From: an uncultured Lachnospiraceae bacterium
Lineage (GTDB): Bacteria > Bacillota > Clostridia > Lachnospirales > Lachnospiraceae
DNA length: 52,585 nucleotides
Assembly: GCA_944384125.1 (NCBI GenBank)
Contig: CALWSF010000026.1
Span: 1 to 52,585, forward strand
Reading direction: 5' to 3'
Of this stretch, positions 1 to 52,585 are shown one piece after another (the first letter of the stretch is position 1; the number at the start of each line of letters is the position of its first letter). A program made the translations under genes and the position numbers. The notes beneath the pieces were generated by a model. It was not told the DNA's origin and made no database searches. It saw only the letters and a list, made by a program, of their open reading frames with translations.

Positions 1-11
1 TCGCTATTTTA
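1..11 (-). repeat. Cassette core repeat 1
   Basis: TCGCTATTTTA on the plus strand (minus: TAAAATAGCGA). It supplies the TAA stop of the cassette ending at 9 and the Asn-Ser codons of another cassette that must lie left of the window. Confidence 0.65.
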
Positions 12-317
12 TGACCAGGCCAAATTGCAAATTTGATATAAATACATAGGTCCGGAGGCAGAGCCTGTTTGAATTTTTAATGTCTTGTCTCCATTATCAG
101 TCAAAACAAAATAAGCATCTTGTTTTGCTATTGTATAAATTCTATTTTTTGAAGCACCCGAAGCACCTGACGAGATAAAATACGCACATCCTACGGCGTA
201 GTCATTTGCGACGGTTAACAAAAAGTTACCGTAATTAGGAAGTGCAATAAAATATTCTTGTCCTGACGATAAAAATTGTTTTTGTATAAATTTTATTCCA
301 TATAGTAACTCGCTATT
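9..317 (-). CDS. Silent tail-fibre C-terminal cassette D (102 codons, no native start)
   Basis: The frame opens in the core at 310-320 as Asn-Ser-Glu and ends at a TAA in the core at 1-11. The product would be about 102 residues, rich in Tyr, Gly, Ser and Asn, typical of a beta-structured receptor-binding tip. An in-frame ATG exists upstream at 345-347, but no ribosome binding site precedes it and it reads through the previous cassette's end. I read it as a silent module that is expressed only after recombination onto a fibre gene. The family is not recognised with certainty. Confidence 0.5.
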   Translation of the reverse strand, partial: NSELLYGIKFIQKQFLSSGQEYFIALPNYGNFLLTVANDYAVGCAYFISSGASGASKNRIYTIAKQDAYFVLTDNGDKTLKIQTGSASGPMYLYQICNLAWS

Positions 318-320
318 TAA
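310..320 (-). repeat. Cassette core repeat 2
   Basis: TCGCTATTTAA on the plus strand. On the minus strand it carries the TAG stop of the upstream cassette and the codons TTA-AAT-AGC-GAG that open the next one in another frame. Confidence 0.65.
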
Positions 321-639
321 TTGCAAGCACATCATAATATGGCTCATAAGTTAACCCGGTGCCATGATTAGATGTAAGTAATTGTATGCTCGTAACGGAA
401 ACAGATAATAAAAGTGCAGCGTAATATTGAGAGTTTGAAAAATATCCATTATATAACGTTACGTTTCTCGAAAATTTTGATAAAGACGGTATATATATCT
501 CAATAACAGATGAACCTGCATTAGGGAAAGTTGCTTTGATGATTAAATATTTATATCCATTCAGATTATAGGAATGTAATTCATTATCTGATATGTTTTG
601 AAACAGCGCAATAATTTGGGTAAGCACTATTTCGCTATT
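313..639 (-). CDS. Silent tail-fibre C-terminal cassette C (108 codons, no native start)
   Basis: The frame opens at AAT-AGC-GAA in the core at 632-642 and stops at TAG (313-315) inside the next core. The sequence is Asn/Ser/Tyr/Leu rich with alternating hydrophobic strands, consistent with a small beta-sandwich fibre tip. A GTG at 627 can act as a nominal start but has no Shine-Dalgarno. Its size and boundaries match its sister cassettes, while the sequence between cores is different, as expected for alternative binding tips. Confidence 0.5.
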   Translation of the reverse strand, partial: NSEIVLTQIIALFQNISDNELHSYNLNGYKYLIIKATFPNAGSSVIEIYIPSLSKFSRNVTLYNGYFSNSQYYAALLLSVSVTSIQLLTSNHGTGLTYEPYYDVLAIK

Positions 640-642
640 TTA
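632..642 (-). repeat. Cassette core repeat 3
   Basis: TCGCTATTTTA on the plus strand. The cassette upstream on the minus strand ends with two successive TAA codons at 640-645 against this core, and the next opens as AAT-AGC-GAA. Confidence 0.65.
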
Positions 643-930
643 TTATAATTCAGTAAGAGTAACATTTTTCCATATAAAATCTGAACCATATAAAAATCCA
701 ATTCCCATCTTTTTACTATAGGGATTAATTAATAGACAAAATTCTTCATCGGATATTGCTGTTTTTAAAATATAAGTTCTACCTCCCAATTTTAAATTAT
801 TTGGTATGTTATCAATATTATTTATAATTTCACTAGTAACTAAATAAAATCCAGTTGGAGCATCTTTTATATCAGACCAATTTGGATAATTCCAGTATCT
901 AAAATTAAAAAAATACCCAATATCGCTATT
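643..930 (-). CDS. Silent tail-fibre cassette B with pyocin-knob-like sequence (95 codons, no start codon near its 5' end)
   Basis: Reading from AAT-AGC-GAT at 930 gives an unbroken 95-codon frame ending in TAA at 643-645. It would be missed by ordinary gene calling because its first ATG is about three quarters of the way through. The segment containing W-N-Y-P-N-W-S-D followed by A-P-T-G-F-Y-L-V resembles the pyocin-knob/tail-fibre pattern in which a Trp-Asp stretch precedes a Gly-Phe/Tyr-Tyr-Leu/Met-Val strand. The C-terminus ends W-K-N-V-T-L-T-E-L. This cassette is the best evidence that the modules are start-less C-terminal parts and not independent genes. The fold assignment is from memory of the family. 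Confidence 0.55.
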   Translation of the reverse strand, partial: NSDIGYFFNFRYWNYPNWSDIKDAPTGFYLVTSEIINNIDNIPNNLKLGGRTYILKTAISDEEFCLLINPYSKKMGIGFLYGSDFIWKNVTLTEL

Positions 931-933
931 TTA
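923..933 (-). repeat. Cassette core repeat 4
   Basis: TCGCTATTTTA on the plus strand. It provides the TAG stop of the cassette at 926-1300 and the Asn-Ser-Asp opening of the cassette at 643-930. Confidence 0.65.
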
Positions 934-1300
934 TTTTTATAGCCCATAGTTCATATTGAAGAGTTAAGCCAATCCTAGAACACCAAACAAAGAAATGCAG
1001 TGTTGTTTGTTGGCCAAAAGAACGCATCATTACATTATTTACGGATCTGTTAGTTGTTTCTTCAGGCAACCCTGAAACAGGAACTATTAGAGTTTTTTCA
1101 TATAGGCTAACAGGTGTATTGATTGTATCAATACTTGTATCAATATATATACTGTTTGCACAAGTTGTATCTGCTTTATATCCTATGATGTAGGTGCCTG
1201 GTGGAAAGGTAATAGATTTTTCCGAATTAATCCATGTGGATTGTGTTGCAGGCGTAATATTTCCAACTCCGGACCAATATTGCGCAGCTATGTCGCTATT
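926..1300 (-). CDS. Silent tail-fibre C-terminal cassette A (124 codons, no native start)
   Basis: The frame opens with Asn-Ser-Asp-Ile-Ala-Ala in the core at 1293-1303 and ends at TAG 926-928 in the next core. A TTG at 1304-1306 could nominally start it, but nothing resembling a ribosome binding site precedes it; the sequence upstream is the terminator hairpin. The product has Gly-Thr-Tyr-Ile-Ile-Gly-Tyr strands and ends with Leu-Trp-Ala-Ile-Lys-Ile-Lys, consistent with a beta-sandwich fibre tip. It is the first cassette of the array on its strand. Confidence 0.5.
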   Translation of the reverse strand, partial: NSDIAAQYWSGVGNITPATQSTWINSEKSITFPPGTYIIGYKADTTCANSIYIDTSIDTINTPVSLYEKTLIVPVSGLPEETTNRSVNNVMMRSFGQQTTLHFFVWCSRIGLTLQYELWAIKIK

Positions 1301-1303
1301 TAA
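1293..1303 (-). repeat. Cassette core repeat 5 (outermost on the right)
   Basis: TCGCTATTTAA on the plus strand, lying 10 bp from the base of the terminator hairpin. On the minus strand it reads Leu-Asn-Ser-Asp with no coding sequence upstream, so it marks the edge of the cassette array. Confidence 0.65.
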
Positions 1304-1312
1304 CAAGAAATA

Positions 1313-1350
1313 AGAAAAGAGTCTTCGTTATTTTCGAAGGTTCTTTTTTT
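1313..1350 (+). terminator. Intrinsic terminator at the edge of the cassette array
   Basis: GAGTCTTCG (1319-1327) pairs with CGAAGGTTC (1335-1343) using two G-U pairs. The loop is 7 nt and a T7 run follows at 1344-1350. It would end transcription coming through the array on the plus strand, as expected if the expressed fibre gene is plus-strand and lies to the left. Confidence 0.75.
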
Positions 1351-1386
1351 ATATAAAAATCAAAAATAAAAGAAAGGAAGAAGAGT

Positions 1387-1764
1387 ATGGACAAAATGAT
1401 TATTAAAGATGGAACAGAAATTGCGTTGGAGGCTGGCGCAGCGCTTTCGGATATCCGGATTGTATCCGAGAATCGGGAAGCTATGTTGAGTGTTTGGGAT
1501 AAATTTACACCAGACAATCTTAAATCAGTCACAATCAAAAATGATGTCGGCCTTACGGTAGCAGAATACAAAGATTTAATTCTGGAGTCGGAAACGTCTA
1601 TTGTGGATGTATCGTCTGGAGCAGTATCCACATCTTATCATATGCGGGAAAAAACAGATGAGGAGAAGCGTCTGGATGCGCTTGAAGATGGACAGGCAAT
1701 ACAGGATTCGGCCATCAGTGATCTGGGAGAGGTAACAAGTCAGTTAGCAGGAGGTGTGCAGTAA
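1387..1764 (+). CDS. Small phage tail-end protein, hypothetical
   Basis: 125 residues, preceded by AAAGAAAGGAAGAAG. The protein is acidic with no membrane segment. It begins with a compact M-I-I-K-D-G-T-E-I-A-L-E strand and ends in a predicted helix rich in Glu, Asp and Gln. Proteins of this size and style commonly lie between tail-fibre and lysis genes in Clostridia siphophages. It overlaps the next small gene by 1 bp (TAATG), so the two are translationally coupled. No specific function is recognised. A role in the tail tip or baseplate region is inferred only from position. Confidence 0.6.
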   Translation: MDKMIIKDGTEIALEAGAALSDIRIVSENREAMLSVWDKFTPDNLKSVTIKNDVGLTVAEYKDLILESETSIVDVSSGAVSTSYHMREKTDEEKRLDALEDGQAIQDSAISDLGEVTSQLAGGVQ

Positions 1765-1871
1765 TGGGAGCTTTTTATGGAAGTAAAATTTGTAGGGGAG
1801 AAATGATGATTAATGATGTGCCTGTTTTCTGGAGAGAAAAAACTGAAAAATGGCTCAAAGAAAATATATAG
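1764..1871 (+). CDS. 35-residue phage protein, hypothetical (XkdX-like position)
   Basis: A very short gene starting at ATG 1764, where it overlaps the preceding stop codon (TAATG), with AGGAGGTG at 1750-1757 as ribosome binding site. It stops at TAG 1869-1871. The product is hydrophilic with a Trp-containing C-terminal helix (F-W-R-E-K-T-E-K-W-L-K). Many Firmicutes phages carry a 35-50 residue XkdX-type protein between the tail-end gene and the holin. Size and position fit, but the sequence is too short for a firm family call. Confidence 0.5.
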   Translation: MGAFYGSKICRGEMMINDVPVFWREKTEKWLKENI

Positions 1872-1890
1872 GATAAGGGGGATGAAAGAC

Positions 1891-2370
1891 ATGAAAAAAG
1901 AATATGCGATGATGGCTCAGGGAGCTGTGGCAGCTGTTGGTGCACTATTAAGCGATAGACTGGGAATTCTTTATCCGGTTCTTTGTGCATTGATTGCAGT
2001 CATGGTAATTGATTATATAACGGGAATGGCAGCCAGTAAAGCAGAAGCAATTGATCATCCAGACGATCCAAATTATGGATGGTCCAGTAAGAAAGGAGCA
2101 AAAGGAATATTGAAAAAGTTTGGATATGCGTGTGTGATTACAGCTGCGGTTTTGGTTGACTACATAATCTCTCTTACATCACAGCGTTTAGGATTTAATA
2201 TGCCAGCAAATATATTTTTCGGTCTTTTAGTGTCTATATGGTATTTTCTGAATGAGATACTGTCAATTATTGAAAATGCCGGCCGGATGGGAGCGGATGT
2301 ACCAAAATGGTTATGCGATTATATTATGGTATTAAAGTCAAAAGTAAACGATGAGGGGGAGAAAAAATGA
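1891..2370 (+). CDS. Phage holin (TcdE/phage_holin_4 family)
   Basis: 159 residues from ATG 1891, which has an AAGGGGG ribosome binding site about 9 nt upstream; earlier in-frame starts have no such site. The protein has an N-terminal hydrophobic segment (about residues 5-40, containing G-I-L-Y-P-V-L and V-I-D-Y-I-T-G-M), a central Lys-rich loop with Trp-Ser-Ser-Lys-Lys-Gly, and two further hydrophobic stretches. The Asp-Tyr-Ile-Thr-Gly motif followed by S-S-K-K-G is characteristic of the toxin secretion/phage lysis holin family. It would form the membrane lesion that lets the endolysin reach the wall. It overlaps the next gene by ATGA. Confidence 0.85.
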   Translation: MKKEYAMMAQGAVAAVGALLSDRLGILYPVLCALIAVMVIDYITGMAASKAEAIDHPDDPNYGWSSKKGAKGILKKFGYACVITAAVLVDYIISLTSQRLGFNMPANIFFGLLVSIWYFLNEILSIIENAGRMGADVPKWLCDYIMVLKSKVNDEGEKK

Positions 2371-2531
2371 TAGGAAGCGAACAAAGAAAAGAACTGGGAG
2401 ATAAATGGTTTGAAAAGCTCCAGGGAGAGGTGTCTGGGGCATCTAAAGAGGGACTGGAAGATTTTAGAGCAGCTATTAATCCGGATGCAATGGGGCCAGA
2501 CGGGAAGGAGGGGATTGATGATGCAGATTAA
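2367..2531 (+). CDS. Small hydrophilic phage protein between holin and endolysin
   Basis: 54 residues from ATG 2367, which overlaps the holin stop (ATGA) and has GAGGGGGAG just upstream. The sequence is acidic and helical, ending in Gly-Ile-Asp-Asp-Ala-Asp. Its 3' end overlaps the amidase start by 14 nt, making a three-gene coupled lysis unit. No family is recognised. Clear starts, ribosome binding site and tight overlaps support a real gene. Confidence 0.5.
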   Translation: MIGSEQRKELGDKWFEKLQGEVSGASKEGLEDFRAAINPDAMGPDGKEGIDDAD

Positions 2532-3318
2532 TCAGCTCCTGACACCGTACAATTACAGTAACGGTTCCGTTGACCGCATCCGCTACATCGTCATCCACTA
2601 TGTGGGGGCCACTGGCGGAGCAAGAGCCAATTGCGAATACTACGCCAACAAATACATTGGCGCCAGCGCCCACTATTTTGTGGGATTTGAGGGAGAAATC
2701 TGGCAGTCGGTAGAGGACAAAAATATTGCATGGCACTGTGGTGCGAAATCATATAAGCACTCGGAATGCCGCAATTCCAACAGCATCGGTATTGAGCTGT
2801 GCGTGCGCAATCGCGGTAGCCAGGCTGCGGACAGCCGGGACTGGTATTTTGAGGATGCCACAGTTCAGACAGCTATAGAGCTTACAAAAATGTTGATGAA
2901 GAAATATGACATTGATGCGGAACACGTGCTCCGTCATTATGATGTGACAGGAAAAATATGTCCCAATCCGTATGTCTATAACCACACATCTCACACTTGG
3001 GACGATTTCAAAGCAGCTCTGATGGCTAAAGTCAGTGCCGGGTGGGAATATGATGGACAGCCAAAATACCGATATATGAAGGAAAATGGCGAATACGCGG
3101 CAGATGAGTGGCTTGTCATCAACCATCACTGGTATTTATTCGGGACGGACGGTTATATGCTGACCGGATGGCAGAAATGGAATGGCAGCCGGGTAGTTGC
3201 CCCAGATGAGCCGGGAGACTGGTATTTTCTGGATAATACAGCCGGAGGCCCGCTGGAGGGGGCCTGCTGGCATTCCCGGGAAAATGGTGCTCAGGAGATA
3301 TGGTATGTTGAATGTTGA
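2518..3318 (+). CDS. Phage endolysin: N-acetylmuramoyl-L-alanine amidase (Amidase_2) with cell-wall-binding repeats
   Basis: 266 residues from ATG 2518 (or 2521), placed by AAGGAGGGG at 2505-2513. The amidase_2/PGRP domain spans about residues 15-165. It shows I-V-I-H-Y-V-G with the first zinc His, a central W-H-C-G-A-K-S, S-I-G-I-E-L-C, and a later L-R-H-Y-D-V-T-G-K-x-C-P-N-P motif carrying the second His and the Cys ligand. The C-terminal 80 residues contain Trp/Tyr/Gly repeats (W-Y-L-F-G-T-D-G-Y-M-L-T-G-W) of the choline-binding-like cell-wall-binding type. It cleaves the MurNAc-L-Ala bond of peptidoglycan at the end of the lytic cycle. It is the last prophage gene before the att-like site. 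Confidence 0.93.
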   Translation: MMQINQLLTPYNYSNGSVDRIRYIVIHYVGATGGARANCEYYANKYIGASAHYFVGFEGEIWQSVEDKNIAWHCGAKSYKHSECRNSNSIGIELCVRNRGSQAADSRDWYFEDATVQTAIELTKMLMKKYDIDAEHVLRHYDVTGKICPNPYVYNHTSHTWDDFKAALMAKVSAGWEYDGQPKYRYMKENGEYAADEWLVINHHWYLFGTDGYMLTGWQKWNGSRVVAPDEPGDWYFLDNTAGGPLEGACWHSRENGAQEIWYVEC

Positions 3319-3327
3319 ATAAAGAAT

Positions 3328-3351
3328 GTGGCGGGGATTTTGTCCCGCCAC
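3328..3351 (+). terminator. Hairpin after the endolysin gene
   Basis: GTGGCGGG (3328-3335) pairs perfectly with CCCGCCAC (3344-3351) around an 8-nt loop, just after the endolysin stop. It is followed by a T-poor tail (GCTTATCATTTCT), so it is a weak or factor-assisted terminator or an mRNA-stabilising hairpin. Confidence 0.6.
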
Positions 3352-3682
3352 GCTTATCATTTCTAATGCAATTTATAGGGATGCGTCAGTTGACGAAAAA
3401 ACTAGTGTACTGTAGTAAGTACAGTCTAAATCATGCCAAGTCTATCCCAAGTGTAGGCCAAAATCTGTACAGCGATATTACTGGCTTTCTTTCGTTCATA
3501 ATTTTACTCCCTAAGAGGATACTGTTTTGATATAATTCGTGTTGCATTTTGTGTTGCATTTGTTTGAAAAATCGCATATTAAAATGTAAAACTCCATCAT
3601 AAAAAGAAAAAAGAAATATCCACAAATCCTTTAAAATAAAAGAAATTATGTTTTGTCAATGATTTTTTGATTTTTGTTGATA

Positions 3683-3706
3683 CAGTTCGAATCTGGTTGT
3701 CGCCTC
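3683..3706 (+). other. tRNA-Cys 3'-end remnant: probable prophage attachment site
   Basis: The sequence reads as the 3' part of a tRNA: T-arm CAG-TTCGAAT-CTG, two further T-stem bases, then TGTCGCC as the acceptor 3' strand and T as discriminator base. U73 with an acceptor of the GGCGACA/TGTCGCC type is typical of tRNA-Cys. The 5' part of the T-stem does not match beyond CAG, and no anticodon arm lies upstream, so this is a fragment. A terminator follows at once. I infer that the phage integrated into the 3' end of a tRNA-Cys gene and this is the distal copy of the core. Confidence 0.55.
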
Positions 3707-3710
3707 TGAA

Positions 3711-3738
3711 GAGAGTCACAGAAATGTGGCTCTTTTTT
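3711..3738 (+). terminator. Intrinsic terminator following the tRNA remnant
   Basis: GAGTCACA (3713-3720), loop GAAA, TGTGGCTC (3725-3732; one G-U pair), then TTTTTT. It is probably the original terminator of the disrupted tRNA gene, and it insulates the CIS locus from prophage transcription. Confidence 0.85.
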
Positions 3739-3791
3739 GCGTTGTAAAGCAATAGTGAATGAGGAAAATTTAAAATGTGAATTATTACTTG

Positions 3792-3820
3792 TTGACATAA
3801 AAATTTGACATTGATAAAAT
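3792..3820 (+). promoter_or_regulatory. Sigma-A promoter of the CIS regulator gene
   Basis: TTGACA (3792-3797), 17-bp spacer, TAAAAT (3815-3820), in an AT-rich stretch 48 bp before the regulator's start. A second TTGACA at 3805-3810 lies too near the -10 to serve as -35, and may matter for factor binding. Confidence 0.7.
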
Positions 3821-3867
3821 TAAAAAAAGATACGCATAGATCGTTGGAATGATATGGTATTGAGAGA

Positions 3868-6468
3868 ATGATATTAGAAAGTAAAATACATGGACCCCAG
3901 GCGGAGCGGAATGTTGTCATACGCAGGAGATTAATTTCCAATATGGATGATGCCAAAATGCGGTTGTTCGTTCTCCATGCACCGGCGGGCTATGGTAAAA
4001 CAATTCTTATAAACTCATATATGCGGCTGGCGGAAACGCCTGGTGTATGGTATCAGCTTGGGAAAGGCGACAACGATGTCACTACTTTTCTGGAGTATCT
4101 GACGGCAGCTGTTCGATGTGTGTTTCCGGATTTTGCGCCGGGGTGCAGTCATAGTGTGCAGGAAGCAGTGTATGCTTTTGTAAAGGCTCTGGAGATGGAA
4201 AAGCCGCAGCATCTTAATATTTTTTTTGACGATTATCAGGAAATATATGCCTCTGAAATTGATGAATTGATGGCATTTTTGATAAATCATGCACCAGAAG
4301 GGATTCGTTTTTTCCTGACTACAAAAGGGAGAATCCCTTCTTTTGCAATGCGTTTTATTTTGCGTGATGAGGCATCGGTATTAACTTCAAAGCAGTTGCC
4401 TTTTACATTGGATGAGACAGGAGAGCTTCTGGGGCAGATATCGGGCAGAATGATAGATCCGGAAACGACAGCACTTGTTTATGATTATACACAGGGGTGG
4501 CCTGCCGGAGTACGTTTTTTGGGTTTATATCTGCGTGAAGAAAAAAATGAGTTAAATCGGGATACAATTGCCAGTGCATGCCGCGAGTATCGGGTTGATG
4601 ATTTTATTATGCATGAGCTGTTTAAACGGCTGCCATATCAGATTCAGAACTATCTGAAGTGTACATCTCCTCTTGATTATATGACAGCAGCGCTGTGCAA
4701 TGCTGTGTTGGGCGTGCATGATATGGGAGGAGTCTTGGATTATCTGGTTCAGGAAGGTATTTTTACACAGAAGATAAAGGGTAAACGTGATACTTACCGC
4801 TATCATCTGCTGTTTAAAAATTTTCTTTTGGAACAGATTTCTCTGGCGGATCAGAAACAGATTTTAGGACGTGCTGCCAGAGTACTTCTTAATACATCTC
4901 AGAAGGAACTGGGAATAGAGTATGCAATCCGTGCCGGAGAATATGAGCTGGCTGAAACTGCGATAGGGCGGTTTGGCAGTCTGTTTTTTGAGGAAGAAAA
5001 ATGGAATTTGCTGGCCAGGTGGATTGATTTTCTTCGAACCAGGGAAGATGAGATTGGAGTATCCAACTGGCTTTTGATAGGAAAGTATGAAATTCTGTGG
5101 AAACAGGAAGAACAGGGCAGAGAGTGTTTTGTAAAAGCATATGAACTGGCATTGCAACAGAGAATTGAACCGGCATTTTATGCGGCAACAGAGCTTTTAT
5201 CGGAATATTTTTTGCGCAGGGAAGAGACGGAGTCTGCAGAATTGACAGTAGAACAGGCAATTGAGGACTGGGGGAAGCCTCATAGCAGAATGTGGTTTCT
5301 TCTTGTCTTTCGAAAGGCTCAGGTTTATCTGATAAATGGAAGGGAACAGGCGGCAAAACGCCAGCTTCTTGATCTGGCAGAGCATACGGAAGCGGGAATG
5401 AGATTCCGATCAAGAGAAGTTCTGGAAATCAAAGAAAGGGCCAAACAGCTTTTTGATATTCTGACGGAAACGGATATGAAGCATCTGGCTCTGTTTTATG
5501 ACGGAGAAAAAACGGAACAGCTTAACCGGCTTGTTGCGGCACTCAGGCTTATGGAAGCTGAGCAATATGAGTTTCTGGAGGGAAGATGCTCAGGGCTTAT
5601 TGAAAAATTGGATTCGTTTTCGGGTACTGTGTGCGGGGAAAGTCTTTCAGCACTTTTGGGATACTGGCTGTGCAGAACGGGAAAATGGAGTGAAGGAAGG
5701 CGCTATCTGATTCGGGGGATGAGCTTTTTATTAAAAGGCAGGTTTGACCGTTTGAATGTCAGCCCGTCAGTTAAAATATCAATGGGGCAGTTTTACAGCT
5801 TGCTGAAAGGCGGTTATCTCGATTTGGAGAGAAGAAGGCCGCTGTTTGCCTGCTGTTTTGGCAATTTTCGGATTTTTGATATTGAAACGGGAGAAAATGT
5901 AAGGTGGAGAACACATAAAGCCCAGGAATGCATTGCATATTTGATACATATGAGAGGAAAAGCAGTTTCCCGTGATGCACTCATAAATATTTTATGGAGT
6001 GGAGACGATGAACCGGATAAATTGATTTTAATGCTGCATAATATTCTGTCAAGTATCCGCAAGAGTCTGGAACCTTTTGGCGGTCGTAATATTTTATGCA
6101 GTCAGAATGGGCAGTACTGGATTGATACGTCATGTATCTGTACGGAATTAAGTTTAATGGATCCCATTATTGAATCCATAAGAACAGGAAACCAGTGGAA
6201 TATTACAAATTATGCCTGGATTATGGAAATTTTTGCAGACAGGGAATATATGCAGGATATTGACAGCAGCTGGTGTGAGGAGAGCAAGTATTATTATCAG
6301 CGCTGTCTTTGTGACGGAATGTATCAGGCGGGGCTGTATTTTATGACGCAGAAAGAATATGACAGGGCGGATCAGATGCTTAAGAAAGCACAGGAATTTT
6401 TTCCATGTGATGAGAAAATTGCACGGATGCTGGAGAAATGTACCGAAAAATCGAAAGGAGACGAATGA
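3868..6468 (+). CDS. STAND-ATPase transcriptional regulator with SARP-type winged helix and BTAD domain
   Basis: 866 residues. The N-terminus resembles MalT/LuxR-family STAND regulators: a conserved opening with R-R-R-L-I, then Walker A A-P-A-G-Y-G-K-T (about residues 38-45) and Walker B F-F-D-D-Y-Q-E (about 117-123). A long alpha-helical, TPR-like middle follows (about 330-640). Instead of a LuxR helix-turn-helix, the C-terminus (about 663-760) is an OmpR/SARP-type winged helix starting F-G-N-F-R-I-F and containing S-R-D-A-L-I-N-I-L-W. It is followed by a BTAD-like helical domain to the end. It has its own promoter, and its stop overlaps the first ATPase gene by 4 bp. It is therefore probably the pathway-specific activator of the CIS operon, responding to a small ligand or protein signal (inference). 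Confidence 0.85.
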   Translation: MILESKIHGPQAERNVVIRRRLISNMDDAKMRLFVLHAPAGYGKTILINSYMRLAETPGVWYQLGKGDNDVTTFLEYLTAAVRCVFPDFAPGCSHSVQEAVYAFVKALEMEKPQHLNIFFDDYQEIYASEIDELMAFLINHAPEGIRFFLTTKGRIPSFAMRFILRDEASVLTSKQLPFTLDETGELLGQISGRMIDPETTALVYDYTQGWPAGVRFLGLYLREEKNELNRDTIASACREYRVDDFIMHELFKRLPYQIQNYLKCTSPLDYMTAALCNAVLGVHDMGGVLDYLVQEGIFTQKIKGKRDTYRYHLLFKNFLLEQISLADQKQILGRAARVLLNTSQKELGIEYAIRAGEYELAETAIGRFGSLFFEEEKWNLLARWIDFLRTREDEIGVSNWLLIGKYEILWKQEEQGRECFVKAYELALQQRIEPAFYAATELLSEYFLRREETESAELTVEQAIEDWGKPHSRMWFLLVFRKAQVYLINGREQAAKRQLLDLAEHTEAGMRFRSREVLEIKERAKQLFDILTETDMKHLALFYDGEKTEQLNRLVAALRLMEAEQYEFLEGRCSGLIEKLDSFSGTVCGESLSALLGYWLCRTGKWSEGRRYLIRGMSFLLKGRFDRLNVSPSVKISMGQFYSLLKGGYLDLERRRPLFACCFGNFRIFDIETGENVRWRTHKAQECIAYLIHMRGKAVSRDALINILWSGDDEPDKLILMLHNILSSIRKSLEPFGGRNILCSQNGQYWIDTSCICTELSLMDPIIESIRTGNQWNITNYAWIMEIFADREYMQDIDSSWCEESKYYYQRCLCDGMYQAGLYFMTQKEYDRADQMLKKAQEFFPCDEKIARMLEKCTEKSKGDE

Positions 6469-8468
6469 AAAATAACGAGGATAGATCAGGATGGCTTCAG
6501 TCAGGTTTTTTGGATCTGGCAGCATATGCAAAGTATTTATTTGAAGAAGGAAGACAGAATGACTGGAATCCGTTTCCGGAACAGTCTTTGGAAGAAATAA
6601 AGAACAGGTGCAGCTTTTCAGTGAATATTTCCGGGGGCCAGGGAAGGGCGGGGGAAGAGTGGGAGCGTCTTTCGCTGCTGAAGGAGCTGTTTGATTTAAA
6701 TGAAGAAGAAATTTATATGTTATATATGGCTGGCCTGACAAAAGCTGATGATGGTTTTTATGCGGCTTATCGGGCTCTGGGGAGCAGGAGCGGAGAGGCA
6801 GAGTGTCATATTTTGGAAAGAGTGTGGGCTTATTGCCATAATAAGGAGCCGAAAAAAGTTTCTGTCCGCTGGAGCTTTCTTCGGCGTTTCTTTTTCCGGA
6901 AGCATACATTGAGTAATGAGCTGATTCTGGAAGACAGGATTGTGCAGTTTTTATTACAGGAGACACCGACAGAAATAACTTTCAACATGTCTTTAATGAA
7001 AGAAGCTTCCGGAAATATGCCTTTTGTGGAGGATGATGTTGCCGGAAAGCTTTTTCAATATCTGCAGGAGGGGAAAAAATCAGAAGAAAAAGAATGTATT
7101 GTCATTTCAGGGCCGGATGGTGTTGGAAAAAGAGAATGTGTACGCCGCGCAGCAAAAGCAGTCTGCAGTTCTGTTATTTTTATTAAAGAGCAGAAACTGC
7201 GGGAAATGCCGGAGGAAGACAGAGATGCTTTGCTACGGGAGGCGGTTTTAAGCCATTTTTGCCTGTGCGTGGAATTGGATTGTGAAGATATTTCAGAAAT
7301 CCGGAGCTTTTGTGAGGATGCTCTCAAACTCACAACAGTTTTGTTTTTTGTCGGGGAAGAGAACCGGGAACTTCTGCTGTCAGTTCCGGCACTTGAAATT
7401 TATATTGGTTTTCCTGATATGGCAAAGAGCAGTAGAATCTGGAAACAGGTACTTTCTGAATATCCGGCGGAACAGGAACTGGATGTGCAGAGCCTTTCAA
7501 ACCAGTACAGACTTTCTTACGGACAGATTCGAAGGATAGCGGAACTGGCATGGAAGCAGGTAAGATATGGGGGAAAGGCACAGCTGTCTCTGATGGATTT
7601 GCAGGAAGCCTGTCACAGGCTTCTGAGAAACGAATTCGGAAATCTGGCTGTTCAGATAAAAAGAGGAGGATCCTGGGATGATTTGATTCTGCCCGAACGT
7701 CAGAAAAGGCGGCTGCGGGAGGTATGTTATCAGCTTAAATACAGACATAAAGTTCTGGAGGAATGGGGGCTGAAAAAGCAGATGCCCTATGGAACAGGAG
7801 TTTCGGTTATTTTTTCGGGACCTCCCGGAACCGGGAAAACGATGGCAGCCGGCATAATGGCGGGAGAGCTGGGGGTGGAGCTCTACAGAGTATGCCTGCC
7901 GGCAGTTGTGAGCAAATATATTGGAGAAACAGAAAAGAATCTGGAACAGATTTTTGAACGGGCGGATAAGAGTCAGGCTGCGCTGTTTTTTGACGAGGCG
8001 GACGTGCTGTTTGGAAGACGAACGGAGGTAAAGGAGGCCAATGACAAATACAGTAATCTGGAAGCGGCTTTTCTTCTTCAGAAAATAGAAGAATTTGAGG
8101 GGCTCACGATTCTTGCTACCAATCTTCTCAAAAATATGGATGAAGCATTCCGCAGAAGAATGAAGCTGATTGTGGAGTTTCCATTTCCCGGTAAGGCTGA
8201 GAGATTTGAAATATGGAAACATTCCATACCATCCGCCATGCCGTCGGAGGAACTGGATTTTAGATTCCTTGCGGAACGGTTTGAACTGTCCGGAAGCGGC
8301 ATAAGAAATGTCGTGTATCAGGCAGCATTTCAGGCGGCAGCTGCCGGACAGCCCATAACTATGGGCATGCTGATGCGGGCAGTGGCGGATGAGTATGAAA
8401 AGAACGGAAAAGTATTATCAAAACAGGAGGCTGGCATTTATGGTATGGATGTGGAGGAGTTCCGATAA
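6465..8468 (+). CDS. AAA+ ATPase of the CIS cluster (Afp15-like), first copy
   Basis: 667 residues from ATG 6465, with AAAGGAGA upstream and an ATGA overlap with the regulator. An N-terminal helical region is followed by a degenerate ATPase domain (Walker-A-like G-P-D-G-V-G-K-R near residue 216). A full AAA+ domain follows, with Walker A G-P-P-G-T-G-K-T (about 452-459), Walker B L-F-F-D-E-A-D (about 507), the A-T-N sensor and an Arg-Arg finger region. This two-domain layout matches the ATPase present in nearly all eCIS clusters (Afp15/Pvc15), which is needed for assembly or cargo handling. A paralogue lies at 36973-39081. The last residues overlap the start of the next gene. Confidence 0.9.
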   Translation: MKNNEDRSGWLQSGFLDLAAYAKYLFEEGRQNDWNPFPEQSLEEIKNRCSFSVNISGGQGRAGEEWERLSLLKELFDLNEEEIYMLYMAGLTKADDGFYAAYRALGSRSGEAECHILERVWAYCHNKEPKKVSVRWSFLRRFFFRKHTLSNELILEDRIVQFLLQETPTEITFNMSLMKEASGNMPFVEDDVAGKLFQYLQEGKKSEEKECIVISGPDGVGKRECVRRAAKAVCSSVIFIKEQKLREMPEEDRDALLREAVLSHFCLCVELDCEDISEIRSFCEDALKLTTVLFFVGEENRELLLSVPALEIYIGFPDMAKSSRIWKQVLSEYPAEQELDVQSLSNQYRLSYGQIRRIAELAWKQVRYGGKAQLSLMDLQEACHRLLRNEFGNLAVQIKRGGSWDDLILPERQKRRLREVCYQLKYRHKVLEEWGLKKQMPYGTGVSVIFSGPPGTGKTMAAGIMAGELGVELYRVCLPAVVSKYIGETEKNLEQIFERADKSQAALFFDEADVLFGRRTEVKEANDKYSNLEAAFLLQKIEEFEGLTILATNLLKNMDEAFRRRMKLIVEFPFPGKAERFEIWKHSIPSAMPSEELDFRFLAERFELSGSGIRNVVYQAAFQAAAAGQPITMGMLMRAVADEYEKNGKVLSKQEAGIYGMDVEEFR

Positions 8469-9189
8469 AAGAGCATCTGAACCGGAAGCCGGTTTCTGGG
8501 AACAGTCAGGGGCCGTATACCGGATAAAAGAAAAGCGGGATAGCACAAAAAGGGAAAAGGAAACAAAAGAGGCAGGGACGGGAGAATTAAAGGGACAGAT
8601 TGCGGGAAAAGATCTGTATGTTGAAAGACGCAGGCTGGAAAACACATATGGAAGAGTGTCGTTTTTGACAGATGGAAAAGGGAGAGTGGGAATTGAGATG
8701 GCGCGCAGTTCCTTTTTCGGAGAAGAGGAACGGATGGAAGGGAGAAAAAGCCTGAATGTCGGAAAAAGTGTGTGTTTCGGAATGGAAGGCGGCCGTGGAT
8801 ATGTAGAAGGAAGCATGGCGGATAAAAGTGCATTTCGATGGACAGAATCATCAGAGTTATCTGAAAAAAGGATTATGAATGAGCTCCGGCGGCTGTCTGT
8901 CAGTTTATCCCAGAAGACTTTGTGTGAAATGACGCCGGAAGCAGACAGAGAAGCAGCAGTGCATGGCCATTCTTCCTATTTTCGTCATATGGAAGAAAAT
9001 TTGAAAAGGACAGTGGAAGAAAGCCGCAAAGAGAAGAAAATGAAAGAAACAGAAGAGGGGCAGCTGTGGCTTCTGCAAAAAAGATTGTTTGGTTCGGAAC
9101 AACAGGAAAAAGAGAGTATACCAAGAGGTACAGAAACAGAGGAGGATGAAAATTTTTATGGCTTAAATACGGATGAGACAGTGGATTGA
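8440..9189 (+). CDS. Hypothetical CIS-cluster protein, highly charged
   Basis: 249 residues from ATG 8440, chosen because AGGAGG at 8425-8430 sits 9 nt upstream; it overlaps the ATPase gene by 29 bp. The protein is very rich in Glu, Lys and Arg, has no membrane segment or signal peptide, and has a predicted coiled-coil region near residues 150-225. The stretch W-L-L-Q-K-R-L-F-G faintly recalls W-E-W-Q-K-K-I-F-G in the 1312-residue protein of the same cluster; this may be chance. No family is recognised. Position between the ATPase and the sheath suggests an assembly or regulatory role. Confidence 0.6.
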   Translation: MVWMWRSSDKRASEPEAGFWEQSGAVYRIKEKRDSTKREKETKEAGTGELKGQIAGKDLYVERRRLENTYGRVSFLTDGKGRVGIEMARSSFFGEEERMEGRKSLNVGKSVCFGMEGGRGYVEGSMADKSAFRWTESSELSEKRIMNELRRLSVSLSQKTLCEMTPEADREAAVHGHSSYFRHMEENLKRTVEESRKEKKMKETEEGQLWLLQKRLFGSEQQEKESIPRGTETEEDENFYGLNTDETVD

Positions 9190-9233
9190 TAAAAAAATAT
9201 CAGGTGCAAAGTCGTAAACTGTCAATTTGTATA

Positions 9234-9262
9234 TAGATTTGTATATAACGATGTTGTATAAT
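9234..9262 (+). promoter_or_regulatory. Possible internal promoter before the sheath gene
   Basis: The 181-bp gap before the sheath gene is AT-rich and contains a perfect TATAAT at 9257-9262. The hexamer 17 bp upstream (TAGATT) is a poor -35 match. A separate promoter for the abundant sheath and tube would make sense, but the evidence is weak. Confidence 0.35.
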
Positions 9263-9370
9263 TTTATATCAGGAGTATCAGGGATAAAATTTACCTGAAA
9301 AAGAAAGCAGGAAGAAAGGAGGAACCAGTTTCCGGCAGACATCTGTCTGAAGCAGGAGACTGGATGAAGC

Positions 9371-11104
9371 ATGGCAGAATATTTATCACCAGGTGTCTAT
9401 GTGGAAGAGTTTGAGTCCGGTTCGAAACCGATGGAGGGTGTGAGTACCAGTACCGCTGGCTTTATCGGCCTGGCTGAGAGAGGACCTGTGGAGGGCGTCC
9501 CCCAGCTTGTCACGAATCCGGCTGATTTCAGACGGAGCTATGGCGGTTATCTGTCGGAAAATGAATTTGGGGAGTACCGCTATCTGGCATATGCGGTAGA
9601 TCAGTTTTTCCTGAATGGCGGTTCACGCTGCTTTATTTCACGTGTGGCGCCCAAAGATGCAAAGTGTTCAGAGGGAAGTGCACCTTCAAAAGAAGCACCG
9701 GTTATAACTTTCTATGCAAAAAACCCGGGATGCTGGGGCGATAATATCCGGATTGTGATAACGCCGGCCAGCAAGGCAAAAACGCAGATTTTGGAAGTGA
9801 TTGAGACTGCGGAAGGCAAGAAGTATCTTGTGAAAAATGGTGCCGGATTCAATCCGGGAGATATTGTGATGTACACAGATCAGACTTCGGTTGTGTACAA
9901 TCAGGTAGTGAAAAATCAGGATAATATCATTTCTTTTAAAGAAGAATTTGAGGAAGGCGTTGTTGATAAAAAGCTGGTGCCGACACAGATCGTTTCCGTA
10001 TGTGAATTCAGTGTGGAAGTAAGCTATGGAGACATCGTTGAGTTTTATGAAAACATGTCCTTTAATATTGAGGCATCCAATTATATCGATAAAAAAATGG
10101 CCAAATCTGAGCTGGTAGAGGCTCATTACACAGGAACGCCCGGTGCGGAAATTGTACCGCCGTTTGTTCAGATTGCAGGAGAGGGAGAGGCGGTTGCTTC
10201 TGTTTCCATGTCCGGCGGAAGCAACGGAAGCGTAACCAGTCTCTCAGCAGCTGACTTTATCGGAGAGGATCGCGGTGCAGGAAAGAGAACAGGAATTCAG
10301 TCTTTCCTGGACAATGATATGGTTTCTCTGATGGCTGTTCCCGGTGTGACAGATCCGAATGTACAGCTTACACTTGTAGCGCATTGTGAGAATCTGGGAA
10401 GCCGTTTTGCTGTTCTTGATATGCCGAAAGATCTGAAGAAGGTAGATGAGTTAATTACACATAGGGATATTTTTGACAGCAACTATGCAGCGCTGTATCA
10501 TCCGTGGCTGACAGTGTTTGATCCTCTTGACAAAAAGAACATTTCAATCCCGCCGTCAGGCTCCATGCTGGGCATTTATGCCAGAAGTGATAACACCAGA
10601 GGTGTACATAAAGCGCCTGCCAATGAAGTAGTAAGAGGCTGTGTCGGGCTGGAATGCCAGTTTAACAAGGGAGAGCAGGATATTCTGAACCCCAAGGGAA
10701 TCAATCTGATTCGTTCATTCCCGGGCCAGGGAATCCGTGTATGGGGAGCCAGAACTGCAACAAGCAACAGCAGCTGGAAGTATGTCAATGTACGCCGTCT
10801 GTTTATATTTATTGAGGAGTCTATCAAGGCAAATACCAACTGGGCGGTATTTGAGCCGAATGATGAAGTTCTCTGGGTTCGGGTTCAGAGAACAATCAGC
10901 GTATTCCTGACTAATCTGTGGAGAAACGGTTCTCTTGCGGGTACATCCCCGGAGGAAGCATTTTTCGTAAATATCGGAAGAAATACCATGAGTCAGGACG
11001 ATATTGACAATGGACGGCTGATCTGCGTGATTGGTGTTGCACCAGTAAAACCGGCAGAGTTTGTTATCTTCCGGATTTCTCAGAAGACTGCGGATGCGGA
11101 ATAG
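9371..11104 (+). CDS. Contractile tail sheath protein
   Basis: 577 residues. The N-terminus S-P-G-V-Y-V-E-E-F is the conserved opening of phage/CIS sheath proteins (Phage_sheath_1). It is followed by the T-A-G-F-I-G-L-A-E-R-G-P pattern and the G-G-S-R-C-F-I-S-R-V strand. The C-terminal domain has V-N-V-R-R-L-F-I-F-I-E and the final strand N-x-G-R-L-I-C-V-I-G-V-A-P-V-K-P-A-E-F-V, which forms the inter-subunit mesh. The middle (about 100-330) is a larger, more variable insertion, as in Afp/PVC sheaths. Only one sheath gene is present, unlike the three in Afp. Polymerised sheath contraction drives the tube outwards. Confidence 0.95.
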   Translation: MAEYLSPGVYVEEFESGSKPMEGVSTSTAGFIGLAERGPVEGVPQLVTNPADFRRSYGGYLSENEFGEYRYLAYAVDQFFLNGGSRCFISRVAPKDAKCSEGSAPSKEAPVITFYAKNPGCWGDNIRIVITPASKAKTQILEVIETAEGKKYLVKNGAGFNPGDIVMYTDQTSVVYNQVVKNQDNIISFKEEFEEGVVDKKLVPTQIVSVCEFSVEVSYGDIVEFYENMSFNIEASNYIDKKMAKSELVEAHYTGTPGAEIVPPFVQIAGEGEAVASVSMSGGSNGSVTSLSAADFIGEDRGAGKRTGIQSFLDNDMVSLMAVPGVTDPNVQLTLVAHCENLGSRFAVLDMPKDLKKVDELITHRDIFDSNYAALYHPWLTVFDPLDKKNISIPPSGSMLGIYARSDNTRGVHKAPANEVVRGCVGLECQFNKGEQDILNPKGINLIRSFPGQGIRVWGARTATSNSSWKYVNVRRLFIFIEESIKANTNWAVFEPNDEVLWVRVQRTISVFLTNLWRNGSLAGTSPEEAFFVNIGRNTMSQDDIDNGRLICVIGVAPVKPAEFVIFRISQKTADAE

Positions 11105-11191
11105 AATAATAAGGCTGTTTTGGCGGCAGATACATTCCTTTTAAAGGGATTCAGCGAATAAAGCGGCATATTGAGGGAAGGAGAAAAAAGC

Positions 11192-11614
11192 ATGTATCCT
11201 AATGCGAAGTTTAGATACAAAGTGGAAATTGACGGTCTGGAGGCAGGCGGCTTTTCAGAGGTTACGGGATTTGATGCAACCATTGAGCCGATTGAATACA
11301 GGGAAGGCGATATGACGGCTGAAACGCCGATGAAGGTTCCGGGACTTAAAAAATACGGAAATATTACTCTGAAGCAGGGAGTTACTGATTCAAGAGTGCT
11401 GTATGACTGGATTACAACGGGAATTAACGGGGAGATTGAGAGAAAAACACTGACGATTACTCTTCTTAATGAGACACAGGCTCCCGCTGCTTCATGGCAG
11501 ATTATTAATGCCTGGCCGACCAAATACACGGCTCCGGATTTTAATGCGACAGCCTCAGAAATTGCAATTGAGACACTTGAAATTGTGCACGAGGGAATGA
11601 CAAGAGTATCCTGA
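11192..11614 (+). CDS. CIS inner tube protein (T4 gp19-like), main tube subunit
   Basis: 140 residues from ATG 11192, with GGAAGGAG 8 nt upstream; the upstream TTG is ignored. The start F-R-Y-K-V-E-I-D-G-L-E-A-G-G-F-S-E-V-T-G is the hallmark of the gp19/Hcp-like tube family in eCIS. It is followed by Y-R-E-G-D and the late strand I-A-I-E-T-L-E-I-V-H-E-G, which closes the beta-barrel. It should form the hexameric-ring tube inside the sheath. A terminator-like hairpin follows the gene, which would favour high expression of sheath and tube over downstream genes. Confidence 0.93.
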   Translation: MYPNAKFRYKVEIDGLEAGGFSEVTGFDATIEPIEYREGDMTAETPMKVPGLKKYGNITLKQGVTDSRVLYDWITTGINGEIERKTLTITLLNETQAPAASWQIINAWPTKYTAPDFNATASEIAIETLEIVHEGMTRVS

Positions 11615-11620
11615 TATGGG

Positions 11621-11655
11621 AAAAGGGGGCATTTGCATATGGCAGATGCCCTTTT
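11621..11655 (+). terminator. Attenuator-like hairpin between the main tube gene and the chaperone genes
   Basis: GGGCATTTGC (11627-11636) pairs with GCAGATGCCC (11642-11651; one G-U pair) around a 5-nt loop, followed by TTTTG. It is a good stem with a short T-run, so it is likely a partial terminator. Confidence 0.6.
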
Positions 11656-11685
11656 GTCGAAAAATATACGGAAAGGTAGAGAAAA

Positions 11686-12057
11686 ATGGCATTTCAGACG
11701 GAATTTGATTTTACTCTCCCCAGGGGTTACATCGATCGGGACGGGAATTTACACAGAGAGGGAAAAATGCGGCTTGCAAATGCGGCAGATGAGATTCTAC
11801 CTCTGAAGGACCCGCGTGTTCAGCAGAATCCGGGTTATCTGACAATTATCCTTCTTGCGAGGGTTGTGACAAAACTGGGAAGTCTCCCGGCCGTGGATAC
11901 CCGTGTGATAGAGAATCTCTTTACGATGGATCTGGCATATCTTCAGGATCTTTACCAGCGGATTAATACGATGGAGATGCCGGAATACAAGGCGGTATGC
12001 CCCCACTGTGGGAAGGAAATATCTGTCCCTGTAAATTTTATGGAAGCCGGAGAATAA
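11686..12057 (+). CDS. Tail assembly chaperone-like protein with zinc ribbon (short form)
   Basis: 123 residues, with AAAGG before the start. It begins with F-D-F-T-L-P-R-G-Y-I-D and L-H-R-E-G-K-M-R-L-A-N-A, as in small eCIS/phage tail-assembly proteins. It contains L-A-R-V-V-T-K-L-G, and ends in a C-P-H-C-G-K-E knuckle, a partial zinc ribbon. The gene lies between the two tube genes, where tailed phages place G/GT chaperones that load the tape measure. The next frame, open in -1, overlaps its 3' end, and a slippery heptamer lies 6 codons before its stop. A longer fusion product is therefore likely. Function is inferred from position and architecture. Confidence 0.75.
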   Translation: MAFQTEFDFTLPRGYIDRDGNLHREGKMRLANAADEILPLKDPRVQQNPGYLTIILLARVVTKLGSLPAVDTRVIENLFTMDLAYLQDLYQRINTMEMPEYKAVCPHCGKEISVPVNFMEAGE

Positions 12058-12233
12058 AAACATATCCGGCTGAAAAAATTTATGAGGAAGCGGCGTTTAT
12101 CGCGTATTACATGCACTGGAGCCATGATGAAATAATGCAGTTCAGTCATCTGGAAAGAATCCGGTGGTGTAATGAGATATCCGCAATTAACCGGCGTTTG
12201 AATGATGAGCCGGAGAATGTCTTTAAAATTTGA
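11997..12233 (+). CDS. DUF6760-like protein, probably expressed as -1 frameshift extension of the chaperone
   Basis: The conserved part reads Y-P-A-E-K-I-Y-E-E-A-A-F-I-A-Y-Y, then H-W-S-H-D-E-I and E-R-I-R-W-C-N-E-I. I recognise this as the short DUF6760-type protein found with eCIS tube genes. No ATG, GTG or TTG lies near that domain's start. The only in-frame start is ATG 11997, inside the upstream gene, with AAGGCGGT just before it. The residues it would add (M-P-P-L-W-E-G-N) look like out-of-frame translation of the zinc knuckle. A frameshift at 12033-12039 would instead fuse it cleanly to the upstream protein, as in phage G/GT chaperones. Both routes are possible; I favour frameshifting. 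Confidence 0.65.
   Translation: MPPLWEGNICPCKFYGSRRIKTYPAEKIYEEAAFIAYYMHWSHDEIMQFSHLERIRWCNEISAINRRLNDEPENVFKI
12033..12071 (+). promoter_or_regulatory. Candidate programmed -1 ribosomal frameshift signal
   Basis: The heptamer A-AAT-TTT (12033-12039) fits X-XXY-YYZ in the zero frame. Five nucleotides later AGCCGG (12045-12050) pairs perfectly with CCGGCT (12066-12071) across a 15-nt loop that contains the zero-frame stop. The -1 frame is open from here to 12233. The fusion would have 118 codons of the upstream frame plus 64 of the downstream one. Confidence 0.6.
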
Positions 12234-12274
12234 TTTGGTAAAATGCGAAAAAAGGACAGGGGGGTAATCACGTA

Positions 12275-12700
12275 ATGACAGAGCGGGAAAAACTGCTGGC
12301 AAACAACAGATTTCTTGTGAGTGTGGGTCCCCTTCTTCTGAGTTTTTCAAAAGTGACTAATATATCCCGCGAGCTGGAGACGGAAGTGATTCCGGATGGC
12401 GGCAATAACTGGTCATCATCAGTATATCTGAAACCCCGGACAGCGCCGGAGAAGATAGTGCTGGAACGAGGGATTCAGACGGGAATTTCCGAAATGGGCC
12501 TGCAGATGATGCTGGGACTGGGAAACAGGGTAAATGTTGTGACGATTATGGTAATGGGGCAGGATCGCTCTGTTGCCAAAACATACTATTTTGAGAGCGG
12601 AATGGTCACAAAATGGGAAGTCGGAGAGCTGGATGCACTGGGAAAAGATATTTTGATAAAAAAGCTGGAGATATCGCACAGCGGACTTTATGAGGTTTAA
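12275..12700 (+). CDS. Second CIS tube protein (Afp5-like tube initiator)
   Basis: 141 residues, preceded by a GGGGGG-rich ribosome binding site. N-N-R-F-L-V-S-V at the N-terminus, F-S-K-V-T-N-I, and the final strand I-L-I-K-K-L-E-I-S-H-S-G are the gp19-like tube fold pattern, diverged from the main tube protein. In Afp/PVC systems a second tube paralogue at this place joins the tube to the hub, so it is probably the tube initiation layer. It sits just before the 1312-residue unknown protein. Confidence 0.85.
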   Translation: MTEREKLLANNRFLVSVGPLLLSFSKVTNISRELETEVIPDGGNNWSSSVYLKPRTAPEKIVLERGIQTGISEMGLQMMLGLGNRVNVVTIMVMGQDRSVAKTYYFESGMVTKWEVGELDALGKDILIKKLEISHSGLYEV

Positions 12701-12730
12701 CGGCCGGACAGCACGGAGGAAACGCATGAT

Positions 12731-15700
12731 ATGAAGACGAGCGCCAGAAGACTGGATTCTTTTCGCCCGCTTCGGGCAGGAGTCCACACCCCTTCGATTC
12801 TGAAAAACAGAATATGGAGAGACAGCCGTTTTGCGATGGACATTATCGGGCACCATACGGCGGAAGGTTTTTTTGATTTTCCTGAGGCGCTGATGGTTTT
12901 TCTGGAACAGGAGCAGGACGAGGAAGCGGAGGCGGCATCTGAAGCGCTTGAGGAGGCTGTCACTCTCCTCCTGACAGTTAATCGTTTTGAACAGAAAGAG
13001 TATCGGTCTTACCTGGAATCTGTCTGGATCAACCGGTATCTGATAATGATAGCAGGCTTGGTTGAGAGGGCCAGAAGGGCGGACGGTCAGCTGCTCCGCG
13101 AAACTGAACGGATATACAGTGAAATGAAACAATATTTTCGCCGTGCCGTGCAGGATGGCCGTCATCACGAAATTCAGAAGCAGAGAGAGCAGAAACTGCT
13201 CCTTCTGCAGAAAGCGCTGACTGAAAAGCGGCAAGAGGGCGTCTGGCGGAGCAGGGCCTGTGATTTTCAGACAATTCGAAAACAGGAGAGAATGGAGACA
13301 GGCGGCAGCACCATTTTCGAGAGAGAACGCATGTCCTGGGAATGGCAGAAAAAAATATTCGGGCATGCGAAGCTGCCGGATTACAGGGAGATATGGCGTG
13401 AGAGTGCCGGGCCGCGAAATCCGGCTTTGACGGGCGGGCGGGAGATGATATCGGCGGTGCGTCAGGCCCGGAAATCGTTTCTTTGGGAGAGTGTGCCGCA
13501 GGCTGAAATGCATCGGACTCCGGGAACGACACGGGAGGAGCGGCAAAGTGTTGGGAAAGAGATATCTGCCATCCGGAAAATGAAACCTGGTGTGCAGGAG
13601 TCGAAGGATGCGTCCCTGGCACGTTTCAGACTGCCTGGATACCGGGAGATATGGCATCAGAGCGTAACGCAGAGAAGAGCGGCAGCGGCAAAAGAAGCGA
13701 TACCTTATCTGGAGAGTCTTGATGGTGCTGTTCGACAGGAACTGTTAAGTGCGGCCGGACTTTCGGAGGAGACATACCGCCGGGAACTGAGTTCCATGAA
13801 GGAAATTCGCTGGAAGACCGTACAGAAAAGTTTTATCTCCGTGCTGAAAAGACGAATTAAAAAGGCTGAAAATTTTGGGGCTTTTGCGGATTATCAGGAT
13901 GACTTCCGAAGCGGGACAGAGAGTGTGCCGGTACTTCTGTATCCTGATTCCCGTCAGGAAACAGAGGATAATGTTTCAGTAACCCGCAGAAAAGAGGAAA
14001 ACAGCACAGAAACGATGCAAAGCACAATAAATCAGATTCGTGTTTTATTCAATCGGTTCTGGCGGGAAAATCATGAAACATGGACAGGTAAAGAACCGTT
14101 TTCGGAGGAAAGAGAGCAGATCCTGCGTTGGGCTGAAAAAATTCCGGAAGATGAAGCAGAAGCCTTATCTGATTTCCTGCAGTCAAGAATCCTTCTGGGA
14201 AACAGAGAGGAACATTTAAAGGATGGCGGAGCGGTTTTGCACACACAGGAGACAGGGCAAGACATATACCTGAAGATAAGAAAAATCCTGGAAACAATGT
14301 CCGCTGCGGAATGGCGGCAGCTGGAAAAAACGGTTTTGAGTCAGGGCAGTGCAAAGGAAAGTGCTCTGAAAAACAGTGAAAAAGATATGCTGCTTCATAT
14401 GCCGGATCTGGTGTCGGATGAATTTCTGCCATGGCTGAATGAAACAGCCAATGAGGCGGAGATTCGATTTTTGCTGAATCTCGTGAACAGTGGAGACCCT
14501 TACAGGGAAAACACTGGGTCTGATGAGGGGAAAGCAGACGAGAAAAATCCCGGAACTTTTCTTGAAGAAAGAAAACAGGAGACAGCTGACTGGATTGCGT
14601 ATATGGAACCGCCGTTATGGGATGAGCTGGTTCAGCAGATTCTGGTCCGGCCCTCTGGAGGAGAAGATAAAGCGGAATACTGGAGAGAATGCTTTACCGT
14701 TTCGGACATGCCGGAGAAACAGCTTTCTTTGAAAGAATTTCTGGGGAGGAATGATTCGGGGCGCCTGATGCTGAAGAATCACATAATTCAGAGAATATAT
14801 GAGTGCGACAGCCCCCGGCAGATAGAGAAATTGCTTGTTCTGGCAGCAGACGGCGGAAGTGAGGCCATGAAAGCCTCTGTACGTGAGTGGGGAAATGCAG
14901 GTGCGGCTGAGCAGAAAAATTCTGATTCGGAAAAAACGCAGCTGATAGAAAAAATCACGGGGCTCTCCCGGGAGGAGAAAAGTGCTGTGAAAAATCAGCT
15001 GCTGAAAATACAAAAAACGCTCCGCGGACAGGTGCTGCAGAAAAACACGGTTCACGCCATGAGCGCTGTTCTGCTGTCCGCTCAACAGAACGAGATGGAA
15101 AAAGCGGATGCGGGGATACTGTCAGAGCAGTTTTATTTATGGCTGCAGAAAGAAGCTGATGACAGTGATATAGCTGCTCTGGAGACATATGTTTCGGGCC
15201 GTTATGTTGGTCAGAAAGAGAGCGAAAGTTTACCCGATACCGAAAATGAAAATGCTGAGTTTGAGGAGCAGAAACAGGATCTGATCAACTGGATAACGTA
15301 TATGGAGCCATCTCTTTGGGATGAGTTTGCATTTATGATTCTCCGTAAAGATGATGAGAAAGAAAGCCGGAAAACGGAGAATAAAGAGGGTTCAGCAGAA
15401 GGAAGTGAGAAGCTTTCATCAGCAAAACGTGACCGCCGTAATCTGATGGAATACTGGATTGGCAGTCTTGCACCGTCAGAGGGGGAAGCGCCTGTTCTGG
15501 AATACAGCAAATACAAAAACAGGACACAGGCAGAACGGCTTCTTCTCAAAAATGGTCTTACAGAAAAAATAAAGAAGGTAAAAGAGCCGGAGACTGTCCG
15601 GGTGCTTTTGAATCTTGCTGCAGAAAACAGTGACCTTTTGCGGTCACAGAGAGAATGGCTTCGGACTGATGATTCGGAAAGAATGGGTCCCGGGAAATCA

Positions 15701-16669
15701 ACAGAGGCGGCGGAGAGAAGAATCCGGGTGTTATCTTATTTTGATGATTTGTTCCATGTGATGGGGGCGGAAGAAAGCAGGACATTCTGGAATACTTTTC
15801 ACAGAGATGTTTACCTGAGATCCGGGGCAAAAGAAAAATATGGAGAAATATCAGGAGAGAATTCTGCAGTCCGGAGGGCAAATGAAAAGGCCGGCAAAAC
15901 TTCCGAAAATGCGGGTACAAATGAATCATTGCGGGCAGATTTGCAGGCTCCGGAGAGCGGCAGATTTGAAGAGAGCAGATTCTCGTATGAAGAAATTTCT
16001 TTTTACAGAACGCTTCTTCACAGGGAAGAACGGGAAATGTCAGGCGGGGAGAAGGAAATTTTCGGCTCGGCGGACAATGCTTCCGACGGCGGGTCGGCAA
16101 AGCAGATCCAAACCGGAAAAACGGAGTTTCTCTCTGTCGGGAACAGTGAGTATAAGGAAAATGACGGAGCAGTCCTGCTTTCAGATGCGGGGGAGACAGT
16201 ACCGGAACAGGGAATGCCGATATACAGGCATACGGGTGCGGGCAGAGCAGGCCAGGTGCCGGAGGTGCATGGGGACATCCGGGATGATGTTTTTATTTAC
16301 CGGCCGGCTTCTCTCGTTCTGACCCGTCCTCAGCCGCCGGGAAACACCAGTCTGAATCCGAGTGCTCTGCCGACTCCTGATATTGAAAGACAGATTGAAA
16401 AAACAGTTGAAAGTCATGTAAAGGAAGAACTGGGAGATATTCGCCATATTACAGCAAAAAAGGCAAAGATGTCCATGGCTTCTGAAGAGTATGATAAAGA
16501 GATTCGCGGGCTGAGGCAGCAGGTAAAAGAGCAGCAGAATGAGCTGGAAAATATGAAAAAAATACAGACAAAGCTGATATCGACAACGAGTGCGGACAGG
16601 CTGACGGAAGAGGTGCTTCGTCAGCTGGAGCGCAGGCTGAGGCTTGAAAAAATGCGAAGAGGACTGTAA
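12731..16669 (+). CDS. Large alpha-helical CIS protein of unknown function with internal duplication
   Basis: 1312 residues, with GGAGGAAA before the start. No family is recognised. The protein is very charged and helical, with no membrane segments. Two related units are visible, about residues 555-720 and 794-976. Each contains a F-x-x-W-L segment, W-I-x-Y-M-E-P-x-L-W-D-E, an E-Y-W-x-x-x segment, and a final L-L-L-K-N or L-M-L-K-N helix ending in R-E-W. A shorter L-P-x-Y-R-E-I-W motif occurs near 215 and 300. The last 100 residues form a coiled coil with a basic end (L-E-K-M-R-R-G-L). Position between tube initiator and LysM adaptor is unusual for such a large protein. Candidate roles are tape measure, internal scaffold or particle-bound anchor (inference). 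Confidence 0.8.
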   Translation: MKTSARRLDSFRPLRAGVHTPSILKNRIWRDSRFAMDIIGHHTAEGFFDFPEALMVFLEQEQDEEAEAASEALEEAVTLLLTVNRFEQKEYRSYLESVWINRYLIMIAGLVERARRADGQLLRETERIYSEMKQYFRRAVQDGRHHEIQKQREQKLLLLQKALTEKRQEGVWRSRACDFQTIRKQERMETGGSTIFERERMSWEWQKKIFGHAKLPDYREIWRESAGPRNPALTGGREMISAVRQARKSFLWESVPQAEMHRTPGTTREERQSVGKEISAIRKMKPGVQESKDASLARFRLPGYREIWHQSVTQRRAAAAKEAIPYLESLDGAVRQELLSAAGLSEETYRRELSSMKEIRWKTVQKSFISVLKRRIKKAENFGAFADYQDDFRSGTESVPVLLYPDSRQETEDNVSVTRRKEENSTETMQSTINQIRVLFNRFWRENHETWTGKEPFSEEREQILRWAEKIPEDEAEALSDFLQSRILLGNREEHLKDGGAVLHTQETGQDIYLKIRKILETMSAAEWRQLEKTVLSQGSAKESALKNSEKDMLLHMPDLVSDEFLPWLNETANEAEIRFLLNLVNSGDPYRENTGSDEGKADEKNPGTFLEERKQETADWIAYMEPPLWDELVQQILVRPSGGEDKAEYWRECFTVSDMPEKQLSLKEFLGRNDSGRLMLKNHIIQRIYECDSPRQIEKLLVLAADGGSEAMKASVREWGNAGAAEQKNSDSEKTQLIEKITGLSREEKSAVKNQLLKIQKTLRGQVLQKNTVHAMSAVLLSAQQNEMEKADAGILSEQFYLWLQKEADDSDIAALETYVSGRYVGQKESESLPDTENENAEFEEQKQDLINWITYMEPSLWDEFAFMILRKDDEKESRKTENKEGSAEGSEKLSSAKRDRRNLMEYWIGSLAPSEGEAPVLEYSKYKNRTQAERLLLKNGLTEKIKKVKEPETVRVLLNLAAENSDLLRSQREWLRTDDSERMGPGKSTEAAERRIRVLSYFDDLFHVMGAEESRTFWNTFHRDVYLRSGAKEKYGEISGENSAVRRANEKAGKTSENAGTNESLRADLQAPESGRFEESRFSYEEISFYRTLLHREEREMSGGEKEIFGSADNASDGGSAKQIQTGKTEFLSVGNSEYKENDGAVLLSDAGETVPEQGMPIYRHTGAGRAGQVPEVHGDIRDDVFIYRPASLVLTRPQPPGNTSLNPSALPTPDIERQIEKTVESHVKEELGDIRHITAKKAKMSMASEEYDKEIRGLRQQVKEQQNELENMKKIQTKLISTTSADRLTEEVLRQLERRLRLEKMRRGL

Positions 16670-16681
16670 GGAGGGATTGAG

Positions 16682-17365
16682 ATGGGGCTGGGAAAGCTTG
16701 TACGGGCTAAAATTTTAATTTACGGAGAAAATGGTCTGGCCAAAAAGACGGTAAGCTGTACATTTAACCCGTCTCAATATGTAATTAAAAATTCGGTAAA
16801 TTATAAAGAAGAGCAGGAGCTGGGTGCTGATTTATCGCGTCTTTTATATTTATCCGGAAATAAAAGTGAGCTGTCGCTGACTCTGTATTTTGACAGTGCC
16901 ACAGATGACGGGCAGGAGTTGATGGTGGCCGGTATTGCCAAGGACGCGGCGGCCAGTGCTGTTACAGACAAGACAGAGCAGCTTGTAAAAGCGATGCGTG
17001 TGGAAGGAAGTCAGCACCGCCCGCCGCAGGTGGCTTTTCAGTGGGGCAACCTTCTTTTTAAAGGAGTTATCACTTCGCTGACGGAAACTTTTACGATGTT
17101 TGATCCTTTTGGGAAGCCTATCCGGGCGAAGGTAGACATGACGCTGAAAGCGGAGGAGGATCTGAAAACAGCGAAGCTTTCAGAGCCATTTGAATCTCCG
17201 GATCGGACGAAGGTTACGACGATCATTGAGGGAATGAGTCTGTGGCAGCTCGCTTATGAAGAGTACGGCGACTGTGAAAAATGGCGGGAAATTGCGAGGG
17301 CGAATCATCTGATGAATCCGCTGGATATCCGGCCGGGACAAAAACTGAAAATTCCGGCATTATAG
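16682..17365 (+). CDS. LysM-domain tube/baseplate adaptor (Afp7/gp53-like)
   Basis: 227 residues after GGAGGGATTGAG. The N-terminal domain begins with F-N-P-S-Q-Y-V-I and has the L-S-L-T-L-Y-F-D-S strand typical of the CIS adaptor family. The C-terminal 47 residues form a LysM domain: S-L-W-Q-L-A-Y-E-E-Y-G, W-R-E-I-A-R-A-N, I-R-P-G-Q-K-L-K-I-P. In Afp and PVC the LysM protein sits between tube and hub or baseplate and precedes the hub gene, exactly as here. LysM in this family serves particle assembly and not necessarily peptidoglycan binding. Confidence 0.93.
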   Translation: MGLGKLVRAKILIYGENGLAKKTVSCTFNPSQYVIKNSVNYKEEQELGADLSRLLYLSGNKSELSLTLYFDSATDDGQELMVAGIAKDAAASAVTDKTEQLVKAMRVEGSQHRPPQVAFQWGNLLFKGVITSLTETFTMFDPFGKPIRAKVDMTLKAEEDLKTAKLSEPFESPDRTKVTTIIEGMSLWQLAYEEYGDCEKWREIARANHLMNPLDIRPGQKLKIPAL

Positions 17366-17383
17366 TCGCAGAAGGGAACAAAC

Positions 17384-18469
17384 ATGGATCTGATGAGCGG
17401 AAGCTACAGCTTCGAGGTTTTGCAGAAAAAATATGGAAATTTCCTGATTCCGGCAGCAAAGCTGAAAATAGGCGGCAGCAATTTGCTGGAGCTTACGGGA
17501 GTTATGGTTGAAAGTATTCAGATTACACTGTCGCTGAAAGCAGCGGGCTGTGCGTATTTTTATGTTACCAGCGGATATGACTACAAAAATGGCTCTTTTG
17601 ACAGCGCACTTAAAAGCAAAGTAGTGCTGGGAAAGGAAGTATCAGTTGAACTGGGATACGGTTCTTCTCTGGTCACAGTGTTCAAAGGATTTGTTGCGGC
17701 TGTGGGAACTGAATTTGACGTGGACACCGGCGTCAGCTATTCAATTACCGCCATGGATGCCAGGCGCTTAATGCAGACGGACAATCTGCGAATTATCCGT
17801 TACAATGTAAAGCATTATTCAGATGCGGTTTCGGAGGTGTTAAAGCGTTACAAGAAGCTTTGCACTCCTGTGGTGGATGCAACGACTGAAAATCTGGAAG
17901 GCCATCCGCTGGCGCAGTCTTCTTCTGATTATGATTTTATTGTTAATAAAATTATAGGAGAGGGAAAGGCTGACAGGGAATTTTTTATCGTGGCCGACAA
18001 GGCTTATTTCCGGAAGCCGCGGGGCAGCTCAAGTCCGGTGGTTACGCTGGGAGTGGGGAGCGGTTTAAAGTCTTTTCAGAAAAATTCCATATATCTGAAT
18101 GAGAAAATTCAGGTTATCGGACGGGAAGAAGGCACCCATAAAATTCTGGTGGGAGAGAGTACGGCAAAAGCAGCGGATCAGCAGGTTGCAGCACTGAGCG
18201 AGCCGGGGATTTATCAGATGGCTGCGCCTGACTGTCATGTACAGGGAGAACTGAAGGCAAGGGCCGCAGCTTTGGCAGACCGGGAAAAAGCAAAAAATCA
18301 GCAGGCCAGTGCGGTATGCGTGGGGATTCCGGAAATTGTTCCGGGACGTTATCTGAAGATAGAGCGCCTTGACAGTACGGTAAACCGATCATACTATATC
18401 ACGGAAGTGATACATGAGTATAACCGATCCGGTTTTACCACGAAGATTGAGATGGAAGGGTGGAGCTGA
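17384..18469 (+). CDS. Baseplate hub protein (gp27-like, late control D / VgrG N-terminal)
   Basis: 361 residues after AGAAGGGA. Features match the hub family: an initial beta-barrel (V-E-S-I-Q-I-T-L, then V-E-L-G-Y-G), G-F-V-A-A-V-G-T-E-F and A-M-D-A-R-R-L-M. A late domain carries A-A-L-A-D-R-E-K-A-K, then V-P-G-R-Y-L-K-I-E-R-L and Y-Y-I-T-E-V-I-H-E-Y. In T6SS and Afp8 the hub and the needle are fused in one VgrG polypeptide. Here they are separate genes, spaced 1 bp apart, as in T4 gp27 and gp5. It forms the trimeric adaptor from hexameric tube to the spike. Confidence 0.93.
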   Translation: MDLMSGSYSFEVLQKKYGNFLIPAAKLKIGGSNLLELTGVMVESIQITLSLKAAGCAYFYVTSGYDYKNGSFDSALKSKVVLGKEVSVELGYGSSLVTVFKGFVAAVGTEFDVDTGVSYSITAMDARRLMQTDNLRIIRYNVKHYSDAVSEVLKRYKKLCTPVVDATTENLEGHPLAQSSSDYDFIVNKIIGEGKADREFFIVADKAYFRKPRGSSSPVVTLGVGSGLKSFQKNSIYLNEKIQVIGREEGTHKILVGESTAKAADQQVAALSEPGIYQMAAPDCHVQGELKARAAALADREKAKNQQASAVCVGIPEIVPGRYLKIERLDSTVNRSYYITEVIHEYNRSGFTTKIEMEGWS

Positions 18470-18470
18470 T

Positions 18471-19235
18471 ATGGGAGTGTTTGATGAGCTGATCGACATA
18501 CCGAAAGAAAATGATCGCGTATATAGCGTTATATCCGGAATTGTAAAGGAAAACTGGGATGAAAATTATCCGGGAAAAGTGAAGGTAGAATATTTTCTTG
18601 GAGAAGACGGAAAAAATATCAGCGGCTGGGTTCCTGTGGCAATGCCGTATGTATCGGACAAATCCGGCATGTATTTTCTGCCCGAAATAGGGACGGAGGT
18701 TGTGATCGCTTTTCTTCTGGGGGACAGGAACTGTCCTGTTGTCATGGGTTCGCTGTGGAACCAGAAGGTAAAGCTTCCGGAACAGACAGCTGAAAAAGAT
18801 AATAATGTGAAAAAAATCCGGACGAAAAACGGCCAGGAGATTATTTTTTCCGGAGAACCGGATAAACAGAAAATTACAATTCAGACAAAGGGCGGTATCA
18901 GTGTTACTCTGGATGATGAGCAGCAGTGCGCTTCAGTTACAGATAAAGATGGGAAAAACAGGATTCTTCTCAATGCCAAGGAGGGAAGTCTTTCACTTGA
19001 AGCGGAGAAAAAGCTGGAGCTGAAGGTCGGAGGAAAGGCCCTTGTTTCTCTGGAGAAGGATTCGGTCAGCCTGTCCGCCGGGAAAATACAGGAGAAGGCG
19101 ACACAGAGTATGAGTCTGGAGGGGCAGAGCATGAATCTGAAGGGAAGTTCCATGCAGCTGAAGGCAGACGGAAGTTTAAAGGCGGAGTCAGGAGGAATTG
19201 CGGAGTTTAAAGGTTCCATGGTCAAAATAAATTGA
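18471..19235 (+). CDS. Central spike protein (gp5/gpV-like, VgrG C-terminal part)
   Basis: 254 residues from ATG 18471, with GGAAGGGTGGAG upstream; the longer in-frame start inside the hub gene is disregarded. The OB-fold domain has Y-S-V-I-S-G-I-V, Y-P-G-K-V-K-V-E-Y and W-V-P-V-A-M-P. This is followed by the G-T-E-V-V-I-A-F-L-L-G-D and P-V-V-M-G-S-L-W-N signature. The last 110 residues are short repeating strands (S-L-S-L-E, S-M-S-L-E-G-Q-S-M-N-L-K-G) forming the triple-stranded beta-helix needle. No lysozyme domain is inserted. The PAAR-like tip is encoded separately at 31673. Confidence 0.93.
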   Translation: MGVFDELIDIPKENDRVYSVISGIVKENWDENYPGKVKVEYFLGEDGKNISGWVPVAMPYVSDKSGMYFLPEIGTEVVIAFLLGDRNCPVVMGSLWNQKVKLPEQTAEKDNNVKKIRTKNGQEIIFSGEPDKQKITIQTKGGISVTLDDEQQCASVTDKDGKNRILLNAKEGSLSLEAEKKLELKVGGKALVSLEKDSVSLSAGKIQEKATQSMSLEGQSMNLKGSSMQLKADGSLKAESGGIAEFKGSMVKIN

Positions 19236-19258
19236 CACGGTTCCGGAAAAGGAAGACA

Positions 19259-19675
19259 ATGGAAGACAGAAATTATGGAAAAGACTTTTTGGGATGCGGC
19301 ATTCATTTCCCGCCTCGTCCCGATCCGGTTACGGGTGTTCTCAGAATGTCGGGTTATGAGGAAGATATAAAAGAGGCGATTCGCATTATTCTGATGACAC
19401 GCCGGGGAGAGCGGGTCATGCGGCCGGAGTTCGGATGCGGTATTCATGATTTTGCATTTTCCACAATGGATTATGCCACGCTTTCCCAGATAGAGAAAAG
19501 TGTAAAGGATGCGTTGATTTTATGGGAACCGCGGATACGGGATGTGGAAGTGGATGCAAAGATCGGCCGCGGGGAGGGTGTGCTGGATATCAGTATCAGT
19601 TATGTGGTGCGAACAACCAACAATCCCTATAATCTTGTATTTCCCTTTTATATAAGCGAAGGAATGGAGCTGTAA
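19259..19675 (+). CDS. Baseplate wedge protein gp25-like (GPW_gp25)
   Basis: 138 residues from ATG 19259 with AAGGAAG upstream; an earlier TTG is not supported. It contains the diagnostic I-R-I-I-L-M-T-R-R-G-E-R-V-M-R-P-E-F-G-C-G segment (residues about 43-63). This is followed by F-A-F-S-T-M-D-Y-A-T and the R-I-R-D-V-E-V strand. gp25/TssE/Afp9 proteins nucleate sheath polymerisation at the baseplate. The E-F-G-C-G motif is intact. Adjacent to the J-type baseplate gene, as in phages and eCIS. Confidence 0.95.
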   Translation: MEDRNYGKDFLGCGIHFPPRPDPVTGVLRMSGYEEDIKEAIRIILMTRRGERVMRPEFGCGIHDFAFSTMDYATLSQIEKSVKDALILWEPRIRDVEVDAKIGRGEGVLDISISYVVRTTNNPYNLVFPFYISEGMEL

Positions 19676-19714
19676 TTATATTCATACAGGAGCAGACAGA
19701 AAGGAGGAGGCGTC

Positions 19715-22700
19715 GTGGATAAAATTCCGGCGGTGGACAACAGAACAGAGGAGGAGCTGCTGGCACAGCTGCAGCGCAGAGCGGCATCCTATGTTCCGGA
19801 ATGGCGTTTTGATATGCGGGAACCGGATGCGGCTGCGGCAATTGCCAGCGCTTTTGCGGGTATGCAGCATGGAGCTATTCGAAATTTCAACCGTCTGTTT
19901 TTAAAGTATCAGACAGAGTTTTTTAATGCTGTGCATACTTCGATGAAGCCGGCGGCGCCTGCCGGGGGATATGTAGTATTTGGCACTGTCAATGATTCTG
20001 TGGAGGGGGCTGAGCTTAAGGCCGGCACATTGCTTACGACGAGTGCTGTTCAGAAAAACGGCGATCCTGTTCCGGTGGAAACGCGGGATGATGTGTATGT
20101 AAGTCCTGTGGGAATACAGGCGGTATATGAGAGTTTCGACGGAAATGATTACATAGGATGTCTGTATGAGGGCGATGGGAAGAGAGAATTTCCGCTGTTC
20201 TGTTTTGAAAGAGATAATCTCCAGCGACATGAATTTTATATCGGACATCCCTCTGTTTTTCACATACAAAGTCATGGCTGTCTTCAGCTTCGTTTTTTTG
20301 AGAGAAATGAAAAACTGGCGGAACGGTTTTTTGTGGAGTGTCTGGCAGATCCGTCTTTCTGTACTGTCTCATATTCAGCAGAAGAGTCTTTTGTACCATT
20401 CAGAGAATGCCGGGAAGAGAATGGCGTGCTGGTCCTTGAGAAAGCCGCGGCTCAGGAACCATGGCAGATGCAGGAGATACAGGGAGTGCGGATGTACTGG
20501 ATGTGTATTTCTGTAAAAAACGGCTCTTCTCTTTCTGACTGGGGATTCAGAGGGGTAAAGATTTCTGCACAAAGCGGAGCACTTCCTCCTGACAGTATAA
20601 CGGCCAATGGAATGGACTGCAGCCTCATGCAGTATTTTCCTTTTGGTGAGCAGTTTTCTGTTTATAATGAGGTGTATTTTGCATCTGATGAGGTATTTGA
20701 TAAAGTGGGTGCGTCCATAACTCTGTCCTTCTGGCTGGATTTTGTAAAGATTCCCCTGAGCGGCCGGGATTGGGGTTATGAGATGGACTGGAAACTGATT
20801 ATGCCTAAAAAGAGCATTCAGGTGGAAAGGGAATATGATATTTCCATTGAAGAAGTAATATGGGAATATTTTAACGGCAGCGGCTGGGTTCGTCTTTTTC
20901 CGGCGAAGGAATACAGTGATGTGTTTGGCATCAGAAAAGGAACATACCGCCGCAGGATCAGGGTGGAATTTAAGTGTCCCCGTGATTTGAGTCCTGCTAT
21001 TGTAAATGGAATGGAAAACCGGTATATCAGGGCCAGAATTCTGAAAGTTAATAATGCACTGAAGACACAGGGAAATTATATAAGCCCGGTCCTGACAGAG
21101 ACGAGGCTGGCTTATGATTATCCGGATGGAGGCGTACAGCCTGCTTTCTTCGTGACTGTCAACAATATGGAGTACCGGCTTTTTCCATCAGGACAGTGCC
21201 TGAATAATATGTATCCTTTTTTTCCGATCTGTCAGACCGGAGATAAGAATCCGACGCTGTATATCGGAACGGAAAAGCCCTGGGAGAACGGACCGCTGAG
21301 ACTTCTGTTTCTGGTAAGAGAAAGCGGGGAAGATCGTCTTCCGCCTCTTCAGTGGGAGTATGAAAGCGGAGGAAAATGGCGTGAGCTCAATCCGGCAGAT
21401 GAGACGGAATATTTTTCACACAGTGGTCTGATCACTTTTTCAGGACCGGAAGCACAGGATAAGAGAGTCAGATTTGGCCGGGAATTATACTGGATACGCG
21501 TCAGGGACCGGGAGGGAGAGTATGTCAGAAGGCATGATATGCTCCGTCCATTTATTGAGGGAATCTGGGAAAATGGTGTAAAAGCGTGGACAGTCCGTTC
21601 GGGCCAGGAGGAATACCTTACGATGGAACGGTTTCTTCCGGATGCACGCCTTCAGCTGATGAATGGAAGTATATACAGTCTGGAGATGTGGGAACTTCAG
21701 TCCGGGACTCTGTCAAGAGCTGAGTACGCACAGCTTATGGAGGAGAACAGGCTGTGGGAGCAGAAGGATGAAAATGGAAAAGCCAGGGAAATTTGGGTAA
21801 AATGGGAAGAACAGGAAAATTTATTTGATTCCGGACCGGGAGACAGACACTACCTTCTCGATGCCAACAGTGGAATTCTAAGTTTTGGAGATGGAATTCG
21901 CGGCAGGATTCCGGCTCCCGGGCTCATTAACGGCATATGGGTGCGCTATCGGATTGGCTGCGGCGGAGAGGGAAATGTTCCGGCAGGGGCAATAAACGGA
22001 CTTGATACCGCCGTAGGATTTATCAGCAGAGTGGAAAATCCCAGGGCCTTTTTCGGAGGCAGTGATCGGGAGACGGCTGATGAAGCGATGGAGCGAACTG
22101 CGGGGGAAATCTGCCACCGGTTCAGAGCTGTCACAATTTCGGATTATGAGCGGCTGGCTCGGGAGGCATCCGGAACGGTGGAAAAGGCATCCTGCTTCGG
22201 CGGGAGGGATCAGAACGGCGAAATAAAAAGCGGGCATGTGACATTAGTGCTGCTTCCGGCGAATTTTGAGAACAGCCTTCCGTTTTTTACAGAGCTTAAA
22301 GAGCAGGTTATGGGATATCTTCGCGGCAGGCTGCCTGTGGGTCTGGCGGAGAGCGGACGGTTTCATATTGAGAAGCCTGTGCTGGTGGAAATATGTGTGA
22401 GTGCTGAGATATGGGTATCGGATTTTAATCAGGTTTTCCAGTGCAGGGCGGAAATACTGCAAAAGCTGGAGGCGTTTCTTCATCCGGTAACAGGAAATTT
22501 TAACGGGAAGGGATGGCCGATTGGCCGTCTTCCGAATCGAAGCCAGATTGACACTATATTGAAGAGTGTTCCGGAAGTATTGAGACAGCGGGATCTGATT
22601 ATAACTGGTTTTGTATGCCGTGGAGGAGAAAACATTGAGATTGGTCTGGAGGAAGCAGGAAAATTTTTCTATGCGCTTCCCATGTCCGGACAGCACAGGA

Positions 22701-22720
22701 TAAAAATCCATGTGGAGTAG
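19715..22720 (+). CDS. Baseplate assembly protein J-like, large (Afp11-type wedge)
   Basis: 1001 residues from GTG 19715, which follows AAAGGAGGAGG. The N-terminus I-P-A-V-D-N-R-T and W-R-F-D-M-R-E-P-D is the 'putative baseplate assembly protein' family opening. The centre shows the Y-L-L-D-A-N-S-G-I-L-S-F-G-D-G-I-R-G motif, followed by Y-R-I-G-C-G-G-E-G-N-V-P-A-G. Both are hallmarks of gpJ/gp6-type wedge proteins. The C-terminal part has I-S-D-Y-E-R-L-A-R-E-A-S-G and V-T-L-V-L-L-P. It should form the baseplate wedge with its neighbour. Confidence 0.93.
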   Translation: MDKIPAVDNRTEEELLAQLQRRAASYVPEWRFDMREPDAAAAIASAFAGMQHGAIRNFNRLFLKYQTEFFNAVHTSMKPAAPAGGYVVFGTVNDSVEGAELKAGTLLTTSAVQKNGDPVPVETRDDVYVSPVGIQAVYESFDGNDYIGCLYEGDGKREFPLFCFERDNLQRHEFYIGHPSVFHIQSHGCLQLRFFERNEKLAERFFVECLADPSFCTVSYSAEESFVPFRECREENGVLVLEKAAAQEPWQMQEIQGVRMYWMCISVKNGSSLSDWGFRGVKISAQSGALPPDSITANGMDCSLMQYFPFGEQFSVYNEVYFASDEVFDKVGASITLSFWLDFVKIPLSGRDWGYEMDWKLIMPKKSIQVEREYDISIEEVIWEYFNGSGWVRLFPAKEYSDVFGIRKGTYRRRIRVEFKCPRDLSPAIVNGMENRYIRARILKVNNALKTQGNYISPVLTETRLAYDYPDGGVQPAFFVTVNNMEYRLFPSGQCLNNMYPFFPICQTGDKNPTLYIGTEKPWENGPLRLLFLVRESGEDRLPPLQWEYESGGKWRELNPADETEYFSHSGLITFSGPEAQDKRVRFGRELYWIRVRDREGEYVRRHDMLRPFIEGIWENGVKAWTVRSGQEEYLTMERFLPDARLQLMNGSIYSLEMWELQSGTLSRAEYAQLMEENRLWEQKDENGKAREIWVKWEEQENLFDSGPGDRHYLLDANSGILSFGDGIRGRIPAPGLINGIWVRYRIGCGGEGNVPAGAINGLDTAVGFISRVENPRAFFGGSDRETADEAMERTAGEICHRFRAVTISDYERLAREASGTVEKASCFGGRDQNGEIKSGHVTLVLLPANFENSLPFFTELKEQVMGYLRGRLPVGLAESGRFHIEKPVLVEICVSAEIWVSDFNQVFQCRAEILQKLEAFLHPVTGNFNGKGWPIGRLPNRSQIDTILKSVPEVLRQRDLIITGFVCRGGENIEIGLEEAGKFFYALPMSGQHRIKIHVE

Positions 22721-22733
22721 GAGGTAGAAAGCA

Positions 22734-24794
22734 ATGCTGCCCCAAATTGAGCTTGATCAGGAAAATTTTGAGCAGATAATGGAGGAGGCCAGGAGCAGAA
22801 TTTCCGGAATCTGCCCTGAGTGGACAGATTTTAATTATCATGATCCGGGAATTACCATTCTGGAGCTTTTTGCCTGGCTGAAAGAAATACAGCAATTTCA
22901 TATGGATCAGGTGGGGCCTCTTCATATACAGAAATTTCTGAAGCTGTTACATATAACGCCAAAAGAGGCAGGGCCTTCCAGGATGAAGCTGTATCTTGCC
23001 AGTCCCAAACCGGTTTTTCTCCGGGAAGGAGCACGGTTTTATGCGGGTGATGTCTGCTTTGAAACGGAAGTGGAAGAGCAGACACCCGGAGGGAGAATAC
23101 GTCTTGGAGTAAGCGAAGGACGGGAAGGGAGCGTCTCAATTGACGGCAGGCAGCTTCCCTATGACGGGAGACTTCGGTTTTATCCGTTCGGCCGGCGGCC
23201 GGAGCCGGGAAATGTTTTTTATCTCTGCATGGAAAATCCGTTTATTTCCGGGATTCGTTACCGGTTATCCGTGCTTCTGTATGATGGGTATGCAGTCCGG
23301 AGAAACCGGATTGAAGAAAATATGCCGGTTTGCCTGACGGATGTGGAAGCGGAGGTGCTGACGGACAGCGGCTGGAGTTCTGTCTCTGTAATGTCTGACG
23401 AGACACAGGGATTTTTACAGAGCGGCAGAATTGAGATGAGGGTTTCCGGCCGCATGAAAAAGGCAGAGATGTACGGGGGAGCGGGATACTGGCTCAGGTT
23501 TGTATTAAAGGACGGGGAGTATGACGTTGCTCCGGCCATAACGGGGATCAGTGCATCCCATATATGTCTCTGTCAGAGAAAAACAAGGGCGGCATCCTGT
23601 CATGTAAAGGCGGAGAAAGATGAAAGAGGAAGAATTCTGTGCCGGAACCAGCTGTCTCTGACCGATAAAAATATTCATTTTTATCGGAGAATAGGAGCCA
23701 GGTATTATCCGTATGATTCAGTGATGAAGGAGATGGGAGATGACGAGAGAATGCGGTTCATCCTCGGCAGCGATGCGCAGGAAGGAGATACATTCTTTAT
23801 TACTGCATCAGATCCTGAATGTGATGACAGGCTGGAGATAGAGGCGACCGGATTTCCTGATCAGGAGTATCCCATTGAAGAGTCTTTTCTTATTCCTTCC
23901 CGTTTTGGGATATTGGTAGAAGATATTCTGGAACCGGGAGCCTTCCGCCGATGGGAGCGGGTGGAGGATTTTGACAGTTCAAAGCCGGATTCTCTTCATT
24001 ATGTTCTTGATTCTGAAAGCAGGACACTTCGTTTCGGAAATGGAATTCACGGTATGATTCCGGAGGGGAATATCCGGATTACGGATCTCTGTTTTACAAT
24101 GGGCAAACAGGGAAATGTGCGGAGTCATCAGATAACGGCAGCTGATTCAGAGCTTTCAGGTGTGCGGATCGTAAGTTTTATGGATGCTTCCGGCGGCTGC
24201 GACAGAGAAAATGCCCAGAACTGCTTTAAGCGGTTCTGCAGACAGATGGAGAAATCAGACAGAGCTGTCAGCGCACAGGATTATGAACGGCTGGTAAGGC
24301 AGGTACCGGGACTGATGATTCAGTCCTGCCGTGTTATGGATGACTCGGACAACAGCTGTGTCCGGATTGCGGTGCGGCCGTTTTCTGAGGGAGGCAAGGC
24401 TTCTCTCAGCGAGGCATACAGAAAAAATATTGAGATATATCTGGATAAGAGGCGCCTGATAGGAACTAAAATAGTTATTTTGCCGCCTGAATATGTGGAG
24501 ATTCGTGTATATGCAGAGGTGCGGATCCAGGGGCATTATCTGGAAGCCCGGGAAACTGTGGAAAGAGAAATCAGAGAATTTTTCCGGGAGCAGGAACAGG
24601 AATTTGGAAAACCGGTTCTGCGTGGCAGACTATATGGCCGAATTGACAGTCTGTCCTGTGTGGAAGAGCTTTTGACATTGAATATAGAGGCGCGTGGAGA
24701 CAGGATAAACCGAAGTAAAAGCGGAGATGTATATGTTCCGCAGAATGGAGTGTTATTTTTGCAGACAGTACAGTGTAATGCAGTAAACGGATAG
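22734..24794 (+). CDS. Second baseplate J-like protein (Afp12-type wedge)
   Basis: 686 residues after GGAGGTAG. The start L-P-Q-I-E-L-D and W-T-D-F-N-Y-H-D-P-G-I-T-I-L-E-L-F-A-W-L is the characteristic N-terminus of the second J-type protein in eCIS. The core shows L-R-F-G-N-G-I-H-G and G-K-Q-G-N-V, followed by A-Q-D-Y-E-R-L-V-R-Q-V-P-G. The two J-type genes side by side, both ending in the same domain, match gp6 dimers in T4 and Afp11/12. About 320 residues shorter than its partner, lacking the large central insertion. Confidence 0.93.
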   Translation: MLPQIELDQENFEQIMEEARSRISGICPEWTDFNYHDPGITILELFAWLKEIQQFHMDQVGPLHIQKFLKLLHITPKEAGPSRMKLYLASPKPVFLREGARFYAGDVCFETEVEEQTPGGRIRLGVSEGREGSVSIDGRQLPYDGRLRFYPFGRRPEPGNVFYLCMENPFISGIRYRLSVLLYDGYAVRRNRIEENMPVCLTDVEAEVLTDSGWSSVSVMSDETQGFLQSGRIEMRVSGRMKKAEMYGGAGYWLRFVLKDGEYDVAPAITGISASHICLCQRKTRAASCHVKAEKDERGRILCRNQLSLTDKNIHFYRRIGARYYPYDSVMKEMGDDERMRFILGSDAQEGDTFFITASDPECDDRLEIEATGFPDQEYPIEESFLIPSRFGILVEDILEPGAFRRWERVEDFDSSKPDSLHYVLDSESRTLRFGNGIHGMIPEGNIRITDLCFTMGKQGNVRSHQITAADSELSGVRIVSFMDASGGCDRENAQNCFKRFCRQMEKSDRAVSAQDYERLVRQVPGLMIQSCRVMDDSDNSCVRIAVRPFSEGGKASLSEAYRKNIEIYLDKRRLIGTKIVILPPEYVEIRVYAEVRIQGHYLEARETVEREIREFFREQEQEFGKPVLRGRLYGRIDSLSCVEELLTLNIEARGDRINRSKSGDVYVPQNGVLFLQTVQCNAVNG

Positions 24795-24801
24795 GAGCCT
24801 C

Positions 24802-25935
24802 ATGAAATATTTTATTTTTAATAAAAGCACTGATTATGAGAGAGGTTTTTTCAGGGGATGCATCTATGACGGAAAAAGTGTAAGACTTCTTCCGGGTTTT
24901 GAGAGCGGAAGCTACATTTCCCGTCTGCTGGACAGCCGGGAGAAAGGAACGAGGTGGCATCGGATTGTCATGGAGGCTGATGCGCTCGGGGATGCATCGC
25001 TTCAGTTCACATTTTATGCGTCAGACGACGAACAGACTGTATTTAAGGGACGTAAATGGAAAATACAGGATCTGATCGCCGAACCGGATCTTACTTCTGA
25101 GGAGAAAAGAGAAGCCTTTGCTCCGTACAGAGTCCGCCTTGAACTTAATCCGGCGGATGCGCTTCTCTATGATGTACGGGGACAGTATCTGTGGTTCTGG
25201 GCTGAACTTCTGGGCCAGGGAAGTGAGACTCCGGAAATCAGAACAGTTCGAATAGATTTTCCGATGGAAAGCTGGAGTAAGTACCTGCCGGCTGTATACC
25301 GCCAGGATCCCGCCTCGCAGGATTTCCTGGAGAGATATCTGGGAGTTTTTCAGTCCGTTTATCAGGATATGGAGAGAGAGATACGCATATCGGCATCTTA
25401 TCTGGATCTGGGGACGGAAAATGAGGAATTTCTTCGATGGATGGCCGGGTGGATTGGCCTGCCGGACATCCACCTGTGGCAGGGAGACAAGCTGAGGCTT
25501 TTGCTGGAGGAAGCAGTTCCACTGTTTGTACAGCGCGGGACACGGAGAGGCTTTCTTCGTTTTCTGACTCTGTATTTTGGAGAAAAGCCGATTTTAGTAG
25601 AAAATTTTGAACTTGAAAAATACAGGAACGAGGGAGAAAAGGGAAAACAAATGTCCAGGCTCTACAATCTGGATGAGGGGAGCGCGGCGCTCCTGATTCC
25701 GGAGCAGTATCTCTCGTCTCCTCAGGAATATCAGACGGTTATCAGACTGATAAAGGACACAGCACCGGCACATCTTCAGGTAGTTATTATTCCTTTGAAG
25801 TCTATTTTATACCTGGGGAATCATTCTTATCTGGGAATTAACAGCCGGCTGGGACATTACAGACCGCTGCGGCTTGACGGACGCTCAAGGCTGCCGTTTA
25901 CGGCAATTACAGGTACACAAGGAGGAGAAACGTGA
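24802..25935 (+). CDS. Phage tail protein I-like baseplate component
   Basis: 377 residues with TAGGAG before ATG. After an N-terminal beta domain (about 1-150), residues about 160-250 carry the tail-protein-I pattern L-P-A-V-Y-R-Q-D, then F-L-E-R-Y-L-G-V-F-Q-S, W-M-A-G-W-I-G-L-P and V-P-L-F-V-Q-R-G-T-R-R-G. It ends with H-L-Q-V-V-I-I-P. This domain (TIGR02242-type) occurs in P2 gpI and in eCIS at the J-gene end. It probably caps the wedge and may connect to a fibre, though no fibre gene is visible. Overlaps the next gene by 4 bp (GTGA). Confidence 0.88.
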   Translation: MKYFIFNKSTDYERGFFRGCIYDGKSVRLLPGFESGSYISRLLDSREKGTRWHRIVMEADALGDASLQFTFYASDDEQTVFKGRKWKIQDLIAEPDLTSEEKREAFAPYRVRLELNPADALLYDVRGQYLWFWAELLGQGSETPEIRTVRIDFPMESWSKYLPAVYRQDPASQDFLERYLGVFQSVYQDMEREIRISASYLDLGTENEEFLRWMAGWIGLPDIHLWQGDKLRLLLEEAVPLFVQRGTRRGFLRFLTLYFGEKPILVENFELEKYRNEGEKGKQMSRLYNLDEGSAALLIPEQYLSSPQEYQTVIRLIKDTAPAHLQVVIIPLKSILYLGNHSYLGINSRLGHYRPLRLDGRSRLPFTAITGTQGGET

Positions 25936-27665
25936 AAAATTTAAAATATTTTCCCTTTGAGAGAAACAGATATTATTACGGGAAATTATTAACAGAGCAG
26001 GACTTTATAAATGAACAGAAATATCTGAACGATAAACGCCGTCTCGGAAATCGGTTTCTTCAGGGGGTCGGTGTGGCTGCCGGACTGAATGTGGTTCTGG
26101 TGGATGAAAAAAGTATTTCGGTTGAGGCGGGACTGGCATATGATTTTTCCGGCCGTGAACTTGTGGTGGATACTCCGGTCACGAGGCGTCTGTCAACAGT
26201 AGATGGGTTCGATTCCATTATGGAACGTTCCGTAAAGAATTACGTTTATCTGTGCATTGAGTATGATGAGAAGGAGATATCGCCGGCGCATAATGTGGCG
26301 GGAGATACACTGGAACAGAAGCAGGAGTATGACAAATATCAGGAGGGATACCGCCTGTATCTTACTGATCAGGAACCGGATTCCGTATCATCTGCACCTG
26401 ATGAATTTTATGAACAGACAAGGGTACTCTACAGGGATGCTTCCCTGCTTCTGACACAGACTATTCCTCTGTATATTCAGGAGGGGACCGCTTTTGAAAC
26501 GAAAATACGACTGGAAAATTTCGGGGCGGATACAACTGTCAGCATGCGGCTGCGGGAGGAACTGTCCTGCGTATCCTGTGCCGGGAAAAAAGAACTTGAA
26601 TTTATTCTCGATGAGACTTCATTGGAGCGGGGAGGAAGTACAGAGCGCACTTTTTCGCTGAAAACTCAGGGGATTACAGACGGAGAAGCTTCTTTCCGGA
26701 TCCGGCCGGAGAATCTGGAAATATCCGGAGAGCGGTCAGGAATGCATCCTGAAAAAGAAGTACTTCTGACAGCCTCTATCGGTGCTGCGGCTGTGTTTGA
26801 GGAATTGAAAAGCAGATATTATCAGGATGTCATGGAGGATGCAATCCGGGAGAATTATCCCCAGGGTATTTATCTTGCACGGATTTATCTGGTCGGTACA
26901 GGCAAGACATATCTGATAGATCGGATAGATGCGATGCCATTCAGTCAGTATGTCTACAGCGGCAGCCTCATGGCGGGAATGCTTCATTGGACAAGGAAAG
27001 AGATTGAGCAGCTGAGAAAGGACGTTTCTCTGCCGAACGGAACGGAGGAAAATTCTTCCAGGCGCAGCACACAGGCAGAGGGCTCTGACGGATGGCGTGC
27101 AGAAGGAACGGTGGAAATCCGGCTGGGGATTGGCGGAAAGCGGGGACAGAGATTTTTTTCCCACGAAATTTTCCACGGACTGGGGCTGGGGAATGTAAGA
27201 ATAACACTTTCTCTGACGGATGGAAAAAGAGCGGTTTATGGCTCTCAGGAAATATTTGAGGATGTGGAGCCAAAAGCAGAACTGGCAGCCAGTCTGGATA
27301 TGTCCAGAGGATGTTTTGTTATCGGTGTCCGGATGATAGAAGCTACAAGCATTCAGACAATGCAGGTGCACTGGACGGCAGAACGATTCTCCAAAGCAGA
27401 GGAAAAAGAACATCAGGACAGGAGACTTTATATCAGGCCGGGACATGTTGAAATGAAGGTCCGGGAGAGTGTTTATCTTGAAGCTGTATGTGAGGACTAC
27501 CCGGGTATGACAGTCATATGGCGCGTAAAAACGCCGGACGGCGGCACGGTAACGGGGGATGGCCTTTATACGGCTCCAAATATGAGCGGTGTATATGAGG
27601 TAACAGCTCAGTGCCAGGATGCACCGGAGCTCCGCTCGTCTCTGTTTATTGTAGTGAGGGAATAA
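25932..27665 (+). CDS. CIS-associated protein with conserved N-terminal YxxGKLLTxxDF motif and Ig-like C-terminus
   Basis: 577 residues from GTG 25932 with AAGGAGGAG upstream. The N-terminus (residues 1-90) has Y-Y-Y-G-K-L-L-T-E-Q-D-F, E-Q-K-Y-L-N-D-K-R-R-L-G-N-R, G-V-G-V-A-A-G-L and G-L-A-Y-D-F-S-G-R-E-L. I recognise this pattern from uncharacterised proteins in other eCIS loci. The middle contains a beta-rich insertion. The last 90 residues resemble a bacterial Ig-like domain (G-D-G-L-Y-T-A-P, Y-E-V-T-A-Q-C). No membrane segment. Probably a peripheral baseplate or surface protein placed where fibres would be expected; function unknown. Confidence 0.7.
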   Translation: MKNLKYFPFERNRYYYGKLLTEQDFINEQKYLNDKRRLGNRFLQGVGVAAGLNVVLVDEKSISVEAGLAYDFSGRELVVDTPVTRRLSTVDGFDSIMERSVKNYVYLCIEYDEKEISPAHNVAGDTLEQKQEYDKYQEGYRLYLTDQEPDSVSSAPDEFYEQTRVLYRDASLLLTQTIPLYIQEGTAFETKIRLENFGADTTVSMRLREELSCVSCAGKKELEFILDETSLERGGSTERTFSLKTQGITDGEASFRIRPENLEISGERSGMHPEKEVLLTASIGAAAVFEELKSRYYQDVMEDAIRENYPQGIYLARIYLVGTGKTYLIDRIDAMPFSQYVYSGSLMAGMLHWTRKEIEQLRKDVSLPNGTEENSSRRSTQAEGSDGWRAEGTVEIRLGIGGKRGQRFFSHEIFHGLGLGNVRITLSLTDGKRAVYGSQEIFEDVEPKAELAASLDMSRGCFVIGVRMIEATSIQTMQVHWTAERFSKAEEKEHQDRRLYIRPGHVEMKVRESVYLEAVCEDYPGMTVIWRVKTPDGGTVTGDGLYTAPNMSGVYEVTAQCQDAPELRSSLFIVVRE

Positions 27666-27668
27666 AAC

Positions 27669-28559
27669 ATGGTTATTCGCAACCTGGAAAGAGATTATAC
27701 AGTTATAAAGAAGTTTGAGGGGGAAGGCGATATTACTCAGTTTTTGTGCCAGAGCACAGAAAATGGGAATGACAGCTGGCACAGGCTGGCGCGCATTCCT
27801 CTGGATGCGGTGGATGGTCATCTGATTGCCTTTTTGCTGGGAGAGCTGAAACGTGAGGAGTTTGAGGATCTGGAGGATTATTTTACAGATGATGCGTATC
27901 TGTTCGTGGTAATGAGGCTTACTGATGCAGGAACGCTTGGGGAGAAACTTTCTCAGGAAAAAGTAAGCCTGAGAGAGCGGCTCTGGATGGCTCACGGACT
28001 GATAGAAAGGCTTGTTCTGGTTGCACCGGCTCCGTTTTTCTTCTGTGCAGCTATGGATGAAAAACTCATTCATGTGTCTGAAGCCGGGGATATAATGCTG
28101 GATTATGATCTGGCTCAGATCTGCGAGTATGGGAAGTTCAGTTTCGATTCCGGGTGCGGACGTCTTGGAGATGTGCTGGAACGTCTGTTTGCTGAGGAGA
28201 TAAAACTCCGGGCTTTTCCTGAAATGGAAAGACTGGCATACGGTTTAAAGCACGGCGAATTTGGAGAATATCTGGAAATTCATGAGTCATTTAACCGTAT
28301 TTTTGAAATATGGGAGAAAAAAACGGAGGCAGATCTGAAGCCGGAAAAGGCGTCTTTCCGTCTCTGGGAAAAAATAAAACAGGGAGTGAAATTCCTTAAA
28401 AATCTGATTCTTGCGGGAATTCTTGTGCTTGCGGCGGTTTATCTTGTTATTTCTGTCAGGGATTTCCTGAAAGAACCGGAAGTACATGTAAATTATCAGA
28501 AAATCGGAACACTGACAGTGCGTCAGCCGGAAACAGAAAATGGGGAGATGCAGGAATGA
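27669..28559 (+). CDS. Single-pass membrane protein with pseudokinase-like cytoplasmic domain
   Basis: 296 residues. The first 200 residues follow the outline of a protein-kinase C-lobe: a Y-L-F-V-V-M-R hinge-like strand, a helix with L-R-E-R-L-W-M-A-H-G-L, then K-L-I-H-V-S-E-A-G-D-I-M-L-D-Y-D-L-A. The last segment occupies the place of the catalytic and DFG loops but lacks the catalytic His-Arg-Asp. No Lys/Glu ATP site is evident. Residues about 244-262 form one strongly hydrophobic helix (L-I-L-A-G-I-L-V-L-A-A-V-Y-L-V). A 35-residue tail follows that should lie outside the membrane. This is the layout of EssB/YukC of type VII secretion. The similarity is by eye. It overlaps the MORN gene by ATGA. 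Confidence 0.6.
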   Translation: MVIRNLERDYTVIKKFEGEGDITQFLCQSTENGNDSWHRLARIPLDAVDGHLIAFLLGELKREEFEDLEDYFTDDAYLFVVMRLTDAGTLGEKLSQEKVSLRERLWMAHGLIERLVLVAPAPFFFCAAMDEKLIHVSEAGDIMLDYDLAQICEYGKFSFDSGCGRLGDVLERLFAEEIKLRAFPEMERLAYGLKHGEFGEYLEIHESFNRIFEIWEKKTEADLKPEKASFRLWEKIKQGVKFLKNLILAGILVLAAVYLVISVRDFLKEPEVHVNYQKIGTLTVRQPETENGEMQE

Positions 28560-30280
28560 AATTTAATGATTCGCCGGACTTGAAAAAAAGCATGAATAAT
28601 TATATAACGCGGGCAGGGCGTATGATTTTCATGCCGGTAACAATTCTGTTCCGGACGGCCCGCACAATGGTTCAGCCAAATACCATCGCGCGCAAGGCCA
28701 GCAACGATGTTCTGCAGGAGATGAAGAAGCTCAAGGAGCCGCCAAGAACGCTTAAGGCATACGTGGTTTTTGGGGAACATTATGTGGCGAAACGACTTCT
28801 TTTTCTGCTTGTGCTGGCAGTAATTCTGCTTCCGGCGCTGTTTTTAAATTTCGCTTTTCCGGTTATCCAGTCCCATTTCCTGACAAGAACAATGCCGGTG
28901 GATTCTGCAGATATTCAGAACTATACGGGACGTGTAAAGCTGACGGACCGTGCAACAGGCCAGATTCTGGTAAAGGGACGCCTGGAAGAGGGAAGAATCA
29001 GCGGAAATACCGTAGTATACGGGTATAATGGGAACCGGCTTTATGAGGGCGGCATGCAGATGGAAATGTATGACGGTTATGGAGAACTGTTCTATGAGGA
29101 CGGGAGCGCCTGTTATAAGGGAGATTTTTCCATGAACCTCTATGAAGGCCAGGGAGTTTCTTATTACCAGGGAGGCGGAATCTGTTATTCCGGTCAGTTT
29201 GTTTCAGGATTGTATGACGGCGAGGGAAGTCTTTATGCGGAAAATGGAAAACTCGTTTATGAGGGAGGTTTTGCTTCCGGAGTATATGAGGGGCAGGGAA
29301 AGCTCTACGGAGAGGACGGAAAACTGCTTTATGAAGGCAGTTTTGCCTCCGGTCTTTATGAAGGCAAGGGACGCCTTTATGACAGCGGGGGAGTACTTCT
29401 TTATGACGGGGAATTTGCTTCCGGTCTTTATAACGGCGAGGGGAAACTCTATGAAAATGGTTCTCTGGTATATGCAGGCGGTTTTTCTGACGGATCCGCA
29501 CAGGGGGAAGGAAAGTATTATCAGGATGGAAAGCTGATCCAGGATGGGACATATGAGGCAGACAGCTTTGTGGGCGGAAAAGTCGTACTGAAAGATGAGA
29601 ATGGAAATCTTCTGTATGAGGGCGGTTATCAGGATGAGAAATACGAGGGAGACGGCATTTTATACCGTGAGGACGGAGGAATTATTTATATAGGCCAGTT
29701 TGCAGGCGGCGTCTATGAGGGAAAAGGAATTTTGTATGATGAAGAGGGACGGATTCTTTATCAGGGAGAATTTGCGGATGGAATGTATGAAGGAACGGGC
29801 ACTCTTTACCAGGATGAAAAAAAATATATAGAGGGCAGCTTTGTGGCCGGATTCCCTGAAGGAGAGGGAAAAGAATATGATCCTGTAACGGGAAATCTGG
29901 TCTATGCAGGAAGCTTTCTTCAGGGGCAGTACTCAGGTGCAGGGACAGCCTATGATCCGCAGACGAAATTTCTTCGCTATGAGGGGAATTTCAGAGACGG
30001 ATTATATGACGGAGAAGGAACACTTTATGATGATGCGGGAGCTGTGATTTATAAAGGAAATTTTCAGCTGGGAGCTTATCACGGTTCGGGAACTGTTTAT
30101 GATGGGGCAACGGGAAAAATTTTGCAGGAAGGAGAATTCCGCAATGGTGTTCTTGTAACGTCAAAAGAGGAGCTGGAGGCCGGGGAGGAGACAAAAGCTT
30201 CAGAGGCCGGGCCGGGAGCTTCAGATGATGTCAAAGAAACTTCGGACAGTGTGTCGGAGGAGTCAGCAGCCGGAATATAA
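28556..30280 (+). CDS. Membrane-anchored MORN-repeat protein
   Basis: 574 residues. An 80-residue basic N-terminus precedes one transmembrane segment at about residues 81-104 (L-F-L-L-V-L-A-V-I-L-L-P-A-L-F-L). From about 158 to 528 there are roughly 16 MORN-type repeats of about 23 residues with core L-Y-E-G-x-F-x-x-G-x-Y-E-G-x-G. The Ser/Glu-rich tail is disordered. Taking the positive-inside rule, the basic N-terminus would be cytoplasmic and the MORN stack outside, facing the wall. MORN repeats act as membrane or protein scaffolds in other systems. It overlaps the pseudokinase gene by 4 bp, so the two membrane proteins are probably co-translated partners. A role as anchor or sensor for the CIS is inferred. 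Confidence 0.85.
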   Translation: MKFNDSPDLKKSMNNYITRAGRMIFMPVTILFRTARTMVQPNTIARKASNDVLQEMKKLKEPPRTLKAYVVFGEHYVAKRLLFLLVLAVILLPALFLNFAFPVIQSHFLTRTMPVDSADIQNYTGRVKLTDRATGQILVKGRLEEGRISGNTVVYGYNGNRLYEGGMQMEMYDGYGELFYEDGSACYKGDFSMNLYEGQGVSYYQGGGICYSGQFVSGLYDGEGSLYAENGKLVYEGGFASGVYEGQGKLYGEDGKLLYEGSFASGLYEGKGRLYDSGGVLLYDGEFASGLYNGEGKLYENGSLVYAGGFSDGSAQGEGKYYQDGKLIQDGTYEADSFVGGKVVLKDENGNLLYEGGYQDEKYEGDGILYREDGGIIYIGQFAGGVYEGKGILYDEEGRILYQGEFADGMYEGTGTLYQDEKKYIEGSFVAGFPEGEGKEYDPVTGNLVYAGSFLQGQYSGAGTAYDPQTKFLRYEGNFRDGLYDGEGTLYDDAGAVIYKGNFQLGAYHGSGTVYDGATGKILQEGEFRNGVLVTSKEELEAGEETKASEAGPGASDDVKETSDSVSEESAAGI

Positions 30281-30320
30281 TGCGAAAGCAGCGGCAAAGA
30301 TGGACAGTCAGGAAAGGAAG

Positions 30321-30893
30321 ATGAGCAGGGTGGGCAGTTATTCAGTGATTGCGGATACAGGAGAAAAACTGGTTGAGATATTGAGGAGAGGGCTGGTTCC
30401 GGAACTGATTGCCGATCCGCATGGAATCGGGCTTGCAAGTCCGTCTGAGCGGGGCGATCTGTCCCTGGGAATATGGGTTTATGATATCCGTGAGAGTGAG
30501 GAGATACGTGTAAGCGGAATGCAGAGTCAGGGACTGGACAGACAGAAATATCCCCCTATGTATCTGACTCTTTATATTATGCTGACGGCATACTCTTCCA
30601 GTGATATCAAGTTTCGTGCTGAACAGGAGCAGAGGATACTGGGAAAAGCGATGCAGCTTTTTTATGATAACAGTGTGATGCCTGTCCCTGCCGGAATTGA
30701 CATGCGTATTGAAAAAATAAGTCCGGAGATTCATGAGCAGAGAGAAATCTGGAATGCTTCAGATGTACCATACAGAACATCACTCTTTTACCGGGTTACC
30801 CCGGTGGAGCTGGAGTCTGAGAAGAGCCGACATGTTCGCCGCGTAACATCTATTGACATGACTGTTGAGGAGAAGGAGCGTGACCACGTGTGA
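30321..30893 (+). CDS. DUF4255 / Pvc16-family protein (probable tail terminator/cap)
   Basis: 190 residues if started at ATG 30321, following GGAAAGG; ATG 30300 is an alternative. It begins Y-S-V-I-A-D-T-G-E-K-L-V-E-I-L-R. It contains G-D-L-S-L-G-I-W-V-Y-D-I-R-E and Y-P-P-M-Y-L-T-L-Y-I-M-L-T-A-Y-S, then E-Q-R-I-L-G-K-A-M-Q and S-L-F-Y-R-V-T-P-V. This matches the Pvc16_N (DUF4255) family, which caps the sheath/tube in eCIS. Its 5' end overlaps the MORN gene if the longer start is used. Confidence 0.85.
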   Translation: MSRVGSYSVIADTGEKLVEILRRGLVPELIADPHGIGLASPSERGDLSLGIWVYDIRESEEIRVSGMQSQGLDRQKYPPMYLTLYIMLTAYSSSDIKFRAEQEQRILGKAMQLFYDNSVMPVPAGIDMRIEKISPEIHEQREIWNASDVPYRTSLFYRVTPVELESEKSRHVRRVTSIDMTVEEKERDHV

Positions 30894-31672
30894 GCGGAAT
30901 TCATATCAGAGCGCAGGCTGTAATTCAGATATTTGATGATTTTTCAGGTAAAGCGGTAGGTGCGGGAATGGTGCGTCCGGTGCTGCCGCAGAATGCATGG
31001 ATGGTTGCCAAAGAAAACGGAATTTATGTGCTTGGAGGGCTTGTACCTGATCAGAATTCAGGAAAATGTGTGATAGAACTGAAGAGTCCTGTATATGAAT
31101 CTTTTTTCTGTGAGCTGCCTGTTGCATCTGGCGAATGTCCATGCATCCGGGTAAGAATGACGCCCTCTGCTTCCATGCCGGTTCCGCCGGGGACGACGGT
31201 TCTGGAAGGAAAGGAAGAACCCGGAACCCGAGTGATGGTTATATGTATTTATCCGGCTTCTGAAATGAAACTGCTGAAAGATGCACAGGGGGAAAAAATA
31301 CAGATTTACCGGGAACATGGAGAGGAGCTGGGGGGCCGTACGATTGCCTTTTTTGAAAAAGGAAAATTTTCTGAGGCCGTTCGGGTCGTGTATGAGGATG
31401 AAGGATTCTCTGTACTGGAACAGCCGGTAAAAAAAATATACAGGCGGGCCGGAACGGGAATTTACTGCGTGCAGGAAATAAAGACGGACGACAGAGGAAA
31501 CTTTTATCTGTGGCTGAACAGGATACCGGATTCGGGATGTGAGTGTGTGATTCTGACTGAAAAAAACGGAGAGATTATCAGAGAGTATAAAGAACAGATT
31601 CAGCCGGGGATTCGGAACAGATTTTCTGCATATGAAACTGGAAAAAAAGCCGGGAAGAGGGAGGATAAGTAA
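30890..31672 (+). CDS. Hypothetical CIS-cluster beta-rich protein
   Basis: 260 residues from GTG 30890, overlapping the DUF4255 stop (GTGA). The N-terminal half looks like one or two small beta-sandwich domains (A-V-I-Q-I-F-D-D-F-S-G-K, then G-I-Y-V-L-G-G-L-V-P). It contains P-V-P-P-G-T-T-V-L-E-G and Y-R-R-A-G-T-G-I-Y-C-V near the middle and end. No transmembrane segment. DUF4255 genes are often followed by a carboxypeptidase-regulatory-like beta-sandwich protein in eCIS loci, and this fits that pattern. The precise function is unknown; a sheath-cap or tip accessory role is a guess. Confidence 0.65.
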   Translation: MSGIHIRAQAVIQIFDDFSGKAVGAGMVRPVLPQNAWMVAKENGIYVLGGLVPDQNSGKCVIELKSPVYESFFCELPVASGECPCIRVRMTPSASMPVPPGTTVLEGKEEPGTRVMVICIYPASEMKLLKDAQGEKIQIYREHGEELGGRTIAFFEKGKFSEAVRVVYEDEGFSVLEQPVKKIYRRAGTGIYCVQEIKTDDRGNFYLWLNRIPDSGCECVILTEKNGEIIREYKEQIQPGIRNRFSAYETGKKAGKREDK

Positions 31673-32059
31673 ATGGGATTTTGTGTGTGCGGCGGAGCTG
31701 TGCTGGCGTGCAGCTTTGGAATGGCGCCTTCCACAATGAATGTTCTGCCTGCGGCCAGAGTTATGTCAGCGATGCCGCTGGCAACTATCATGGATAATGT
31801 TCCCATGGTTAATATAATGCCTTTCGGAATGTGCTCTTCTCTTGCAAATCCGACGGTTGCGTCCGCAACAGCCGCTGCTCTCGGGGCGCTCACGCCGATG
31901 CCGTGTGTGCCGGTTATTGCAGGACCATGGGCACCGGGGTCGCCTACCGTGCTCATTGGCGGAAAACCGGCACTTAATAACAGTTCCAAACTGATGTGTG
32001 CGTACGGCGGCGTAATTCAGATTTCTAATCCGGGAACGACGAATATTCAGGTAAAATAA
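31673..32059 (+). CDS. PAAR-like spike tip protein (DUF4280)
   Basis: 128 residues, Gly/Pro/Met/Ala-rich and Cys-containing, directly after the preceding stop and GGGAGG. It starts C-V-C-G-G-A-V-L-A-C-S-F-G, carries A-T-I-M-D-N-V-P and N-I-M-P-F-G-M-C, then P-M-P-C-V-P-V-I-A-G-P-W and L-M-C-A-Y-G-G-V-I. This is the DUF4280 PAAR-like family, which sharpens the spike in T6SS and CIS and can carry effectors. The N- and C-terminal Cys residues may bind a metal at the tip. It lies 12 kb from the needle gene; in Afp the tip gene is adjacent to gp25. Confidence 0.9.
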   Translation: MGFCVCGGAVLACSFGMAPSTMNVLPAARVMSAMPLATIMDNVPMVNIMPFGMCSSLANPTVASATAAALGALTPMPCVPVIAGPWAPGSPTVLIGGKPALNNSSKLMCAYGGVIQISNPGTTNIQVK

Positions 32060-32070
32060 AAAGTAATGGG

Positions 32071-32097
32071 CGGACAGAGATAATATCCATCTGTCCG
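32071..32097 (+). other. Intercistronic hairpin before the membrane receptor genes
   Basis: CGGACAGA (32071-32078) pairs perfectly with TCTGTCCG (32090-32097) around an 11-nt loop, in the 75-bp gap after the PAAR-like gene. There is no T-run, so it is more likely an mRNA processing or stability element than a strong terminator. It marks the border between the structural genes and the receptor genes. Confidence 0.5.
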
Positions 32098-32134
32098 TAT
32101 GGCAGAATAAAATCAAAAATGGCAGGGAAAATGT

Positions 32135-34225
32135 ATGCATAGACGGCAGATTTTTTTTCCGGCGCTTGTTCTTACATTCCTATGCGTTGTAATAGGTGCT
32201 TTTATATATGGAATGGCGCATTCACGGTATAAGGTACAGCAGACATATCAGATACAGTATCGGGATGGGGCTGTTTATGGCCTGGATCTTAACAACAATA
32301 TTTTTTATTTGTTTCGTGTGTCTCTGAACGGGGAGGATAATGAAGTGGTGCGTCTTCCCGTAAATCTTGACAGTTATGGAATGGATTCTCTTGTGCTGGA
32401 GAAAGACGAAAATGGATGGAATATTGTGTCAGAGGAAGACGGAGAAGTGCCGGAAGAAATATTGGCAGAGCCGTCATCATTTTCTTTGAGCGATATGACC
32501 GATGTACGTTATTACGGCGATGAAGATCTGTATGCGGGGATACGGATGCTGGAGGACGGAAGGCAGGTGCCGGCATGTTTTGGAAGCTTTGAAAAAACAT
32601 TTTCAGAACTTTCTCTTCCGCTGGGATTCTGGATAAAGGACACGATTTTATATGGTGCCCTGGGAATTCTGGCAGCCGGAGCGTATTTCGGACTTATATG
32701 GATATTCAGAAAGAGAGAGGGAGGATTTCCTCTGTGGGGCAAAATGGTTCTCATTGTTGCACCTGTTTTTCTTGCGGGTTCTGTTGCGCTGAATAATGTG
32801 ATTCGAAGTCAGATGGAAAAGCAGATTGAGGAAAATGAGATTTTGCTGGTAACGGATTTCGGAAAAGCGCAGCTTTATGAGATGGATTCTGAATGGCTGG
32901 AAAGTCTGGTAAATCAGATGGGGGAGAATGCCACAGATTATTTTGATTACAGTGAAAATCTGCGTCTGTTTTATAAAAAGAACGGGGAAATCTACAGTGC
33001 CTCTCAGGAGTATGATCAGGATTTGCCAATGAGTCTGCAGGCACCGGCGTACGTAATACACGCTATGGAACAGGTACTCTCATCCGGTACCCCTGTCCAT
33101 ATCCGCTGGAACCGCAAAGGAGAAGCTCTGTCCAATGTTTTTATTCCGGTCAGAGATTCATCAGGGGAAACTGTGGCGGTGCTGGAGTCTTCTCTGGATC
33201 TGCGCGGAGCGGCGCAGGAGGGGGAGAAATATATTGAGGAAATTCAGAATCTGATACTGCAGGTTTCGCTGGCGCTTCTGGGATTGATATTTCTGATTAT
33301 CATTTTAAACATGCGTCTGCTCAGCCACGTAAAAGCAGCTCTCTTTTCTGCAGGAAACGGTAATCTGGAGTCATATGTACGGGCAAGAGGAAGCAGTGAG
33401 GCGGCCGGCCTTGGCAGAGCATTTAATGAGATGCTGAAGGATATAGGCTCACATATGAGGGATTTGGAAGAATTCCAGAAAAAATACAGAGCCTTTGTGC
33501 CGGAGCAGGAATTCTGCCTGATGGGGAATAAAGATGCAACGGAAATAAAAGTAGGAGACTGGGGAGAAGTGGAGACTGCTCTTATGACACTCCGCCAGGA
33601 AAATCTTTCAGAATGGAACTGCCGGGGGATTGTGCACAAGCTGGAGACCGGCGGCATGGAATGTCTTTATCCGGGTAATGAGAAGGAAACTCTTGACGAT
33701 GCCATTACTTTTTTGCAGGAAAATACAGGTTCTCCTGCGGTAATCAGTCTGGTATACGGCCGTATACGTCTGGGTGTTCTTGGAACAGAGCGGCGGGCGG
33801 TTCCGGTTCTGGTTTCAGAGGGGGAAGGACTGTCGGGCTTTCTGTGTCGAAAGGCAGAAGAATATAATGCCACACTTTTGGTAACGGATCGATTCTTCCG
33901 GAGGCTTGGTGCCCGGGCTTCCACATATAATGTGCGGGTTTTGGGATATATATATCTGAATCTGACAGAGCGCCTGGAAAAGATTTATGAGATTTTAGAC
34001 GGGGAACCGGAGGAACGGGGATTACATAAGAAAAATACAAAAGAAAATTTTGAAGCCGGAGTTGCAGCATTTATGTCCGGGAATTTTCTGGAAGCAAGGC
34101 GGTACTTTGTGTGGATTATAGATGAAAACCGTGAGGATGGGGCAGCGAAGAGATATGTTGATCTGTGCGATCAGCGTGTAGCGGGAGAAAGTCTGCAGAC
34201 GATATGCTGTCTGGATACATATTGA
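32135..34225 (+). CDS. Membrane receptor with HAMP and degenerate class III cyclase domain, copy 1
   Basis: 696 residues, AGGG before ATG. Predicted transmembrane segments lie near 8-27, 169-191, 203-222 and 372-394, leaving two extracytoplasmic regions (about 28-168 and 223-371, the latter dCACHE-like). A HAMP linker follows (about 395-445). Residues 450-620 begin Y-R-A-F-V-P-E-Q-E-F, the exact junction seen before adenylate cyclase domains, and keep L-G-T-E-R-R-A-V-P. The first metal Asp (F-x-D) is replaced by A-L-M-T-L-R-Q, and the N-x-x-x-R transition-state motif is missing. The C-terminus has a TPR-like hairpin. Probably a sensor whose cyclase is catalytically dead. It forms a pair with the next gene. 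Confidence 0.8.
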   Translation: MHRRQIFFPALVLTFLCVVIGAFIYGMAHSRYKVQQTYQIQYRDGAVYGLDLNNNIFYLFRVSLNGEDNEVVRLPVNLDSYGMDSLVLEKDENGWNIVSEEDGEVPEEILAEPSSFSLSDMTDVRYYGDEDLYAGIRMLEDGRQVPACFGSFEKTFSELSLPLGFWIKDTILYGALGILAAGAYFGLIWIFRKREGGFPLWGKMVLIVAPVFLAGSVALNNVIRSQMEKQIEENEILLVTDFGKAQLYEMDSEWLESLVNQMGENATDYFDYSENLRLFYKKNGEIYSASQEYDQDLPMSLQAPAYVIHAMEQVLSSGTPVHIRWNRKGEALSNVFIPVRDSSGETVAVLESSLDLRGAAQEGEKYIEEIQNLILQVSLALLGLIFLIIILNMRLLSHVKAALFSAGNGNLESYVRARGSSEAAGLGRAFNEMLKDIGSHMRDLEEFQKKYRAFVPEQEFCLMGNKDATEIKVGDWGEVETALMTLRQENLSEWNCRGIVHKLETGGMECLYPGNEKETLDDAITFLQENTGSPAVISLVYGRIRLGVLGTERRAVPVLVSEGEGLSGFLCRKAEEYNATLLVTDRFFRRLGARASTYNVRVLGYIYLNLTERLEKIYEILDGEPEERGLHKKNTKENFEAGVAAFMSGNFLEARRYFVWIIDENREDGAAKRYVDLCDQRVAGESLQTICCLDTY

Positions 34226-34238
34226 CGGGAGAATAGCG

Positions 34239-36986
34239 ATGAACAAAAGAGTGAAAAGGGCCTGCGCCTGGATTGCCTGGGCAGCGGTATGTCTGATAAT
34301 TGCTGTAGCGGGCGTTGGTTTTTCAGACCGTATTCGTCTGGAAACAATCATGGCATTTACAGAGCAGGACCGGATTTATTACGGGATAGATTCCGTGAAT
34401 AAAGAATATCGCGTGTTTATGAAGGATCTTGATACAGGAAAAAGTGACTGGCTTTCGCAGCCCTGGACAAATTCAGGAAACAAAGACACCTTTTATGTCA
34501 TGGATCTGGAAGCTTTCGGCCCGGAAGAGGTTTATGTCTGCTATGCGGTTCGTCCGGAAAATAAAGAAAGATCTCTTCGCCTTGAAATAATCCACTATGA
34601 CCTTGTGCATCATCGGGAACAGGAGCGCTATTTTATTCCGCTGAAGGAAACAGAGAATTACTTTGCTTTTTCTCTGTCAGAAAGCGGGGGAGAAAAGGCG
34701 CTTTATGTCATGACTGCCGATAAAGTTACTTCACAGATGGCCCGTGTTTCTGTAAATAAGATAGCCGGAGGAAAGATTTCAGAAGAGACGGGGCAGTATA
34801 TGGTTCATGTGCCCTTTTTCCAGGGGGAAAGAATCGAAGACGGAAGTCTTGTGTATCTGACAAGCGATGGATCGGTATGGCAGGTTTCAGATCCGAATGT
34901 GGAATGCTGTATATACTCCAATCAGGGACTGGAAAATCATAATGTAAATTATTATCTGGGCTCTGAGGGAGTATCCTTCTATAATCTTGACACCAAACGC
35001 AGTTGTCAGATTTCCTATGAAGATCAGGAACTGAAAATGACGGAGGACCAGCTGGGGGATTCCAGAGAAAAGTTCGGAAACATCGTTCAGATGATTTCTA
35101 TGGAAGATGGCGGTTTTGCTGCGACTGTGATGCAGGAAAATTTTCATTGTATTCCGGTGGTGTTGGGCAGTAATGAACGGGTAATTGAAGAGGTCAGCCT
35201 GTCTGCTCTGGGCAGAATAATCCTTGGATTTCAGATTTTTTCATTCGTTTATCTGGCCGGGTTTACGCTTTATGTGTTTTATTACCTGATTCGTATGATG
35301 AATCGCGGTGTATTTCCCACAGCGCTTAAAATCGTGTGTATTGTCTTTCCGATGGCGGGTATCGGCTATTTTATTATTTCCCGTCAGGCGGACAAAGTAT
35401 TTGAGGATCAGCTGTGGCTTCAGGAAGAAAAGAGAATGGAGGCGGTTGTCAGTTCGTATGTGAGCCGAATCGATTTGTCTCTTTATTCAAGCAGTGCAAT
35501 GAATCCAACCTATGCCGATGCGCTGGAAAAAGCCTTTGCGAAAGATTATCCGTGGGAGGAGACTATTGCGGAAGTTGGCGGTAAATCCGATTTTAAAATA
35601 AACAGAAATAGTATTTTATATAATTTTTACAGATATTATGATGGAGAAATGTATCCAATCTCGTATCAGTATCTGTCCTGTGCACCGGTAAGCTACACAG
35701 TTTACGGTCAGGATGCGGAAGCACTGTCAAGATGCGTGTCTGAAAAGCAGGTAGTTTGTATCCATGAGGACACCATTCAGGAAGGAGAAATACTGGCATT
35801 CTATTTCCCGCTTTTTCAGGACGACGAATGTGTGGGGGCAATAAGAGCCATGGTTTCTGCCCAGACGGTTCTTCCGATTGCAAAAATGAAGACATTGATA
35901 ATAAGGAGATCAGTTGCTACTTATCTCGTAGTTATGATCGCGCTCCTGTTTGTAATCTCAACGGTCTCAATTCACTCTATACGGAAGATGGAGAAAGCAG
36001 TACGACAGATGAGAGAGGGAAGAGTCCAGGTAAAGGTGGCACTGAAAGGGCAGGATGAGATGGCGCAGATGCGTCAGATTTTCAACCGGATGTCAAATAA
36101 TATCAGCAGTAATCTGGAAAAAATGGAACATCTGAAGAATACATATGAGCCATTTGTGCCGCGGGCTATGATCCGGCTTCTGGGGAAAGAAGATGTCCGT
36201 TTTGTATATCCCGGGGACCGAAACCGAATACGGGCCGCAGTGGCGACGCTTGGAGTCTGTGATTTTGAAAGAATACAGTCACATGTGGGAACGGAAGAAA
36301 TATTTGAATTTTTATCCCGGTACTTAAAAACGGCTGTTCTGATTGCAGAGCAGAACGGCGGTATCCTTGGTGGTTTTTCTCAGGCAAATATAAAGGTAAT
36401 CTTTCCCGGAGGAGCAAAGAACGGAAGACAGGCGGTATGCAGGATTCTGCAAAGACTTCGGGAGGAGAGGCTGGAGCTCGGCGGCAGTGCTGTAAAATTT
36501 TCAGCCGGAATTGCAGAGGGAGAACTTGTACTGACGGCTGTCGGAACGGGGAGCCGGATGGAGATTGTGACAGACGGTGGATGTCTGGAGGAGTCGGTAT
36601 ATCTTAAAAAAGTTGGAGAATATCTGGGAGCCGGCTGTCTGGTCTCAGAGGGAGCTTTCCTGGATGGAGAAAATCCGGCGGGCAGAGAGTTAAGCCGTCT
36701 CCTGATTTGGAGAAGAGAGGCGGATGGAGCAGATGAAGAATATGAGCCGCCTGTGCTTCGTTTTTATCAGGTATATGCAGATGAAACTTCCGCTAACAGA
36801 GAGAAAAAGGAGAAGACGAAAGAATGGTTTGAGCAGGGAATTCAGCTGTTTGGAAGAAGAAAATGGCGTGAGGCCAGAGAAAATTTTGCGGCGGTACTGA
36901 GAGAGGATATACATGATCAGCCGGCAGGCGTTTATTTTTCACTTTGTGATGAATATGCGGAGGAGATGTCTTATGAATCGGATTGA
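34239..36986 (+). CDS. Membrane receptor with HAMP and degenerate class III cyclase domain, copy 2
   Basis: 915 residues, GGGAGA upstream. Same architecture as its neighbour but with a larger first extracytoplasmic region: TM near 9-28, 327-351, 361-381 and 559-581, then HAMP (about 580-630), then Y-E-P-F-V-P-R-A-M-I-R-L-L-G and a cyclase-like domain (about 640-820). Fold landmarks remain: R-M-E-I-V-T-D and L-G-A-G-C-L-V-S-E. The G-D-x-x-M motif is replaced by G-F-S-Q-A-N, and N-x-x-x-R is absent. A TPR-like repeat ends the protein. The two receptors are likely to pair through HAMP and cyclase dimer faces as a heterodimer (inference). The gene end overlaps the second ATPase gene by 14 bp. Confidence 0.8.
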   Translation: MNKRVKRACAWIAWAAVCLIIAVAGVGFSDRIRLETIMAFTEQDRIYYGIDSVNKEYRVFMKDLDTGKSDWLSQPWTNSGNKDTFYVMDLEAFGPEEVYVCYAVRPENKERSLRLEIIHYDLVHHREQERYFIPLKETENYFAFSLSESGGEKALYVMTADKVTSQMARVSVNKIAGGKISEETGQYMVHVPFFQGERIEDGSLVYLTSDGSVWQVSDPNVECCIYSNQGLENHNVNYYLGSEGVSFYNLDTKRSCQISYEDQELKMTEDQLGDSREKFGNIVQMISMEDGGFAATVMQENFHCIPVVLGSNERVIEEVSLSALGRIILGFQIFSFVYLAGFTLYVFYYLIRMMNRGVFPTALKIVCIVFPMAGIGYFIISRQADKVFEDQLWLQEEKRMEAVVSSYVSRIDLSLYSSSAMNPTYADALEKAFAKDYPWEETIAEVGGKSDFKINRNSILYNFYRYYDGEMYPISYQYLSCAPVSYTVYGQDAEALSRCVSEKQVVCIHEDTIQEGEILAFYFPLFQDDECVGAIRAMVSAQTVLPIAKMKTLIIRRSVATYLVVMIALLFVISTVSIHSIRKMEKAVRQMREGRVQVKVALKGQDEMAQMRQIFNRMSNNISSNLEKMEHLKNTYEPFVPRAMIRLLGKEDVRFVYPGDRNRIRAAVATLGVCDFERIQSHVGTEEIFEFLSRYLKTAVLIAEQNGGILGGFSQANIKVIFPGGAKNGRQAVCRILQRLREERLELGGSAVKFSAGIAEGELVLTAVGTGSRMEIVTDGGCLEESVYLKKVGEYLGAGCLVSEGAFLDGENPAGRELSRLLIWRREADGADEEYEPPVLRFYQVYADETSANREKKEKTKEWFEQGIQLFGRRKWREARENFAAVLREDIHDQPAGVYFSLCDEYAEEMSYESD

Positions 36987-39081
36987 GCTCACAGAAAGCG
37001 GAAATATGAGAATGCCGTATCTTCGGGATGAAGAAATCTGGGAAGATCTGTGTGCGGTTATGCGTTTCCTGGCCACAGCCCTTTCAGAGAGAAAAAGTAT
37101 ACTGGATGAAATGGGAACAGAGGCAAAGGGAGCGCTTCTGGCTCTTCAAATGAGTGTGAAAAGTGAGGTGGAACATGCCTCACAGGTCATTCGGAAGAGA
37201 GCGGCCGGCTCGGCTTTCGGAGGAGTTTCAATTCGGATAACAAAGCTTTTTTCTGCTTTTCAGCTGAATGATTTTGAAAAACTGTGCATCGTTCTGGCAG
37301 TAGCTGCCTCTGTTGATCCCATACTTCAGGAACAGCTGAAAAAAATGGAGAATGAATGGGCAAAAGGATGTCCGACAGCAGGACTTGTATTTTTGATGGA
37401 ACAATTTATAAAAGAGACTTCATTTTCGGAAACTGCCGGTTATATCGGGCGCAGCGGAGATATTCGATTTTGTCTGGAGAATTCGGGATTGCAGCAGGCA
37501 GAGTGGCATGATACGCCGGTTCGCCTGTCACGATCTCTGTCGGCATGGATTATGGGAGGAGATTTTGTTCCTGGAGGAGAAAGAATCAGTCAGCCTCAGA
37601 AACTGCCGCCGCTCCTTTTGTATGAGTCCGTTTTGCAGAGTGCACTCAGTGCAGTTCATAAAAGGCCATGTTCAGATTCTCCGCTTATCTTTTATTTCTA
37701 CGGAGAAAAGGGATCCGGAAAAAAGTTACTGCTGTCGCATCTCGGAAAACAGCTGGGAATGAAACCGCTTTTTTTCTCCTGTCATGCGGTTATGAGAATG
37801 GAAAAAAAAGAGAGAGAGGCATTCTGGGAAGAGCTTGTGCTTGAACAGCGTCTTACGGGGGGATTTTTCTGTATGTGCGATTTGCCTGCAGACAGGGAGG
37901 AGCGGGGAGAGGACACCTTCCTCATCAGAAAATTTCTGGAGAGGCTGGCTGTTCCCGGCACGTTTCTGGCTGTGACCGGCAGCGGGAAGAGGGATCTTCC
38001 CATTCTTTCCGGGACTTCCTGCCTTTCTTTTGCACTTGCACGCCCGTCAGGGCGGAAAAAAGCTTCTGTATGGCAGTATTACCGCGACCGTTTTGATGGA
38101 GACGGTAAAATAGATGTGGAATTCAATGGAAACCGGTACGTAATGACTCCCGGAGAAGTTGAAAATGTGTTCCGTACTGCATCTCTTCTTGCCAGAGCAG
38201 ACGGGCGAACCTGTGCCGGCGAATCTGATGTTCAGGAAGCTGTGCATCAGCTGGGACGGGGAACACTGGGAGAATATGCGGAGCATATTGAAAGTGCATT
38301 TGTCTGGGATGATTTGATAGTGGAGGAGACGGTAAAACGCCGCCTCCGGCATATATGCAGCCAGGTAAGATATCGGAGTACCGTGGGAGATGAGTGGGGA
38401 TTTTTCAGAAAAACGCCATACGGCCGCGGTATCAGCGCTTTATTTTACGGGCCGCCCGGAACAGGGAAGACGATGGCCGCACAGGTTATGGCTGCGGAGC
38501 TGGGGCTTGATCTGTACCGGGTCGATTTATCCAGAATGGTCAGCAAATACGTAGGAGAAACAGAAAAAAACATATCAGCGCTGTTTGAGCGGGCCAGTCA
38601 GATGAATGTGATACTGTTTTTTGATGAAGCAGATTCTCTCTTTACAAAACGTTCAGAGGTAAAAGATGCCAACGATCGCAATGCCAATGCGGAGACGGCT
38701 CATCTTCTGCAAAAGCTGGAGTCGTATGAGGGAATCGTTATTCTGGCAACGAATCTGGCAGAACAGATAGATGATGCGTTCAAGCGGAGAATACGCTTTA
38801 TGATACCGTTTCGTTTTCCGGATGCTGATACCAGGCGCATTCTGTGGAAATCTCTGATTCCTGAGACTGCTCCGGTGGAAGACGGAACGGATCTTGACTT
38901 TTTTGCGGAGCGATTTGAGCTTTCGGGAAGTCAGATTAAAGAGATTATTGTCAATGCAGCATTTATAGCAGTATCGGAAGGAAGGGTACTGGATAATGAA
39001 GCAATCAAGGAATCGCTCGCATTAAACTATGCAAAGTATGGTAAACAGCTGACGCGGGAGGATTTCGGATATTTGAACTAG
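36973..39081 (+). CDS. AAA+ ATPase of the CIS cluster, second copy
   Basis: 702 residues from ATG 36973, set by GGAGGAG; the longer in-frame start has no such site. It has the same architecture as the 667-residue ATPase at 6465: a degenerate first domain (Walker-A-like G-E-K-G-S-G-K-K near 242) and an intact second domain with G-P-P-G-T-G-K-T (about 493), L-F-F-D-E-A-D, A-T-N and R-R. The second domains are strongly alike (e.g. V-S-K-Y-V/I-G-E-T-E-K-N in both) while the N-termini differ, so the partners are probably different. It lies next to the receptors and to the 1523-residue protein, suggesting cargo loading or receptor-linked remodelling. Confidence 0.9.
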
Positions 39082-39102
39082 ATGAGAGAGGGAGGTGCCG
39101 TC

Positions 39103-42100
39103 ATGGCGGGCTATGAGGAAATCAGAAGGCGGGACAGTGCGGTTGATCTGGCAGTTCAGCCGGCATATGAAGGCGGACTGAAAAGCGGTACATTTGATAC
39201 CAGTGCGGAAATGCTTCTTGATGAACAGAAAAATAAACGGGAATTTCTGATGGGAGTCGGCAAAAGATCCCGGACAAACCGGAAGTTTTTCTCTGTAAAC
39301 GGCAGTCCCATATATGGCGCTGCCCGGGAGCAGCTGAGAGCCGGAACGATTCCTCTGTTTGAGGGGGCGGCCCTGAATCTGGAAAATGCAGCGTTAATCG
39401 GAGAGAAGAAGTTCATGAAACCTCCAAAAGCGGAGGGCGTAGGCGGAATGCTTGCTCTGATGCCAAAAGGAAGCAGTGTCGGGATTCTTCTTCCTCTTGA
39501 CAGGTTAAGGCTTCAGGAAGATTTTGTTGAGGGAGAGCTCACACTGAATGATCGCGCCGGTTTTCGCGGACAGGATATTATGTTTACAGGAGAAAAGGTA
39601 GAGATCAGCCGCGAGAAAGTGCGCTTCACAGGTTCAAAACAGATTTTCGGAGATCCGGACAGCGGAGTCAGAGTTCCTCTGCCAGATGAGATGGAGATTG
39701 ATGAGAATGGTTTTCATCCCAGGGAGATTGAACTGGCACTTCAGATGAATTTTTTACCGGGAGAGACACTGGCAGAAAGTGTTCAGGAAACTGATGAGAC
39801 GGGGGCGCCTGCTGCATTGGCCGGAACGCTCGTATTTCCCGGAGGCGGGATTCGCCGGCTTAATGGAAAGATGCCGATCAGACACTATGATCAGGTACAG
39901 ATATTTTCAAGCGGCGAAGGTCTTACGGCATTGGTTCAGTTCGGAGACACTCAGGTTCTTATAGAAGATGTGACAGAGAATCAGGACGGAACGTTCAGGG
40001 GGGAAGAAATGACAATCCCCACCAAAGCGGCCAATGAAATTTTAAACATAATCCGTGGTATGAGTGTACACATTGCCGGAAAAAAGGATATGAAGGAGAG
40101 TACAGTCAGTATAGTACTGAAGGGCCTTACAATCGGAAATGAGGGAATCACATTCGAGTCCATGCGAAATTCCGGGCTGGAGCTGGAATTTGATGATATG
40201 AGCATAGGTCTGGGAAATGATATACGCCTTGGAACAAGCGGGGACTTGCTGGGTAAGGAGGATGAGGATGACAGTTATCTGGACCTCTTAACAACAATTT
40301 ACGATGAATTTTTCGGCTCAGATGAAGAGGATGAGGACAAGAAGGAGGATGAAAATAACTTCAAGATGTCGATCCCTTTCATGGCTGTTCCTATTTTTCC
40401 GGGTGTTCTGTCTCTGGAGGGAGAATTCTCAGCGAAAGCAAGTGTTGGATATGGATTGAATGCACAGCTGGAAAACATAGCAGGACTTATCGGAAAAAAA
40501 GATGCGGGCGGATTTTCAGTTGGACTGGGAGCGTATATTAAGGGAATGGCGCAGGCTGGAGTAGGGGTCGGACTGGTAGCGGGACCTAACTTTTTCCTGA
40601 ATCTGGGAGCTTACCTTAAGGCGCTGATGCGTCTGGGCGGAAATCTGGAGGACGGGAAACTTCTGAATGGAAATGTTAAAATCGATCTTGAAAAAGGAAA
40701 TCGCGGCATGCCTCATGTGAAGGCTGCTGAATTAAATGCAGAGGGCGGTATTGCATTGAAAGCGGCCATAGAGGGCTCTGTCGGGGTAAAAGTGCTCGGA
40801 TGGGAAAAGGAGCTTTATACCTATACATTCGGAGAGTGGGAGCTGGGAGCAATAGAGGCAGCGATAGGTGCAAATTATGAGAGGGGAGGAAAATGGAAGG
40901 CCAGTGCATCCGCCAACTACAGACTCCTGGCAGGCCGGATATCCGGAATGGCAATGTCCAAGGAAGCACTGCGCAAGATGGTGGAGAGGAAAAAGGTAAG
41001 CCAGGATATATATGATGCGAGCAAGAGTTCACTGGAAAACGCAAAAGAACTTCTGCTCATGTACAGCAGGAAAACACAGCCTGTCATGATCGGAACAGAA
41101 AACGGACAGTCCGGGTTTATGGATATGAATGAAGCTGTAAAAGAGGTGGAATTCGTCTTTTATAATGAGCTTATGAAACAGCAGGATGCCATCGAATTTT
41201 ACAGAAGAGGAATTGAAAAATTAAAGAATGATGGGGAGTATCAGAAGGCGGGAACCACGTTTAAGGCCGGTGTGGAGAAGCATGATGCGAGAATCAATCA
41301 GATTCAGACAGATGTCGCACAGGTTATGTCCCTGAACGCCCAAAATGCGTCGGGCAGCCAGGTGCTGGAGGCTTATAAGCTCAGCACCGGAGGCGGAAAA
41401 GGCTTTAAAAAGCATCTGTTAAAACGGGCAGAGAAAGATGCGGTAACAGTAGAAAGGCTTACAGAGTATGAACAGAAAAGAATTGAAGAACTGAGCCGTT
41501 CAGGAAATGCCCGGATCGCGGCGATTCGTGAGTTTGCGCAGAACAATGGAATAGGAGAGACTGACAGGACAAAGGGTGAAATCCTGGCGAAACGGTATCG
41601 GGAACTGGGAGGAAAAATGCTCAGGAAAGCAGAGTTTACACCTCTGTCTGTGCTCAGGGAGTGGGAAGAAAATAGGCAGGCACAGCTTCTTGGGGGAAAC
41701 AAATCATATCAGAAACATAAATCACGTGTTGAGCAGCTGAACAGTTTTCTGGCGCAGAATCCGGCGGGCACAGATAAAATAAACCCGGCTTTTTATGCGT
41801 ATTACGTAAAAGAGCTGGGGGCAGGAGGTTTCAACCGCTCGCTGGCGCAGTTTGCGGGCAAACAGCATATTATGCAGCTTGAGGAACAGAAGAGAAGAGC
41901 TAACGGGGGACTGTCAGAGAAAGAACAGGAACTGGCTGTCTTTGAACAGAAGAGGGAAAGAAAAAGACAACTGGAAGAGAAAAACGCCCGGACAGAAGAG
42001 GAAGAGAAGGAACTGGCTGAAATTAATACAGGGATTGCTCAGCAGCTAGTGCAGCTCAAAAATAATAAAAAGTCGGTATATATGACAGCAACGCGGGAGA

Positions 42101-43674
42101 ACTTTGCGGATGCTCTCCGGGCGGAAAAACGGGCGGCAGTTATCAAAAACAAAATGCGGGAGATGAAAGAAAACAATAAAACTACGGGCGGAGATGATCT
42201 GCGCTCACTGTATTTTTCTGTCCGCGATAACCTGACCCTTGAGGATTGTATTGAATATGAGACCCGTATGGCCGCGGCTCTTACCGGAATAGAAAAAATG
42301 CAGCATGAGGCAAAGAAGAGAGAACTGGAACAGGCTGTTGCTGCGGCGGAAACAATGAAGGGAATGGAGCGTGCCAAATTTATCGGACAGGCTCTGGAAA
42401 AGTATCTGTTCGGCATTGGCGGACAGGGCGGAGAAGGAAGGGCCATGCTGGGAGAAATTCTGAGGAGAGCTGAAAAAGAAGACTTTTCTGTACAGAAATA
42501 TTTTTCTCAGGATGCATTTAAAGCACTCGATACCGATGAGATAAAGGCGCTGGAAGAGAGTGATCTGCCGCTGAGAGATGCGCTCGGAACTTTCGGAGGA
42601 AAAAAGACAAATGCGAGAAAGAGAAAGGGTACAAACCGTGCACTGCTGGAAAAATATATGAAGAGTCTGGGCCCCCGCGAGTACACAGAGGAGGATTTGC
42701 TGAGAAGTTATGAGTATGAGCTGGGACGTGCCGGCCGTATTACGCGCGGAAGTGACAGAACCGTTTCAGAGGGAACCATTTATCTGCGCATGAAACAGAT
42801 GTATGGAGATGACAGTATATCCTATGCAGATATGCTGAAAACCTATGAACAATTTGGACGTAAGGATTCTTACCTTTCTTATTTGCAGGAGAAAGCGCCC
42901 GAGTGGGTAACACCGCAGATGATTCTTGATTATGAGCAGGGAAGAATGGGAGTACTTTCAAAGAAGCATGATGATCGAATCAAGATGCTTCGGGAGGGAG
43001 AACTGCTTCCTCCGGAAGAACAGAGAGAGGTTGCCAGAGAATATGCTCTTGCTTCCGGGTTGTATGAAAAAGAGGGAAGCGATGCATCACTGGCGCTCTC
43101 GCCCGAAGACCTGATACTCATGGAGACGGAAAAAATCGGAGCCAAAACGGCTGCTCACAGAGAGAGGCTGGAAATTCTGGGCGATGCGTCGAAAACGGAG
43201 GAAGAGAGGGTAGCTGCGTATAATGGAAGCCGGTTCAGTGTTTCAAAGGATGCAGTAGTAGCACAGTACATGGAATTGATGGGAACATTGACCGCGGATC
43301 CGCAGGCGATGGCAGATGAGCTGACCTCTTATGAAACGGAGCGGCGTACCCATTATCAGGAGCTTGTGGAAGAATGGGAGAAGCCGGTAAAAGAATGCCA
43401 GGAGTTCGTTGTAAATCTGGTTGAACAGGCCCAGAAATGTTATGAGGTTGTGCAGGGTGCTGAAAAAGCCATACAGAATCCGGAGTCCATATTCGGAGAT
43501 TCGGACAGCGGAGTAAATCAGTATATTGATCAGGTTCTGACGCCTGCCCAGCAGGATCAGGATAAAGTACCTGAGATGTTGAATTCGGCGGATCAGGAAC
43601 AGAAGAAGCAGGAAGAGAATATTGAAAAGGCAGAAAAACTTATTCAGCAGATGAATAAAGATAAAGAAGAATGA
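39103..43674 (+). CDS. Very large CIS-associated protein, candidate cargo or ruler
   Basis: 1523 residues from ATG 39103, following GGGAGG (ATG 39082 is less likely). Residues 1-405 are beta-rich and hydrophilic. An acidic linker (D-E-E-D-E-D-K-K-E-D-E) sits near 405-420. About 422-585 form a Gly/Ala-rich hydrophobic region, with V-P-I-F-P-G-V-L-S-L-E-G and G-V-G-V-G-L-V-A-G-P. Similar regions, as far as I recall, occur in very large eCIS-associated proteins. From about 625 to the end it is long alpha-helix with at least seven spaced Y/W/M-E-x-x-R/K-type motifs (near 784, 850, 1049, 1199, 1273, 1337, 1406). No catalytic motif is recognised. It precedes a chaperone-like gene. Alternatives: injected effector, tape measure, or scaffold. 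Confidence 0.75.
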   Translation: MAGYEEIRRRDSAVDLAVQPAYEGGLKSGTFDTSAEMLLDEQKNKREFLMGVGKRSRTNRKFFSVNGSPIYGAAREQLRAGTIPLFEGAALNLENAALIGEKKFMKPPKAEGVGGMLALMPKGSSVGILLPLDRLRLQEDFVEGELTLNDRAGFRGQDIMFTGEKVEISREKVRFTGSKQIFGDPDSGVRVPLPDEMEIDENGFHPREIELALQMNFLPGETLAESVQETDETGAPAALAGTLVFPGGGIRRLNGKMPIRHYDQVQIFSSGEGLTALVQFGDTQVLIEDVTENQDGTFRGEEMTIPTKAANEILNIIRGMSVHIAGKKDMKESTVSIVLKGLTIGNEGITFESMRNSGLELEFDDMSIGLGNDIRLGTSGDLLGKEDEDDSYLDLLTTIYDEFFGSDEEDEDKKEDENNFKMSIPFMAVPIFPGVLSLEGEFSAKASVGYGLNAQLENIAGLIGKKDAGGFSVGLGAYIKGMAQAGVGVGLVAGPNFFLNLGAYLKALMRLGGNLEDGKLLNGNVKIDLEKGNRGMPHVKAAELNAEGGIALKAAIEGSVGVKVLGWEKELYTYTFGEWELGAIEAAIGANYERGGKWKASASANYRLLAGRISGMAMSKEALRKMVERKKVSQDIYDASKSSLENAKELLLMYSRKTQPVMIGTENGQSGFMDMNEAVKEVEFVFYNELMKQQDAIEFYRRGIEKLKNDGEYQKAGTTFKAGVEKHDARINQIQTDVAQVMSLNAQNASGSQVLEAYKLSTGGGKGFKKHLLKRAEKDAVTVERLTEYEQKRIEELSRSGNARIAAIREFAQNNGIGETDRTKGEILAKRYRELGGKMLRKAEFTPLSVLREWEENRQAQLLGGNKSYQKHKSRVEQLNSFLAQNPAGTDKINPAFYAYYVKELGAGGFNRSLAQFAGKQHIMQLEEQKRRANGGLSEKEQELAVFEQKRERKRQLEEKNARTEEEEKELAEINTGIAQQLVQLKNNKKSVYMTATRENFADALRAEKRAAVIKNKMREMKENNKTTGGDDLRSLYFSVRDNLTLEDCIEYETRMAAALTGIEKMQHEAKKRELEQAVAAAETMKGMERAKFIGQALEKYLFGIGGQGGEGRAMLGEILRRAEKEDFSVQKYFSQDAFKALDTDEIKALEESDLPLRDALGTFGGKKTNARKRKGTNRALLEKYMKSLGPREYTEEDLLRSYEYELGRAGRITRGSDRTVSEGTIYLRMKQMYGDDSISYADMLKTYEQFGRKDSYLSYLQEKAPEWVTPQMILDYEQGRMGVLSKKHDDRIKMLREGELLPPEEQREVAREYALASGLYEKEGSDASLALSPEDLILMETEKIGAKTAAHRERLEILGDASKTEEERVAAYNGSRFSVSKDAVVAQYMELMGTLTADPQAMADELTSYETERRTHYQELVEEWEKPVKECQEFVVNLVEQAQKCYEVVQGAEKAIQNPESIFGDSDSGVNQYIDQVLTPAQQDQDKVPEMLNSADQEQKKQEENIEKAEKLIQQMNKDKEE

Positions 43675-43711
43675 CCGCAGGGTTGGCCCGGGAAGACAGG
43701 AGGAAAATGTA

Positions 43712-44134
43712 ATGATGCTTAGTGAAGGATTCAGGACTTTTGCAAAGGCCCACAGCCTTTCTGTGAAAAGTGAATCGGAGGCAGAGAACGAGTGTCTTTA
43801 TTCGTTTAAAATCAGAGGGGAAAAGGGAAATTATGACAGCTTTGGCCTGTGCATGGAGGAGGAGAGGCTTTTTACGGTGGTAATAGACCTGAACATCCGA
43901 ATCAAAGAACAGGGACGGACAGCGGCAGCGTCCATTCTGACAGAACTTAATTATCCTCTTAAGATGGGAGTTATTCAGATGGATCCGCAGACGGGTGCAC
44001 TTACAGTGCGTGCGTCTCAGTATATATACGGAACTGACTGGGAACAGACAGCCCAGATTGAACGGGTTGTTCTTTTAGCCGGGATGATAGCGGACACTTA
44101 CTGCTATGAAATAATCAAAAGGCTTCCCGAGTGA
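43712..44134 (+). CDS. YbjN-like / secretion-chaperone-like small protein
   Basis: 140 residues after AGGAGGAAAATG. It follows the YbjN/type III secretion chaperone fold order: an N-terminal helix (F-R-T-F-A-K-A-H), strands around L-Y-S-F-K-I-R-G and L-F-T-V-V-I-D-L-N, a helix with A-A-S-I-L-T-E-L-N, M-G-V-I-Q-M-D strands, and a final long helix with V-L-L-A-G-M-I-A-D. No catalytic motif. It is the last gene of the uninterrupted CIS operon, right after the 1523-residue protein; chaperones of this fold usually sit next to their client. Chaperoning that protein is inferred. Confidence 0.65.
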   Translation: MMLSEGFRTFAKAHSLSVKSESEAENECLYSFKIRGEKGNYDSFGLCMEEERLFTVVIDLNIRIKEQGRTAAASILTELNYPLKMGVIQMDPQTGALTVRASQYIYGTDWEQTAQIERVVLLAGMIADTYCYEIIKRLPE

Positions 44135-44188
44135 TGGGAGATTAACAGAGTCCTGAAGTTTTGAGCGTGAAAAGGGAGAGTAATAATT

Positions 44189-44923
44189 TTGCGGATGTTT
44201 CTTAATGCGGTTTTTGATTTTAAACCAAAAGACAGGGCCTTTGTTACGGTGCCCCCTGTTCTGCGGGAAGTGCTGAAAGAAAACTCCTGGGTGCCGAAAC
44301 GGTTTTTATTTGATCTGTATGATATTAACGAGGCGGCCAGCGAGGGGCGTACGCCTCACGCTATTCTGCTCAGGCGATTCCCGCAGCTTCAGCCTTACTG
44401 GCATAATACTTCTCAGCATTTTGCAGAGATGAATCAAAAGTCTGTTCTCAGTCCGGAACAGGAACCTGCTTTGAAGACCAGATCTTATGGGTATGGTTTT
44501 TTCTCAAATTTTCCCGGACGAAAAGACGGGGAGGCGGTGTTTTTTCCGGACGATTCAGCGGTTGATATGGATCTGTTAGAGGGAATTTGTGCCGCTGTAC
44601 CGCGGCCCTGTTCTTTTTACTCTGCTATTGCAGTGTGGGATGGTATTCCATGGTATTCGGACAGTAACCTTAAACCGGCACTCCGCTATGTTCAGTGGCG
44701 TCATGGCCTGGAAAATTTTGAACCGGGGGAATGGGCAGATCAGCATGATTTCTATGAGTGCTGTGTGGGATATCAGAGCAATTGTCTGATTTTGTCAAAC
44801 GAATTCAGTACAGGGCCGGAGCTGGAAATACGGGTGGAAATTACTGATCAGCATCCTATGGAAGAGGCATTGGCAGTGGTGGAGCGCTTTTCTGCCCGTC
44901 TGGGCAGGCCGGTAAAACACTGA
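44189..44923 (+). CDS. Hypothetical protein of an immunity-like accessory island
   Basis: 244 residues if started at TTG 44189 (ribosome binding site AGGGAG 10 nt upstream); ATG 44195 is an alternative. The protein is soluble, rich in Phe, Trp and Tyr, with Y-G-Y-G-F-F-S-N-F near residue 100 and G-L-E-N-F-E-P-G-E-W near 175. I do not recognise its family; the general look resembles large immunity proteins of polymorphic toxin systems. It is separated from the CIS operon by 54 bp with no terminator, so it may be co-transcribed. Confidence 0.65.
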   Translation: MRMFLNAVFDFKPKDRAFVTVPPVLREVLKENSWVPKRFLFDLYDINEAASEGRTPHAILLRRFPQLQPYWHNTSQHFAEMNQKSVLSPEQEPALKTRSYGYGFFSNFPGRKDGEAVFFPDDSAVDMDLLEGICAAVPRPCSFYSAIAVWDGIPWYSDSNLKPALRYVQWRHGLENFEPGEWADQHDFYECCVGYQSNCLILSNEFSTGPELEIRVEITDQHPMEEALAVVERFSARLGRPVKH

Positions 44924-45003
44924 CGAAACGGTTTGTAGAGCGCAACGGATTTGTCCGCCATGATCTATGCCGGTGGGATGATAATGGCTGGTGTAAACGG
45001 CTG

Positions 45004-45312
45004 ATGCATGGTTACTGGCTTTACCTTACTTTATCCGTCAACCCCACGGCCCGGTTCGCAGGGCCGGTATCCATTGGAATTACCTGTTATGGCACCAATT
45101 TCCGTGCAGAATATAACTGTTCTCTCCACCGTGATTTGGGGGCACGTTGGGATGCTCCTGCGGATGAAGCCGCATTTCAGGTATTCCAGGCAGTTCTTGA
45201 TCGTTTCCAGTCAGAGGCAATCCCCCGACTTGCTGAGGTTTTTGGAGAAACCCCGGAGACTTTTTACCAGCATTCCTATGTGGCTGAATACAGCAGGGAG
45301 TTTGATGTGTAA
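45004..45312 (+). CDS. DUF4304-like protein, start uncertain (possibly 5'-truncated)
   Basis: 102 residues from ATG 45004, but this start has no ribosome binding site, and the frame is open upstream into the end of the previous gene. The extra upstream residues (R-F-V-E-R-N-G-F-V-R-H-D-L then L-Y-L-T-L-S-V-N in the called part) look like the beginning of a DUF4304-type domain. The true protein may therefore start near the non-standard CTG at 44920, or be made by frameshift or translational coupling from the preceding gene; a decayed gene is also possible. DUF4304-type genes are common in toxin-immunity islands. Confidence 0.5.
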   Translation: MHGYWLYLTLSVNPTARFAGPVSIGITCYGTNFRAEYNCSLHRDLGARWDAPADEAAFQVFQAVLDRFQSEAIPRLAEVFGETPETFYQHSYVAEYSREFDV

Positions 45313-45325
45313 ATGGAGATACAAA

Positions 45326-45799
45326 ATGGATCTGGAATTTGGGAAAGATAATAATTTGCTGCTAAATCCAAAGGAATTTAAAATTGATGAGACTGCTGTA
45401 AGCGGGAAGGATGGTGCCGTTTACTGTAAAAGGCTGATAGAGAAATGGACACCTGAACTGGAAAGTGAAATGCTGGGGGCCTTTATACAGCTTTATTATG
45501 ATGATATGTATGAAAACTGGGGGCCTGATGATGAGGAAGAAAGCAAAGCATACTGGCCGGAAATAAAACTGCCTGCAGACCTCATAAAGTACACCGGAAC
45601 AGATGTTACTCTTTATGCTTTAGAAGACGCAGTATATGGATATGGCAGGGACGGCTCATATGGATTACAGGCGCATGTATGTGTAGTATTGCAGCTTAAT
45701 TGTCCCTGGGAGGAAGAACATGGTTGGGCTGCCGTTTTTATAGACGAAAAATTTGTTAAAGTTGATATTGACGTTGTTGATGCTGTTTGGCTTGATTGA
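45326..45799 (+). CDS. DUF6985-like small protein, candidate immunity
   Basis: 157 residues from ATG 45326. Acidic, soluble, with Y-Y-D-D-M-Y-E-N-W-G-P near residue 60, and W-E-E-E-H-G-W-A-A-V-F-I with the final V-D-V-V-D-A-V-W-L. This resembles the W-D-E-E-H-G-L-G pattern of the DUF6985 family often found among bacterial immunity genes. No strong ribosome binding site. It is followed at once by an intrinsic terminator, so it ends the transcript. Function inferred only from family habits. Confidence 0.6.
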   Translation: MDLEFGKDNNLLLNPKEFKIDETAVSGKDGAVYCKRLIEKWTPELESEMLGAFIQLYYDDMYENWGPDDEEESKAYWPEIKLPADLIKYTGTDVTLYALEDAVYGYGRDGSYGLQAHVCVVLQLNCPWEEEHGWAAVFIDEKFVKVDIDVVDAVWLD

Positions 45800-45843
45800 T
45801 GCGGTCAACGGGCAGCTTATTCTGTGCCGGTGTGAACCGAAAT

Positions 45844-45866
45844 CTGCCATAAGCGGGCAGTTTTTT
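45844..45866 (+). terminator. Intrinsic terminator at the end of the accessory island
   Basis: CTGCC (45844-45848) pairs with GGCAG (45856-45860), followed by TTTTTT. It is a short but typical terminator, 45 bp after the DUF6985-like gene. Confidence 0.6.
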
Positions 45867-45880
45867 ATGAAAAACAAAAG

Positions 45881-45926
45881 GGCTGATAGACCGGAGTGTC
45901 CAAATCAGGCTCCGGTTTATCAGCCT
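45881..45926. terminator. Long inverted repeat, probable bidirectional terminator
   Basis: GGCTGATA-G-ACCGGAG pairs with CTCCGGT-T-TATCAGCC around a 13-nt loop: 15 pairs with one mismatch. It lies between the convergent accessory genes (plus) and the rubredoxin gene (minus). A-rich sequence on the left would give a U-run on the minus-strand transcript. Confidence 0.65.
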
Positions 45927-46001
45927 TAACAGGTTAAATTAAAAAATATGTAAATATGCGGCTTTATACAGGTGTTTCAGAGCCAGAGCTCCCCAGGGTC
46001 T

Positions 46002-46625
46002 TTAGCCTGTTATTTTTTCAAAATCTGAAGCGGGATGCTTGCAGATAGGACAGATGAAATCTGCCGGGAGTTCTTCGCCCACATATTCATATCCGCATAT
46101 CCGGCAGCGCCAGATGGTTTTTCCCTTTTCTGTCTCCGGTTTTGGCTGCGGCTTCGGTTTGATATTGTTCTGATAATAAGTATAGGTAGTGGAGGGAACT
46201 GAACTGAGCACATCCATATCTTCAACGGAGGCTATAAACAGAGTATGTGTTCCGAGATCCAGAGTCTGTTCAACAGAAGCAGAAATATACCCGTTGGTTC
46301 CTTCCGTAATATAGTAAATGCCGTTTTCGCTGCGTTTCATATTTGCATAGCCGTCAAATTTGTTTACATCCCGTCCTGACTGAAATCCAAAGCGTTTGAA
46401 AATGGAGAAATCAGCCGCTTCGCTGAGAATTGATACGTTAAATTTGCCGGTTCCCAGAACCATATCGTGGGTGTAATTCGTTTTATTGACAGCGATACTG
46501 ATACGGTTGGGTACGGCTGTTACCTGGCCGGCTGTATTGATGATGCATCCGCTGTCCTTTTCTCCCTGTCTGGCAGTGAGGACAAACAGGCCATAGGTCA
46601 GATTAAACATTGTTTTTTCGTTCAT
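46002..46625 (-). CDS. High-molecular-weight rubredoxin (flavin reductase-rubredoxin fusion)
   Basis: 207 residues, started at the ATG with AAAAGGAGG upstream. Residues 1-155 form the FMN-binding flavin-reductase-like split barrel (F-V-L-T-A-R, N-R-I-S-I-A-V-N-K, F-N-V-S-I-L). After a Pro/Lys linker (K-P-K-P-Q-P-K-P), residues 168-205 are a rubredoxin domain with C-R-I-C-G and C-P-I-C-K iron ligands. In clostridia such proteins pass electrons from NAD(P)H to O2/ROS-reducing flavodiiron proteins. It is transcribed opposite to its neighbours from its own promoter. Confidence 0.93.
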   Translation of the reverse strand: MNEKTMFNLTYGLFVLTARQGEKDSGCIINTAGQVTAVPNRISIAVNKTNYTHDMVLGTGKFNVSILSEAADFSIFKRFGFQSGRDVNKFDGYANMKRSENGIYYITEGTNGYISASVEQTLDLGTHTLFIASVEDMDVLSSVPSTTYTYYQNNIKPKPQPKPETEKGKTIWRCRICGYEYVGEELPADFICPICKHPASDFEKITG

Positions 46626-46661
46626 ATGATTCCTCCTTTTTATTTTCTGTAGATTGATTTC

Positions 46662-46690
46662 ATTATAGTATATGAAAGTAAATAAGTAAA
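46662..46690 (-). promoter_or_regulatory. Promoter of the rubredoxin gene
   Basis: On the minus strand: TTTACT (46690-46685), 17-bp spacer, TATAAT (46667-46662), 37 bp before the start codon. The AT-rich upstream sequence fits a strong sigma-A promoter. Confidence 0.7.
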
Positions 46691-46738
46691 TGAAAAAAAG
46701 AATAAATATTATTATTTATTTTGAAGGGATGCGATTAA

Positions 46739-46767
46739 TTGACTAATGATTATGAAAGTGCTACGAT
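46739..46767 (+). promoter_or_regulatory. Promoter of the OYE-family oxidoreductase gene
   Basis: TTGACT (46739-46744), 17-bp spacer, TACGAT (46762-46767). It leaves a 5' leader of about 110 nt before the ATG at 46883. Confidence 0.55.
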
Positions 46768-46882
46768 CGGGACATGAGAGAAGGCACGGCACGGCTGTGG
46801 AAAAGATGATAATCTGTCCTGTTTAAATGCCGGAGAACAGGAATTTTCCGGAAGGTATGGACGGGGAAAACGGAGATATAGT

Positions 46883-47956
46883 ATGCAGAACTACAGGAGA
46901 CTTTTTGAGTCATGGGAGCTGAAAAATTTTACAATACGCAGCAGAATCTGTGTTCCGCCGCTGGTTATATATAACTGGGGCAATGGAACAGGAAGAGTAA
47001 GCGAGAAAAGTTTAAAGCATTATGAAGCGCTTACCAGAGGAGGTGCGGGGCTGGTTATACAGGAGGCCACCAGTGTCTGTCCCGAGGGAAGGCTGACAAA
47101 AACTATGCTTGGAATATGGGAAGATGGCCAGATTGAGGGATTAAAACGTCTGGCTGAAGTGTTTCACAAGGCGGATATGCCGGCGATTCTGCAGCTGAGT
47201 CATGCCGGTATTCTGGCTGATGGAAGGGAAAACCAGGTTGCTCCCAGTGAATATCGCTGCTTTGGAAATGGGGAAGAGAGAGTGGCAAGAGAGCTGACAG
47301 AGGAAGAGCTGCGTGTTCTGGAGCAAAGATTTATTGACGGGGCTGAACGGGCCTATAAGGCGGGGTATGACGGAATAGAACTGCATGCTTCTCACGGTTA
47401 TCTTCTCAGCGAGCTTCTGAACAGCAGGCTGAATCAGAGGGCAGATGCATATAACGCGAAGGACAGGCTCTTTTTCAAAAATATTATGAGAGGGATTCGG
47501 GCGGCAACATCGCAGAAGTTTATTATAGGAGCGCGTCTGGGCGCTTTTGAACCGGGAATTGAGGAAGGGATTGAGATTGCACGCTGGTTTGAGCAGGAAG
47601 GTGCAGATTTTATAGATTCTTTTATCGGCTGCGACTGGGAGATGGATATGATAAAACCGGAGGGATATCCCTTCCATGCTTCAATTTACGGTGCAAAGCG
47701 TGTAAAAGAATCTGTTTCACTTCCGGTGTTTGCGGTATATGGAATTTCTTCCGGGGAACAGGCAGAGGCTATACTGGAGGATACCAATGTGGACATGGCA
47801 GTTATAGGACGCGGCTCTCTGGTAAATTATAATTGGGGAAATGATGTTAAGGCAGGCAGGAATCCGGGGAAATGCAGAAACTGTGCCCTCTGTATGTGGA
47901 AGGTGGATTCGGAAAAGTGTCCGGGTCATCTGGAACTGGAGCGCAATAGAAAATAA
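46883..47956 (+). CDS. NADH:flavin oxidoreductase / Old Yellow Enzyme family protein
   Basis: 357 residues. The FMN-binding TIM barrel shows the family landmarks: I-C-V-P-P-L, the active-site segment L-Q-L-S-H-A-G, G-Y-D-G-I-E-L-H-A-S-H-G-Y-L-L near residue 170, and the late D-M-A-V-I-G-R-G strand. Close to the C-terminus lies C-R-N-C-A-L-C with a further Cys 11 residues on, reminiscent of the iron-sulphur motif of 2-enoate reductases. The NAD/FAD domain that follows in those enzymes is missing. It probably reduces an alpha,beta-unsaturated compound; substrate not predictable. Confidence 0.9.
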   Translation: MQNYRRLFESWELKNFTIRSRICVPPLVIYNWGNGTGRVSEKSLKHYEALTRGGAGLVIQEATSVCPEGRLTKTMLGIWEDGQIEGLKRLAEVFHKADMPAILQLSHAGILADGRENQVAPSEYRCFGNGEERVARELTEEELRVLEQRFIDGAERAYKAGYDGIELHASHGYLLSELLNSRLNQRADAYNAKDRLFFKNIMRGIRAATSQKFIIGARLGAFEPGIEEGIEIARWFEQEGADFIDSFIGCDWEMDMIKPEGYPFHASIYGAKRVKESVSLPVFAVYGISSGEQAEAILEDTNVDMAVIGRGSLVNYNWGNDVKAGRNPGKCRNCALCMWKVDSEKCPGHLELERNRK

Positions 47957-48003
47957 CAGAGCGAAACGCTTCAGAAGAGGTTTCTGATTCGTATAATACA
48001 AGC

Positions 48004-48033
48004 TTGATTCCGGTGCTGTCATTGTGTTATAGT
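48004..48033 (+). promoter_or_regulatory. Promoter upstream of the DUF2156-GNAT gene
   Basis: TTGATT (48004-48009) and TATAGT (48028-48033) with an 18-bp spacer (or TTATAG at 17 bp). About 95 nt of leader follow. Confidence 0.5.
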
Positions 48034-48059
48034 ATCGGCAAAGACTGCTTTGGTGGAGA

Positions 48060-48094
48060 AGTCCTGTATTTCCCGTTCGGAGAGATACAGGACT
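48060..48094 (+). other. 5' leader hairpin
   Basis: AGTCCTGTAT (48060-48069) and ATACAGGACT (48085-48094) are perfect inverted arms around 15 nt, inside the leader of the DUF2156-GNAT gene, 26 bp before its ribosome binding site. It could be a regulatory or stabilising structure. No known riboswitch consensus is recognised. Confidence 0.5.
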
Positions 48095-48129
48095 GTATTT
48101 GCAAAGCGCCTAATCTCCAAGGAGGACAT

Positions 48130-50172
48130 ATGAATCTGGAATTTAAAGAGATAGACACTGACAGCATAAATGAGATATATCCTTTTTATACCATGCGCCA
48201 CAATAAAACGTGTGACAGTGTATTTCTGGAAAGTTTTATCTGGAAGGAATATTATCGCGTACGATATGCAATATGGGAAGGAAAAGCATTGCTTTGGCTT
48301 ATGGAAAACAATGGAAGGTGTTTTTCTGCCATGCCGCTGTGCCGTGAGGAGGATTTGCCGGATGCTTTTCGGGCCATTGAACAGTATTTCAATGAAGAAC
48401 TCGGATTTCCGCTGGTAATCAATCTGGCTGATGAGTTCGCCGTTGAGTATCTGAAACTGCCGGAGAACAGGTACCTGGTGGAGGAACAGACGGATTCGCG
48501 GGATTATCTTTACAGCGGCGAAGCGATGCGCACTCTGGCCGGGAAAAAGCTTCATAAGAAAAAGAACAGGGTAAATGCGTTCAGGAGAGAATATGAGGGA
48601 AGATATGAATATCGCCGTCTCTGCTGTTCTGACAGTCATGATGTGTGGGTATTTCTGGATAAATGGAGGCAGCAGAAGGGAGAGGATGTTGAGGAACATC
48701 TGGACTATGAAGTAAGAGGCATCCATGATATTCTGAAAAACTGTTCCCAGCTTTCTATTCATATGGGAGGTGTCTATATTGACGGACAGCTGGAGGCATT
48801 CTCAATTGGAAGCTACAATCCCATAGAAAATATGGCGGTAATCCATATTGAAAAAGCCAATCCTGAGATAAACGGTCTTTATCAGTATATTAATCAGCAG
48901 TTCCTTCTGGAGGAGTTCCCGGATGTGGAGTGGGTCAACAGAGAAGATGATATGGGACTGGAAGGTCTTCGCAGAGCAAAGATGAGTTACAATCCGGCTG
49001 ACTATGCAAGAAAATATCTGGTAGAGCAGCTTCTGGACGGAAAAAAGGGCTATCATTGGGCGGAGCAGATCGAAAACACGAAACCGGGGAGTGCGGTGGA
49101 ATATCTTTGTGATACTGATAAACAGGAGACAGAGAGACTGTGGCGTTCCTGTTTTTCTGAGGATTCAGAAAGTTTTGTTCAATATTACTATAAGGAAAAA
49201 ACGCGGGATAACAGAATTCTTGTAAAAAAAGACAATGGGATTGTTATCTCCATGGTTCAGTATAATCCATACAGAATCCGCATGAAAAACCGGGATTGGG
49301 AACTGTACTATCTGGTCGGAGTTTCTACGGAAGAAAGCCGGCGACGGGAAGGGCATTTCCGGGAAATATTCCGGAAGATGCTGGCAGATATGGAGGCGGA
49401 GAAAAAACCAATCACATATCTGGTGCCGGTAAACCCGGCTGTGTATGCGCCGATGGGATTCACTTTTATTGGAAATCTTCCTGTGACAAAGCTTACAGAA
49501 GAGGCAGAGAGGGAGCTTAAAGCAACCAAATGCCGGGATGTTTTGGAGGATTGTGAACGGGCTGCTGTCTATATGGAAGAATGGCTTTCGGCCCGATATG
49601 AGATGTACACCCGTCGAGATGCGGGCTATGTCAGCCGTCTTTTAAAGGAGTTGGCTTCCGAGAACGGATACATGGAGTTTCTGTGGTGCGGCAATGAACT
49701 GGCCGGGCTTCGGGCAGAGTGGGGAACAGAGATCCGGGAGCAGCGTCTTCTGTACACAAATGAAAAGTATGTGGTCAGAACGGGGGAAAAACCCTGGAAT
49801 ATGGCGCGCCTGACAAATATCACATCATTTCTTGAGAGTTTCTGCCTGGAAGAAAAAGCTGAAAGTGTCATGCCGGTACGGATAGGAATTCATATGGAGG
49901 ATCCGCTTATTGAGCAGAATTCGGGAAATTTTCTGTGGACAGTACAAAAAGGGATATCCCAACTTGTCAGACTGGAGGAAGCGGCCAGCATAACCGGACA
50001 GTCCGGGGAAATAGCGGATATGCAGCTTTCAGCCACGCCGGAAGAACTGGTCAGCTGGCTGTTTGGATATAGAAAAAAAGAGGAGATATGGCCGGAGCTT
50101 GACGAAAAAGCAGGTTTCCTGCTGGGGCAGATTGATACGGTGCAGGGAGTTTTTCTTGATGAGATAGTGTGA
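48130..50172 (+). CDS. DUF2156 domain-GNAT acetyltransferase fusion protein
   Basis: 680 residues from ATG 48130, set by AAGGAGG; the open frame upstream is leader. Residues 1-300 match the DUF2156/phosphatidylglycerol-lysyltransferase-like fold (double GNAT-type), with K-K-L-H-K-K-K-N-R-V-N-A-F, G-G-V-Y-I-D-G-Q-L-E-A-F and V-N-R-E-D-D-M-G-L-E-G-L-R. A second GNAT region, about 330-480, has G-V-S-T-E-E-S-R-R-R-E-G-H-F, which fits the acetyl-CoA site, and V-N-P-A-V-Y-A-P-M-G-F. The last 200 residues resemble the sterol-carrier-like domain of Eis-type enzymes. Likely an acyl- or aminoacyl-transferase; substrate unknown. Confidence 0.8.
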   Translation: MNLEFKEIDTDSINEIYPFYTMRHNKTCDSVFLESFIWKEYYRVRYAIWEGKALLWLMENNGRCFSAMPLCREEDLPDAFRAIEQYFNEELGFPLVINLADEFAVEYLKLPENRYLVEEQTDSRDYLYSGEAMRTLAGKKLHKKKNRVNAFRREYEGRYEYRRLCCSDSHDVWVFLDKWRQQKGEDVEEHLDYEVRGIHDILKNCSQLSIHMGGVYIDGQLEAFSIGSYNPIENMAVIHIEKANPEINGLYQYINQQFLLEEFPDVEWVNREDDMGLEGLRRAKMSYNPADYARKYLVEQLLDGKKGYHWAEQIENTKPGSAVEYLCDTDKQETERLWRSCFSEDSESFVQYYYKEKTRDNRILVKKDNGIVISMVQYNPYRIRMKNRDWELYYLVGVSTEESRRREGHFREIFRKMLADMEAEKKPITYLVPVNPAVYAPMGFTFIGNLPVTKLTEEAERELKATKCRDVLEDCERAAVYMEEWLSARYEMYTRRDAGYVSRLLKELASENGYMEFLWCGNELAGLRAEWGTEIREQRLLYTNEKYVVRTGEKPWNMARLTNITSFLESFCLEEKAESVMPVRIGIHMEDPLIEQNSGNFLWTVQKGISQLVRLEEAASITGQSGEIADMQLSATPEELVSWLFGYRKKEEIWPELDEKAGFLLGQIDTVQGVFLDEIV

Positions 50173-50207
50173 GGCTTTCGGGCATCTGTGAGAGGGGGAC
50201 AAGCTAT

Positions 50208-50930
50208 ATGCAGGATGTGGATACATTAAGAAAATGGATAGAGGAATCATCATATATTATATTTTTCGGCGGAGCGGGGGTGTCTACAGAGAGCAGCATT
50301 CCTGATTTCAGGAGCACTGACGGACTATATAATCAGGAGTATGATTATCCCCCTGAGACAATTTTAAGCCATAGTTTTTATCTGAAAAAACCGGAGGAAT
50401 TTTACCGGTTTTACCGGAATAAGATGCTGTTTCCCGATGCTGAACCCAACCGGGCACATCTGGCTCTGGCAAAGCTGGAACAGCAGGGAAAACTTAAGGC
50501 TGTCATTACACAGAATATTGATGGTCTGCATCAGAAAGCAGGCAGCAGAGAGGTCCTGGAGCTTCACGGCTCTGTTTTGCGCAACCATTGCATGCGCTGC
50601 GGAAAGTTTTACAGTCTGGAGGATGTGCTTGCGTCTTCCGGGGTGCCCAGATGCAGCTGCGGCGGGATTATTAAACCGGATGTGGTACTATATGAAGAAA
50701 GTCTTGACACAGATGTGCTGACCCGTGCGGTGTATCACATTCAGCATGCGGATATGCTGATTATCGGCGGGACTTCTCTGGTGGTTTATCCGGCAGCCGG
50801 ACTGATTGATTACTATCAGGGAAGTAAGCTTGTTCTCATTAACCGTTCCGTTACTTCACGGGATAAACAGGCAAATCTCGTTATCAGCGAGAGCATTGGC
50901 AGTGTTCTTGGCAGCGCGGTTGGCGTCTGA
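50208..50930 (+). CDS. NAD-dependent protein deacylase, Sir2 family
   Basis: 240 residues from ATG 50208 with AGAGGGGG upstream; the longer GTG start is unlikely. Motifs are intact: F-G-G-A-G-V-S-T-E-S-S-I-P-D-F-R-S for NAD, T-Q-N-I-D-G-L-H-Q, catalytic His in E-L-H-G-S, a zinc module C-M-R-C ... C-S-C-G, then I-K-P-D-V-V-L-Y-E-E and G-G-T-S-L-V-V-Y-P-A. It removes acetyl or other acyl groups from lysine using NAD+. It lies 35 bp downstream of the DUF2156-GNAT gene, so an acylase/deacylase pair is conceivable. Confidence 0.95.
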   Translation: MQDVDTLRKWIEESSYIIFFGGAGVSTESSIPDFRSTDGLYNQEYDYPPETILSHSFYLKKPEEFYRFYRNKMLFPDAEPNRAHLALAKLEQQGKLKAVITQNIDGLHQKAGSREVLELHGSVLRNHCMRCGKFYSLEDVLASSGVPRCSCGGIIKPDVVLYEESLDTDVLTRAVYHIQHADMLIIGGTSLVVYPAAGLIDYYQGSKLVLINRSVTSRDKQANLVISESIGSVLGSAVGV

Positions 50931-50956
50931 CAAATAAAAAGAGCAGTGAGGTACTC

Positions 50957-51175
50957 ATGAGTGTGATATATGAAGTGGGAGACATTGTAAAGCTTAAAAA
51001 ACCCCATCCGTGCGGAAGTCATGAATGGGAGATTCTTCGTGTGGGAGCAGATTTCCGTCTGAGATGTACAGGGTGCGGGCATCAGGTTATGATGGCAAGA
51101 ACACTTGTGGAGAAAAGTACGAAGGGTCTCAGGAAAAAAGAACAGGCACAGGATGTCAGAAAAGAAAATTTGTGA
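50957..51175 (+). CDS. DUF951 family protein
   Basis: 72 residues. Y-E-V-G-D-I-V-K-L-K-K-P-H-P-C-G, W-E-I-L-R-V-G-A-D and L-R-C-T-G-C-G-H-Q-V-M-M are the complete DUF951 signature, with three Cys and a His that could bind zinc. The gene is usually found near rpsF in Firmicutes, as here. Nucleic-acid binding is presumed in the family; no function is established. Confidence 0.92.
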   Translation: MSVIYEVGDIVKLKKPHPCGSHEWEILRVGADFRLRCTGCGHQVMMARTLVEKSTKGLRKKEQAQDVRKENL

Positions 51176-51205
51176 AAACAGGCGGTAAGCACAGAGAAAA
51201 AATGC

Positions 51206-51234
51206 TTGCCAAGCCCTGAAATTTCTGGTATTAT
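51206..51234 (+). promoter_or_regulatory. Promoter of the rpsF-ssb-rpsR operon
   Basis: TTGCCA (51206-51211), 17-bp spacer, TATTAT (51229-51234). It leaves a leader of about 80 nt before rpsF. Confidence 0.55.
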
Positions 51235-51265
51235 GGATATTCGGTAATATATTTTAACAGCAATC

Positions 51266-51312
51266 CTTACTCCCTGCTTCAGTCAGGGGGTCAGAGACCA
51301 CAAGGAGGTAAG
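51266..51312 (+). promoter_or_regulatory. Structured rpsF leader enclosing the Shine-Dalgarno
   Basis: CTTACT (51266-51271) can pair with GGTAAG (51307-51312), which includes part of the AGGAGG ribosome binding site. Inside this stem two hairpins form: CCCTG/CAGGG (51272-51288) and GGTC-AGA-GACC (51289-51299). rpsF mRNAs are known to be autoregulated by S6:S18 binding to a leader structure; this may be that element. Confidence 0.5.
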
Positions 51313-51319
51313 AAAGACA

Positions 51320-51607
51320 ATGAACAAATACGAGTTGGCAGTTGTCCTTAATGCAAAACTTGAGGACGAAGAGAGAGCCGCAGCAATGGAAAAGGTAACA
51401 GGTTATATTACCCGTTTCGGCGGCACAGTAACAGATATTGATGAGTGGGGTAAGAAGAGACTGGCTTACGAGATTCAGAAGATGAAAGAGGGATTTTATT
51501 ACTTCGTACACTTCGAGTCTGATTCCGTATGCCCCAATGAGGTGGAAGCTCATATCCGCATTATGGAGCCGGTTATCAGATACTTATGCGTAAGACAGGA
51601 CGCGTAA
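51320..51607 (+). CDS. rpsF: 30S ribosomal protein S6
   Basis: 95 residues after AAGGAGG. It starts M-N-K-Y-E-L-A-V-V-L and contains F-G-G-T-V-T-D-I-D-E-W-G-K-K-R-L-A-Y-E-I and G-F-Y-Y-F-V-H-F, then the V-I-R-Y-L-C-V-R end. Complete and standard length. S6 binds S18 in the 30S platform. First gene of the classical rpsF-ssb-rpsR operon. Confidence 0.98.
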   Translation: MNKYELAVVLNAKLEDEERAAAMEKVTGYITRFGGTVTDIDEWGKKRLAYEIQKMKEGFYYFVHFESDSVCPNEVEAHIRIMEPVIRYLCVRQDA

Positions 51608-51627
51608 AATAAAGAAAGAGTGATCGT

Positions 51628-52089
51628 ATGAACAAAGTAATTCTAATGGGCAGACTGACCAGAGATCCGGAAGTCAGATATTCACAGGGCGAGCGTGCCA
51701 TGGCAATTGCCAGATATACGCTGGCCGTTGACCGCCGGGGCCGCAGAAGCGGCGGAGATGACGGTACGCAGACGGCAGATTTTATCCCCTGCGTTGCGTT
51801 CGACCGGGCGGGAGAATTTGCGGAGAAGTATTTTCATCAGGGAACCAAAGTTGTGGTAACCGGAAGAATTCAGACTGGCAGCTATACCAATAGAGACGGT
51901 CAGAAAGTATATACAACAGAAGTGATTGTTGAGGATCAGGAATTTGCGGAGAGTAAGAATGCATCTTCCGGCGGTTCCATGGACGGCGGTTTCCGTCCGG
52001 CGGAGCGTCCGGCTCCGTCCAGCGCGATTGGCGATGGATTTATGAATATTCCTGACGGCGTTGAAGATGAGGGTCTGCCGTTCAACTAA
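51628..52089 (+). CDS. ssb: Single-stranded DNA-binding protein
   Basis: 153 residues. The OB fold reads [31 protein letters not shown], then G-R-I-Q-T-G-S-Y. A Gly/Ser/Pro-rich linker follows, and the acidic tip G-L-P-F-N recruits repair and replication proteins. Housekeeping SSB placed between rpsF and rpsR. Confidence 0.98.
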
Positions 52090-52169
52090 CAGGCGGGAAT
52101 CGGTCCCCTGCCGTAGGAACGGAGACATGTGAAACAGCGAAAAGCTGGTTTGTGAAGGAGGAAAGACCA

Positions 52170-52436
52170 ATGGCATTCAATAAAGGCGATAAGGCAGACG
52201 CTTCCAAGATCAGAAGAGGCGGTGTGCGCAGAAGAAAAAAAGTTTGTGTATTCTGTGGTGAGAAAAATGGAGTGATCGATTACAAGGATGTAAACAAGTT
52301 AAAAAGATACGTATCTGAGAGAGGAAAAATCCTTCCCAGAAGAATCACAGGAAACTGCGCAAAGCATCAGAGAGCTCTTACTGTAGCAATCAAGAGAGCA
52401 AGACATCTTGCACTGATGCCCTACACCTGCGACTAA
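52170..52436 (+). CDS. rpsR: 30S ribosomal protein S18
   Basis: 88 residues from ATG 52170, following GAAGGAGGAAAG; the longer frame from 52152 starts in the leader. Contains [21 protein letters not shown], and [21 protein letters not shown]. Several Cys residues indicate the zinc-binding (C+) form of S18. Confidence 0.98.
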
Positions 52437-52463
52437 TTTTATAATTGCATGGAGTAAATTTAA

Positions 52464-52507
52464 AGAGGAAGTTCTTCCCGGAGACCGGGAAGTTCTTCCT
52501 CTTTTTT
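52464..52507 (+). terminator. Strong intrinsic terminator of the rpsF operon
   Basis: AGAGGAAG-TT-CTTCCCGG, loop AGA, CCGGGAAG-TT-CTTCCTCT, then a T-run. The stem is long and interrupted only by a symmetric TT/TT internal loop. Confidence 0.92.
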
Positions 52508-52545
52508 GCTTTATAGGAAATTTCGATTTTTTTAAGGATAAAAAG

Positions 52546-52585
52546 AATCTCTGTTTATCGAACGTATGTTAGACAAACAGAGATT
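52546..52585. promoter_or_regulatory. LexA-box-like sequence inside an inverted repeat at the window edge
   Basis: AATCTCTGTTT (52546-52556) and AAACAGAGATT (52575-52585) are perfect 11-bp arms. The 18 bp between them contain CGAACGTATGTTAG (52559-52572), one base away from the Gram-positive SOS box CGAACRNRYGTTYG. It probably controls a gene just beyond the window. Confidence 0.5.

Follow-up and report, generated by a model that had tools for sequence, protein, structure and literature searches.

Membrane-bound contractile injection systems (CIS) are described, in the accessible sections of the literature, for the diderm T6SS, the archaeal T6SS and the thylakoid CIS, and the Streptomyces CIS needs the protein CisA. 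For the archaeal T6SS of Halogeometricum borinquense, the available text reports that a conserved membrane gene goes together with the mode of action and proposes that Cis12 and Cis13 lie near the membrane (PMC11566945). The thylakoid CIS of Anabaena carries its membrane helix on Cis13, and without it 9 of 14 particles were free, as stated in the accessible part of that report (PMC8894136). Transmembrane (TM) pseudokinases are presented in the available pages of a further study as hubs of two other Gram-positive machines, the T7SS with YukC/EssB and the T4SS with TraF (PMC13037476). Here we analyzed a window of 52,585 nucleotides, the whole stretch of DNA considered, from an uncultured Lachnospiraceae bacterium. 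It holds a complete CIS cluster at 3868..44134, with all listed genes on the + strand, in which genes for a TM pseudokinase, a TM MORN protein and pseudo-cyclase proteins are embedded. Other genomes carry this module set too, and it marks a widespread CIS type of Bacillota. In the open-licence literature, preprints excluded, we found no published description of a CIS with this set.

Sheath, tube, LysM adaptor, hub, spike, gp25, Cis11, Cis12, Pvc16 cap, AAA+ ATPase and PAAR-like tip are present in this single cluster, which makes it eCIS-type, Cis12 being counted by TIGR02242 with its CIS12_fam score under the cut-off. The cluster opens with a STAND/SARP-like transcriptional regulator with a MalT-like N-terminus and an OmpR-type DNA-binding domain (3868..6468; PRK04841, 4.6e-53 over residues 1-391, and Trans_reg_C, 2e-4, both under their cut-offs), homologues of which lie near the sheath in genomes G076, G106, G054, G016 and G056. 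A first AAA+ ATPase, Pvc15-like, follows (6438..8468; PF00004, 3.1e-29). The contractile sheath Cis2 (9371..11104; PF04984, 3e-21; PF17482, 7e-19) has its nearest solved counterparts in PDB 9ezm (3.7e-134) and 8bky (1.3e-110), the latter of which we take to be the Streptomyces CIS sheath. Next come the inner tube (11171..11614; PF06841, 5.2e-46), a tail-assembly-chaperone-like protein with a zinc-ribbon motif (11686..12057; phrog_508, 2.6e-6; homologues found by BLAST in 14 of 15 related loci), a second tube or tube initiator resembling Cis1b (12275..12700; PF06841, 1e-14) and a 1312-aa protein that matches no family and is presumed to be the tape measure from its position between tube and LysM adaptor (12731..16669). 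The baseplate region comprises the Cis7-like tube protein with LysM adaptor (16682..17365; PF19266, 3.3e-34; LysM, 1.8e-4), the hub (17384..18469; PF24032, 6e-7; PF05954, 9e-6), the spike with a VgrG-like OB domain (18414..19235; PF04717, 9e-18), the gp25 wedge Cis9 (19232..19675; PF04965, 2.4e-26), two Cis11-like Baseplate_J proteins (19715..22720; PF04865, 7e-9; and 22734..24794; PF04865, 1.8e-14; PDB 9gtp, 1.3e-24) and the Cis12-like tail protein I (24802..25935; TIGR02242, 1.2e-25; CIS12_fam, 1.5e-40). Further downstream lie the Pvc16/DUF4255 cap protein (30225..30893; PF14065, 5e-24), a conserved 260-aa protein with homologues in relatives (30890..31672), the DUF4280 PAAR-like tip (31673..32059; PF14107, 1.7e-36) and a second AAA+ ATPase (36913..39081; PF00004, 6.9e-34). 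A 1530-aa orphan (39082..43674) without a family above cut-off has homologues of 856 and 862 aa in loci L061 and L084, and we would guess that it is a cargo candidate; by a similar guess, the 140-aa protein behind it (43712..44134), whose single homologue is in L092 (E 1e-9), might be a cargo chaperone. Domain and TM predictions bear out the CIS gene inventory of the original prediction, including the embedded TM pseudokinase, TM MORN protein and two 4-TM proteins with degenerate cyclase domains. Its claim that the cluster lacks TssJLM held as well, as Pfam, run on 30 ORFs of the window with E allowed up to 0.1, gave no match to this membrane complex of T6SS i-iii.

Every core part is of the eCIS type, and holin and amidase genes (1813-3318) lie 0.55 kb upstream of the cluster. 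Both would suit release as an extracellular CIS, with the membrane module acting as an assembly checkpoint or as a sensor controlling production or release. We regard this as improbable, since no homologue of that holin was found around 15 related sheath genes, within limited flanks, and the lysis genes were set aside as part of the system; the 80 loci that we compared seldom extend upstream of the cluster and provide no test of this linkage. No fibre family match was found in the window either; fibre sequences change quickly, however, and the orphan of 1530 aa is unassigned. In addition, genome G350, the sole fibre-bearing relative mapped and the only one mapped of the 12 weaker-sheath genomes of our class sample, does not have the module. 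Its CIS has a homologous but less similar sheath and shares Pvc16, AAA+, baseplate and a Cis13-like N-terminal region, but it has fibre-like proteins instead of the module: three large proteins begin with the Cis13-like N-terminus, two of which end in Peptidase_S74, and no HMM match to MORN, pseudokinase or pseudo-cyclase was found in the 40 kb fetched.

The membrane genes accompany one sheath type. Of 16 sheath-bearing genomes in the family sample, 14 combine CIS genes with those for Cis13-like protein, pseudokinase and MORN, 12 of them on the sheath's contig and two (G054, G076) next to baseplate genes of a different contig. With a cut-off of at least 100 bits that was picked after the scores were seen, the pseudo-cyclase was detected in 12/16 sheath-bearing but 1/134 sheath-less genomes (Fisher 1.3e-13). 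In the class sample it was matched in all eight strong-sheath genomes, on the same contig and 8-22 kb away (G371 with 67.6 bits falls below the 80 bits set as threshold, so that no Fisher value is used for this sample), compared to 0/12 with a weaker sheath; in Paenibacillaceae the ratio was 8/8 for strong sheaths versus 0/9 for genomes with only less similar ones. MORN and pseudo-cyclase genes reach Paenibacillaceae, Oscillospiraceae and Heliobacterium. The samples partly overlap: genomes recur between the family and the class sample, and some loci among the 80 lie in genomes counted there as well, for example L072 with G016 and L128 with G106. The original prediction had proposed this search by profiles and had named a lack of these membrane genes in related CIS loci as a result that would speak against it; instead, the module genes track the sheath, and nearly every mapped locus of this sheath type carries them. 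Chance neighbourhood was rejected on this recurrent linkage. The Cis13-like, the two AAA+ and the regulator genes also belong to the set.

It is very unlikely that the module is a separate signalling system merely located beside the CIS, for which the pseudo-cyclase paralogues in genomes without a sheath match could be cited. Both catalytic aspartates are retained in 7/10 of these paralogues (1/10 has lost both) but in 0/87 CIS-locus cyclase domains, counted after removal of copies with identical ends; four of the ten neighbourhoods were mapped (G249, G193, G207, G349) and the other six paralogues were called non-CIS by the lack of a sheath match in the genome. Moreover, the linkage repeats in three partly overlapping genome samples, and the module genes are interleaved with the Cis13-like, Pvc16 and PAAR-like genes.

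The Cis13-like protein (25932..27665) occupies the fibre position of the cluster. Its residues 9-157 match CIS13_fam (5.2e-23) with 82 bits against a cut-off of 370, phmmer yielded no match in the PDB, and hydropathy indicated no TM. In relatives, its gene adjoins that of the pseudokinase. The product of 27669..28559 is modeled as a kinase-fold protein without catalytic residues, with a kinase-fold domain at residues 1-216, a predicted TM at 245-263 and a short tail. Because the Pfam matches (two weak Pkinase matches among 33 homologues, best 0.039) and the PDB profile matches (kinases, best 0.0034) are weak, the fold assignment draws mainly on the structure model. HRD or DFG was present in none of the 33 proteins in the aligned catalytic region. 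By K+R bias the kinase domain is predicted inside in 31/34 proteins, the rest being ties. The order of a predicted cytoplasmic kinase fold without catalytic residues and one TM is that of EssB, YukC and TraF; EssB/YukC is absent among the fold matches listed for the pseudokinase, which are other kinases. The pseudokinase profile also matches ordinary kinases, so that 35 genomes were hit in the class sample, with a copy on the sheath's contig only in G000, G022, G236, G371, G309 and G413; it matched neither of the strong-sheath genomes G483 and G174, nor any Paenibacillaceae copy among the 80 loci. The adjacent TM MORN protein (28556..30280; PF02493, 3.9e-20; TM 81-99) is predicted by K+R bias to expose its MORN part outside the membrane (57/63 proteins, the rest ties). 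In 4/80 loci pseudokinase, TM and MORN are fused in one protein.

Two pseudo-cyclase proteins are encoded in the window. The first is a 4-TM protein with a shortened pseudo-cyclase and a C-terminal TPR-like tail (32135..34225), which has sister copies in L061, L082 and L084 in the receptor tree. The second is a 4-TM receptor (34239..36986) with HAMP, pseudo-cyclase (655-845) and TPR-like tail (851-914), whose model suggests, by its secondary structure, a strand-rich and a mixed second ectodomain. The fold of the class III cyclase homology domain is present. Given the loss of the catalytic aspartates and of HRD/DFG, we rejected an active cyclase or an active kinase. The receptor tree, with weak forks and long branches that meet, is compatible with single or repeated capture by CIS. 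About half of the copies seen have the 4-TM, two-ectodomain sensor fused to pseudo-cyclase/TPR. The sensor part is optional: 26 of 73 ORFs are short, and for 15 of these 26 the chosen cut-off gave no TM. G085 and G104 possess CIS, pseudokinase and MORN without any pseudo-cyclase match genome-wide at 1e-10. The pseudo-cyclase is therefore no universal anchor. Of the docked, signal-fired CIS first put forward for this locus, the conserved membrane set and both pseudo-enzyme claims stand, whereas the signal-fired part is weakened by the short copies and by G085 and G104: as the sensor is optional, firing by a signal is less well founded than docking.

We lean towards a cell-retained CIS of monoderm bacteria whose baseplate docks on this dedicated membrane module, and inner-membrane docking is our best reading of the locus. 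The natural pseudokinase-TM-MORN fusions, the CIS linkage, the K+R topology and the loss of catalytic residues were counted for it, as were the lack of module matches in the fibre-bearing G350, the TM-encoding gene directly behind that of the TM-less Cis13-like protein, where the thylakoid Cis13 has a helix of its own, and the role of TM pseudokinases as hubs in T7SS and T4SS. The particle would assemble in the cytoplasm and its baseplate would dock via the edge proteins Cis13-like and Cis12-like. The pseudokinase may serve as a cytoplasm-facing scaffold. Its partner would be the MORN protein, whose repeats face outwards, and a link between baseplate and module may be made by the pseudo-cyclase/TPR protein; where present, the fused sensor could gate firing. 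What we infer from these genes is that the particle docks physically, which proteins bind each other, that firing is gated and that it passes through the cell's own wall. The linkage of module and CIS would also fit a regulatory role.

In Roseiflexus and Deinococcota, lineage IId particles were observed in the cytoplasm without any attachment, according to the accessible text (PMC12998442); published kin of this locus's sheath lineage float free. Such unanchored particles, the Streptomyces sheath relationship and CisA itself, a one-TM protein with a cytoplasmic N-terminus that the available text describes as needed for firing (PMC12237407) and whose topology is also predicted for the pseudokinase, would agree with a Streptomyces-like cytoplasmic CIS, in which a CisA-like module recruits free particles and triggers contraction under stress for self-killing. 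These unanchored particles and the Cis13 match under its cut-off count against docking and for the CisA-like alternative, yet the latter seems rather unlikely. The locus encodes several proteins with TMs, of which two kinds have large parts outside the membrane, and some relatives add exported TolC-like and coiled-coil proteins (TolC-like in 11/80 loci, OEP matches under Pfam's cut-off), which are not obviously needed for self-killing. Within the window, no gene encodes a channel across the wall.

A docked CIS would address how these machines could act from inside a thick-walled cell, and the defined gene set, conserved in gut and soil Bacillota, provides a concrete candidate machinery amenable to gene-by-gene deletion. 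The mostly intact paralogues outside and degenerate copies inside CIS loci offer a control for studying how enzymes evolved into scaffolds. Should the contrast of module and fibre, so far with one fibre-bearing locus, hold more widely, it could become a sequence marker for cell-retained versus released CIS. More tentatively, and with some doubt on our side, the system might be a Gram-positive counterpart of the T6SS: a CIS docked on a complex of pseudokinase, MORN and pseudo-cyclase proteins that would cross both membrane and wall, joined in some lineages by exported TolC-like and coiled-coil components, for which protein kinase and nucleotide cyclase families were recruited as non-catalytic scaffolds and in which the TM pseudokinase would be the hub of a third unrelated Gram-positive machine besides T7SS and T4SS.

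In comparison with the described systems, the accessible sections of the cited reports allow the following picture. EssB/YukC and TraF likewise combine a cytoplasmic pseudokinase and one TM in a Gram-positive secretion locus, but have a second soluble domain (PMC13037476), whereas 34 pseudokinases of CIS loci end in tails of 20-47 aa after the TM, and a second domain is present only in the four MORN fusions. The Streptomyces CIS shares the monoderm host and a one-TM protein with a cytoplasmic N-terminus (PMC12237407); a CisA-like architecture was not seen among our 35 ORFs, compared by architecture alone, and several module proteins are found instead. The Anabaena CIS also places Cis13 and Cis12 at the baseplate edge, but its Cis13 has its own TM (PMC8894136), while the Cis13-like protein here has none and is followed by the TM pseudokinase gene. 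The archaeal T6SS of H. borinquense is an eCIS-type CIS on the cytoplasmic membrane without TssJLM, where docking has been shown; for the Bacillota locus we infer membrane binding. Its putative anchor is a single six-TM protein, Hbor_38620 (PMC11566945), an architecture absent among the 35 ORFs with predicted TMs, and in Bacillota a pseudokinase, a MORN protein and a pseudo-cyclase protein would take its place.

The window (contig C26, 1-52585) is part of a 3.4 Mb genome, and its contractile injection system (CIS) genes form a single cluster from 3868 to about 44134, all in the same orientation. Pfam and NCBIfam matches comprise the sheath (9371-11104), two tubes, a CIS_tube/LysM adaptor, hub, spike, gp25, two Baseplate_J proteins, Cis12-like and Cis13-like proteins (the latter 25932-27665), Pvc16, a DUF4280 PAAR-like tip (31673-32059) and two AAA+ ATPases. 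The CIS12_fam and CIS13_fam matches are both partial and below the NCBI cut-offs; TIGR02242 also supports the Cis12 assignment. The closest solved sheaths are 9ezm (3.7e-134) and 8bky (1.3e-110). The original prediction had described these families accurately but left out the Cis13-like gene, the ATPases, a STAND/SARP-like regulator and the presumed tape measure. It was also right about TssJ/L/M, for which none of the 30 window ORFs scanned had a match. A holin (PF05105, 5.9e-29) and an amidase on the same strand (1387-3318), 0.55 kb upstream of the cluster, resemble the terminal part of a lysis cassette from a prophage or tailocin; this holin was not found in the limited flanks around 15 related sheath genes. 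At 39082-45799, a 1530-aa orphan, a 140-aa protein and two small genes, one with DUF6985, might at a guess be cargo, chaperone and immunity-like genes.

Within the cluster lie a TM pseudokinase (27669-28559), a TM MORN protein (28556-30280) and two four-TM pseudo-cyclase proteins (32135-36986), and this module is linked to the sheath. In the family sample, the sheath is present in 16 of 150 genomes, every one from a different genus. In 14 of them, neighbourhood mapping located the genes for the Cis13-like protein, the pseudokinase and the MORN protein, 12 genomes having the trio on the same contig as the sheath and two (G054, G076) having it on a different contig, adjoining baseplate genes. 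Of the other two, G006 has a locus truncated by the contig end, and in G046 no further CIS gene was recognised within 54 kb of the sheath gene. The latter gene (C1:3754923-3756605) has 54% identity, and an adjacent ORF in the 54 kb fetched weakly matches the window amidase model. With a cut-off of 100 bits, set once the scores were known, pseudo-cyclases occurred in 12 of 16 sheath genomes (not in G006, G046, G085 and G104) compared with one of 134 without a sheath (Fisher 1.3e-13). In this exception, G125, the neighbours lack CIS HMM matches and both catalytic aspartates are kept. Overall, 37 of 150 genomes had matches at 1e-10, including 24 with weaker matches only (54-79 bits) that were counted en bloc as ordinary cyclases. 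The co-occurrence with the sheath that the original prediction had put up for testing was found for pseudokinase (14/16), MORN (14/16) and pseudo-cyclase (12/16).

The same linkage was seen in wider samples. Sheath matches were present in 20 of 341 class-sample genomes; pseudo-cyclases matched in all eight with a strong sheath (at least 550 bits), on the same contig, 8-22 kb distant and at 67.6 to 314.6 bits, and in none of the 12 with a weaker one. The other 25 class genomes with pseudo-cyclase matches include a CIS locus remnant (G467), the paralogue groups f9 and f45, for which none of four mapped neighbourhoods was a CIS, and ordinary cyclases. Among 98 Paenibacillaceae genomes, 17 had a sheath match, eight at 846 bits or more and nine at 541 bits or less, and pseudo-cyclases of at least 327 bits occurred in all of the former and none of the latter. 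G583 has no sheath match, yet carries such a pseudo-cyclase beside Cis13-like, MORN and PAAR-like genes. Two matches were weaker (G514, G594), and the one in G514 belongs to an ordinary cyclase whose aspartates are intact.

A PAAR-like gene scan confirmed at least 584 stretches, of which the best 80 were retained, a choice biased to close relatives. HMM searches of these 80, with flanks of at most 10 kb and counts that are lower bounds, found MORN in 67, pseudo-cyclase in 70, both in 65, Cis13-like in 58 and pseudokinase in 41. Module-positive loci came from Lachnospiraceae, Oscillospiraceae, Paenibacillus, Cohnella, Heliobacterium and others. Eight loci matched none of the four (Acidobacteria, Longimicrobiales, Nostoc, Chloroflexi, an archaeal locus, Lutispora and two short Clostridia contigs); with less than 7 kb each, four of the eight carry little weight. 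When the genomes of 16 loci were searched, a sheath was found in all 15 with the module and not in the module-negative Lutispora. One genome (G371) has the order AAA+, Cis13-like, pseudokinase, four-TM receptor, MORN, TolC-like, coiled-coil, Pvc16, 260-aa protein, PAAR-like and sheath. In some monoderm CIS loci, an N-anchored coiled-coil-like protein and a TolC-like exported protein of ~690 aa (L025:2560-4617, L028:4642-6681, L092:3267-5345; OEP match below the Pfam cut-off) adjoin the MORN gene, possibly as a trans-wall conduit. In a Paenibacillus CIS locus (L106:1-2947), an MFS-like, HEAT, cyclic-nucleotide-binding protein adjoins the pseudo-cyclase receptor. HAMP-like membrane proteins near the CIS of G104, which lacks the pseudo-cyclase, and G149 (L041:6682-9309, L032:7562-9739) have C-terminal parts resembling, by eye, SpoIIE/PP2C phosphatases.

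The cyclase domains are degenerate, as predicted: none of 87 distinct CIS-locus copies keeps both metal-binding aspartates, three keeping the first and three the second. All five ordinary cyclases keep both, as do, read by eye, G125 and G514. Among paralogues from genomes without a sheath match, seven of ten keep both and three have Glu at the second position; since one of these (G154) also has Asn at the first, aspartate loss is not confined to CIS loci. In the f45 paralogues the four TMs are arranged in the same way and the tail is similar. Large members of the same receptor family that lie away from CIS loci (L215:9903-12722, L216:10893-13682, L231:9517-12267) keep the cyclase aspartates and are probably active relatives. 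In the receptor tree, the two window receptors cluster with separate tandem copies from loci L061, L082 and L084 and appear to stem from an old duplication, though some of the branches concerned are long; the tree does not settle how many times CIS captured such receptors. With starts assigned mechanically, 73 pseudo-cyclase ORFs fell into 39 long (38 with four TMs), eight medium and 26 short; for 15 of these last, the hydropathy cut-off applied gave no TM. The constant piece is the cytoplasmic pseudo-cyclase/TPR part, and the sensor part is an option. G085 and G104 had no pseudo-cyclase match.

Charge bias predicts the kinase domain inside in 31 of 34 proteins measured (three ties) and the MORN part outside in 57 of 63 (six ties). 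In four of the 80 loci, pseudokinase, TM and MORN are fused into one chain of 660-700 aa (L055:6504-8579, L056:6441-8543, L058:6463-8562, L059:6622-8604), which argues that both act jointly across the membrane. We infer docking, binding partners and gating alike, and favour a baseplate docked on the membrane module because of this topology, the fusions, the Cis13 parallels, the contrast with G350 and the TM pseudokinase hubs of T7SS and T4SS. Against docking stand the 15 short ORFs without TM, the two genomes without a pseudo-cyclase and the pseudokinase match missing from every Paenibacillaceae locus among the best 80. The particles of the IId lineage reported as unattached in the cytoplasm of Roseiflexus and Deinococcota also count against it; the authors of that study caution that lineage is a poor predictor of mode of action (PMC12998442).

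G350, a less similar CIS, differs in having no module HMM match within 40 kb. Here, the Cis13-like profile matches the first 85-120 residues of three proteins, and the two complete ones (873 and 893 aa) end in Peptidase_S74, a fibre hallmark. Two proteins of this build lie at L218:8551-14117, in a Clostridia CIS without the membrane module. Membrane adaptors of CIS are already known, namely CisA, Hbor_38620 and Cis13 with a TM. No description of the pseudokinase, MORN and pseudo-cyclase set was found in the open-licence journal literature searched; the main text of Geller et al. names no MORN, HAMP or cyclase, and the fibre catalogue, by its stated scope, left out loci without fibres. TM pseudokinases serve as hubs in the T7SS (YukC/EssB) and in one T4SS from Gram-positive bacteria (TraF) (PMC13037476). 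For the archaeal T6SS, a position near the membrane contact has been proposed for Cis12 and Cis13, and a six-TM gene tracks mode of action (PMC11566945). In the thylakoid CIS, Cis13 is described as a modified fibre bearing a TM, whose truncation freed 9 of 14 particles (PMC8894136). Whereas that Cis13 has its own TM, the window Cis13-like protein has none, and the following gene supplies one.
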